In this document: positions 1 through 47,258 of the stretch, one piece after another | How positions within the stretch are numbered: position 1 is the stretch's first letter | How the letters are laid out: the number at the start of each line of letters is the position of its first letter | From: Planctomycetota bacterium | Lineage (GTDB): Bacteria; Planctomycetota; Planctomycetia; Pirellulales; Pirellulaceae | NCBI GenBank assembly: GCA_026692845.1 | Contig: JAPLNM010000115.1 | Coordinates: 1 to 47,258 of the forward strand | Length of the DNA: 47,258 nt | Direction: 5' to 3' | The notes under the pieces: model-generated | What the model was told of the DNA's origin: nothing | The model's database searches: none | The model's input: the letters and a program-made list of their open reading frames with translations, nothing else | Made by a program: the position numbers and the translations under genes

Positions 1-1344
1 CTGCTTGAGGTTCTCGACGGCTTGGTCCATCGCGGGTTTGCGTTTGCGATGGAAGAACCACAGGATTCCGGCGAGCAAGAGCCCGAAGAGGCTCGAGATG
101 GTCGCTATGACCTGTCTTACCATGCGACGGAATTTGGTCTGTTCTTCGATCCTTTTTTTCTCCGCGTCGATCAGCTGGTCTGCTTCGCGAAGCATGGGCT
201 CAAAGCCTCGCATTTGCTCGATGAGGTCCAAGTCCCCGTTGCGGAATTTCACATCGGCGAATTCGAGCTCTTTGCGAGCTTTGGTCACGACCCCACTGGC
301 CACCGAATTCGGAGCCCGCACCAGCTCGGCTACTTGGCCCTCGAGCTCCTTGCGATTCTCTGGGTAACCTCGCACTGCGGCATATCCGTTGAGGTATTGA
401 TCGAGCTCGGTTGCCAACTGACGCAACTGGGGCAGAGTGTTGCTGGCGGTCTCTAGCTTGGTTTGACTTGCGAGCTCATCGAGGCGAGCTTTCCATTCGG
501 GCAAGGGAGGATTGGCGAGCTGACCGGTCGCTGCGGTGTTGCTTTCGCGAAACGCCTTGGCATCTTCCTGAACTTGGTCGTAGACCTCGCGCAGGTGCAA
601 GGCCGCTTCGTTGGCGGTTTGAAAGTCTCGTTGCTGTTCGAGCTCTGCGTTTCGGGCCGTCTCGGTCTCAGCCTGGACAATACGCTCGAGCCTCTGATTG
701 ATCGACTTGACGGTGTCTCGAACCGCATCGAGGACCCGGCCCCCGGACCGCATGGCCCGCACGGCGGGTTGGTCCAGCTCGCCAAACCAATGGGATTCGC
801 CCAGTCCACGGCGATCCTGAGCCTCGGAACCGAAGTAACTGAATTTGCGGTTCTTGAGCATCAATACAAAAATCGCGCCGTCGGTCTCGTGCGTCAGCGG
901 GTGGATCAACTCGCCGAACTTGGTCTGATTGCTAAGCCCCATTCCTAGGGCGACTTCGACCGCATCGATTCCGAACAAGGGACGTCCATCGGCTGCGACG
1001 AAGTACTCGCCGTCTGCATTGTCGACCAAAACAACCGTCCAGTGCGGACCGTTTTGGGCCAACCAAGCCTCGAGTTCGCCGAGCTGACTGGCACTTGCAC
1101 CGACATTCCCTTTGACGTACAAGTGCCGCTCGGGAGACCACGCACTGAGCACGTCCTGGATCTTCTCGATCTGGGTGAACCCCTGCTGGGCATAACTCGT
1201 CGATGAGGCTCGGTCTTGGGCTTCGACGCGTCGTGTGACGTCAGGATCGAAGGCCAGAAGAACTCCAATCGCTAGGAGCCAAGCAGCAGTCGCTCGAGGG
1301 AACGTGCGAGGAAGGAGCGTTTTATTAGGCGACTTCGAAATCAT
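1..1344 (-). CDS. Secreted/membrane-anchored protein with TPM-like region (partial, C-terminus beyond the window)
   Basis: The minus-strand frame is open from ATG at 1344 to base 1 (448 codons) and runs off the window, so only the C-terminus is missing. My own translation gives a basic, hydrophobic N-terminus (AAWLLAIGVLLAF, about residues 19-31) that looks like a signal peptide or anchor. Residues about 60-180 contain a W-T-V-V-L-V-D segment, then an F-V-L-M-L-K-N-R-K-F-S-Y-F-G strand and a G-G-R-V-L-D-A-V-R-D-T-V helix. This pattern resembles TPM (Psb32/YgcG-type) domains. Residues about 195-410 are charged, helical and probably coiled-coil. A second membrane segment (VIATISSLFGLLLAGILWFF) lies near residue 420, followed by a basic stretch. 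I infer an envelope protein with a long periplasmic part. The TPM assignment is tentative and no catalytic residues are claimed. It lies 80 bp downstream of the B3/B4 gene on the same strand and may be co-transcribed. Confidence 0.7.
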   Translation of the reverse strand, partial: MISKSPNKTLLPRTFPRATAAWLLAIGVLLAFDPDVTRRVEAQDRASSTSYAQQGFTQIEKIQDVLSAWSPERHLYVKGNVGASASQLGELEAWLAQNGPHWTVVLVDNADGEYFVAADGRPLFGIDAVEVALGMGLSNQTKFGELIHPLTHETDGAIFVLMLKNRKFSYFGSEAQDRRGLGESHWFGELDQPAVRAMRSGGRVLDAVRDTVKSINQRLERIVQAETETARNAELEQQRDFQTANEAALHLREVYDQVQEDAKAFRESNTAATGQLANPPLPEWKARLDELASQTKLETASNTLPQLRQLATELDQYLNGYAAVRGYPENRKELEGQVAELVRAPNSVASGVVTKARKELEFADVKFRNGDLDLIEQMRGFEPMLREADQLIDAEKKRIEEQTKFRRMVRQVIATISSLFGLLLAGILWFFHRKRKPAMDQAVENLKQ

Positions 1345-1424
1345 CTTGAACCTGAAAATGCTGGGACGATAACCACTCGGGTATTGGCCCGAAATGGAAA
1401 GGAAGGAGTCGAAAACAATCGCGG

Positions 1425-2057
1425 CTAGGTTGCGTACTGCTCAATGCTCGTGCGGAGCAACATGGCCCACTGGTCGAGCCAAAGCGCATCGATGCTATCT
1501 CGCGGAGCATATAAGATACACACGATCCGCGAAACCGTCTTATCAATCTTACCGGCCATCGAGTCCTTGACGGGGGTGCCTAGGGGTTTTTGCTCATCCG
1601 CGCCCCCGCATACGACGATCAGGTTTTGAAGGTCTAGCTCCTGGCCGGCGGAGTTGAAAACGTAGCTTTCACCGGGTTTCCCTAGGCGAATGAGCATCCG
1701 ATCCGAGAATGCCTCGCGGTCGAGCATCGAGATCGGAATCCCGCTTTGGACCGAAATCGCATTGAGGCAATCGACCGCCGAATGCACCCTAGGAAACTTA
1801 GATTCATCCAAGCATCGTGCTAGGTATTCCTGGGCCGGTTTGCTCCGCCCAGAGGGTTTGAACCCACCCTTGCGCAACAATGCTCGAACTGCTTCGCGGC
1901 GAGCCTCCCAAGCTTCGGTGGCCTTCTCTCGGAGCGCCTCTTGGCACTGCTGCTCGACCCATTGATCCAACTGCGGGGTGCTCGGTTGGTGGCTCAGGCC
2001 GTCGATTTCAAATACCGCGACTTGTAAATAATCGAGCTGGTTTTCGATCGCTATCAC
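1425..2057 (-). CDS. B3/B4 (tRNA-synthetase PheT-like) domain protein
   Basis: This is a 210-residue protein starting at ATG 2057. The central part (about residues 85-170) reads F-P-R-V-H-S-A-V-D-C-L-N-A-I-S, then G-I-P-I-S-M-L-D, then R-L-G-K-P-G-E-S-Y-V-F-N-S-A-G-Q-E-L-D-L-Q-N-L-I-V-V-C. That order matches stand-alone B3/B4 domain proteins, which resemble the B3/B4 editing domain of the phenylalanyl-tRNA synthetase beta chain. Family knowledge suggests a role linked to tRNA or amino-acid recognition, but no defined reaction is established for the stand-alone proteins. The N-terminal 80 residues are charged and helical. There is no signal peptide or membrane segment, so it is probably cytosolic. 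The next minus-strand gene starts 80 bp downstream. The 769-bp repeat-bearing region 2058-2826 lies upstream. Confidence 0.72.
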   Translation of the reverse strand: MIAIENQLDYLQVAVFEIDGLSHQPSTPQLDQWVEQQCQEALREKATEAWEARREAVRALLRKGGFKPSGRSKPAQEYLARCLDESKFPRVHSAVDCLNAISVQSGIPISMLDREAFSDRMLIRLGKPGESYVFNSAGQELDLQNLIVVCGGADEQKPLGTPVKDSMAGKIDKTVSRIVCILYAPRDSIDALWLDQWAMLLRTSIEQYAT

Positions 2058-2192
2058 AGGGTCTCTCCGTCGGTTGGGACAACCAGAGTAGATTAACCGC
2101 GATGAAGCAATTCGCCAAGCAATTCGTAAGGCTATCGCAGCGGTATGGGACCGAACCTGTTTTTCTGGCCTACGCGACCACAGGATCCCATC

Positions 2193-2242
2193 GTGCTCGT
2201 GCTCAGTCCGCCTTGGCGGACGGTGCTCGTGCTCGTAATCGA
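2193..2242 (-). repeat. Composite GAGCAC/TCGAT repeat, copy 1 (with GC hairpin)
   Basis: Read on the minus strand it is TTCGATTAC, two GAGCAC hexamers, a GTCCGCC-AA-GGCGGAC hairpin (2206-2221), then CT and two more GAGCAC units. It differs from the copy at 4988-5040 by one base over the shared core. A degenerate GCCAGAA-type tail may follow on the minus strand near 2170. Confidence 0.85.
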
Positions 2243-2406
2243 ACGCTTCGCGTGCATGGCATCAACGCGACTTGCGTTACGGCCCACAAACCTCCGTTCC
2301 CCAACTCGCGGATCATGCTCCTTATCTTCATTAGCCTATCCATTACCCAATTCCCGCCCGAGCAGCGCGTTGACCAGGATGGAATGATACAGTCGCATGA
2401 TCGATC

Positions 2407-2489
2407 GAGCACGAGCACGAGCACCGCTTCGCTGAGCACGAGCACGAGCACGAGCACGAAAAACAGCCAGAACAAAACTATGAACCGAA
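2407..2489 (+). repeat. Composite GAGCAC repeat, copy 2 (short centre, conserved tail)
   Basis: There are three GAGCAC units at 2407-2424, a short centre CGCTTCGCT in place of the GC hairpin, four GAGCAC units at 2434-2457, then a tail containing AGCCAGAACAAAAC and ATGAACCGAA. The same tail follows the copy at 4988-5040, with about two differences over 25 bases. A shared boundary suggests a defined element and not random slippage. Confidence 0.85.
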
Positions 2490-2826
2490 GTGGCCGGTCG
2501 GCCGCGCCTAATTTTAGAAACTTTTTCGGCGGCCACTCGGTGCTGGTTGGCGTTCGCTACCGGTCGCTATCTGTCGCTCTTCGACTTGGCGGACTTGCGG
2601 TGAGTTTCGGAGGTTTGCTGATGGGCGCGCCGATACTAAAATTTTTGATGAACGAATTCTTGGACTCACCGGAGGGCTTGCGCCCAACCGCTTTCAAAAA
2701 CCCCTCGGCATGCGCCGAAATACAATCAAATCCAATCTTTCCTAAAATGATCCAAATGCCTATTTGACGGTATTGAGCTTGCGCTGCTCCGCTTTGATCT
2801 GACGGTATAGGGCGAATGTCTGTTGG

Positions 2827-3297
2827 CTACTCGAGCGACCCGTAGCACAGGTAGACGGCAAGCAAGATTTGGCATAGGCTGACCCCCATCCCGATGGGAT
2901 GCCCGAGTCGGGCTCGGCGCCTGGTGATCCAGAAAATCACAAGCAAGACGATCGCCGTGCCGAGCCCTTTGGCGAGCAAAAACAACGTCACGTCCGGAAT
3001 CGTGTTTTTGGGGAGGCGATCCAACTGCATGAGCCATCTGCCGATAGGGTTCATTTCGAGATGCTTGAGGCTCTCGGCATAGCGGACCGTCAGGACCATG
3101 TCGTAGAAAGAGATCGCCCCGATGACTCCTAGATAAAAAAACAACAGCGTGTTGGAAACCCCACGGACGATAGTTCCATGCGATGCCAAGGCTCGAAGAT
3201 GCTCTTGATGTTTTGCTTGGAGCTTTGGTTGATGCTCATGGTGCTGCGATGAAAGGTGCGATGAAAGGTGCGATTGAAGGGGAAGGGGGTAGTGCAT
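2827..3297 (-). CDS. Small three-helix membrane protein, unknown function
   Basis: The frame is 156 codons plus stop from ATG 3297. An upstream ATG at 3360 would add 21 low-complexity residues. I prefer 3297 because a purine-rich GAGGATTCCGAGG precedes it. The first 45 residues are His/Gln/Ser-rich. They include a duplicated HLSS caused by an exact 12-bp tandem duplication at 3248-3271. Three hydrophobic segments follow, around TLLFFYLGVIGAISFYDMVL, LFLLAKGLGTAIVLLVIFWI and IGMGVSLCQILLAVYLCYG. The loop between the first two holds an E-M-N-P-I-G-R-W-L-M motif. I do not recognise a family with known function. It is probably an inner-membrane protein with a cytosolic N-terminus. Translation could instead start further in, since the N-terminal region is not domain-like. 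Confidence 0.6.
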   Translation of the reverse strand: MHYPLPLQSHLSSHLSSQHHEHQPKLQAKHQEHLRALASHGTIVRGVSNTLLFFYLGVIGAISFYDMVLTVRYAESLKHLEMNPIGRWLMQLDRLPKNTIPDVTLFLLAKGLGTAIVLLVIFWITRRRARLGHPIGMGVSLCQILLAVYLCYGSLE

Positions 3298-3638
3298 CCT
3301 CGGAATCCTCGTAGTTGTGGTTTGCTTGCCTGGGCAAGAACGACTTTGGATTCCAGACAATGCGTTTTGCGTGCCAAATACGAAGCCTTCTGGGAGGCTT
3401 CGAAAAAAATAACAGCAGCGGGAATTGCACCTCCCTTGTGGGGCGAACTAGGTTCTGGATTTTCCAGGTGATCTTTTGAGGTCCCATTGAGGTCCCAAAC
3501 CCATGTTGGGAAGCTATTGGCAGTGTGCGGGAGATTTAGGCACACTTGCGACTGAAAGTTGGGCATGGTCCGGAAAAAGCCCCTCAGTCAGGGCGGCTTA
3601 ATGTTGTTCAAACAACTATTGTTTGTACAATAAAATGC
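3298..3638. other. Divergent intergenic region between membrane-protein gene and antiporter
   Basis: This stretch contains an 8-bp inverted repeat CGAAGCCT/AGGCTTCG at 3381-3402 with a 6-base loop. It also contains a direct 11-bp duplication GAGGTCCCATT/GAGGTCCCAAA near 3478-3499, and the antiporter promoter region at 3603-3631. Minus-strand frames over it show no recognisable protein. It should hold promoters for both flanking divergent genes. Confidence 0.5.
3603..3631 (+). promoter_or_regulatory. Candidate promoter and operator of the antiporter gene
   Basis: TTGTTC (3604-3609), 16 bases, then TACAAT (3626-3631) resembles a sigma70-type promoter. The -35 box lies inside a perfect inverted repeat GTTGTT-CA-AACAAC (3603-3616), a plausible repressor or activator site. 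A second short inverted repeat TTGT-TTGT-ACAA (3619-3630) overlaps the -10 box. Transcription would begin at about the ATG at 3639, implying a leaderless or near-leaderless message. Confidence 0.4.
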
Positions 3639-4898
3639 ATGAATAATCTACAGCTAGCCGTACAATTCTTTCTACAGATCGCGATCATCCTAGGTTTTTG
3701 CCGCATCGTGGGGGTCATTGCCAAGCGCTTCGGGCAGCCTCAGGTCGTTGCCGAGATGATCGCAGGGGTGCTTCTAGGACCCTCTCTTTTGGGGTTCCTG
3801 GCACCTGAATTGCAGCAATCGCTGTTTCCTTGGGATTCCAAGCAATCGACTCGCGATACTTCGTCGTACTTGTTCCCAGCCTCCCAACTGGGGCTTGCAC
3901 TCTACATGTTCATCGTCGGCTTGGAATTCCGAGTCGACATCGTCCGCAAGCACTTCAAGAGTTCGTTGGCCGTATCGAGTGCAGGGATGATTGCTCCCTT
4001 TATCCTAGGGGCGGGCTTGGGCTATTGGTTTCATTCCTGGGGTGGCCTTTTTCCCAAACGGACAACGGCTACCGAAGCGATGCTATTTCTGGGAGCGTCG
4101 ATGTGCATTACGGCATTTCCGATGCTGGCTCGCATCATCCATTTCAAGGGACTCCATGGGACGCTCATGGGGACCGTTGCGATCGGAGCCGGGGCGATCG
4201 ACGATGCCGTCGCGTGGTGCTTGTTGGCCGTGGTCTTGGCAAGTTTCGACAGCGATCCGTCGCAAGCCGTTAGGAGCATCGGGGGGGGACTGGCTTTTGT
4301 TTTGTTCGTGACTGTGATCCTACGGCCAACGCTCGGACGCCTTGAACGGTTCTTTTTGGACGCGGCGGGCAAACTCAGCGAGTCGGGATTGGTCCTGGCC
4401 TTGATCCTCATGGCCTTGGGGGCTTGGTTCACCGATTCGATTCATCTTCACGCCGTCTTCGGCGCGTTTCTCATAGGCACAGCGATCCCGCGAGGGGAAG
4501 TCCACGCGGGGGTGGTCGAAAAGATCCAGCCGTTGACCGTCGCGTTGCTCTTGCCGTTGTTTTTCACCTATTCAGGCCTTAACACTCGGATAGGCTTGCT
4601 CAACGCGTGGTGGCTCCTGGGGGCCTGCTTGGCGATCCTCATCGCGGCCATCGTGGGCAAGTGGGCTGCATGCACTCTGGCAGCGAAACTTTCGGGATTG
4701 AGCCTGCGCGATGCAATGGGGATCGGTGTGCTGATGAATGCCCGAGGACTCATGGAGCTGATCATCATCAACAAGGGGCTCGAGCGGGGCATCATCTCGC
4801 CTGAGCTTTTCGCATGCCTTGTCATCATGGCCATCGTGACGACCTTGATGGCTTCCCCGCTTTTCGATCGGATGATTGGAAAGAGGGAGGCTGTTTAA
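3639..4898 (+). CDS. CPA2-type cation/proton antiporter
   Basis: This is a 419-residue, strongly hydrophobic protein with about 12 membrane segments, matching the Na_H_Exchanger (CPA2) family, which exchanges Na+ or K+ for protons across the inner membrane. Family signatures are G-V-L-L-G-P-S-L-L-G near residue 45, a G-L-E-F-R-V-D segment, and the paired acidic residues Asp188-Asp189 in A-I-D-D-A-V-A-W. That pair sits where these transporters bind ion or proton. Near the C-terminus is the conserved M-N-A-R-G-L-M-E-L-I. It ends at the membrane domain, with no TrkA-N or TrkA-C regulatory part, unlike KefB/KefC. I chose ATG 3639 because the longer frame from 3546 adds a non-hydrophobic stretch covering the promoter. 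No Shine-Dalgarno motif precedes 3639. It converges on giant gene A, with repeats in the gap. The ion specificity cannot be told from sequence. Confidence 0.88.
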   Translation: MNNLQLAVQFFLQIAIILGFCRIVGVIAKRFGQPQVVAEMIAGVLLGPSLLGFLAPELQQSLFPWDSKQSTRDTSSYLFPASQLGLALYMFIVGLEFRVDIVRKHFKSSLAVSSAGMIAPFILGAGLGYWFHSWGGLFPKRTTATEAMLFLGASMCITAFPMLARIIHFKGLHGTLMGTVAIGAGAIDDAVAWCLLAVVLASFDSDPSQAVRSIGGGLAFVLFVTVILRPTLGRLERFFLDAAGKLSESGLVLALILMALGAWFTDSIHLHAVFGAFLIGTAIPRGEVHAGVVEKIQPLTVALLLPLFFTYSGLNTRIGLLNAWWLLGACLAILIAAIVGKWAACTLAAKLSGLSLRDAMGIGVLMNARGLMELIIINKGLERGIISPELFACLVIMAIVTTLMASPLFDRMIGKREAV

Positions 4899-4920
4899 CT
4901 GGCAAGGAGCGACCAAATCG

Positions 4921-4962
4921 TGCTCCGTGCTCAGTGAAACGGTGCTCGTAATCGAATCGAGG
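4921..4962 (-). repeat. Composite GAGCAC/TCGAT repeat, copy 3
   Basis: On the minus strand it reads TCGATTCGATTAC, then GAGCAC, centre CGTTTCACT, then GAGCAC and a slightly diverged GAGCACGA. It lies just after the antiporter stop and is inverted relative to the next copy, so the two can pair. Confidence 0.75.
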
Positions 4963-5002
4963 CGATTCGAGCGAGTGCTATTCGTCTTTCGATTACGAGC
5001 AC
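4942..5002. terminator. Long inverted repeat between convergent genes, possible bidirectional terminator
   Basis: GTGCTCGTAATCGAA (4942-4956) is exactly complementary to TTCGATTACGAGCAC (4988-5002), giving a 15-bp stem with a 31-base loop. It is made by two oppositely oriented copies of the composite repeat and lies between the convergent ends of the antiporter and giant gene A. There is no T-run, so it is not a classic intrinsic terminator. A role in 3'-end formation or mRNA protection is inferred from position only. Confidence 0.35.
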
Positions 5003-5070
5003 GAGCACCGTCCGCCACGGCGGACTGAGCACGAGCACGACGAAGAGCCAGAACAAAACCATGCACCGAA
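4988..5070 (+). repeat. Composite GAGCAC/TCGAT repeat, copy 4 (with GC hairpin and tail)
   Basis: It reads TTCGATTAC, two GAGCAC units, hairpin GTCCGCC-AC-GGCGGAC (5010-5025), CT, two GAGCAC units, then the tail AGCCAGAACAAAAC and ATGCACCGAA. It reaches to within a few bases of the stop codon of giant gene A. The core matches copy 1 (opposite strand) with one difference and the tail matches copy 2. Confidence 0.85.
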
Positions 5071-5072
5071 TT

Positions 5073-8000
5073 CTACATCCAGGTGCCTTTGAGGAATTCC
5101 TCATCGATGTCCGCGGACGTCTCCTTATCGGATTGGCGATCGGCGAGGCTCGCCCAGAACTCCGTGGATTCAACTTCCTGGCTTTCGATCGGGAAGATCG
5201 CTGGACCGTAGAAGTCTTGTTCGCGGGTCATGGCCGCCCAAGCGTTGGCTTGGCTACCAGCGGTGTTGAACAAGACTGCTTGTTCGACGACGCGAGGTTC
5301 TGGAGCTGCGAGAAGTCCGATCGCCAAACGGCTCGTGGAGTTCAAGGCTTCGTCTGGACCTTCGCCTGATCCGCTGTTGCCAGAGGAGTTGATGAAATCG
5401 ATGAGGCTCAACACGTCGGTCGCATCGATGAATCCATTTCCGTTGACGTCGTAGTACGGTGGCGGTGGTGGAAGCTGCTCGACGGGAATCGATGCACCTT
5501 GGGAGTTCAGCAGGTTGATGACCAACAACACGTCGATCGGGGATACGAACGAATCGTTGTTGACGTCGAACCTGTTCGTCGGATTCTGGTAAAGCGACGC
5601 TACGACTTGGACCGTCACGTTGGCAATGTTGCTCGAGAGTCCATCGTTGTCCGAGACAGCGTAAGCAAAGGTGGCTGTCCCTGTGAATCCAGCTTGTGGG
5701 ATAAACAGGATTCGTCCATCGCTTTGAGCGACTGCTGTACCGAAGTTCGGAGGCGTAACGATATTGACCGTGCTGCGGTTGATCGTGCCATCGGTATCGA
5801 AATCGTTGGCGAGAACATCGATTACGATCTGGGTGTCTCGCTTGGTGATCGCAGAATCCGCGATGGCCACCGGTGCGGTGTTGACGTTCACGGTGACGGT
5901 CGCTTCTTGGGAGTACTTCCCGAGCGAATCGCGAACGCGGTAGGTGAAGGTGTCTTGTCCGCGGAAACCGGTTTTGGGGGTATAGCGAACGGTCCCTGAG
6001 GAAGTCGGGGCGACGGTTCCATTGACGGGAAGTCGACCGATTTCGATCGATCCGATATCCAGTGGGGTATCGACATCGGTGTCGTTTGCCAAGACGGGCA
6101 GGAGCTCCGAGACGTTGAATGGCACGGTGAACGTGTCATTGTTGGCCACTGGAGCGTCGTTGATTCCGCTGACGGTGATCGAGACGGTGGCAACGTTGCT
6201 GAGCAACCCTGCGGTGTCTTTGGCACGGTAAGTGAACGTGTCGACAAGGCTTTGGCCGTCGACCATCGCACGCAGAACCGCCGAGACCGTCGGGTTGTAG
6301 ATGACCGAGCCGTCGTTGCGAACCGTCACCGAGGCTCCGAATTGCGAGCTTGCTTGGAACGACGCAATGCTCAAAGTATCGTTCGGAAGGTCTGGATCGG
6401 TATCGTTTGCAAGGACACCTGGAGCCGTCACGTTGAGGATGGTTTGCTCGTTGGTGCTGTAGCTGTTATCCAAGGCGATCGGTGCATCGTTGACTGGATT
6501 GATCGTTATCGAGAACGTCTTGGCTTGCGAACGATTGACGTTCGGTGGTGTGTTTGGACCGTTGTCGGTGGCGATCACCGAAACGATTGCAACACCCGAT
6601 GCGTTCGGAGCCGGCGTGAACCGCAGCACACCGTTGGCATCGATCGTCGGTTGCGAAGTAAACAGAGCCGGACGGTCGGCGGTTGCCGAGATCGTGACGG
6701 TTTGGTTTGCCTCGTCGAGGGCCGTCGGCGGGTTGCTGTTCATTCCTTCGGCCGGAACGATATCGGCAAGGATGATACCGGTAAAGGCACCGGAGTCCTC
6801 GCCGACGGTAAGGTTCCTGGTGGTGTTGAATCCTGGTGGATCGTTGACCGGTGTGACCGACAGCGTGAAGGTAGCAGCTTGGGAGCGGTTGTTGTTTGGC
6901 GGAGGAGCCGATGGACCGCTATCGACGGCGACAACCACGATGCTGACGGCACCGTTTGCGTCTTTGGCCAGGGTGAAGCTCAGTTGACCGGCCGCGTTGA
7001 CTGCCGGACGGACTGCGAACATCGCATCGTTGTTGGTCGTTACTTCGAAGGAAACGCTTTGAGCATTCGGACCGGAGTTTTCATCGGTCGCAGCCGGTGG
7101 GCCAGCCAAGATGTTCGTGGCCCAAGGAGCCAAGTACGCAGCGGAGTCTTCGAGTACCGTCAGGTTGCCACCTGCGGTGAACTGAGGTGGATCGTTGATC
7201 GCACCGACGCTCATGGTGATCGTGCCGGTGGCGCTTTGCTGACCAGGCTTGTAGGTCGCATCGTCGGTTACGACGTAGCGGATAAAGTCTTGGCCAACGA
7301 AGTTCAATGGTGGAATGTAATCGAATCGAACGATGCGACCGTTACTGAAGACTGGCACGACGACGCCACCTCGGGAGGTCAATTGTTCGATGTTGGTCAT
7401 CCGAATGGTTTGGCCTTCGGCGACCTCATCGGCAGGTCCCGGCAGGTCTTTTGCCAAGACATCTGCGGTTTGGACCGTGACTCGGGTGTCTTCGGGGGTG
7501 GTTGTCAGATAGCCGACCGAGATCGGTGGATCGTTCACAGGAACGATGTTGATCGTGAAAACACTTTGGACCGAGACATTGGTGTTCGGCGGCGGAGCCG
7601 AGGGGCCGTTGTCCCTCAATGTCACGCGAACCTGGGTGTTCTTGCCTGAGTTACTGTTAATGTCCTTGGCCGTTTGATAGACCAGGGTACCATCGACACC
7701 AATGGTGGGTTGCACCACGAACGCAGTGGGGTCCAATGCGACCACTTCGAACGAAAGCTCTTGATTCGATTCATCGCCTGCGGTGATTGGACCTGGGCGG
7801 ATACCGGTTGCAAAACCAGGAACCGATACGACACCTTGGTCTTCGTCTGCCGTCGTGGACGATGGAATCATGAATTCCGGAGCGTCATTGACCGGTCGAA
7901 CGATGATCGAGAACGTCGCATTCGGGCCGATGTTGTCGTTAGGGAACGGACCTGTGCGACCGTTGTCGACCAAGTTGACGATGATGATGGCCGTACCGTT

Positions 8001-11000
8001 CTGATTCGGAGCTGTGACAAAGCTCAGTTCACCCGTCGAGGAGATCTTAGGCTGAGTGCTGAAGAGTCCGGTATTGGAGTTGAACGTCACATTGAACGTC
8101 AGCGTTTGGGAAACCTCATCGATGGCCGTTGCGGGTCCAGGTCGTACGTTGGTCGCAAAACCGACGATGCGCGTGGGCGTTACTCCTGTGACCGATTCGT
8201 TGTCTTCGAGAACCGAGACAAGCGTCGTGGGGATGGTGTACTGAGGCTCGTCATTGATATCAGCCACATTGAGGGTCAATAGTTTTTCGGTGCTCTCGGA
8301 TGGAACCCCATTGTCGGTTGCGATCAATCGGATTCGAGTGTCCTTGAACAAACTGTTGACGTCCGGGGCCAATTGGAATGTCAGATCCCCGGTGCCCGTT
8401 ACCAAAGGCTGAATGGTAAAGGCAGTCGGATCGACAGCCACAGCGATGATCGTGGTTGTTTGGTTCGATTCATCGGTAGCGGTCAACGGGCCAGGTCCTA
8501 GGTTTGTTACAAAGCCCGGCAGGGTGAGGAATCCATCGTCTTCCCTCATGTTGAACGTATTGAAGGCCATGTCGAAGATCGGTGGATCGTTGATTTCCTT
8601 AACCCGTATGGTGAAGGTTTGGGTGGTCGAACGATTGACGTTAGGCAAGGTGCTCGAGCCATTGTCCACCAAACTGACGCGGACCAAGATTGGACCGGAG
8701 TTGAGGATATTGACATCTGGAGCAAGGTCGTAGGTCAGTGTACCAGTAGGCGAGATGCGCGGTTGGCCGGCAAGCCCGTTGAATTTGCTCGTGTCGATGG
8801 CTTGGACGTCGAACTGGAGGACCTGTGCAGGTACACCCGCAACGAGTCCGAGTTCGTCGATCGCCGTCACGGGACCTGCAGTGATGTTCGTAGCAAAATT
8901 CGGAATCGGTGAATTCTCAAGGTCTTCATCGATGCTGATGATCGGACTGGGGATCGTAAACAGCGGGGCATCGTTGACGGCATTGACAAGCAATGTCACG
9001 GTGATTTCCGCCGATGTGTTTACATCGGGAATTCCAGGACGCGAGCCTGGAGCAGGGCCATTGTCTACGGCTCTGACCTTGATCAAGATCGGGCCGGAGT
9101 TAACGACGTTGACATCTGGAGCAAGATCGTAGGTCAGCACGCCTGTTGGGCTGATTTGAGGTTGTCCAGCCAAGCCATTGAATCGCGTTGGATCGGCAGC
9201 GCTTACTGTGAAGGACACGGTTTGCGAGGCGAGTTCATCGACCGCGGAGCTTGGCCCTGGCAGGATGCCAGCGAGGAAACCGCTGACGGGCGAGTTTTCA
9301 AGATCTTCGTTGATAGTGATCGTCGAGTTCGGTACGTTGAACTCCGGCGCATCGTTGACGTCTTGGACGCCGATAGTGAAGGTTTGAGGAGCCGACCGAT
9401 GGACATCGGGGATACCAGGGCGAGAGCCGGTCGCGGGCCCATTGTCCTGTGCGATGACTTCGACCAAGATCGGACCGGAGTTGATCAGGTTGACGTTGGG
9501 AGCTAGGTCGTAGGAGAGCGTTCCGTCGGGAGTGATCTGCGGTTGAACGCTAAATCGCGATGGATCGAGAGCTCTGACGTTGAAGCTCACAGATTGTCCC
9601 GGAGGGCCGATTTCATCGCTCGCCGTTGGAGGTCCAGCGACGATGTTGGTCAAGAAGCCTGGCAGCGGAGAGCTCTCAAGGTCTTCTTGGATCGAGATAG
9701 TAGCGTTGGGGATCGTAAATCCAGGTGCATCGTTGACGTCTTGGACCCGGATCGTAAAGGTCTGTTCGATCGATCGATTCACGTCAGGGATTCCTGGTCG
9801 GCTTGCTGCGGCAGGACCGCTATCGACCGCGACGACCTTGACAAAAATTGGCCCAGCGTTCAGGAGATTGACATCGGGAGCCAGATCATAGGTCAACTGG
9901 CCTGCCGCATTGATACGGGGTTGGCCAGTAGGACCATTGAAGCGGCTTGGATCCACCGCAGTGACTTCGAAGGAGACTGTTTGGCCTAGCGTTGGTGGAT
10001 TCAAACCGAGTTCATCGGTGGCTGTCGGAGGACCAGCAACGATGTTGGTGACAAAGCTTGCCACCGGGGAGACCTCGAGGTCTTCTAGGATATTGATCAC
10101 AGGGTTTGGAATCGTAAAGAGCGGGGCATCGTTGACTTCGACCGGCAGGATCGTGAAGGTCTTGGGTGCCGAGCGATTGTCATCAGGGCGGCCTGGTCGC
10201 GAGCCGGCTGCATTGCCGTTATCGATCGCAATGACTTCGACCAAGATCGGCGAAGAGTTCAGGGCGTTGACATCGGTATTGAGGGTGTAGGTCAAGGTTC
10301 CGTTCGCATCGATCGCTGGTTGGCCAGCGGCTGTGAATCGGGTTGGATCCAGCGCCGTGACTTGGAAGCGAACCGTCTGTGCTGGCAGTCCTGAAACCAA
10401 ACCGAGTTCATCGTCGGTGGTGGACTTGCCTGGGAAAATCAGGTTCAGGAACCCAGGAGCGCTGACGCTTGCATCTTCGAGAGGTGTCTGATTCGGACGA
10501 GGGATATTGAACAAGGGAGGATCATTCACATCGTTGACGTTGATCGTCAGGGTGCTGTAGATCAAGGTCGGAGGCATATCGTCCATTCCTGGACGCTTGG
10601 GCTGTTCATCACCACCGGCAACGCCGGAATCCTCGATCAAAATACGTACCAGAACTGGTCCGTTGGTCAGGTTGTTGTAGTCGGACGGTGGGGTGTAGGT
10701 GATGCGGTTGTTGATCAAAGTCAACGTTTCACCCAGACCTCGGTCCAAGACCAGTTCGGCATCGACGATTCGGAGGGTTTGCCCCGACTCGTTGGTGTCG
10801 TAGATATCCCCGTCGGTTCCGGTTGGCCGATCCGGTTGGGTGCGATCGTTGGCGGTAAAGAGCGATCCATCCCAAGTGATCGTCTGATCTTCGTTGATGG
10901 TTGCCACATCGTCGACGGCGACCGGTGCATCATTGACCGGCGTGACGGTGATCGTCACGGTTGCAGCCGTGTTGCTGGTCATCCGTGGATCGGTGGCCAA

Positions 11001-14000
11001 GTAGACAAACGTATCGGTACCGAAGAAATCTTGTTTCGGTAGATACACAAAGGAGCCGTCGGCAGAGATCGTCAGGGACCCATGCTCTGGGCCACGGACG
11101 GGTTGGATACCCGGTTGGGTTAGGTCCGAGTCAAACACGCGGATGGCTTGCGCATCTGCATCGGTGTCGTTGGTCAGAACCCCAGCCGCAGGAACGATCA
11201 GAACATTGTCTTCGGCGACGATGAAGCTATCGGCATTGGCCACGGGCGGTGAACCGGCAAGGACCTCGATCAGATGGTCTTCGACTTCGCCGCCGATTCC
11301 CAATCCGTAGGTGAATAGTCCACCGGTGCTGCTGAGGCGGAACCTTGCGGTGGTAAAGCCAATTGAGGCACTTGCTGGAGTCGTGACGTAGAAAGTATTG
11401 GCTCCGGCCACAACGGGTTGGGCCGATAGAATGCGTTCGCCTGAGTCTTCGAAATCGTTGTCTTGATTCCAATCGATCCAAGCATCGACAAATCCGGTTG
11501 CCGACGAGGTCAGGATCACTGGGGTCGAGAGGGAGTTGGCATTGAACCAGCTTCCAAATTGAACACCTTCTTCGTCATCTGCCGAGACGGTTAGGGAGTT
11601 GTTGACAACCGAGACTGTCGGCAGCTTGAGCTTCGAATCGCTGATGGCTTTGTTGATCGCTGTTGCCAAAGCAGATGCAAAGCTGTTTGGACTTACGGTC
11701 GCAAGATTGACCGATACAGCGACATTTCCTACACCGAGAACCGTTGGGGTTGCCAGTGGGTTGGTATCGACGACTTGGAAGCCGACTTGGTTACCGTAAC
11801 CATCGGTTAGGAACATCGTGTTGCCGGCGGCAAGGCCAGTCAAAATCGACTGCACGACGACTTCGTTGGTTCCTGATTGCACGCGAGCAATTGCCCCTTG
11901 AGCATTCGACAGATCGAATCGATGAGCGCTCGAACCACCTAGCGATAGGATGTTGCCGGTGGCACTTGCATGGATTCCGGTGATGCTGCCATCGAGGATC
12001 GAGGCCAGGACCACCGATTGCAATCTAGCTGCGACATCGGCAGCGGTTACCGCACCGGCGAGGTTCACGGCACGGGCACCTGGGATTACCACAGAGCCGC
12101 CGTTGGTGAACTCATAGGTGACCGACTTCGAGACCGTATCGGAGATTGTGATCGACTTGCCAATCATCGCGAGGTTGAATGCGGAGGTCGACAGCCTAGC
12201 AGGACCTTTGTTCGAGACGCTCAGGAAGTTTGCAAGGGTTCCAAAGTCGATCGTCGAGTCAAAGTCGTCGCCATCGGCTGCAGCCGACGGTTGGCCATCG
12301 ATTTCGCCATCGGCATAGGCACCGAGCACCAGCAGGTTCGCATCGTCTGGGTAGAGACCGTGACGGACACCGTTGTTTGCTCGGAGCGTGCTGCTAGTGG
12401 ATCCAGTTCCCGGACGTTCGACCGCATCGCCGTAGTCGACAGCAACCTCAGGCATCAGGATGGTGAACTGGGTCAGGGAGTTGGCGCGGTTGGCTTGGAG
12501 ATTGTTTCCGGCCAGGTCCTGGATTGCTGGAATCGACAGCGAAGCGGCCATGCCGGTGATCGAATTGACCCCTTCGACGAAGATCAATCCGTTGGCAAGC
12601 GAGTAGGCTTTGACTCCCGAACCGACTTGGTTGAGGGCTTGGGTTATCGCCGTGGACATGGCCACTGCGTCGAAGCCGGCCACAGGAAGGAACTTCACAG
12701 GGATCGCACCGGCAGCAACACCGGGGGCACCTGCAAGGACCAGCGAGGAGTTCGAAACATTCATCGTATCGCCGACATTTCCGCCGACGACCACCCGTCC
12801 GCCCGGGATAGCCTGGACAGGCCATCCATTTTGGCGGATCAGAAGATTGATGACCGCAGCGATTTTGGCAGCGAGTTGGTCTGGGGTATCGCTGGCCAAG
12901 AAGGAGATCACTTTGGTGTTAAACAAAGTTTGCGTGTTGCCTGCGAGGTTGAATTCGAACCGGATCGTTTCACCGCCGGCGGGGGTGTAGGTGAAGGTTT
13001 GTCCGTCGGAGACGCCAGCGGCTGGAACCGTCAGGATAAACCCGCTATCGAGTTCCAACGATTTGGTTCCGCCGCCTGCGAGCGAAACGGTGAAGCGATC
13101 GCCATCGACTCGGTTGACTGCGTCGTCAGGAGCGATGACCCGCACGGTGGGCTTGTTGATCAACGTCAGCTCGTAGACGCTGTCTTGACGCCAGAATCCA
13201 GCAAGAGGGGTCAGGCGGATCGTACGGCTGTTGAAGCTGTATCCAAAGACGTAGTCGACGCCAGGGCTGAGCATGCGACCGTTCTCGGTCAGTACGACGT
13301 TATCTTGGGTGATCGTCAGCGGATCCGGACCGGTACCTTGTCGTTCATCGATGAGGATTTCGAAGTAGTCGATATTGCCAGACTTCAGCTGAACGTAGGT
13401 GTTGGATCCATCGAGGTCGACACCTGCGGCATCGTTGTCCAACGGACGTTGCAAGACCGCTAGTGGTCCGTCCAAATCGACACGATCAAGCGCACCGCGG
13501 TCGGCAAACACGTTGGAACCTAGACCACCAGGGGTGCTGACCGACGGATCGTCGCTGCGAAGAAGTCCATAGGCATCGAACTCCGGAGCGATGATCGGGC
13601 TCGTGGGCAAGCCCACTGCCGAACGGACTTGGTCCAATAGGTTACGGTCTTCGAGCGATGCGATCGACGAGTCGATGGCTCGCGAAAAGGCTTTGAGATA
13701 GAACCGATCTCGGGTTGGGTCCATGAAAAGCGGTTCGGAGGCCGTCAAGGTGATCGGGAACGACTGAGACCCATTGAGAGCCGCAGGGAGAATGTTCGCC
13801 GCGTTGCCTTGATAGAGGTTCGCACCGATAACGATCGAGCTTTGCAGGGCCGGATCGTTCGCGACGTTGATCCCGCGAGCTAGGTTCGCGAGAATATTGC
13901 TGAGGATCGTTGGGCTTGTGTTGGCCTCGACTTCGATACCCGATTGGCCCGCTCCGGTATTCAAGCCGTAGATCGTGTTGTTAACGATCCGCGTGACAGT

Positions 14001-17000
14001 TACCGGCGATGGAGCTTCGTTGTTAAACGCGACGTCGCCACCGACACGGATACCTCCGCTGGCGTTGCCAGCTAGGATATTGTTGACGATCACCGCTCCG
14101 GGGGCCAAGCGGCTATTGTTCAATGTAATCAAGTTGCGAACCGAGCCTGGGTAAGGTCGGTTACCGGTTTCGGTCGAGATCGGGACTTGGCGAGTCGCAA
14201 TCGGTTGCAGGGAGATTTGATCCATGTTGATGAATCGATCGCTCAGATCGCGCGGGGCGGGAATCATATTGATTCCGTACTGCGAAGAGCGAGAAACGGC
14301 GACTCCGGAGATGATCAATTGACCTTGGTCGCGGATAATATTTGCATCGCCTGCGTCTTCGCCCCACTGAGTGTCTTGACCGTACTTGATGGTGTTGAAC
14401 CCAAGCGGTACCGGATTGCCCAGGGCATTAGGGACCAGGACAGGGTTGCCGTTGGCGTCGTTGAAAACGAACGCGGAGTTGGCGAACAGGTCCGATGCGG
14501 CGTTTCCGTTGAATTGGATCGTCGAAGCGTGGGCCGCATCGTACAAGGATGTTCCGAACATATCTCCGTTGTTTTCCACCGTCAGCCCCAACAATGCGCG
14601 GACTGCCGGATCGTTGATCGCATCTCGGACCGCTAGAGCGATCTCGTTGTCCGATGCGTTCGGGGACAGGGCGATGCGAATCCGACCTGGAATCTCGGGT
14701 CGGTAGGCCGGATCGCTGGCGTTTGCCGTCGTAAACACGTTGAATTCAAAGGTGACTTCGTTCACGCCATTGCTGACGGTAAACGAGTACCCATCACCGA
14801 TTCGGCTTGCCAAACCCGTGGTGTCGATGGCCATGGCTTTGACCAAGCGATCGTTGGTGTCAAAGGTTCGACCCTTGGGGCCGACGAAGGGTACTGGTTC
14901 GATCGCCAGCGCTTGGCCTTCGGTTTTTCCGTAATCCGGTGCGGTGCGCATTTCGAGTTGGTAGGCACCGGTTTCTAGTTCCTTGGCAGCAGCTCCACCC
15001 GGGCCTCCGTAGAGTTCATACTGGAAGGTTGGCAGGAACACCCCCTGGAGCGCTTGGCCGTTGGAAACCATCTCACCTCGTTCGGCAAAGCTCAGGACGA
15101 TATCGTCGATCGTCACGCTCATCGGAGCCGAAGGCGTGCCGCGAGAGGTCCCGTTATTCAATGCACGGCGGGCTGCTTGCGTGAGTGGGAAATTCGTATC
15201 GGCTGGGCCGAAGTTATCACCGACGCGTCCACCGCCACTGTACCGCAGGATCCCTGGATCGACGATGTCCCAAGTGGCTGCAGCAAAGATCTGAATGGTG
15301 TCTCCGTAGTATCGCCATACCTCGGTGTTGTTCTTCTGCCCTGTGACATTGAAGGACTGGGCAAGCGAGGTTCGAATTTCATCTCGAACGTTTCTTTGGC
15401 GGCTGGAAAGTGCACCGACTGCGTCGATATCAGCACCCACCGAGTTGCCGGTATTGCCGCCTTGGTTCGGATCGTCCGTCAATCGAACGTAGCGAAGCAG
15501 GCTATCGGTACCAAATCCGAACGCATCCAAGTCGACGTATCGGTTGGTGCCGGAAATGGTTCCTACGGAGGTGAAGGTGATTCCATCGTAGCTGACTTCG
15601 ACGAAAACATTTTCGGAGGTTCCGACTTCGTAGACAGCCAAGTCAGGGAGGATGTCCCCGGAGGCAGTCAGATAGTTGTCGGCAAACTGGACGACCATGG
15701 AACCGCCACGTCCCAGCGATACAACTCCTTGGCCGGCGGCTGTGGGTTCAAGATTTCCGACGTAGTCAGGTTGGCCTAGAGCGGCTGTCGGGTTCTGCAA
15801 TCCTGCGATAGGTGCTGCGCTGCCGGTAGTGTATCTGCTCAACGGCGCAAGATCTGCAAAGGCGATATCGCCGTCGGCATAGAAGTCCCCTGAAACAAAC
15901 ACCGGCGCTTGGGCTGTTTCCGATGCGGGAAGGGTGTTATCGATCGAGACTCGCACGTTGCCAGCTGCGATTCCTGGACGCCCTGTGATGATGGCGTCAT
16001 CTGGTCCGACCATGTCGTAATCGTTTGCAAGAACCGAGTCTGGCAATGGAGATCCATTGAGGTGGGTGATGTTCAAGATGTTCGGCGAAGCCGTGCTTGC
16101 GAGCACCCGGTATCCATTCGCAGTCAGAACCGTATTGATCGATGCAGCAATCGTCTCTGGGCTATCGGTCAGCGAGAACGGAATCTGCTTGGCTCCTGCG
16201 GTCGCTGCAAAGGTGTACAGGTCCGATCCGATCTTGATTTGGTCGCCGTTCTTGAAGCTTCTTCCGCTCGGGACATTCAGGACCAATCCTAGGTCGAATT
16301 CGAAGGTGACGGTGGCTGCGGGATTCGCAATATTCGACGAGATCTGGAAGGTGTTTCCGTCGGAGATGCGCTCGCCTGCAATAGCGGAGAGTTCGAAGCC
16401 ACCCTTTGCTGGGTTGTTGGTTCGGAAATCGCCACCGGAGTTAAACTCGAAGCGAATTTTGACATCGCGTTTTCCAGCCATCGAGCCGAGGTTGACTCGG
16501 GCTTGACGCCATCCTTGGTTATCGAAGGCCGACGACGTGATGTTGCTGCGACCGAAGGCGTCTTGGTTTCCGTTGCGTGGCACATCGTATTCGCTGAACG
16601 GTGGGAACAGCGCCCCATCGGCATAGGATTGGTCGACGTAGCCTGCTGAGTTGTTGGTCGTCAGCAGGACCCACTGCCCATCTTCGCCTGATCCGTAAAC
16701 TCGGAACGAGTCCATGAAGGCTTGGCCCGCTCCATCGCCGAAGATGTTACCATCGTTGTTGGCTGTCGCGTTTTCGGTGCGCACGTTGTAATTGAAATAC
16801 ATCACCGGTTGATCGCTTGAGGAGTATCGGCTCAGGTCCAGCAGAGTGCTTTCGAAGGCACCCCATGCACCACCGGGCATTGCGTAGGTGTTCGCAGTGT
16901 TCGTAAAATCATCGATACCGAGCTGGTCCCCTGGATTCGTATAAGCGAACCGCAGGGTGTTGTTCGGAACGGTTTGTGAGTCGCCCGAGTTGTTGAACGT

Positions 17001-20000
17001 TCGGGTGCGACCATGACCGGCCACTTGGGAATCCGGATCGGTGTTCGAGACATGCCAAAGGTTGACGTCCAGCGATGTAAAGTCGATACCTGTGATCGCC
17101 GTCGTACCGAGGTTGATCGAACTCCTGCCGAGTGGGAAAACCGGTTGGAACACGCCAGTGGTGTCGAAGGCATACAGCACACCGGTGTTCGACAGACCGA
17201 AAAGCACATCGGCGAAACGTCCGTTTTGAACGTTCGCAGGACCTCGGGTCAAGCCAGTGAAATTGATCGCGTTTCCAGTGGTCGGATCGTTCAGAACGAC
17301 TCTCGACGGGATGCTTGGTACGTTCACAATCGTCGGGGTGACCAATTCACCCTGATCACTAACGCCGTAGGCTTGATTGCCCACCGTGGTCAATCCGTTG
17401 ACGGTACCGGTTGCCAGCAGGAAGTAGCCAGCTTCCTGGACGTTGGTCCCTGCGGTCGTTCCCATGTTGTACACACCGTTTTCGTAATCGGTGTCGGTAC
17501 GGGTCGGTAAACCCAGCCAATTGACCGCCGCTCCGGTGTCCGGGTCGAGTTGGTAGATGATGTTTCTGGTTCGCGGCAATGCAGCGCTAGGAGTTTCGTT
17601 GAAGCTCCCGGTGAGCCGTCGCGTGGCAACTCCAAAGAAAGTGGCACGGCCCGAAGCACCAAGGCTCGAGTAGGTCAGGCCGGTGAAGACCATCCCATCA
17701 CCGATTGCGTTTCCACCGCCATCTTGAGACTGCCGAACATCGAGATTGCCGTTGGCGTCGAAGTATCTTCCCCAAGTGATGATTCCAGAGTTGGTGACTC
17801 CGGGAATAGCAAGACCGGTATCACCGATGTCGATACCGAAGAACTGGCCGGCGTTGGTATCGGTGATCAGACCTGGGTCTTGGATACGGAAGCCCATCGC
17901 GGTGCCTGCCGGAGATACAGCGATGTCGCGGGTGACGTAACCATTTTGGAATACGTCCTCGTTGATCCCATCGCGGCTCATGTTGGCTTCGACCGTGCCG
18001 GTCATCGGGTTCAGGAAGGAGACTTTACCGACTTGGTTTTCGGTCCTTGCGGTAAAGAGTGTCACGTCCGCAAGAGTGAATGGAACTTGGCCACCGGCAA
18101 AAATCGTCGGCGCGCCGCTGGCAGTCGTCAATGGTGGTTGCTGTTCGAAGCGGTCTTCGCCCAGTCGAGCGACCGAGTCGAGGGGTTCGAGACGGATTTC
18201 AGCAGCACCAGGGATGCCGGCGATGTCCGACTGAGTGAATTGGGTCAATCCGAAGTAAGTGACTGACTTGTTGGTCACAGCCACGGCATAGTCACCCGGT
18301 GGCATTTCTATAGGTCCGATGTAGGCATCACGCTTACCGAGCGAACCTCGGGTCAAATCGGTTTGGTCAGTTCCCTTGAGGATCGCGGGTTGGTCGTCTT
18401 GGATGTTCGAATCATCGGCAGTTAGGACGAGCGTTAAGGCTCCGCCTGGCTCGCGTCGGAAGACCCAAAGCTGGGTATTGGCGCGACCGACACCGTCGGC
18501 GTAGTCGATATCGAAAATCAATGACCCATGCGCATCGACGCGCAGGGGGGTGTTCGGGGTGTTTGGGGGAAGTTGTTGAATTGAGTCTTCGTCTCGGCCT
18601 ACCGAGAAATTGAACCAATCGATATCAGCATCGGTGGCTAGATTGCCAGCCAAGGAGGCACCGGCCCGATCGTTGACCATGACATTGCCAACATCGATCG
18701 CCGAGGAAGAGGCGCTGCTGGTGTCGTTGGCTGGTTCGGCAAATTCGCCCACCAGCGGTGAATGGGTGGTGTTTCCGAAGACTTCGATTCCATTGGTCGC
18801 GTAGCGCAGATCCGCGTATCGCACGGTAGATCCGGCGATTTCTTGGGTTTCCTGCAATCGAACGTGAAGTTTGTACGAACCGATGGTAACGCCTGAAGCA
18901 GTATCGTAGGGATCGGTAACAACACCAGGTCGTTTGTTGCTCGACCGGACTCGAATGTAGTACGAGTTCGAGGTGCCAGCCACACCGGGCAAGACAACTC
19001 GCATTCCCGCATCGCGAGGATTGGTTCCTTGGAAGTCTACATTCGATCCAGCAGCCAACGAATTCTGAATCGATGTAGCGACTTGATCCATCGGAAGCGC
19101 TTTGATCTCCGGAGAGTAAGTCGGGTTTTCAAGCGTTTTGTCAGCAAGCGATTCGGCGAGCGAATCGTCGCTCAAGGCCATGATCTTGCCACTCTCATCG
19201 ATCAGCTCGACGATCGAATCGAGCGAGCCGGAAGATTGGTCAATGTCGAGCCAGACGGTCGCCCCGGCCACTCCCGAAAAACGGTATACGTCCATGTCCT
19301 TTGAAGATGCGACCGCACCGCTGAGGGTCACTCCAAGCCTCAAGTTTTCGTCTCCGAGCTTGAGGTTGCCGGCAAGCTTGCCAATATCCTGAGCTTGAAA
19401 TGGCGTATCGTTGCTACCGCTTGAAGCGATTCGATCTGACTCATTTTCGTAAGTCATATCGACGTTTCGATCGTTGCTAAACGGAGTGAAACGAACGCTG
19501 CGCCAATCGCCTGGGCGAGGTGTACTTGCAGAGCCATCATTGTTCGTGTCGGTCAGCGAGGCACCTTCGTCGTCGAAACCTGCACCGATCGTATCGTCGG
19601 AAAGCGACGTGATGACAACCGGGAAGCCTTGTGATCCGAGGACTTGGACCGTTCCACCGATACGATCTTTGATATCCAAAGGCCGACCGGCAGCGGTAAT
19701 CCCAGCGCTGTTGCTGGCTTTGACAACCAAGCTCGAATCGACCTTGCTGGTCAGTCGTAGACCGCCGAAGGTATGGAAGTCCGGCACAATGATTTCGCTT
19801 TGGAGGATATGAACGATGTCGGTATCATCCCAAACCGATTCGGTGGTCAAGGTACCGCCTCGAACGCGCATCCCGTTGAGTCCGTTGCCGCCTAGTCTGT
19901 TATTAAAGACCAGGGGGCCATAGTTCCCGATCCCTAGGTCGGTTTCTCGCTGGTTGAATCCCGTGGAACGACCAAAGTCGCGTACAGGTTTGGCGTTTAA

Positions 20001-23000
20001 GCTCGTTGTGTCGACACTGATTGCCGCTGTATCGGCCGCGGAATTGTCGCGGATGACGTTATTGATGATGACCGGTTGACTCGAAAGGACAAAAATTGCC
20101 GTGCCGTCATTGTTTCCTTTCGCATCGCGGTTGGTACTGCTGGTGTTGGTACGGCCAGAAGCATTGCGTTCGATCAGCGAGTTGGCGATCCGCGCGTTGG
20201 CTTGATGGACCTCGATGGCATTGAACGAAGCGAATCCACCGGTGATCCGTGATTCACCCCCTGCAAAAGTAACCACCGCATGATCGAGGCTCAGTTCACT
20301 CATATGTCGAGCCAGGATGCCCGACCAGTTGCCTGCTGCCCCGGTAGTTGCGGTGCTGTCATTGTTGGTGTCAAACGTTCCACCTGCACCATAGCGATCA
20401 TCGAGTCGGGAGGTGAAAATCACAGGTTTCGATTCGGTGCCTTCGGCGATCATCGCCGCACCGATGCCTACTTCAATTCTCGTCCCGAGAAGTTTCGCGA
20501 CGATACCCGGGTCGATCACCAGCGAAGCGTCCTGGCGAGACCGATTCAGTTCGGTAAGTCCCAGCGTTTGGATCACACCACTGAAGGTGATGTTGTTATC
20601 GACGTAGGTCGTATCGTCCTTGTTAATCACCCCTGCGAGTTGGTATGCGCCGGTGTTGTTCACACGTCGATAGATGCGTCGCGAAACGTAGTCGCTCGTC
20701 GCAACAGGAATATTGGATAGACGCATCGAGCGGCCGGCTGGAACCACTGCGCTCTTGCTCGCGCTGGGCAAGCTCTCTTGGCCGAATCGGTCCATGTAGG
20801 TCACGATGTACTCAAGGGCCGTTGCATTGACAAATCCGCTACCGGAGGTCGGTGCAACGTTCGTCAAGAGCATCAGCGAAGTATTCGGACCTGCGATCTC
20901 ATTGAGAGCTCCGCCGGGTGTTCCGGCGATCAGCAAATTTTCGCCGAAGACCAAGGTGACTTCGGAGTCATCGATCCGTGCATGGGTCGTAAGCGATTTG
21001 GTCGGTTGACCAGGAAGCGTTTCAACGCGAATGAACAGGCCGTTGATGGTGTTGTTGCGAATATCATTGTTGTAAATGACTGGACCGACACGACGGTAAT
21101 CGGGCACGAATGCGCCGGCGTTTTGATAGCGCGGTTCGGTAAAGAGTGTCTCCTCAAAGCTGTTCGGGTCAGCGCTCATGGCCGAATCGGCACTGCGCGT
21201 AATCGAATTGCCGAGAATCAGCGGACGGGCTTCACTAAACTCGATTGGGCTGGTGACCTTGGCTTGAGCTCCGGAGCCTACCAAACCACCTCCGTAGGTC
21301 ATCCTGGCGTTGGAAATCGTGTTCAAGAAAATCCCTTCGCGCTCGCGATCGAATCGGCCCTGAGAACGATCGACCTCGTTACGGATTTCGATCCCGCCCC
21401 AGTCACCCGGCTTGGGTGTGGTTTCGAGCGGATTGGTATCGATGCCTAAGGACTGATCCGAGTAAGCGGTAAAGTAAACCGGCAGGCTTGGAGTACCTAG
21501 GACTTGGATCGCCGCGCCAGAGCGATCGATCACGCCATCAGAACCGACCATGACACGTGCATTGCCGAACTTGAGTATCGCTCCAGCGTCGATCATCAAG
21601 GTGACTCCCTTGGGGACCTCGAGACGATCACCGTCGGAGAGGGTCGAACCGAAAGCTCCTTTACCGATTTCGTAAGCCCGAACGTTGGTCAATTGCGGAA
21701 GCGGATTGGCTAGATCCAGGCCTGCCAGTCGGACGAGATCTCCGGGTTGAGCAGCGCTGAGGGCCGCAGAGATCGTTTTGAAAGGCTGATCCAAAGTACC
21801 TAGGGTTGTCAGGCCTGTGTAGACTTTGTCGACGATCAATGTGCGTGGTGTAACCGACGCGGTACCGTAAGCACCTGCGGTGCGGAACCAGAAGTTGAAG
21901 TCGCCGCCAGCGATGCCATCGCCATCGCCATCGAGTGCCGATCCGACGGCCGTCGATGTGAAGCTCTGCTCGGAGATGCTGCTAGCGTTGGTACTCTTGA
22001 AATCGAAACGGAGTTGATAACGGCCTTGGCTGGTCGCTCCGCTTCCGGTGTCGAGAACTTGGGGATCGTTGTCTTCGTTTCCTTTGCCTGTAATCGCTAC
22101 AAAGTATTCGCCGGCAGTCAACGGAACGTCGATCAAGGAATCTTGGCTGATGTAGTTGTTGTTGACCGAAACGATCGACAAAGCGCCGGTGACCGAATCA
22201 CGCTTGAGCAATGTCAGGTGCGAATCGAGGTTGCTCGAATCGTTGAGCCGTTCGGCGATGGTTTCCAATCGGACTTGACCGTTGGACGTCAACTCGAATC
22301 GATAAAGATCGACGTCCCGGTTGTCGGGTCGGAAGGCATGCTGACCGTGGATTTGATCGATCGTGCCTGGGAAGATTTGTTCGAGCGGATTGGAGCTAGA
22401 GTTGAGTCGAGTTCCAACCACTCCGCCGCTTGCATTGGTCGTGCCACCGTTGTTGTCGCTACCCATGATCGTGCCGGCAGGCAGATCGTAGGTATGGTCC
22501 AGACCGAGCAGATGCCCGATCTCGTGCATTGCGGTGGTGAAGAAACTGAACGGACCGTCTTGAGGGTTGGTCAACTGACCAGGTGCGGGAGCCGTGGGAA
22601 CGACTTCACCACCCAGCGGTTTTTGAGAGACGCCAAAGCCAAAAGCGGTATCCCAAGGTTCGGAACCGTCAAGGATCGCCATGTCCCATGATTCCAGAGG
22701 ATTATCGGGATTAGGAGCTTGGCCCGCCACGCCGAGCAGGTCCCCTGGACCGCTGATCGTGGTGTTGATCGGGATCATGTCGCCGACGATGATGTTGAAG
22801 ATGCCTGGCGATGTTGGACCCGAGTATTCCTGGAAGTCCACACCGAGGTATCGAGAATAGAATTCAAAGACTTCGCGGATGCGTTGCTTTTGTTCGCTGG
22901 TAATGGAGGTAAACAAACGGCGTCCGGAGGAGTCGACACCGTAGGCCTGGCTGTCCATGAAGTTGTACTTGATCGTACGGATTTCAGGATCAGCATCGGG

Positions 23001-24182
23001 AGCAAAGTTCGGTGGTCCCCAAATCACATCCGGTGAGCGCAGCGAGCGATCTTCTTGAATATCGCGGTGCCCGGGTTCTTGGCTACTGCCCGGGAAATCA
23101 AGTTGCAGTGGGTTCGAGACGGTTCGGATCTCCTGTTGGAAAACCGAAGAGAAACTGTTTGAAATCGGTACTCCGGAGTTGATGTTGTAAGCTCCGCTGA
23201 GATAGCCCTGGGGGTCCGTAGCGGGTGTGACCAGCGGAACAATGGCATTGTTGAGCACCGACGAGATCGGTGAATCCGATCCGATGCGCAATCGATACGT
23301 GCCAGAGCCTGCCAAGGAGTTGATAGGACCGGCAAATTGTAGCGAGGCCATCTTGGTCGCCGGATCAAACGTGACCTTGATCGGATTGAAGACTCGGTCG
23401 TCGAACGGGCTGACCGAGTCGGTGGTTGCAATCAGGTTGTAGAAGCGAGGGTCGACGACCGTTGGGTCGGCTTTAGGCGCAAGATCTCCGGTGGAGATTT
23501 TGCGATCGTAGAGTTCGGAGTCATTGAAATAGACATCGATCGTATCGAGCTTCTGGGACAAGGTTCCATTCGCAGCACGATTCAGCGGCTGCGGGACGAT
23601 GGCCGTAATTTTGGTTCCAAGCTCGAGGTTGAACACGTAGCTATCACGATCGGTCCCGGATTTGCGGGGCTTGAGCGGATCGTTGACCACGTTTCGAACC
23701 GCATTGATGCCTTGGGCTGGAAGATCAGCGCCAGCGCCAAAGATTTCTACATTGTAGAGGTCATCCGTCAGCGGTTGTGAGAATCGAGCCACCACGACGC
23801 GGCGGTTGGCCGTATCTGCAAAGTCCAGATACTCAGGCGTTACGATGATGTCGGTTGAAACACCACCGGTCCCAAAGACACCATCGCCACCGGAGCGGGA
23901 GATTCGGATCCCGTTGCGAAGTGTCGATTGACGCACATCGTCGCCACCGGCGAATCGGAAGATCAACTCCCTTGGAGACTCGCTGAGGGTGTTGGACCGA
24001 GTCGTCGAGAAAGTCTCGCCGGTGTTCGGAGCGACCGACAGGAGACGGAAGTCTAGGTCGAGGATATCCCCTGCCATGACTTCGCGTCGCTCCAGGTTTT
24101 CGCATAGTATGTTGCGAAACCCTTTGCGTCGTTCTTGCTGCTTGGAACGATTGTTTGCAGATCTCGAAGCGTCAATTCCCAT
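5073..24182 (-). CDS. Giant gene A: LEPR-XLL / metzincin / beta-helix / GEVED / cadherin-like / dockerin surface protein
   Basis: The product has 6369 residues from ATG 24182. An upstream ATG at 24212 adds ten residues, but 24182 matches the MGID start of paralogue B and has AAGG nine bases upstream. Order of regions: LEPR-XLL motif (residues 27-36); metzincin-like protease with HEIGHLLGLDH at 552-562 and a G-T-I-M-G Met-turn; PPC-like domain near 615-705; right-handed beta-helix repeats about 830-1460; a second PPC-like domain near 1630. About 1980-3000 has no counterpart in B and includes an ALGQPDY...SLGRGG...VSYDG surface domain near 2800-2915. More beta-helix lies near 3360-3445, then D-Y-G-D-A and GEVED (about 4225-4305), 16 cadherin-like modules (about 4310-6190), and a type I dockerin pair (about 6198-6270). 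A 100-residue acidic tail follows. I infer an exported, calcium-dependent, cell-surface or secreted protease/adhesin. Its substrate is unknown. Confidence 0.9.
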   Translation of the reverse strand: MGIDASRSANNRSKQQERRKGFRNILCENLERREVMAGDILDLDFRLLSVAPNTGETFSTTRSNTLSESPRELIFRFAGGDDVRQSTLRNGIRISRSGGDGVFGTGGVSTDIIVTPEYLDFADTANRRVVVARFSQPLTDDLYNVEIFGAGADLPAQGINAVRNVVNDPLKPRKSGTDRDSYVFNLELGTKITAIVPQPLNRAANGTLSQKLDTIDVYFNDSELYDRKISTGDLAPKADPTVVDPRFYNLIATTDSVSPFDDRVFNPIKVTFDPATKMASLQFAGPINSLAGSGTYRLRIGSDSPISSVLNNAIVPLVTPATDPQGYLSGAYNINSGVPISNSFSSVFQQEIRTVSNPLQLDFPGSSQEPGHRDIQEDRSLRSPDVIWGPPNFAPDADPEIRTIKYNFMDSQAYGVDSSGRRLFTSITSEQKQRIREVFEFYSRYLGVDFQEYSGPTSPGIFNIIVGDMIPINTTISGPGDLLGVAGQAPNPDNPLESWDMAILDGSEPWDTAFGFGVSQKPLGGEVVPTAPAPGQLTNPQDGPFSFFTTAMHEIGHLLGLDHTYDLPAGTIMGSDNNGGTTNASGGVVGTRLNSSSNPLEQIFPGTIDQIHGQHAFRPDNRDVDLYRFELTSNGQVRLETIAERLNDSSNLDSHLTLLKRDSVTGALSIVSVNNNYISQDSLIDVPLTAGEYFVAITGKGNEDNDPQVLDTGSGATSQGRYQLRFDFKSTNASSISEQSFTSTAVGSALDGDGDGIAGGDFNFWFRTAGAYGTASVTPRTLIVDKVYTGLTTLGTLDQPFKTISAALSAAQPGDLVRLAGLDLANPLPQLTNVRAYEIGKGAFGSTLSDGDRLEVPKGVTLMIDAGAILKFGNARVMVGSDGVIDRSGAAIQVLGTPSLPVYFTAYSDQSLGIDTNPLETTPKPGDWGGIEIRNEVDRSQGRFDREREGIFLNTISNARMTYGGGLVGSGAQAKVTSPIEFSEARPLILGNSITRSADSAMSADPNSFEETLFTEPRYQNAGAFVPDYRRVGPVIYNNDIRNNTINGLFIRVETLPGQPTKSLTTHARIDDSEVTLVFGENLLIAGTPGGALNEIAGPNTSLMLLTNVAPTSGSGFVNATALEYIVTYMDRFGQESLPSASKSAVVPAGRSMRLSNIPVATSDYVSRRIYRRVNNTGAYQLAGVINKDDTTYVDNNITFSGVIQTLGLTELNRSRQDASLVIDPGIVAKLLGTRIEVGIGAAMIAEGTESKPVIFTSRLDDRYGAGGTFDTNNDSTATTGAAGNWSGILARHMSELSLDHAVVTFAGGESRITGGFASFNAIEVHQANARIANSLIERNASGRTNTSSTNRDAKGNNDGTAIFVLSSQPVIINNVIRDNSAADTAAISVDTTSLNAKPVRDFGRSTGFNQRETDLGIGNYGPLVFNNRLGGNGLNGMRVRGGTLTTESVWDDTDIVHILQSEIIVPDFHTFGGLRLTSKVDSSLVVKASNSAGITAAGRPLDIKDRIGGTVQVLGSQGFPVVITSLSDDTIGAGFDDEGASLTDTNNDGSASTPRPGDWRSVRFTPFSNDRNVDMTYENESDRIASSGSNDTPFQAQDIGKLAGNLKLGDENLRLGVTLSGAVASSKDMDVYRFSGVAGATVWLDIDQSSGSLDSIVELIDESGKIMALSDDSLAESLADKTLENPTYSPEIKALPMDQVATSIQNSLAAGSNVDFQGTNPRDAGMRVVLPGVAGTSNSYYIRVRSSNKRPGVVTDPYDTASGVTIGSYKLHVRLQETQEIAGSTVRYADLRYATNGIEVFGNTTHSPLVGEFAEPANDTSSASSSAIDVGNVMVNDRAGASLAGNLATDADIDWFNFSVGRDEDSIQQLPPNTPNTPLRVDAHGSLIFDIDYADGVGRANTQLWVFRREPGGALTLVLTADDSNIQDDQPAILKGTDQTDLTRGSLGKRDAYIGPIEMPPGDYAVAVTNKSVTYFGLTQFTQSDIAGIPGAAEIRLEPLDSVARLGEDRFEQQPPLTTASGAPTIFAGGQVPFTLADVTLFTARTENQVGKVSFLNPMTGTVEANMSRDGINEDVFQNGYVTRDIAVSPAGTAMGFRIQDPGLITDTNAGQFFGIDIGDTGLAIPGVTNSGIITWGRYFDANGNLDVRQSQDGGGNAIGDGMVFTGLTYSSLGASGRATFFGVATRRLTGSFNETPSAALPRTRNIIYQLDPDTGAAVNWLGLPTRTDTDYENGVYNMGTTAGTNVQEAGYFLLATGTVNGLTTVGNQAYGVSDQGELVTPTIVNVPSIPSRVVLNDPTTGNAINFTGLTRGPANVQNGRFADVLFGLSNTGVLYAFDTTGVFQPVFPLGRSSINLGTTAITGIDFTSLDVNLWHVSNTDPDSQVAGHGRTRTFNNSGDSQTVPNNTLRFAYTNPGDQLGIDDFTNTANTYAMPGGAWGAFESTLLDLSRYSSSDQPVMYFNYNVRTENATANNDGNIFGDGAGQAFMDSFRVYGSGEDGQWVLLTTNNSAGYVDQSYADGALFPPFSEYDVPRNGNQDAFGRSNITSSAFDNQGWRQARVNLGSMAGKRDVKIRFEFNSGGDFRTNNPAKGGFELSAIAGERISDGNTFQISSNIANPAATVTFEFDLGLVLNVPSGRSFKNGDQIKIGSDLYTFAATAGAKQIPFSLTDSPETIAASINTVLTANGYRVLASTASPNILNITHLNGSPLPDSVLANDYDMVGPDDAIITGRPGIAAGNVRVSIDNTLPASETAQAPVFVSGDFYADGDIAFADLAPLSRYTTGSAAPIAGLQNPTAALGQPDYVGNLEPTAAGQGVVSLGRGGSMVVQFADNYLTASGDILPDLAVYEVGTSENVFVEVSYDGITFTSVGTISGTNRYVDLDAFGFGTDSLLRYVRLTDDPNQGGNTGNSVGADIDAVGALSSRQRNVRDEIRTSLAQSFNVTGQKNNTEVWRYYGDTIQIFAAATWDIVDPGILRYSGGGRVGDNFGPADTNFPLTQAARRALNNGTSRGTPSAPMSVTIDDIVLSFAERGEMVSNGQALQGVFLPTFQYELYGGPGGAAAKELETGAYQLEMRTAPDYGKTEGQALAIEPVPFVGPKGRTFDTNDRLVKAMAIDTTGLASRIGDGYSFTVSNGVNEVTFEFNVFTTANASDPAYRPEIPGRIRIALSPNASDNEIALAVRDAINDPAVRALLGLTVENNGDMFGTSLYDAAHASTIQFNGNAASDLFANSAFVFNDANGNPVLVPNALGNPVPLGFNTIKYGQDTQWGEDAGDANIIRDQGQLIISGVAVSRSSQYGINMIPAPRDLSDRFINMDQISLQPIATRQVPISTETGNRPYPGSVRNLITLNNSRLAPGAVIVNNILAGNASGGIRVGGDVAFNNEAPSPVTVTRIVNNTIYGLNTGAGQSGIEVEANTSPTILSNILANLARGINVANDPALQSSIVIGANLYQGNAANILPAALNGSQSFPITLTASEPLFMDPTRDRFYLKAFSRAIDSSIASLEDRNLLDQVRSAVGLPTSPIIAPEFDAYGLLRSDDPSVSTPGGLGSNVFADRGALDRVDLDGPLAVLQRPLDNDAAGVDLDGSNTYVQLKSGNIDYFEILIDERQGTGPDPLTITQDNVVLTENGRMLSPGVDYVFGYSFNSRTIRLTPLAGFWRQDSVYELTLINKPTVRVIAPDDAVNRVDGDRFTVSLAGGGTKSLELDSGFILTVPAAGVSDGQTFTYTPAGGETIRFEFNLAGNTQTLFNTKVISFLASDTPDQLAAKIAAVINLLIRQNGWPVQAIPGGRVVVGGNVGDTMNVSNSSLVLAGAPGVAAGAIPVKFLPVAGFDAVAMSTAITQALNQVGSGVKAYSLANGLIFVEGVNSITGMAASLSIPAIQDLAGNNLQANRANSLTQFTILMPEVAVDYGDAVERPGTGSTSSTLRANNGVRHGLYPDDANLLVLGAYADGEIDGQPSAAADGDDFDSTIDFGTLANFLSVSNKGPARLSTSAFNLAMIGKSITISDTVSKSVTYEFTNGGSVVIPGARAVNLAGAVTAADVAARLQSVVLASILDGSITGIHASATGNILSLGGSSAHRFDLSNAQGAIARVQSGTNEVVVQSILTGLAAGNTMFLTDGYGNQVGFQVVDTNPLATPTVLGVGNVAVSVNLATVSPNSFASALATAINKAISDSKLKLPTVSVVNNSLTVSADDEEGVQFGSWFNANSLSTPVILTSSATGFVDAWIDWNQDNDFEDSGERILSAQPVVAGANTFYVTTPASASIGFTTARFRLSSTGGLFTYGLGIGGEVEDHLIEVLAGSPPVANADSFIVAEDNVLIVPAAGVLTNDTDADAQAIRVFDSDLTQPGIQPVRGPEHGSLTISADGSFVYLPKQDFFGTDTFVYLATDPRMTSNTAATVTITVTPVNDAPVAVDDVATINEDQTITWDGSLFTANDRTQPDRPTGTDGDIYDTNESGQTLRIVDAELVLDRGLGETLTLINNRITYTPPSDYNNLTNGPVLVRILIEDSGVAGGDEQPKRPGMDDMPPTLIYSTLTINVNDVNDPPLFNIPRPNQTPLEDASVSAPGFLNLIFPGKSTTDDELGLVSGLPAQTVRFQVTALDPTRFTAAGQPAIDANGTLTYTLNTDVNALNSSPILVEVIAIDNGNAAGSRPGRPDDNRSAPKTFTILPVEVNDAPLFTIPNPVINILEDLEVSPVASFVTNIVAGPPTATDELGLNPPTLGQTVSFEVTAVDPSRFNGPTGQPRINAAGQLTYDLAPDVNLLNAGPIFVKVVAVDSGPAAASRPGIPDVNRSIEQTFTIRVQDVNDAPGFTIPNATISIQEDLESSPLPGFLTNIVAGPPTASDEIGPPGQSVSFNVRALDPSRFSVQPQITPDGTLSYDLAPNVNLINSGPILVEVIAQDNGPATGSRPGIPDVHRSAPQTFTIGVQDVNDAPEFNVPNSTITINEDLENSPVSGFLAGILPGPSSAVDELASQTVSFTVSAADPTRFNGLAGQPQISPTGVLTYDLAPDVNVVNSGPILIKVRAVDNGPAPGSRPGIPDVNTSAEITVTLLVNAVNDAPLFTIPSPIISIDEDLENSPIPNFATNITAGPVTAIDELGLVAGVPAQVLQFDVQAIDTSKFNGLAGQPRISPTGTLTYDLAPDVNILNSGPILVRVSLVDNGSSTLPNVNRSTTQTFTIRVKEINDPPIFDMAFNTFNMREDDGFLTLPGFVTNLGPGPLTATDESNQTTTIIAVAVDPTAFTIQPLVTGTGDLTFQLAPDVNSLFKDTRIRLIATDNGVPSESTEKLLTLNVADINDEPQYTIPTTLVSVLEDNESVTGVTPTRIVGFATNVRPGPATAIDEVSQTLTFNVTFNSNTGLFSTQPKISSTGELSFVTAPNQNGTAIIIVNLVDNGRTGPFPNDNIGPNATFSIIVRPVNDAPEFMIPSSTTADEDQGVVSVPGFATGIRPGPITAGDESNQELSFEVVALDPTAFVVQPTIGVDGTLVYQTAKDINSNSGKNTQVRVTLRDNGPSAPPPNTNVSVQSVFTINIVPVNDPPISVGYLTTTPEDTRVTVQTADVLAKDLPGPADEVAEGQTIRMTNIEQLTSRGGVVVPVFSNGRIVRFDYIPPLNFVGQDFIRYVVTDDATYKPGQQSATGTITMSVGAINDPPQFTAGGNLTVLEDSAAYLAPWATNILAGPPAATDENSGPNAQSVSFEVTTNNDAMFAVRPAVNAAGQLSFTLAKDANGAVSIVVVAVDSGPSAPPPNNNRSQAATFTLSVTPVNDPPGFNTTRNLTVGEDSGAFTGIILADIVPAEGMNSNPPTALDEANQTVTISATADRPALFTSQPTIDANGVLRFTPAPNASGVAIVSVIATDNGPNTPPNVNRSQAKTFSITINPVNDAPIALDNSYSTNEQTILNVTAPGVLANDTDPDLPNDTLSIASFQASSQFGASVTVRNDGSVIYNPTVSAVLRAMVDGQSLVDTFTYRAKDTAGLLSNVATVSITVSGINDAPVANNDTFTVPFNVSELLPVLANDTDVDTPLDIGSIEIGRLPVNGTVAPTSSGTVRYTPKTGFRGQDTFTYRVRDSLGKYSQEATVTVNVNTAPVAIADSAITKRDTQIVIDVLANDFDTDGTINRSTVNIVTPPNFGTAVAQSDGRILFIPQAGFTGTATFAYAVSDNDGLSSNIANVTVQVVASLYQNPTNRFDVNNDSFVSPIDVLLVINLLNSQGASIPVEQLPPPPPYYDVNGNGFIDATDVLSLIDFINSSGNSGSGEGPDEALNSTSRLAIGLLAAPEPRVVEQAVLFNTAGSQANAWAAMTREQDFYGPAIFPIESQEVESTEFWASLADRQSDKETSADIDEEFLKGTWM
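5590..11250 (-). repeat. Cadherin-like module array of giant gene A (16 modules)
   Basis: Sixteen modules are each closed by a V-N-D-A-P or N-D-P-P type boundary. Ten of them, between about 6485 and 10530, share a stricter pattern: an E-D pair, then G-F-x-T-N-I, G-P-x-x-A-x-D-E, V-S-F-x-V, D-P-x-x-F and A-P-D-V-N. One module of another type (about 7190-7528) interrupts them. Spacing between successive boundaries is about 333-404 bp. The last three modules before the dockerin are of the V-L-A-N-D-T-D type. Such folds usually give a stiff, calcium-rigidified stalk. Recombination between similar modules is expected. Confidence 0.8.
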
Positions 24183-24291
24183 TTGAACGAACCTTGGAAC
24201 CGTACGGTACAAAAATGGAAGGTAATGAAAGATTCAATGGATCGAGCGAAACGTTGATACCAACGCTCCGCTTGTCTTTTGGTGTGTGTTG
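24183..24291 (-). other. Gap between giant genes B and A
   Basis: Only 109 bp separate the TAA of gene B from the ATG of gene A. A 10-bp palindrome ACCGTACGGT lies at 24199-24208, and a small CGTTG-ATAC-CAACG inverted repeat near 24252. There is no stem followed by a T-run, so I see no terminator, and no strong promoter. I infer co-transcription of B and A, or a weak internal promoter. Confidence 0.5.
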
Positions 24292-27200
24292 TTATTCGCC
24301 GAACAGGTCCGAAAGGGCTTGGTCGATCGAGGAGTTTTTGTCATTCAGATCGCCAGCGCTCTTTGGTTGACTTGCCCATAGACCGGCTAGGTCATCGAAG
24401 TCGTCGTCCCAAGAGTTATTGGCGAACATGCTCGCTAGCGGCATGGCTGCAATCTTTGCAGCATTGGAATTTCGCGTTCCCATCATAGCAGCCCAAGCTG
24501 GCATTTGGGTTGAGGAACCCAGTCCCCTGCCGACTTCGACGACCATCGAATCGATTCGCGGAGCGGTGTTGATGCCGACGATTTGCTCGCCTTCTCCGCT
24601 ACCGCTCATCGAGTTGATTTTGTCGACAACTGCCAGGACGTCCAGCGGTGTGACGAAGTTGTCCCCGTTGACATCGACGTAATCGGGAGGTCCAGGTAGC
24701 CCGGCGACCGGGATACTCGAGCCTCGCGAGTTGAGCAGATTCACTAGGATCAAAACGTCGATCGGGGAGATAAACCCGTCGGCGTTGACGTCCCATCGTT
24801 GGCTAGGGTTTTGGTAAGCCGGAGCCGGTGCACGTCCGATGGTGATCGTGACGGTCGTCTGCGGGCTCGCAGCCCCGAAGGCGTCGATGGCTCGGTAGGT
24901 AAACGTGTCGGTCGATCCGAACAGCGCCGTCGGGCCAGGGGTGTAAGTAAACGTACCGTTGGGGTTGAGCGTGACGGTACCACGCGTCGGGAGGCTGACG
25001 ATCGAAGCGGTCATCGCGTCGCCTTCGGGGTCTCGGTCGTTGGCCAAGACACCGTCGTCGAGGGTCGTTGCCGTCAGGGTACCGAGTGGATCGGTCGTCA
25101 CGAGCGTGATCCCTTGGGGAGTCGCATAGGAATCAGGCAACGCTACAGGTGCATCGTTGACCGGGGAGACGGTCAAGATAAACGAGTCGGAGACAAACCG
25201 ACTGGTCGTATCGGTGGCAACGACGGTAATGGTGGTTTGCCCCGAGGCGTTAGGTACCAAAGTCAATTGGATCTTGTTGCCTTGGATCGACACGGTCGCA
25301 ACATTGGTGTTGCTGCTCGTAGCCGTGAAGGTCAGGAAGTCGCCGTTGATGACATCTGGGTCGAAGAAGAAGCCCGGGCTCAGGTCAAACACCAGCGGCA
25401 AGGAATCTTCCGAGATGGTCCGATCGGGCAGTGGGCTGACCAACCGTGGGTCATCGTCGACCGGTGTAACGATCAATCGCAAGGTGTTGGTGGTCTTGAG
25501 TCCGGCCAAGTCCATCGCCTCGACGACGATGGTCGCTTGACCGTTCTGATCGGCCTTGGGCCTTACGAACATCTTGCCACCGGCAAAGGTCGGTTCAACG
25601 AGCCCTGTATTGCTGTTGCTTGCAATACGGTAGGTCAGCACATCGCCGTTGGTGACGATGTCCGGGTCGCCGAAGAACTGCGATAGGACGTATTCCTTTT
25701 CTAGCGAATCTTCCAGAACCGTGACGGTTCCAAAAGGTTTGAGCACAAACGGTGGGTCGTTGACCGGCGCGACATTGATCGTGACGGTCCCTTGGCTAGT
25801 TTGCGGGTCGGGTTGGCCATTGCTCAATCCGTCATCGGTCACCAGGTAGCGGAAGGTATCGACACCGTTGAAGTGGCTTGGTGGATAGTAGACCACACGA
25901 TCGCCGACGATTTCGACTCGACCCCCTTGGGCCGTTGGGTTGATCAAGCCGCTGAAGCTCAGGGTCTGGATCAGTTGTTCATCGGCAGGACCTACGGTAT
26001 CGCCTGCGATCAGATCGTCGATCGAGATACTCACAGGGATGTCTTCGTCCGTATTGAGCGTTTTGTTGGTCGTCACCGGCGGATCGTTCTTGTCCAAGAC
26101 CGATATAAAGACCGTTCCGACGGCGGTCAAAGGATCAAGGAGGTTTCCGGTGATTCCGTTGTCGATGATCGTGTAGGTAAACGAGTCGTTTCCTACAAAA
26201 TTCGCCAGCGGAATGTAGGTGATCAGACCAGCGACGAATCGAACGCTACCGCCTCGTGCCGAAAGGGCATCGACCGAAAGAATCGTCAGCGTTTGATCGC
26301 TTTCGTTGGCGGGTCCGGGAACCGAGGCTGCGATAACCACCGAGCCGGGGATATCCAAGCGTTGGTCTTCGTTGATCGAGTAGTTAAGGTTCCCTGCGAT
26401 CGGCGGATCGTTGACTGGACGGACGTTGATCAAGGCCGTTGCAGGCAAGAGCGAATCGAGCACACCGTCGGTGACGACATACACGAAGGAGTCTTGGCCG
26501 AAGTAATCCGGGTTGGGGATGTAGTCAAACGTTCCATCGGCACGGAATTGGAAGACCAAGGCGTTCGTTGGTGGAGTTACCAAGCGAGCCGAGAGTGGCT
26601 TGCGATCGGGATTGATATCGTTGGCCAGAACTCCGTTATTCCCTGGGAATCCATCCGAGTCAAACGGGTCGTTGGTGACCAAGCCACCAAATTGATCCTC
26701 GTTCATCGTGTAGGTGTCGTTGACTCCTACCGGTGGGGTTCCCGGAACGATGCTTACTCGGTAATCCTCGACTTCTCCGTCAAGCGCCAATCCGGTTGGG
26801 GTCAACGATCCTGCCGTCGATGCTCGGAAGCGAGCGAACGAGCTTGTCGCCAGCGTGACGTTCGGGGCGGTGGCAGGAACCCTGACCTTGAGGGTTTGGG
26901 TCAGGCTACCGGAGCTGAACACAACGTTGTCGAAGACGTTTTCGCCTGGATCTGCCCAGTCGCCGTCAAAGTTGAAGTCGATCCAACCGTTGAGAACACC
27001 AGGTGCCGACATGGTCACGGTAAGCTCGGTATCGATATTCTTGTTGAACATCGGAGTCTGCGTGCCGGTAAAGCTGTTGGCTTGGAACCGGAACGAAACG
27101 CCGTCGTCGTTTTCGTCACCATCACCCAGTGGTTGCGGCTTGCCGTCGCTTTCCGAGGTGATTCCAGCGCCCAGGTACAGGCTGGAGTTGCTCACGACGT

Positions 27201-30200
27201 GGCGAGCCCCATCGTTGGCCTTGAGGGTTGGGTATCGGCCCAGAGTGGTTGTGAACGGATCAGGAGCATCGCCGTAGTCGAGTTCGACACCTGGCATAAT
27301 GATCGTGAACTTCGTTTCGTTGTCGATCCGGTTGCTTTGGAGGAAGTTCCCTGCGTTGTCTTGGACGCCTCGCAAGAAGAAGCTGCTGAGTTCTGGGCTG
27401 ATGCTCACAGCGTTTTCTACAAACAGAGTTGAGCCTCCGCGAACTTTCGCCACCAGCGAGGTTCCTCCGGCTGCCGATAGGCCGTTGATTGCCCGGATGA
27501 TCGCATCCCGCATATTGATCGCGGTAAACGATGGATCTTGGATGAACAGGACCGGAATCGCTCCACCGGGCACACCGGTGCGACGAAGCGAAGGTGCATT
27601 ATCGACGTTCGTCAGGTACTTGGCCGTGTCGAAGAGTTCGAGACCCGTGCTGGTGATCTGCGAATCGAGGTTCAGGACCGACGACTTGATCGTGGCCTTC
27701 ATCGCTTCGTAGACTCTTTGGACAGAGTCTTGGTTGGTGTAACGGATCGGGACACGCGAAGGATCGCGTCCATTGCCGACGCTCAGATTTTCAAATTCAA
27801 ACGTTACGGTTTTCACGCCGTCGGTGATACTGAAGTAATCCCCGTCCTGAGCGTTGCCCCGGGCTGTGGTCAACTTGCTGTCTTGCACGTTGACTGCCGA
27901 GGTAGGTAGCAGTCCGATGTCGACGCGACCGTTGCCAGCATCGCGAGCTGTGACTCCCAAACCTGGGAAGCCGTTGATCGCGGCGATCATTGCATTGACT
28001 ACATCGTTCTGGGTGGAAGTTCCCCCGAATCGAATCGTTCGGCTTCCTGGAATGGTCGAGCCGCTGAAATTCCCGTCGAACTCGAAGATTGCCGTGAGGT
28101 TTCGATTCGTAATCGTAAAGGAAGTATTGTCGACCAAGTCCGCGCCACCGCGGGCGGGGACTTGCAAGAGCAATGTACCGAAGATCTCGATGGTTGTACG
28201 GCCTTGGACACCCGGTTGACCGAAGAGTCCGACGGTCGGGGCGTTTGCAACCGAGATCGAGTAATCCGACGATCCACCGATGATCACGTTGCCGTTACCG
28301 ACATGCTGAGGCGATAGCCCAAGGCCTGCGGATGCGATCGCGCTGGCCAAGGCTTCACCGATCTGAGACTGGGTATCGGTCGGGCCAAAGATCACTGGGA
28401 TGTTGCCAGCGGTAAACGACGCGTCTGTGGTGAACTCGAAGGTCGTCGAGACAATCGATCCTGCGATGTTTCGCGTGATCGTAATCGTTTGGCCGTCCTG
28501 GATAGTACGAGCTACTCCGACGATGTTCAGTTCTGTGCTGACCACATCGACTCGACCGGCAGTCGGTAGCGATAGATGAATGACGTTTCCGTTGACGACC
28601 GAGGAGCGGAGGGCCAAGGTGGAACCGGCGATTGCCAGTTGGGTTGCGGTCGCAACATCTCGGTCGCTGTTGGCTTGCGAGATATCGACCAAGACGTTAC
28701 CGGGTTGTGTTGTTCCATCCGAGTCGTACTCGAAGACCACTGCGACGCGTCCATCGGTGATGCTGAAGGTTTGGCCGTCGGTGATTCCGCCTGGGCGGGT
28801 GCCTAGGGACGGAACCAGCAGGCCGATGGTTGGGTTCGGTTGCTGAATCGAGGGGGCCGATTCGGTATCGATGGTCGTTCCGATTGGAGCACCGATGAAG
28901 ATGTATCCGTCGGAGGTCAAGCTCGCGACGACTCCAGGGATTGCTGGCGAGTTGATTGCAGCGATCAACGATTCGACGACTTGCTGTTTGGTCGAGAGCG
29001 AAGTGAAGCGAACGACTCGAGCAGCTGGATTGATGACGTTCGCGTTGCTATCGAATTCGAAGGCGTAGGTCGCAGAGCCGCTGTTGATGGTGAATCGGTC
29101 GCCATCGAGGATCCCGCCGGCACCTCCACCTGCCAGGGGCAGATTCAGTTGGAGGCCTTGGGGAATCTGCAGGCGATATCCACTTTCGTACTCGAAAGTA
29201 ACATTTCCACCGTTGGAATCTTTGATGCTGAACGAATCGCCATCGTTGATTTGGTCACCTGAGTTGGCGTTGACGACAAATCGGTCTTTGTTGTTGATGT
29301 TGATATCGTAGACGCGTTGGTTTCTCCATACGCCAGCCAGAGGCTTGAGAACGATCTCATTGGTGGTGGTGTTGTAGGAGAACGCGTAGTCGATGCCTTC
29401 GATCAGGAGTCGGCCATTTTCGGTGATCGTCACGGCTGAACCTGGGAGGCGATTGCCACCGGTTCGACCGATTACCGAGTCGTCGTTGATTCCGGTACCG
29501 CCACCGAGGTTAGCCGTTTCGAAACCGTCTTTGAGTTGGATACGGAATTCCGGGTAGACCCCACCGGTCAGTTGGATGACCGATACGGTCTTATCGCTAT
29601 CGACTTGTTGTGCATCGTTATCGATCGGCAGGAGCGAAACGGCTGTTGGTCCAACAAAGTCCGCGCGATCGACTGCTCCGCGGTCTTTGAAGACGTTTCC
29701 GCCCAAGCCGCTAGGCGGAGCGACGTTTGGATCGTCGGCACGGAAGATGCCGTAGTAATCGCGATCTGGAGCGAGGATCGGGCTCGGGGCGATACCTACT
29801 GCACTCTTGACCGCTCGGAAGCTTTCACGTTCGGGCAGGGAGTTGATCGAGCTATCGATGATTTGAGAACCGCTTCCGGGGAGGAAGTTGTTTCCAGGGA
29901 AATCGACCAGTAGTTTTTCCGTGTCCGAGGCGATGAAGTTGAAATCGGAGCTAGTGTTCGGAACGTTCGTTGGGACTGCTTCGATGTTCCCCCAAGTCAG
30001 GTTTGAATCGGGTTTGGCTGGCTCAACATACTGATACGTATTGCCACCGACGACGACAGCCGCTGGACGGGCTGGGTTTACGGCGCCGACAATTGTGCCA
30101 ACATAGGTTGGAGGTTCTTGAACGATCGGACTCTGAACGTTGATGAAAGCATTGTTCATCAGTGTCGGAGTAGCACCACTGGATATGCTAATCCCGCTTT

Positions 30201-33200
30201 CGGGGATGATCTGGTTGGCGTTGTTGCTACCGACACGACCGTTGATCCTGCGAGCAACACTCGATGTGATGGAGTAAGCATTTCGGACCACGACAAATTT
30301 CTCTGTCGTGCCGTCACCAAGAGCCGTACCGAACCCACCTGACATCGTCCGATCGTGGCCGAAACCTAGAGCCATGTGGTTCGACCCAGGCGAGTTACCT
30401 TGATCGAACGGGGAGCGGTCGTTGGTGGCGTTCGCTGTTCGGTTGAGACCAGCTTCGATTTGAGCTCCGCGAATGTTACCGGAGTTGATGCCAAGGTCCG
30501 CTCCAGCGGCACCACTGGCAGTGGGGTTAAAGCCGCTAATACCACCAAGAGGCAGTGCGGAAACCGGTGCCAGCGGGTTAGCGAAACCAAACGCGCCGTT
30601 GTTCAAGTTTTGTGCGTTGGTCATCCCTGCCCCGTTGATCGCAGCAGCGATCGATCGGGCGAGATCAGGAACTCGGTATTCAGCTCCGATGAAGACCGGG
30701 ATATTGTTGCCCGATGTTGCACCGGTTGTGGTGAACTCGAAAGTTCGAGAATTGTTAGAAGTCCCAATGAAATCCGAAACTTGGCGAATGGTGAAAGTTT
30801 CGCCATCGGCGTACGTGTTGACTTCGTCGACGGTGATAACGAACTGCTCGGGCTTGAGCACTTCGAGGGTCATGGTGTAGTCACCGCTGGTAGCACCTTG
30901 ACGACGATCCGCAAGAGACAGCGGGTCATAGGTTGTGTTGCCCGCTGCGCTTACAGCAGCATAGTAAACACCAGGTTTGGTGGCAGTGAAATCGATGTAC
31001 GGATCCTTGCTCAGGGTTTCTCCTGGAGCAGCCACATTGTCGGCAGTGGTGGCGTCGTTGCCATTGCTGACGATTTGAGCTACACCGCTTGCATCGAAAA
31101 CCTTCAGGGCCGCATCGAGTCGGCCTGCTGTATTGACGTTGATGCGTACACGTTCGCCAACCTCAAGTTGGAACTTGTACAGATCCACATCGGAGGAACC
31201 TGTCGAGAGCGGGTCCGGAGAAAGGGAGCCGTTGACAGAGTATTGCTGCGGGTTGATGCCGACGCCTTGGAAGGTCTCCGCTGCACCTGCGATGGTGTCA
31301 TTGCCATCGATATCTGTGCTTACGGCTGCCGAGGGTGCACGCCCATCGTTTCCGATAAAGGTGTTGTTAACCGCTCGAACGAATGGCGAAGCGCTGTAGT
31401 CGCCGACGCGTTGGATTTGGACCGGGGTGTTGACCGAGACGATGTACTGGGGTCCGCGAACGACCAGCGTGGCCGAGGGATAGGTCCAGGTGTCTGGAGC
31501 ATCCGGATCGCGAACGATCACTTGAGTCTGAGGTTCGATCCAAGTAGAGATGCGTTGGGTGGTTCCGTTGGTTGTCAGAACACTACCGTAGAACGAATCC
31601 CGAATGGACTTGACCATTTCGTCGGCCGCATAACCTGGGCCTTCGGTGTTGGCTCGCAGATATTGGCCCGCAGTGTCTTCGCGATAATAAATCGGAATGT
31701 AGTCGGGCGACCATCCATTGCCTCCGACGATACCGCTACCATAGGTGGGGTCACCGACTCCTGCTCCAGCGATATCCTCGAACTCGAAGCGAACCCGTGT
31801 GCGACCCAAGCCGACTTCGAGTTGGTTGGGGATCGCGTCATTGAAGCGTGAACCGGCGTGCGTACCGATCGTGTTGATCGCACCGATGGTGTCTTGGCTA
31901 CCGGGCTGAACGGTAATTCGCCATGTCGGCGTTTCACCTTGGATGTTCAATCCACCGAGTCCGGACTCATCGAAGATATTGTTTGTAACGACGATGCCGG
32001 GGGTCACGCCTGCTCGTTCAGCAACGGATCCAGGGGCTACGCCAAAGGGGACCTTGTTGGCCACCGGTAGATTCCTGGTGTAGGCGCCACCGAGTGTGGG
32101 AGGCAAGGTCAGGTTCGTCGTTCCCGTAGCGCTCAGTCTGGCTTGCTGGGCTCGGCCATCTGCATAGTACTTATCTGCCGGTGCCGACCAGACGGCGTAG
32201 TCTCGGCTCTTGGTAATCAAGTTGTTCGAGACGATGAACTGACCTTGGTCACGGGCGATGTTCTGGTCGCTTGTTCCGTCGAAGCGTTGGATGCCAGAGG
32301 TTCCTGCGACGGTGAAGATGTTCGACGCATCGATGACTTCAACGTTGCCGAACAAATCAATCACACCATTGCCATTGCCCGTAACGAGCCGGTTGCTATC
32401 GGCAGCCCGGACGTTGAGTTGCTTTTGCTGGAAGAGTTGGTTGATGATGTCACGGAACTTATCCCCCAAGCGTGCGGGTGAATCGGCTGCCGAGTAGAGG
32501 ATCGGGATGTTGCCGAAATTGACCGCACCGGTTCGAGTCCATTCGAGGGTCACTCGGTTTGCCCCATCGGTGACATCGACGGTGCTTCGATCGGCGATGG
32601 TCAGACCTGCGAGGAACTCGACGGTCGTGCTGTAGGATCCTCTGAAGTTTCTTGGGAGACTACTCAGGCGATCGCCTGTACGGATCTCCATTTGGTACAC
32701 GCCAGCCTTGGTCGAGGCTGGTTCAGCATCGGTGACAACAACTTCATAGGTCCCGCGTCTAAGTTGATCTGTTCCTAGGAAGCTGAGGAACGGATCACCG
32801 GTTCCGACCGATCCACGGGTCAGGTCGATTAGGTCAGAACCGGACAATGGACCTGGCAGATCGTCAACGATCGAGGAGCGGGTGCGAGTTGTCGGTGTTA
32901 CTGGAACACCAGGAGTTGTCGGATCATTGTCGTCGTCCAAGAGGACTTGGATGTTGAGTCGTTTGCGGTTCAGGCCGTCGGCATAATCCACATCGATGAC
33001 AACCGGGTAGCTCGATGCGAAGCTCGGGGTCTTGACATACTCGCTGGTCAAATCGCCGACCGTGAAGCGGTAGCGGTTTGTACCGCCAGATAGCGTTCCG
33101 GCGACGCTGATAGCACCTTTATTGGTCAATTGCAAAGGTCCCAGGTCGGTGATGCCGTCGGTGGTTGTGCCATCATACATCGCTGAATTGGCTTCGCCGG

Positions 33201-36200
33201 TAAGTGGCGAATTGTTTGGCAACCCGTTGATTTGGACACCATTGGTAGCATAACGGATATCGGCGTATTGGACGGTTGAGCCTCCGAACTCCTGCTGGTC
33301 TCGGAGTCGGACTTGAACCGTGTAGGATCCAGCCGTGATACCAGCAGAGGGGTTATCGATGTTGGTGCTCTTGGAGCGGATTCTAAAGAAGTACGTGCTC
33401 TGGGCTCCTGCAAGGCCTGGGAGCAGGACTCTCAATCCAGCATCCTTAGGATTCGAGGTCCCGTCTTCCTTGAGCAATCCGGAGGCATTTCTTCGTGCCG
33501 TCGAGCGGGTTCTTTGCACGATGGGATTTACGTAGTCCGGGTTGATCGAAGGATCCTTGAATAGCAGCGACGGGTTGGTCTGTTCCGCAGTGCTGTCATC
33601 GCTTCGAGCGAGCAAGTCACCATTGGCATTGAGAATTTCAATGACCGAATCGAGCGTGTCTTGAGTGTAGTCAACGTCGAACCAAACCTCGGTCCCGGCC
33701 GTGCCGCTAAAGCTGTAAAGGTCTTGGTCCGCAGACTCGCTCAGTACACCTTGGACAGTAAAGCCAAGGACGAGGTTTTCGTCGGTTGTGGAGGTATCTG
33801 GGGCCAAAGCGCCCAGAAATTGAGCCGAGAGGACCGAATCATTGATTCCCGGAGCCACAATAGTTGGGGATTCGGTTTCCAGGGCAGTGGCGACGTTTCG
33901 ATCGTTACTGAACGAATCGAAGAGCAAGCTGCGCCAATCTCCAGCTCGAGGAATGCTGGCGATGCCATCGTTGTTGGTATCGGTCTGAGGTCGCCCATCG
34001 GGTTGTGTTCCAGCACCCACGGTATCATCTCGCAGGCTCGTTATGACAACTGGGAAGCCTGGCATTCCAAGAACCTGGACTGTACCACCGACTCGGTCGG
34101 TGATGCTCGAGAAGTTGCCGGTCGCGGTAAAGCCCGTGCCTCGTTCTTGATCGAAGTTCGAGCCCTGGCCTTCCATCTTGATCACCAGCGACTCGTTAAC
34201 CGCGCTTTGGAGTCGCAGGCCACCGACCTGTTGCAGGTTGCCGACGGTCACCGAATCGAACAGCACGTGAACGATATCGGTATCATCCCAAACGCTATCT
34301 GTGGTCAGTGTATTGTGCTGTAGGTCGCGAACCGCAAGGTTGTCTTCGCTGCGGTCGTTGGTCGACGCATCAGCGCGTATTTCAATGCCGTTGATACTGT
34401 TGTTGAAGAGACGATTTCCTCGGAACAGGGGTCCGCGGTTCCAATCGAGCGTCTTGTTTCGATCGACGTTACCGGTTTGACGTCCAAGGTCCCCACGCAA
34501 CTGTGCATCCATCGAATTCGCATCGATCGTGATGGCAGTTCCGGTGTTGTTTTGGAATGTATTGTTTAGGAAGATCGGCTGAGTTCCGCGAACAAATACG
34601 GTCGACCCACGGCTAGCATTGTTGCCGAACGGATAGTTTTCGTTCGCTGGGCGTCCCAAGCGATCGATCGGACCTTGGCCCCCCATGCCGTTGCCGTTGT
34701 TCTCGAATACTGTGTTGGCGATCCTAGCGTCGGCTTGCTGGAGTTCCAAAGGACTGAATGCCTTAAAGGTACCTTCGAGACGCGAGATACCACCGGCGTA
34801 GGCGACTACCGCATTGTCGAGGCTGACGTTCGCTCCTGGCGAAGCGAAGATACCACTCCAATCCTGTTGCTTAGCGTCCAGTGAGTTGTTGAGTCCATTG
34901 TTGTTAGTATCAAACGTGCCACCGGCACCGAAGCGATCATCCTGCTTGCTGGTGAGCACGATTCGTCCACCGTCGACGCCTTCGGCCAATAGCTGGGTGC
35001 TGTGTCCGAGTTCGATCCGGGCACCTTCGAGCTTGACGATCAAGCCTGGGTCCATGGCCAGGGACGCATCGAGTCGTGGACGGACGTTTCCTGAGGTTTC
35101 GACGCTCAGGGTTCCGACCAATGACGTGCCGTTATCGACGATCGAGGTGATGGCTGGATCTCGAAGATCGGCGATAAGCGTATAGGTTCCGGCACCACCA
35201 ACGCTACTTCGGTAGATCCGACGGCCGACGTATCCGCTTTGGACGCTAGGTAGCGAGGTTAGCCGGATTGAACGGTTCGCAGGAATGGCACCCACGGCAG
35301 GGGTGGTAGTTGCCGAGGCCGTAGCGTTGGATGCAAGGCTTTCTCTGCCCATTGCATCGATCATGACGACTTTGTAGTTGAAAGATCCGATCGGAAGCGT
35401 CCCGCCGGCGATCGCATTGACTCCTACGGAGCTGACCACAGGACGATCGCGTAGCAAGCTTGCGAGTGCGTCGCTGGAGTCCGTTAGCAATCCACCGCGA
35501 TCGGTGTAAGTCGTCGAGGTGCCATCGAGTTCGGCTACCAGACGATAAGGTCCGCCTACGGAGTCGGCTCGGTAGAGTCTTCGCGAAACATATTCTCCAG
35601 AGACCCCTGGCAGGCCGATGAAGCGGACTGCGGTTTGACCCCCGGTAAGAGTCAAACGCGGCGTGGCTTCTGATGGTGGTGTTTCGTAACCGTTCTTGTC
35701 GACAAACGTTAGCTTGTACTGATAATCGCCTGGGGTCAAGCTGCCGCCTAGCGAGGGCGCCAAGGAGATCAGGTTCGAAGGAGCGATGGTGCTATCGAGC
35801 AAGCCGCCGCCTGGGTTGCCCGACACGACGATGTTCTCGGAGATCACGTGAACGATATCGGTGTCGTTGAACCGCCCTGGAACGGTCAGTTGCTTGAGCT
35901 CACCGCCTGCGGGCGTGGATACTTTGATAAACAATCCGTTGATCGAATTGTTGATCAACGTGTTGTCGTGGATGGCAGGACCAATGCGATCGTAGTCAGG
36001 GGTGAAGGAACCTTTGCGTTGGTAGCGATTGTCGCTAAAGAGAGTTTCCTCGAAGCTATCGGGCGTAGCGCTCATGGCCGAATCGGCTGCATTGGTGATT
36101 CGGTTGAACGTCACGGTGGGACGCATATCAGCGATTTGGATGCTGTTGACAGTCTGCTGGACCGAATCGATCACGACCGAACTCGAACCGCCGTAACGCA

Positions 36201-39200
36201 TGTCAGCATAGTTGACGTATTGGCGGAAGATCCCCTCGTCCTCAAGGTCGAAGCGGCCGGCCGATCGATCCAAATCTCGTTTGAAGACCAACCCGCCCCA
36301 GTCACCGGGAGTTGGAGTGGTGTTCGGAGCATAGTTGTCCAGGCCGATCGATTGATCGAGCCAGGAGGTGAAAAAGACACTGCCGGTGATTTCAGAACCA
36401 TCCGCGGACTTGATCGCATTTCCGTTTCTGTCGAGCAACTTGGGAGTGCCAAGGACTTGCAGGGCACCGCCACTGCGATCGACACCCAGCGTCGAGCTTC
36501 CTACGCCGATACGGCTCCGTCGCATCTTAAAGACCGCCCCCGCATCGACCATCACGCTTACGCCCTTGGGGACGTCCATGGTGGATCCGTCGGAGAGGAC
36601 CGAGCCGGCCAGGACACCGAAGCCAACCTCGTAGGCAAAGTTGTCGCCGACGGTTTCGAGTTTGCCGTCAGCACCACCGTTGCCAACGATTCGGATGATG
36701 TCACCCGGTACGCTGGCTGCAAAGGCGTTGGCAACTCCAGAACCGGAGATGTTGTTAAATGGTTTGGTGAGCGATCCGTCGGCGTTGGGGCCAGCGGACT
36801 TGTCGACGAAAATCGTCTTGCCCGAAAGATCGATGGCTGTCAGGCCGTTGGACAATTGCACCAATCGCTCACCCTTGAGAGTGATTCGGGTGCCATTGGG
36901 AACCGCCGTAACGCCCAGTTCGCTCCGAGAGTTGATCGCGTTGGCCAGAGCGCTAGCAAGATCGCCTGCGGTGCTATTGGAGTTGAAAATCACGGCGGTA
37001 TTGCCGACACCTACGATAGGATCGAGGCTGAATTCAAATCGGCGAACCGTGCCATTGCCACCGGTGATTGTGACGATACGAGTATCCAGCGCCGCATTGC
37101 CACCGGAGTTGAATCGCAAGACACGATCCAAAGGCCGTGTTTCGAACCAATAGTTGTAAGTGCCTCCAGGTACGCCGTCTCCATCTCCATCAAATGTAGC
37201 TTTCACGTCGCTCGAACCATTGTCGACGTCTTGGAGCGAATCGGTCCCATCGGTTTGAGCGCGGAAGGTAACTCTCAGGTCGTAACGGCCTTGAGTCCGC
37301 CCGCCATTGCCAGTTCCAGGAACCGACGCGTCGTACTTGTCGTTGCCTGAAGCGGAGATACCGATGAAGTAAACGCCCGAATCGAGTTGCATTCGGATCA
37401 GAGAATCTTTTCCGAAATAATCATCGTTCTGAGCGATGAGATTGACGTTGCCACCGGCAAGAATGATTGGCGAGTAGGTGATGTCTCGATTGCCGACCTT
37501 GGTGGTTTTGTCCCCTTTGACCAACTCCACTTTGACCAGTCCTCTGGCAGCAGGATCGTTGTCCAATGCCCGGAGGAACTCCTCCAGGGTCGATTCGCTA
37601 CCGACCGTCGAGTTCAGGTCGATGGAGATCGCGTTGGGGAATGTGTTGACGATCGGTTGGGCACCGACACCACGGTTCGATCGGGTGACGAAGACCAGCA
37701 AGTTGTTTCCGAGTTTACCGGGTTCGACAGCGGTAAACTTGACCTCGATACCACCACCGGCTCCCAGGTTGGAAACCGCCGTGGCTTGGGTTTGTTTGTA
37801 GAGTGCCAATCGGGTATCGAGTGGACTGCTGCTTGCGAGTCGTTCGGCTAGGGACTCGACGACCAAAGACCCTTGGCGCGTTTGTCCATTGGGTCCAAAG
37901 TCGACATCGAATTTGTACAGATCGATATCGCTGCTTTCGGGTCGATGGAGGAAGTTGGCGCGAAGGACATCGAGATTGCCCGGGAATACGGGTTCAAAGT
38001 CGCGATTCGAGGACGTCGGGAAGTTGAGGAAACCGGAATTGAAATTCATCAATGTCGATGGGTCGGCATCCCCGGCGCGGGCTAGACCGAGCAACATGCC
38101 AATACTGGCCATTGCACAACGGGTGAAGTTTTCACCGTAGTTGTCGTTCCAAGTGTTGTCGGCCGAGAAGACCGCCAGGCTGTTTTGGTAAGCCGGGTCG
38201 ATGCGAACACCCCAACCACCGCTTGCGGCGTTCTCGACGGTCAGACCGCCTGAGGGGAGGGCGGCCAAGGCCCCGAGGGCCATGGTAAAGCCGCTATCTG
38301 GGGTCTCGACAAACTGAACGCCGACATACTCCGACCAAAGCGAGAAGGCCTCGCGAATCCGAGCCTTCTGCTTGTCGGTGATCGCATTGGATTGATTCGT
38401 ACCAGCGACTGTGCCGTAGGCATCTTTGAAGTTGTAATAGATTGTCCGTATGCCTTGGGAGTTATCGCCGGTGAACGCCGGGTTGATGTAGTTCTCAAAG
38501 GCTTCGGGAACGTTTCGCGTTCCAGGATCGTTGTTGGCGCCGATCAAATCCAGCGCATGGACTTCTGGATCGATATTCGATGTTAAAAGCAGGCTCGTCA
38601 GCGGTACATCTTTCGAGCCGATGGTGCCGAGGTTGGTCGATGTATCAAAGGAGGATCCCAGGCCGACAAGAGCGATCGGAGAGTAGTTGATCACTCGGTT
38701 TCCGACGACGGTATTCCCGTTGCTGCCCGGTTCTAGCGTCACGGTCATCAGTGGCGAGGAGACCGTTGAGGTGTTCATCGCGTCGGCGATTTCGTTGGCG
38801 GTTACGTCCGCGCGGGCCATGTCAACGACGATCACGCCACCGACGTTGGAGACCGTCGGGGTGCCACCCGAGAGGGAGTTTACAAAGGAGATTTGCAGAC
38901 CCGATCCGGATTCGCCGAGTGTTTTCGCAGTGAAGCGAAGTTTCACGGCCGCATTGGTATTCAGATCCGAGATCGCGGTGGCGGCTGCCTCGTTTCGTAC
39001 CGGTGCAATCGGGGTGGTTTCCCGTGTTCCGATGCGCAAGCGGAAGGAGCTCGAGGGGATGAAGGGCCCCGGGAGTAGATCGATGTCCGAAGAGAATCGC
39101 AAGGTCGCCGTATTGGCCGAAGCGTTGTAGGTAACTCGCTCGGGCTTGAAGGTGATATCGTCGGTGTTTCGGACTGTGTTGGCCGTGTAAAGAAGCTGAT

Positions 39201-41484
39201 AGAAATCAGGGTTCTCAGAGCTGCCAGCGGTGGGGTTACCGAGCGAGTCGTTTTCTACGAAGAGTTTTTCGTTATCGAAGTAGACAACGATCGTATCGCG
39301 ACGCTGCTCGAGGACTCCGGAGGTATTACGGACTACGGGCTGTGGAACAACCGCTGTGACTTTGGATCCCAAATCGAGTCGGAACTCAAGGGTGTCTTGT
39401 CGAGTGTTCGCATCGCGAGGAACGAACAAATCGCCGGTGACATTTCGCAAACCGGTAATCCCTCGGAGTGTATCATCGAAGCCATAGACTTCGATCCGGT
39501 AGTTGTCATCGGGAAGGTTTTCGGCAAACCGCAGGGTGACTTCGTTTTCGTTGGGGTTGTCGCCAACAATGACCGCTCCGGGATTGATGATCACGTCGTT
39601 GCTCTTGGCAAGCACGATCGGCGAGTAGGTCGATGGGTCAGTAAGTCCTAGGGGGGTGGCAGCAAAACCACCGTTGATCTTCGCAGAGAGTTTTGAGGCG
39701 ACAGGTGACGAGGGCGAATTAACAAAGTCCACCAACTGCTTAGCAGTAACCGTAGAACCGCTTCGCGAGTTGAGCACGACGCTAATGACATCGCCAGAGA
39801 TGCTCAATTGCGGCGGAGCTCCTATCCCCAAGTCCGCGCGAGTCACGTTGATTCGGAGCGAATCGGTGGCGTTGCGAGCCGTCAGTTGAACATCGACTTT
39901 TCCGTTGGTTCCAAAGTCGGTAGAAACACTAGGTAGGCCAAAAGAACCATCCCCACCGGCGCGGGTCACTCGAATGCCGCTGACAGTTGCCGGATCGATA
40001 ATCTGCGCGTCGTCGAAGCGGAAGGTCAACTCGCGAGGCGAGACCGTGCGGACCGAACCGTTTTCAATCAGCTCGCTGTTGTTGGGTTGGACACCGATCA
40101 AGATCGGACCGGTGGAGGTCTTGGCATACGCTTCGAACTTCAGACTGTACATCTGCGTTTCGCCAGCAGCACCTGCCAAAACTCTGAGGAAATACGCACC
40201 TGGGGTAAGGTTCGGGCTCTGGAGAATCTCAGGTAGACCGGCTGGACTAGAGTTGGCAACCGCCACCACTTCGCCGTTGAGCCGTTCAATTTGGACCGAT
40301 AGATTCCGATTAACCAACGTGTTAACCGTTGTGGGCTGACCACCCTGTGGGCCGACATCGTATTGCTTACCAACCGGGATGAGCGTGACTCGCTTGAGCT
40401 TGGCACTGCCCACAGTAAACAGATAGACGTCGGTGTCTTCACTGCGATCGATCGAGAGGTTGTCGTACTGATTGACACCGTTGCCAAGCAGACCCAGATT
40501 CGAAGCTTGACTCGTCGAATCGTTCTGCTCGTAGGTGTCGCCGTAGAGGGTTTGTGTAGCAAGGATATCATCGTGCTGAGCGCCGTAGTAAGCAAACGAA
40601 ACAAACGGCTCCATCAACTTGGTCTGATCCGTGGGGATCACGTGTCCAAGACCAATCCCGTGCCCGATCTCGTGCGAAAGGACGTTATGAAGCCCTCGGT
40701 TCTCTCCGGTCGCTCCATCGGAGCTCAAGCTGTAAAAGTTGTCTGACGTATCGACGACCATATCGCCGTCGGTGCCCGAGTTGCCACTGCCAGTTGGGTA
40801 GAAGGCGTAAGCTAGAATACCTGAGTTACCATCGACCGCTGCACCACCGACGCGCATGTCACCGCGCACACCGATCACGCCCCGCGAAGCTGCACCGTAA
40901 GCAGCGCCATCGTCATTGGGTTCGTAGATAAAGTTCAAGCCAGAGACGCTGGCCCAGTTCTCGTAGGTCCGACGGACCAAGTTAAACCATGGCCGACTGG
41001 CCACCGGTCCGGGAGATGCCCCATAGATGCCATCCATGAAGGAGATAAAGTTCGATGGAGCCAAGCCGCCGTTGATCGTGCTGACTTGGGTTCCATCCGG
41101 AACAATGCTCCAGGAAACCGACGCCGGATCGCCGTTGTTAGGACTCGAACCCCCTACAGGATTGATCCATCGGTTCCCAGAAAGATTGATGTTGCCCCCG
41201 CCGTTGGCGCTACCTGCACCCCCGAGAAGATTCGCACCGCCGCCACCGCCACCACCGTTGGCACCACCTTGGTTCTGACCGCCGTCGCCAGAACCCAGGA
41301 GCCTGAGCTGATCGGTCATTCGTGCGAAGTACGCTGGATCGGTGCCTGCATCGAAGATGCCAGCTGCATCCATCACCTCCCGACGTTCCAGATGTTCGCA
41401 CAGCAATGAGCGGAAGCTCAAGCGACGCGAAGACCTCTGCTGCGAAGGGTGACGGTTCTTGGACCTGGATTCATCAATTCCCAT
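24292..41484 (-). CDS. Giant gene B: LEPR-XLL / double metzincin (one dead) / beta-helix / GEVED / cadherin-like / dockerin surface protein
   Basis: The product has 5730 residues from ATG 41484, with GAAGG ten bases upstream. Order of regions: LEPR-XLL motif (residues 29-38); a Gly/Asn-rich linker about 60-110; an intact metzincin-like domain with HEIGHGIGLGH at 271-281; PPC-like domain near 350; three 'YSPI' modules about 525-1345; and a second metzincin-type domain with its site destroyed (ASIGMLLGLAR at 1126-1136). PPC-like domains follow near 1180, 2595 and 3440, with beta-helix repeats between about 1580 and 2450. A run of 'DG..FEF..AIN' modules covers about 4070-4610. D-Y-G-D-A-P and GEVED lie at about 4825-4915, then six cadherin-like modules and a type I dockerin pair (about 5557-5640). 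It is clearly homologous to gene A over most of its length. I infer an exported surface or secreted protein; protease activity would depend on the N-terminal site. Confidence 0.9.
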   Translation of the reverse strand: MGIDESRSKNRHPSQQRSSRRLSFRSLLCEHLERREVMDAAGIFDAGTDPAYFARMTDQLRLLGSGDGGQNQGGANGGGGGGGANLLGGAGSANGGGNINLSGNRWINPVGGSSPNNGDPASVSWSIVPDGTQVSTINGGLAPSNFISFMDGIYGASPGPVASRPWFNLVRRTYENWASVSGLNFIYEPNDDGAAYGAASRGVIGVRGDMRVGGAAVDGNSGILAYAFYPTGSGNSGTDGDMVVDTSDNFYSLSSDGATGENRGLHNVLSHEIGHGIGLGHVIPTDQTKLMEPFVSFAYYGAQHDDILATQTLYGDTYEQNDSTSQASNLGLLGNGVNQYDNLSIDRSEDTDVYLFTVGSAKLKRVTLIPVGKQYDVGPQGGQPTTVNTLVNRNLSVQIERLNGEVVAVANSSPAGLPEILQSPNLTPGAYFLRVLAGAAGETQMYSLKFEAYAKTSTGPILIGVQPNNSELIENGSVRTVSPRELTFRFDDAQIIDPATVSGIRVTRAGGDGSFGLPSVSTDFGTNGKVDVQLTARNATDSLRINVTRADLGIGAPPQLSISGDVISVVLNSRSGSTVTAKQLVDFVNSPSSPVASKLSAKINGGFAATPLGLTDPSTYSPIVLAKSNDVIINPGAVIVGDNPNENEVTLRFAENLPDDNYRIEVYGFDDTLRGITGLRNVTGDLFVPRDANTRQDTLEFRLDLGSKVTAVVPQPVVRNTSGVLEQRRDTIVVYFDNEKLFVENDSLGNPTAGSSENPDFYQLLYTANTVRNTDDITFKPERVTYNASANTATLRFSSDIDLLPGPFIPSSSFRLRIGTRETTPIAPVRNEAAATAISDLNTNAAVKLRFTAKTLGESGSGLQISFVNSLSGGTPTVSNVGGVIVVDMARADVTANEIADAMNTSTVSSPLMTVTLEPGSNGNTVVGNRVINYSPIALVGLGSSFDTSTNLGTIGSKDVPLTSLLLTSNIDPEVHALDLIGANNDPGTRNVPEAFENYINPAFTGDNSQGIRTIYYNFKDAYGTVAGTNQSNAITDKQKARIREAFSLWSEYVGVQFVETPDSGFTMALGALAALPSGGLTVENAASGGWGVRIDPAYQNSLAVFSADNTWNDNYGENFTRCAMASIGMLLGLARAGDADPSTLMNFNSGFLNFPTSSNRDFEPVFPGNLDVLRANFLHRPESSDIDLYKFDVDFGPNGQTRQGSLVVESLAERLASSSPLDTRLALYKQTQATAVSNLGAGGGIEVKFTAVEPGKLGNNLLVFVTRSNRGVGAQPIVNTFPNAISIDLNSTVGSESTLEEFLRALDNDPAARGLVKVELVKGDKTTKVGNRDITYSPIILAGGNVNLIAQNDDYFGKDSLIRMQLDSGVYFIGISASGNDKYDASVPGTGNGGRTQGRYDLRVTFRAQTDGTDSLQDVDNGSSDVKATFDGDGDGVPGGTYNYWFETRPLDRVLRFNSGGNAALDTRIVTITGGNGTVRRFEFSLDPIVGVGNTAVIFNSNSTAGDLASALANAINSRSELGVTAVPNGTRITLKGERLVQLSNGLTAIDLSGKTIFVDKSAGPNADGSLTKPFNNISGSGVANAFAASVPGDIIRIVGNGGADGKLETVGDNFAYEVGFGVLAGSVLSDGSTMDVPKGVSVMVDAGAVFKMRRSRIGVGSSTLGVDRSGGALQVLGTPKLLDRNGNAIKSADGSEITGSVFFTSWLDQSIGLDNYAPNTTPTPGDWGGLVFKRDLDRSAGRFDLEDEGIFRQYVNYADMRYGGSSSVVIDSVQQTVNSIQIADMRPTVTFNRITNAADSAMSATPDSFEETLFSDNRYQRKGSFTPDYDRIGPAIHDNTLINNSINGLFIKVSTPAGGELKQLTVPGRFNDTDIVHVISENIVVSGNPGGGLLDSTIAPSNLISLAPSLGGSLTPGDYQYKLTFVDKNGYETPPSEATPRLTLTGGQTAVRFIGLPGVSGEYVSRRLYRADSVGGPYRLVAELDGTSTTYTDRGGLLTDSSDALASLLRDRPVVSSVGVNAIAGGTLPIGSFNYKVVMIDAMGRESLASNATASATTTPAVGAIPANRSIRLTSLPSVQSGYVGRRIYRSSVGGAGTYTLIADLRDPAITSIVDNGTSLVGTLSVETSGNVRPRLDASLAMDPGLIVKLEGARIELGHSTQLLAEGVDGGRIVLTSKQDDRFGAGGTFDTNNNGLNNSLDAKQQDWSGIFASPGANVSLDNAVVAYAGGISRLEGTFKAFSPLELQQADARIANTVFENNGNGMGGQGPIDRLGRPANENYPFGNNASRGSTVFVRGTQPIFLNNTFQNNTGTAITIDANSMDAQLRGDLGRQTGNVDRNKTLDWNRGPLFRGNRLFNNSINGIEIRADASTNDRSEDNLAVRDLQHNTLTTDSVWDDTDIVHVLFDSVTVGNLQQVGGLRLQSAVNESLVIKMEGQGSNFDQERGTGFTATGNFSSITDRVGGTVQVLGMPGFPVVITSLRDDTVGAGTQPDGRPQTDTNNDGIASIPRAGDWRSLLFDSFSNDRNVATALETESPTIVAPGINDSVLSAQFLGALAPDTSTTDENLVLGFTVQGVLSESADQDLYSFSGTAGTEVWFDVDYTQDTLDSVIEILNANGDLLARSDDSTAEQTNPSLLFKDPSINPDYVNPIVQRTRSTARRNASGLLKEDGTSNPKDAGLRVLLPGLAGAQSTYFFRIRSKSTNIDNPSAGITAGSYTVQVRLRDQQEFGGSTVQYADIRYATNGVQINGLPNNSPLTGEANSAMYDGTTTDGITDLGPLQLTNKGAISVAGTLSGGTNRYRFTVGDLTSEYVKTPSFASSYPVVIDVDYADGLNRKRLNIQVLLDDDNDPTTPGVPVTPTTRTRSSIVDDLPGPLSGSDLIDLTRGSVGTGDPFLSFLGTDQLRRGTYEVVVTDAEPASTKAGVYQMEIRTGDRLSSLPRNFRGSYSTTVEFLAGLTIADRSTVDVTDGANRVTLEWTRTGAVNFGNIPILYSAADSPARLGDKFRDIINQLFQQKQLNVRAADSNRLVTGNGNGVIDLFGNVEVIDASNIFTVAGTSGIQRFDGTSDQNIARDQGQFIVSNNLITKSRDYAVWSAPADKYYADGRAQQARLSATGTTNLTLPPTLGGAYTRNLPVANKVPFGVAPGSVAERAGVTPGIVVTNNIFDESGLGGLNIQGETPTWRITVQPGSQDTIGAINTIGTHAGSRFNDAIPNQLEVGLGRTRVRFEFEDIAGAGVGDPTYGSGIVGGNGWSPDYIPIYYREDTAGQYLRANTEGPGYAADEMVKSIRDSFYGSVLTTNGTTQRISTWIEPQTQVIVRDPDAPDTWTYPSATLVVRGPQYIVSVNTPVQIQRVGDYSASPFVRAVNNTFIGNDGRAPSAAVSTDIDGNDTIAGAAETFQGVGINPQQYSVNGSLSPDPLSTGSSDVDLYKFQLEVGERVRINVNTAGRLDAALKVFDASGVAQIVSNGNDATTADNVAAPGETLSKDPYIDFTATKPGVYYAAVSAAGNTTYDPLSLADRRQGATSGDYTMTLEVLKPEQFVITVDEVNTYADGETFTIRQVSDFIGTSNNSRTFEFTTTGATSGNNIPVFIGAEYRVPDLARSIAAAINGAGMTNAQNLNNGAFGFANPLAPVSALPLGGISGFNPTASGAAGADLGINSGNIRGAQIEAGLNRTANATNDRSPFDQGNSPGSNHMALGFGHDRTMSGGFGTALGDGTTEKFVVVRNAYSITSSVARRINGRVGSNNANQIIPESGISISSGATPTLMNNAFINVQSPIVQEPPTYVGTIVGAVNPARPAAVVVGGNTYQYVEPAKPDSNLTWGNIEAVPTNVPNTSSDFNFIASDTEKLLVDFPGNNFLPGSGSQIIDSSINSLPERESFRAVKSAVGIAPSPILAPDRDYYGIFRADDPNVAPPSGLGGNVFKDRGAVDRADFVGPTAVSLLPIDNDAQQVDSDKTVSVIQLTGGVYPEFRIQLKDGFETANLGGGTGINDDSVIGRTGGNRLPGSAVTITENGRLLIEGIDYAFSYNTTTNEIVLKPLAGVWRNQRVYDININNKDRFVVNANSGDQINDGDSFSIKDSNGGNVTFEYESGYRLQIPQGLQLNLPLAGGGAGGILDGDRFTINSGSATYAFEFDSNANVINPAARVVRFTSLSTKQQVVESLIAAINSPAIPGVVASLTSDGYIFIGAPIGTTIDTESAPSIQQPNPTIGLLVPSLGTRPGGITDGQTFSITDGRVAVVFEYDSDGTTQPGNVLVDISQANSDRDVATATQLAIAGSTLALRSSVVNGNVIHLSLPTAGRVDVVSTELNIVGVARTIQDGQTITITRNIAGSIVSTTFEFTTDASFTAGNIPVIFGPTDTQSQIGEALASAIASAGLGLSPQHVGNGNVIIGGSSDYSISVANAPTVGLFGQPGVQGRTTIEIFGTLLLQVPARGGADLVDNTSFTITNRNLTAIFEFDGNFSGSTIPGSRTIRFGGTSTQNDVVNAMIAAINGFPGLGVTARDAGNGRVDIGLLPTSAVNVQDSKLTTARGNAQDGDYFSITDGVKTVTFEFENLSVGNGRDPSRVPIRYTNQDSVQRVYEAMKATIKSSVLNLDSQITSTGLELFDTAKYLTNVDNAPSLRRTGVPGGAIPVLFIQDPSFTAINMRDAIIRAINGLSAAGGTSLVAKVRGGSTLFVENAVSISPELSSFFLRGVQDNAGNFLQSNRIDNETKFTIIMPGVELDYGDAPDPFTTTLGRYPTLKANDGARHVVSNSSLYLGAGITSESDGKPQPLGDGDENDDGVSFRFQANSFTGTQTPMFNKNIDTELTVTMSAPGVLNGWIDFNFDGDWADPGENVFDNVVFSSGSLTQTLKVRVPATAPNVTLATSSFARFRASTAGSLTPTGLALDGEVEDYRVSIVPGTPPVGVNDTYTMNEDQFGGLVTNDPFDSDGFPGNNGVLANDINPDRKPLSARLVTPPTNALVFQFRADGTFDYIPNPDYFGQDSFVYVVTDGVLDSLLPATALINVRPVNDPPIAGNLNYSINEDQRLDIPGSVVIAASVPGPANESDQTLTILSVDALSARGGSVRFVAGLITYIPLANFVGNDSFTYTIIDNGITGNLLDPLTAVGTVFISVLDKNDPPVTTNKTLNTDEDIPVSISIDDLIAGDTVGPADEQLIQTLSFSGLINPTAQGGRVEIVGDRVVYYPPSHFNGVDTFRYLVTDDGLSNGQPDPQTSQGTVTINVAPVNDPPFVLKPFGTVTVLEDSLEKEYVLSQFFGDPDIVTNGDVLTYRIASNSNTGLVEPTFAGGKMFVRPKADQNGQATIVVEAMDLAGLKTTNTLRLIVTPVDDDPRLVSPLPDRTISEDSLPLVFDLSPGFFFDPDVINGDFLTFTATSSNTNVATVSIQGNKIQLTLVPNASGQTTITVVATDTTSRFVSDSFILTVSPVNDAPVALPDSYATPQGITLVTTDPLGTLTATTLDDGVLANDRDPEGDAMTASIVSLPTRGTVTLNPNGTFTYTPGPTALFGSTDTFTYRAIDAFGAASPQTTVTITIGRAPAPAYQNPSQRWDVNADGFISPIDVLILVNLLNSRGSSIPVAGLPGPPDYVDVNGDNFVTPLDVLAVVDKINSMSGSGEGEQIVGINTAPRIDSMVVEVGRGLGSSTQMPAWAAMMGTRNSNAAKIAAMPLASMFANNSWDDDFDDLAGLWASQPKSAGDLNDKNSSIDQALSDLFGE
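24825..26735 (-). repeat. Cadherin-like module array of giant gene B (six modules)
   Basis: Six modules bounded by N-D-P-P, D-D-D-P or N-D-A-P signatures lie between the GEVED domain and the dockerin. They lack the G-F-x-T-N-I / G-P-x-x-A-x-D-E pattern that dominates gene A's array. The first and last are of the V-L-A-N-D type. The paralogues have therefore diverged most in stalk length and module type. Confidence 0.75.
27660..29275 (-). repeat. Tandem 'DG..FEF..AIN' modules in giant gene B
   Basis: About five consecutive modules of roughly 90-110 residues follow the pattern D-G-x-x-F-x-I-x-D-G, then a V-x-F-E-F/Y strand, a V-P-I/V-x-F strand, a helix ending A-x-x-A-I-N, and a closing G-x-V-x-I-G. 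Single copies occur elsewhere in B (near 30600-30820, 32400-32620 and 36830-37120) and in A (near 12840-13110, 14570-14810 and 16100-16280). I cannot assign a named family. Confidence 0.6.
37450..39905 (-). repeat. Three 'YSPI' modules interleaved in the N-terminal third of gene B
   Basis: Copies lie at about 39600-39905, 38665-38955 and 37450-37755, each about 95-100 residues. All start with a V-x-F/L-T-A strand and continue with S-G/L-G-N-x-L or equivalent, a P-x-V/I/L strand, V/I-x-V/D-L and a helix. Each ends in Y-S-P-I-V/A/I-L; two carry V-G-N-R before it. They are interleaved with the other regions of the N-terminal third. I see none in gene A. Function unknown. Confidence 0.6.
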
Positions 41485-41846
41485 TTGCGGTAAACCTTCA
41501 TACCAATTTGGATTGGCGGGTCACAACGGCAGGAAGTCCGCCTTTGAAGCAGTCTTCCCACAGAACATTTGCGTTTGAGTATAATTTGGCGGACTTTGGA
41601 TGCAACTTTCGGCCCTCTAGACATTTACGACTCGACCGTTTCGGCCAAATCGTTCTAACTGTCCCAGAAGGCTCCAAGGGTATCGGAAGCCAATTTCCCG
41701 AAATCCAACTCGGCAAAACTCTTTGCCAACATTGAATTCCTTGAAAAACTTCCTAAACCTACGGACACAACGGTCCTGAGGCCTATAACGTGATTTTGGA
41801 TGCCAGGATGTTCGATTAGTTCCCATTGGATCCTGGGAAAGAGGTG
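41485..41846. other. Divergent intergenic region, giant gene B / phosphoesterase-like gene
   Basis: These 362 bp hold the gene B promoter (41578-41605) and an approximately 87-base leader. Right of 41606 must lie the promoter of the plus-strand gene, but I see no convincing box pair. Short minus-strand frames crossing it have no recognisable features. Confidence 0.5.
41578..41605 (-). promoter_or_regulatory. Sigma70-like promoter of giant gene B
   Basis: On the minus strand TTGCAT (41605-41600), 16 bases, then TATACT (41583-41578) is close to the sigma70 consensus. Transcription would start near 41571, giving a leader of about 87 bases before ATG 41484 with its GAAGG ribosome binding site. 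As the only strong promoter seen for the pair, it may drive a roughly 36-kb message through gene A. Confidence 0.5.
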
Positions 41847-42425
41847 ATGGTGAGGGCAAAATTGTTGAATTCACCCTTCGTAATCCTCCATCATACCGCG
41901 CATTTTTCGCAGGATCGTGGGGACCATTGGGACTGGTTGATCCGATTTCCAGAGAGTTTCCTAGCAGAATTACCCCCTCGGATGCAAGCCAAGCATGATG
42001 AGCAAACGCTCAGTTTACTATCATTTGCTAGCGAAATGGCCCCGGAAGACTGGATTCAAGGCACGCAATTTTGGCGATTGGCACCCCACAGACTCAAGTA
42101 CCTGGACTACCAAGGAGAGGTTTCCGGTGGAAGGGGATTTGTCAAACGCATTGCCACCGGAGAGTTGCAATGGACTTTTTTGAACGATTTTGAACTCCGG
42201 TTCCGCTTGTTCCGATTGGGTTGGCTGGACGATTGCCAGCAAAGGCCAAGCTCTTGGTTTGCCCAAACAGAGCCCGACGCATCGGCTAGCCTGCCATCGG
42301 TGGGGTCTTCCATCCCTTCCTCGGTCGGTCAATACTCTCTGAAATTCGATCCCTCGGGGACATTCGATCCCCAACCTTGGACATCCAAAGACCCGGACCA
42401 AGGGCCTTTTTGGAAACTCTCTTGA
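41847..42425 (+). CDS. LigD N-terminal (3'-phosphoesterase)-like protein
   Basis: This is a 192-residue soluble protein. Near the N-terminus F-V-I-L-H-H is followed by R-G-D-H-W-D-W-L, the His...His-x-Asp pattern of the DNA polymerase LigD phosphoesterase domain family (LigD_N). Further on F-W-R-L-A-P-H-R and Y-L-D-Y-Q-G-E-V-S-G-G-R-G match the second half of that family's small bacterial members. In characterised relatives the His and Asp residues bind metal and trim 3'-ends during end joining. Activity here is inferred. The last 45 residues are Pro/Ser-rich and probably disordered. I place the start at ATG 41847. A TTG at 41826 extends the frame, and the AAAGAGGTG just upstream also suits GTG 41850. 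mutS starts 53 bp downstream on the same strand, so the two may form a repair operon. Confidence 0.6.
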   Translation: MVRAKLLNSPFVILHHTAHFSQDRGDHWDWLIRFPESFLAELPPRMQAKHDEQTLSLLSFASEMAPEDWIQGTQFWRLAPHRLKYLDYQGEVSGGRGFVKRIATGELQWTFLNDFELRFRLFRLGWLDDCQQRPSSWFAQTEPDASASLPSVGSSIPSSVGQYSLKFDPSGTFDPQPWTSKDPDQGPFWKLS

Positions 42426-42464
42426 CGCATCAACTTTTCTAATTCCCCAGCCTGTCACCCTAGG

Positions 42465-42482
42465 ATGAATCGCAACGTATGA
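42465..42482 (+). other. Five-codon leader frame overlapping the mutS start (ATGA)
   Basis: ATG-AAT-CGC-AAC-GTA-TGA ends with its TGA overlapping the mutS ATG in an ATGA junction. AGGA immediately precedes this frame but is 13 bases from the mutS ATG, a poor distance. Translational coupling from the leader is possible but unproven. Confidence 0.25.
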
Positions 42483-45094
42483 CCCTCTCGCCGATGATGA
42501 AGCAGTATCAGGACGCCAAGGCGGCCAGTGGAGAAGCGATATTGCTGTTTCGCATGGGGGACTTTTACGAGCTTTTTCATGACGATGCCAAGACAGCCGC
42601 CAGGGTCTTAGGCCTGACGCTCACGAGCCGCGATAAGGGAGAAAACCCTATCCCGATGGCAGGCTTCCCGCACCATCAGCTTGAGGGATATTTGGCCAAG
42701 CTTGTGCGGCAGGGATTTCGTGTGGCAGTCTGCGAGCAGGTCGAGGATCCCGCGGCGGCCAAGGGTTTGGTGCGGCGTGAGGTTCAACGGATCGTCACGG
42801 CCGGGACGTTGACCGACGATGCGTTGCTCGATCCATCGACAAGCAATCTATTGCTCTGCGTGTATTCACCCAAGCCGGGGGCAGCCACCGGCGATGCGTT
42901 GGTCGGATTGGCTTGGGTGGAGCTATCGACGGGTCGATTTGAAGCGGCCTGTTATCGAGCCTCGCAGTTACCGGATCAGATCTCACGCCTCGAGCCGGCC
43001 GAGGTGTTGATTCGCGAGGATGATTCGGCCCTTGGATCGGACGCGTTGGATCGTTGGTCTCTTTCGCGTCGCCCGGTCTGGCAGTTTGGGATCGACGAGG
43101 CCAAGCGGGTTCTGCACGAGCACTTTGATGTGCTTGACTTAAGCGGCATGGGATGGGAATCGACTCCTGAGGATCGCATCGCGATCAGCGCTGCGGGAGC
43201 TGCGATTGCGTATCTTCGCGAGACGCAAAAGTCGCCGATGGATCACATTCAACAACTGCTTCCTGCAAGGCTTTTTCGATGCATGGAGATCGACGCCTCG
43301 ACGCGTCGTTCGCTCGAGTTGACCCAAACGATTCGCACTGCTTCGCGCGAGGGCTCCTTGCTCGAAGTGATCGATCAGACGCAAACGGCCATGGGTGCAA
43401 GGCGACTGGGCCAATGGCTTCAGTCCCCCTTGATCGACATCGAGCAGATTCGCGAGCGTTTGGGGATGGTCGAAAGCTTGGTCGGCAACACCAAGCTTCG
43501 GCAAGCCTTGCGCGAGTCGCTTCGGGATGTTTATGATTTGGAGCGATTGCTTGCTCGCGTCGCTACTGGGCGATGCAGTCCTAGGGATTTGCAACAAGTT
43601 GGCCGTTCGCTCATGCAGATTCCGAGAATCCAAGCGATCATCGCCGAGCTTTCTGTCCCGAGGGCGGTGGCATTGCGAGGTTTTTTAGATCCTTGCGATT
43701 CGCTTTGTTCGCGCCTGCGATTGGCTTTGCAAGACGAATGCCCCTTGGTCTCCAAAGCCGGTGGATTTATCCGGCCGGGGTATGATTCAAGGCTCGATGA
43801 ACTCCGCGGATTGGCTTCGGGGGGCAAGGAATGGATTGCGCGATACCAAGCCGATCAAGCCCAATCGACGGGGATCACGAGTTTGAAGGTCGGTTATACC
43901 TCTGTCTTTGGTTATTACATCGAAATCACCAATACGCACCGCGACCGAATCCCGCCGAATTATGTGCGCAAGCAGACGCTTAAAAACTGTGAGCGGTACA
44001 TCACTCCGGAGCTTAAAGAGTACGAGGAAAAGGTATTGACGGCCGACGACTCGGGCAAGCAGCTCGAGTACGAATTGTTTTTGGAATTGCGTGAGACGGT
44101 CCACCGAGCGACCAAGCAACTTCAGGGCAATGCATCGGCGTTGGCCGAACTGGATTGTCTTGCGGCGCTTGCTGAGTTGGCCGTGAAAAACAGCTATGTA
44201 TGCCCGACGATGACCGAGGAAGCGATCCTGGAGATCTACGAAGGTCGCCATCCGGTACTCGATAGCATCATGGCCAAGGGTAAGTTTGTGCCCAACGACT
44301 GCATGATCGGTTCGGAGCATGGCCGGATTCAATTGATTACGGGTCCGAACATGGCTGGCAAGAGCACTTACATTCGTCAATGCGCGACGATTGTGGTTCT
44401 GGCTCAGATTGGGAGTTTTGTACCGGCTCGCAAAGCGACCATTGGGATAGCCGATAAGCTTTTTGCGAGGGTGGGCGCCAGCGACGAATTGTCCAAGGGG
44501 CAAAGTACATTCATGGTCGAGATGGTCGAGACGGCTCGGATCCTCAATACCGCCACCGAGCGCTCGCTGGTGATCCTCGACGAGATCGGACGCGGGACGA
44601 GCACCTACGATGGCCTGAGCTTGGCTTGGGCGATCGTCGAGCAACTGCACGATCGCAATGGGTCGCGGACTCTCTTTGCGACCCACTACCATGAGCTCAT
44701 CGAGCTACAAAGATCGTTGTCGAGCGTTCGGAATTGGAACGTATCGGTCAAGGAGTGGGATGATCAAGTCGTATTCCTGCACCGGATTGTTCCTGGCGGG
44801 GCTGACAAGAGCTATGGGATCCATGTGGCAAGATTGGCGGGGATTCCGCGTGGGGTCAACGAGCGGGCTAAGGAGATTTTAAGTCAACTCGAAGCCAATC
44901 AACTCAATCGCTACGGGCAGAGCAAAATCGCTCCGCCAGCGAAAAAGTCTGGTGCGATTCAACTGACACTTTTTCAATGGCAGGAAAACGAAATCGTCGA
45001 CGAGATCAAATCGCTCGACCTGACGTCGATGACCCCACTTCAAGCTTTGCAATTGCTAGAATCCATGCAACGCCGAGCCGCATCGATCCAGTAA
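42479..45094 (+). CDS. mutS: DNA mismatch repair protein MutS
   Basis: The 871 residues are colinear with bacterial MutS, which binds mismatched DNA and recruits MutL in an ATP-dependent way. Seen directly: the mismatch-contacting Phe-Tyr-Glu (residues 29-31) within R-M-G-D-F-Y-E-L-F; connector and lever regions; the clamp/core segment Y-I-E-I-T-N-T-H; Walker [10 protein letters not shown] (622-630); Walker [13 protein letters not shown] (Asp701-Glu702); and the A-T-H-Y-H-E-L switch. The C-terminal L-Q-A-L-Q-L-L helix is the usual dimer-contact end. Length is close to E. coli MutS (853). All key residues are present, so it should be functional and cytosolic. It follows the LigD-phosphoesterase-like gene by 53 bp. 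The stop codon lies in a 13-bp tandem duplication. Confidence 0.97.
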
Positions 45095-45650
<556 letters not shown>

Positions 45651-46079
45651 TCAGCTAGCATCAATCATTTTGGCGTCTCCTAAGATGCGGTCGATAATTG
45701 CACTTAACTCTGCGGAGAGACCTGTCGTAGTCATGTCAAGTTCCTCAAGGATCTCAATCATACTCGATAGAAGCAAGTCGAGGGCCCGCGATAAAGTGTT
45801 CGCATCCATATCGACGGACCGATCGAATGGAAGGAAAACAGTATACTCGACATCTTTATCTCGCTTGAATACCGTAGGTCCTTTGATTCCTGGCCTAGCC
45901 AAACCCTCTTTTGCGCTCATCCTGAATATGAGGTCGTATTCGGGTCCATACAGGTCAGCGAACTTCTGAGAAGTCCTCACCTTAGCAGACAATAGGTCAC
46001 TTAGGTACTTCTGAAATCGGTGGTTAAACGGGTACGACACGCCGGCTTCGGGGTAGATCTGAGAAACGTGGACACTCAT
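45651..46079 (-). CDS. Putative immunity protein of an orphan polymorphic toxin module
   Basis: This is a 142-residue soluble, acidic protein from ATG 46079, with GGAG nine bases upstream supporting this start. I do not recognise a named family. It has no signal peptide or membrane segment. The middle holds L-I-F-R-M-S-A-K-E-G-L, G-P-T-V-F-K-R-D and V-E-Y-T-V-F-L-P-F-D, and the C-terminal half is helical and Leu/Ile-rich. It overlaps the 3' end of the toxin-like fragment by 56 bp on the same strand. That is the usual position of an immunity gene after a polymorphic toxin. The immunity role is inferred from context alone. It looks intact although the upstream toxin gene is broken, as expected if it still protects against toxin delivered by relatives. 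Confidence 0.55.
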   Translation of the reverse strand: MSVHVSQIYPEAGVSYPFNHRFQKYLSDLLSAKVRTSQKFADLYGPEYDLIFRMSAKEGLARPGIKGPTVFKRDKDVEYTVFLPFDRSVDMDANTLSRALDLLLSSMIEILEELDMTTTGLSAELSAIIDRILGDAKMIDAS

Positions 46080-46308
46080 AGTTTGAAGCTCCGGCCTTTG
46101 CGGTTTCTGTAGTAACTCTTCCTAGATTTTCGACGATCTTAACAATGACGCTTCCTTTGCCAAAAATCTCTTCAAACTTTCTGACCTGTTGGTGCAGACG
46201 AATAGAACGTCCGCTTGGCTGAGTTATGCGGCCAAGGTCAGCTTTCCCAAACTTATACAATGCCCCGTTAACGTTTATCTCGTACAGTCCAAATTGGCCC
46301 GCCGCGTT
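46024..46308 (-). pseudogene. Toxin-domain fragment, GIY-YIG-like, separated from its carrier
   Basis: From N-A-A-G-Q-F at 46308 to the stop at 46024 the minus strand reads G-L-Y-E-I, then A-L-Y-K-F-G-K-A-D-L-G-R and R-L-H-Q-Q-V-R-K-F. This resembles the GIY...YxG plus Arg layout of GIY-YIG nuclease-type toxins. The rest is a helical V-T-T-E-T-A-K-A segment and a short tail. It lies in a different frame from the HINT fragment upstream and has no start codon of its own other than a TTG at 46260. The N-A-A-G join looks like the usual HINT-to-toxin boundary. I therefore read it as the C-terminal toxin of a polymorphic toxin whose carrier was disrupted. The GIY-YIG assignment is tentative. Confidence 0.45.
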
Positions 46309-46311
46309 GCC

Positions 46312-46449
46312 CCAAATCGGTGCCAGGCACCCGGTGGGGAGCCAGGTCGGATGCTAGCAAACAGGAGCCCAAATCGGTGCCAGGCACCCGGTGCAGCGCC
46401 AGGCCGGATGCTAGCAAACAGGTCCCCAAATCGGTGCCAGGCACCCGGT
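46312..46449 (-). repeat. 57-bp tandem repeat (2.4 units) with GGTGCC-A-GGCACC palindromes
   Basis: Units start at 46312, 46369 and 46426, an exact 57-bp period, each opening with CCAAATCGG and the inverted repeat GGTGCCAGGCACC. Because 57 is a multiple of three, the HINT frame stays open through it and gains a 19-residue repeat containing R-V-P-G-T-D-L-G. The array replaces the expected end of the HINT domain. It resembles REP-type palindromic repeats and probably inserted and expanded here. Confidence 0.9.
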
Positions 46450-46727
46450 ACTGAGCATCGAGACCTTGCAAGGTCTCGCCTTGGCCTAGCTCAGCGAGTG
46501 GCACCCATTCCTGGCGATCGACCGACCACACAGGGTGGATTGTCGTCCCGGTGATGGTCTCTAAAGTGCCATCGGCACCTAGCACATCCACGCTGGCCAC
46601 GACGTGGACTTCGCGCGTAACAAACCGTGCGGTCACCAATGAGCCTTCGCCACAGGCGATCGGTGGACAGTCGTCAATGGAAGTGACTAAGGCTAGCCCG
46701 GAGACTTCCAGTTCTGGAAGATTAAAC
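46450..46727 (-). pseudogene. HINT-domain remnant of a polymorphic toxin
   Basis: The minus-strand frame reads L-P-E-L-E-V-S-G-L-A-L-V, I-D-D-C-P-P-I-A-C-G-E-G, T-A-R-F-V-T-R, then I-H-P-V-W-S-V-D-R-Q-E-W-V-P-L-A-E-L-G-Q-G-E. This is the second half of a pretoxin HINT (intein-like autoprotease) domain, including its T-x-x-H-P-x-W block. The catalytic N-terminal half and the carrier are absent: at 46728 the frame runs into a palindrome and then non-domain sequence. At 46449 it runs into the 57-bp repeats. The open frame from 46948 to 46268 is therefore misleading, and a plus-strand gene starts within it. I treat it as a relic. Confidence 0.6.
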
Positions 46728-46754
46728 AAAACTCGGGGACTGTCCCCGAGTTTT
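46728..46754. repeat. Perfect 27-bp palindrome (13-bp arms) with T-runs on both sides
   Basis: The arms AAAACTCGGGGAC and GTCCCCGAGTTTT flank one central T. On the plus strand six Ts follow the stem; on the minus strand TTTTGTTT follows. Either strand could act as an intrinsic terminator. It could also be a REP-type element inserted at the edge of the HINT relic, where it breaks domain similarity exactly. Confidence 0.85.
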
Positions 46755-46836
46755 TTCAAACGAATGTTTTCATCGTGCTCGATGGCTGTTTGAACTGCGG
46801 CGATTCCGATCGTTGATCGAGGCGGTTCGCGGTAAC

Positions 46837-46866
46837 TTGCAGACCAACGGGCCGGATTGCTATACT
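46837..46866 (+). promoter_or_regulatory. Sigma70-like promoter of the right-edge gene
   Basis: TTGCAG (46837-46842), 18 bases, then TATACT (46861-46866) is near consensus. Transcription would start near 46873, about 55 bases before ATG 46930. Confidence 0.5.
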
Positions 46867-46929
46867 GGATCGCGTCGATCACGAGTCGACAGCTACGACA
46901 GGAGTGATGCCGAGGATCGCAGAGCCCAA

Positions 46930-47258
46930 ATGACATCATCGAACACACCTAATCCCCCCGAAGAGAATCCTCTCGAGTTCCACGCTGGTTCTGATCCTGA
47001 CGTTTCCCACCGAGGAAGCTCGGGAGTCGCGAAGAACGAGGATGAGTCGTCCTTCAATCCCTATGCATTTCATGTTACCGATGAATCCTCTGCGACACAG
47101 GCCGAAGCGACGCAGGGGTCTCGGTACGACGATTTCGACCAGCAGGTACCTCCGGTCGATGCCTCCTACTGGGTCGCCATCGGACTGCTGGGACTCTTTA
47201 CCGCAGCAGTTTGTTTTTCCGATGCGAACCTTTGGTCCGTGAACCCGGCTTGGGGATT
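46930..47258 (+). CDS. Membrane protein, N-terminal part (runs off the right edge)
   Basis: From ATG 46930 the frame stays open to the window end (109 complete codons). The first 80 residues are hydrophilic and rich in Pro, Ser, Asp and Glu, with an F-N-P-Y-A-F motif. A hydrophobic segment Y-W-V-A-I-G-L-L-G-L-F-T-A-A-V-C-F follows, then N-P-A-W-G. This looks like a disordered cytosolic N-terminus leading into the first transmembrane helix. The family cannot be told from this part. The sigma70-like promoter about 65 bases upstream supports the gene. The ribosome binding site is weak (GAGG well upstream). The frame is also open further upstream, so an earlier start is possible. Confidence 0.6.
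   Translation, partial: MTSSNTPNPPEENPLEFHAGSDPDVSHRGSSGVAKNEDESSFNPYAFHVTDESSATQAEATQGSRYDDFDQQVPPVDASYWVAIGLLGLFTAAVCFSDANLWSVNPAWG

Follow-up and report, generated by a model that had tools for sequence, protein, structure and literature searches.

An ancient B-then-A pair of giant candidate surface proteins in Pirellulaceae, with a dead matrixin domain in the aligned B-types

Planctomycetes are rich in giant genes whose role is not established, and passages of earlier papers already point to a likely surface role for them (PMC5177795, PMC11573180, PMC2754498). The locus studied here, in a window of 47,258 bp (the whole stretch of DNA that was analysed), carries two such genes in tandem and shifts the question from what one big adhesin does to what two paired giants do jointly. 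Giants of this class are known, as the first-pass annotation said, both from the literature and from other giant dockerin proteins of the host genome. What had been overlooked here is that the pairing is ancient. The aligned B-types carry a dead protease domain, and a conserved hairpin occupies the junction between the genes. We propose that the two are giant adhesins of the planctomycete class, exported to the surface and kept since ancient times as a pair in the order B, then A, a reading to which, mechanism included, we would give about an even chance.

The host is a freshwater Pirellula-like bacterium of the Pirellulaceae, represented by a draft genome of 5.24 Mb in 182 contigs (96% complete), and its closest relatives are MAGs labelled Pirellula sp., Planctomycetaceae or Planctomycetota bacterium. 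The two genes had been described as tandem same-strand giant paralogues, and so they are: A and B lie head-to-tail on one strand, both in frame and free of internal stops, with 109 bp between the stop of B and the ATG of A at 24182. The gene mutS lies upstream of the pair on the opposite strand (42479-45094), and a Na/H exchanger gene at 3546-4898 faces the end of A. BLASTP aligns A with B in 13 mostly colinear blocks (the best with 39.5% identity over 911 aa, E 1.7e-159); several fall outside the cadherin-like repeats, so that a check for homology beyond low-complexity modules came out positive. A third paralogue, C, of 5182 aa, sits on another contig of the host genome and, in the single-contig genome G006, 2.7 Mb from the pair. 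Dockerin matches number 25 in the host genome; some of them lie in bigger open frames (11906 and 10865 aa) and a further one in a frame of 5205 aa, so that A and B are members of a class. Their features are as follows.

24292..41484, minus strand: giant ORF B, first of the pair, 5730 aa
41371..41391, minus strand: B, N-terminal LERREVM motif, of the planctomycete export-signal type according to passages of PMC8567305
40540..40980, minus strand: B, site-1 matrixin (Peptidase_M10, Pfam) with intact HEIGHGIGLGH
37765..38481, minus strand: B, pseudo-metzincin (site 2), ASIGMLLGLAR in place of HExxHxxGxxH, predicted MMP-like fold (alignment and model)
32728..36819, minus strand: B, conserved core, residues 1556-2919, partly modelled as a right-handed beta-helix
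33304..33900, minus strand: B, domain of collagen-binding/PPC-like fold inside the core
27340..29118, minus strand: B, tandem block of an unnamed ~100-aa repeat (FEFD-type)
26755..26994, minus strand: B, GEVED domain (Pfam)
24955..26754, minus strand: B, cadherin-like/Big_9 (tandem-95) stalk, ends approximate
24613..24792, minus strand: B, dockerin type I (Pfam)
24295..24411, minus strand: B, acidic C-terminal tail, ending SIDQALSDLFGE
24245..24272, minus strand: B-A intercistronic hairpin without U-tract
5073..24212, minus strand: giant ORF A, 6379 aa from a TTG or 6369 aa from the conserved ATG at 24182 (MGIDAS)
24075..24095, minus strand: A, N-terminal LERREVM motif
22485..22898, minus strand: A, matrixin (Peptidase_M10) with intact HEIGHLLGLDH at 22494-22526
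22086..22316, minus strand: A, PPC domain (Pfam)
18270..21845, minus strand: A, core homologous to the core of B
11532..13019, minus strand: A, copies of the unnamed ~100-aa repeat
11268..11489, minus strand: A, GEVED domain (Pfam)
5583..11267, minus strand: A, cadherin-like/Big_9 stalk, longer than that of B, ends approximate
5388..5570, minus strand: A, dockerin type I (Pfam)
5076..5168, minus strand: A, acidic C-terminal tail, ending DIDEEFLKGTWM

Pfam finds Peptidase_M10, PPC, GEVED, Cadherin_4/5 with Big_9, and Dockerin_1 in both proteins, which bears out the PPC, GEVED, cadherin-like and dockerin modules first read from the letters, and leaves large stretches unmatched, including the ~100-aa repeat. 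Other parts of that description hold in part. The order of modules is indeed common to A and B, but B has an extra matrixin at its N-terminus and lacks the catalytic motif at the site homologous to that of A. The beta-helix is below threshold in Pfam but has the support of a fold model. Foldseek on its own is weak for the core of B (4 matches at E<=0.001), and the statement on its fold comes from a separate fold comparison; the collagen-binding-like fold within it resembles one in a clostridial collagenase. As for the N-terminal signal described as LEPR-XLL, the LERREVM motif is present in both proteins, but NF012209 matches neither at E<=1. With the Pfam family of such signals, PF07595 (Planc_extracel), A scores 19.0 bits against a cut-off of 25.5, and B has no match at E<=1.

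These features resemble two known groups of giants. LExR-signal proteins of planctomycetes, for which passages of PMC8567305 (citing Studholme 2004) describe both the export motif and giants bearing it, share the LExRxxM-type N-terminal motif and the size; they differ in that A stays under the PF07595 cut-off and B is unmatched, and those passages do not mention a paired arrangement. Export through the LExR motif is itself a published hypothesis. Fibrillar adhesins, as far as passages of PMC8286594 describe them, have the same long stalk of tandem Ig/cadherin-like domains, found here in both A and B, together with adhesive-type domains; A and B add a matrixin or pseudo-matrixin, a dockerin and a tandem paralogue. 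In the mechanism that we propose, both proteins would be exported and would display their beta-helix and collagen-binding-like ectodomains on long Ca-dependent stalks.

The first-pass annotation had proposed to look for the pair in relatives, and it is kept there. Counting every paralogue type, 65 of 80 genomes, host included, have a match to the core of B. The core-domain tree of 108 rows (107 de-duplicated cores plus C, from a quick search with SH-aLRT supports and without bootstrap) separates 65 B-types from 43 A/C-types with an SH-aLRT of 99 on each side, and thus shows at the sequence level that B-types and A/C-types diverged long ago as sister lineages; taken together with the gene order in relatives, this makes the pair ancient. 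In 16/16 pairs measured, A follows immediately behind B on the same strand, and B took the first position in every adjacent pair encountered. Within the genus, this arrangement was recognized in 15 of 27 genomes, host included, the other 12 being unresolved or doubtful. The 15 comprise 11 with measured gaps, G019, and G001, G003 and G007 (loci L103, L150, L111); G003 has two cores on one contig, and at L103 and L111 the downstream ORF best matches the A of the window. Among the remainder, B runs off the contig in G020, the A-like gene of G022 has an unrelated upstream neighbour, and ten further genomes have many of their core matches on short or separate contigs.

The B-first order recurs in five other genera: G036, G038 (B, A, A'), G048, G032 (B, A, A) and G041 (B, A'). 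In the Rhodopirellula clade, all seven ORFs just upstream of A-type loci match B references best (K23_9, Rhodopirellula europaea, R. rubra, R. sallentina, Aporhodopirellula aestuarii, Neorhodopirellula pilleata and Stieleria tagensis), these loci having been chosen for a giant partial ORF in that position and some possibly sharing species with the numbered genomes. The syntenic orthologous pair, with a dead protease domain in every aligned B-type, is a defined target in cultured strains of this clade. Deviating loci were also seen. G049 and G064 have matches at single places only, G044 has no match, and in G046 the locus is broken by frame shifts and accompanied by an unlinked second copy. The giant upstream of L172 is A-like and that of L120 is not clearly of either type, while five A/C-type loci (L145, L147, L173, L174, L179) have no giant ORF directly upstream within the flank examined. 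Retention in tandem does not prove that A and B function jointly.

The junction between the genes is conserved as well. The distance from the stop of B to the conserved start of A is 96-110 bp in 11/11 Pirellula pairs measured, and a hairpin begins at a fixed place, ~14-20 nt past the B stop. Within 75 nt downstream of the stop codon, z scores of -2 or lower occur at 9/10 B stops, against 2/10 A stops (G006 and G018) and 8/83 other stops, the latter ending mechanical ORFs of at least 250 aa from the same contigs rather than curated genes. When the stems of 8 of the 11 sequences are superimposed, 80/88 cells are paired, against 41-52% when slid, and all 11 positions covary, with pair types differing on both sides; the arms were placed by eye around the loop, which biases these counts toward structure, and G006, G009 and G024 were left out. 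Folding of the whole gap against shuffles (n=11) gave eight z scores of -2 or lower, one of -1.87 and two of -0.41. RNAalifold on a MAFFT alignment of the 11 gaps is weak (-1.78 kcal/mol, 5 pairs), because MAFFT leaves the stems unaligned.

None of the junction sequences examined has a run of at least five T close behind the hairpin, and simple consensus searches of the junction returned no promoter-like or terminator-like site; U-tract hairpins do follow A in G018 and G002. A hairpin without U-tract at a fixed place favours a single B-A transcript. Co-transcription, which had been put forward as probable, thereby gains two indirect signs, the near-constant gap and the conserved hairpin, and we infer that A and B are made from one transcript in which the hairpin would protect an mRNA end or set the B:A ratio, rather than terminate. 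Such a hairpin could still terminate by another route.

The same observations bear on the strongest alternative, that A and B are independent adhesins left in tandem by an old duplication, each giant working alone and sharing with the other its location and nothing else. The host does have other giant dockerin proteins, A-types also stand alone (G043), C sits elsewhere, and long genes can keep their order passively. Yet independence fits poorly with the narrow range of the gap, with the covarying hairpin stems and with an order that is identical across genera. We regard independence as possible, though clearly less probable than the paired arrangement proposed above.

The first-pass annotation gave a protease to each partner, which is half right. 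The window indeed has a matrixin in both proteins: that of A reaches 28.2 bits with PF00413 and site 1 of B, the extra N-terminal module, 49.3 bits (cut-off 24), their catalytic motifs being followed by TIM and KLM, respectively, read by eye as the Met-turn. At the site of B that is homologous to the matrixin of A, however, the motif is lost. Across the aligned set (91 of the 108 tree rows, the others lacking the region or failing to align), HExxHxxGxxH is intact at site 2 in 0/49 B-types, two of which (L124, L127) align oddly there, and in 15/42 A/C-types; two A-types among those without the strict motif deviate at the glycine alone. These counts do not represent independent events, because the rows include near-identical relatives. 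Site 1 has a limited distribution. It occurs, among the proteins examined, in the B of G010, G001, L102, L111, L116 and L132 and in A-type proteins of G024, G038 and L172, and this patchy spread over B of a Pirellula subclade and three A-types looks like that of a gained or shuffled module. The pairs of G009, G016 and G036 have HExxHxxGxxH nowhere in either protein, and those of R. europaea and R. sallentina lack it in the parts examined. The A-types examined in the Rhodopirellula clade have a dead site 2 as well. A protease in each partner by design is therefore not supported, and since some pairs have no intact matrixin motif, protease and pseudoprotease do not make a fixed division of labour. 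A search with Peptidase_M11 gave no match, and none in its controls either.

Loss of the motif has not meant loss of the domain. The model of site 2, built from a 55-row alignment (pLDDT 81.6, pTM 0.74), resembles karilysin, snapalysin and MMP catalytic domains, with karilysin as best Foldseek match (E 2.9e-6, TM 0.66 by target length), so that in the model B site 2 keeps the matrixin fold. Comparison with G010 gives a dN/dS of 0.045 for site 2 and 0.039 for site 1, and comparison with G001 gives 0.064 and 0.028, respectively; these values, rough because dS is near saturation, show purifying selection on site 2 in the lineage of the window. Judged by the alignments and the model, the conserved trait is the fold and not catalysis. 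Passages of PMC11266112 link inactive metallopeptidase homologues to binding, regulation or scaffolding, and B resembles them in being a dead copy alongside active relatives; a bacterial matrixin pseudopeptidase within a giant surface protein is not covered in those passages. We propose that the dead matrixin of B serves as a binding or scaffolding module, and that the catalytic one, usually on A, would be an optional extra for trimming partners or the surroundings.

The two genes also share a pattern of synonymous divergence. When the window is compared with G010, dS starts at 0.65 and 0.90 over the first 300 codons of B and A, rises to 1.0-2.7 in B 301-4500 and to 1.0-2.1 in A 301-3600, and falls to 0.18-0.78 in the terminal stretches that begin at B 4501 and A 4201, with flanking ORFs at 0.10-0.64. 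In the same comparison giant C is flat (0.29-0.77; genes near C up to 0.86). Other comparisons give dS of 0.05-0.50, which is low, for G010 with G019, and of 0.13-0.98 for G009 with G016, with a peak at A 2101-2700. Against the more distant G001, B has dS of 1.05-2.2 (two windows saturated), no higher than mutS at 1.56. Relative to G010, then, A and B both appear to have divergent ectodomain alleles, and recombination is the likely cause of the hump in this one species pair. The hump can also be read as the mark of old alleles.

Because the hump occurs jointly in both genes, it hints at swapping of matched alleles, and this is one element of a more ambitious reading in which B and A build a single heteromeric surface apparatus: the dead matrixin would be a dedicated partner or regulator of the matrixin of A, the hairpin would set their ratio, and ectodomains would be exchanged between lineages as matched alleles by recombination. 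We consider this version improbable.

More doubtful still is that the dockerins anchor A and B on a cohesin scaffold, which would collect enzymes at the surface as in a cellulosome. Both dockerins do exceed the Pfam cut-off, and passages of PMC6461901 propose a cohesin-dockerin peptidase complex, the 'planctosome', for lake Planctomycetes, in which dockerins would likewise act with metallopeptidases; cohesin matches occur in 20/60 genomes at E<=0.01 and exceed the cut-off in 11/60. Here, however, matrixin and dockerin share one giant chain, and the host genome has no cohesin (PF00963) at E<=1, a search that was positive in a control genome and that a strongly diverged cohesin would escape. At E<=0.01, cohesin matches are also absent from G006 and G036, two single-contig genomes that bear the pair, and cellulosome-type docking is therefore unlikely as a conserved role. 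A diverged partner may exist: in eight genomes of the genus, an ORF of 1549-1596 aa shows a cohesin-like match that is weak or borderline. The position of the dockerin varies too, since in 7/19 host dockerin proteins examined (L084, L089, L090, L091, L094, L096, L098) it lies close behind the N-terminal LExR-type motif and not near the C-terminus. For A and B, we think it more likely that the dockerin is a Ca-folded C-terminal module, or binds something besides classical cohesin.

A similarly small probability goes to A and B being secreted digestive metalloproteases, in which the matrixins are the working part and the remainder serves delivery. The intact motifs of the window and the collagen-binding-like fold in the core, known from a clostridial collagenase, would suit this function, but it sits badly with the aligned B-types, none of which has the strict motif at site 2, with its absence from 27/42 A/C-types, and with the retention of the pair in the Rhodopirellula clade despite dead A-type sites. 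Least credible by far is an artefact of assembly or annotation, with chimeric or decayed ORFs: the genome is a draft and frame breaks affect the relatives G019, G023 and G046, but the ORFs of the window are intact, their dN/dS against G010 is low (B 0.063, A 0.085), and the same kind of pair stands in the single-contig genomes G006, G032 and G036.

In the open literature, most subscription journals lying outside our search, we found no description of the B-A pair or of its pseudo-matrixin. The closest case is a trio of giants with consecutive tags in Stieleria varia, Pla52n_17480, Pla52n_17490 and Pla52n_17500 (6271, 7630 and 6858 aa), annotated as tandem-95 repeat, uncharacterised (pectin-lyase-related) and matrixin proteins (PMC7717043, Table 2). 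These are likewise giants of adjoining tags in Pirellulaceae, likened to A and B by annotation and not by sequence; the passages of PMC7717043 that list them do not discuss adjacency, conservation or dead protease sites.

Several minor observations concern the repeats and ends of these proteins. The ~100-aa FEFD repeat has many copies among the Pirellulaceae giants examined and no convincing Pfam family: one of 11 copies had a weak Flagellin_IN match (E 0.0049), and the best hit in a PDB sequence search had E 0.34. A second unnamed module, of ~105 aa, has three strong copies in B (residues 524-626, 841-941 and 1240-1344) and two in C, with none reported in A. The C-terminal tails look alike by eye and were considered as a genome-wide sorting motif, a candidate that profile search did not bear out: a profile of 20 tails gave good E values in the host genome only for A and B, both members of its training set, the next having E 0.74.

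At the DNA level, an Rfam search of the window returned no family at gathering score. A GC-rich dispersed palindrome occurs at 4997-5038 and 2193-2234, and its 42-base pattern has 26 matches in the host genome with at most 3 mismatches (reversed control, 0). Beyond mutS lie a 57-bp tandem repeat and perfect arrays of 6-bp and 5-bp repeats (46310-46456, 45213-45325), with matches between the 57-bp array and G010 at many offsets.
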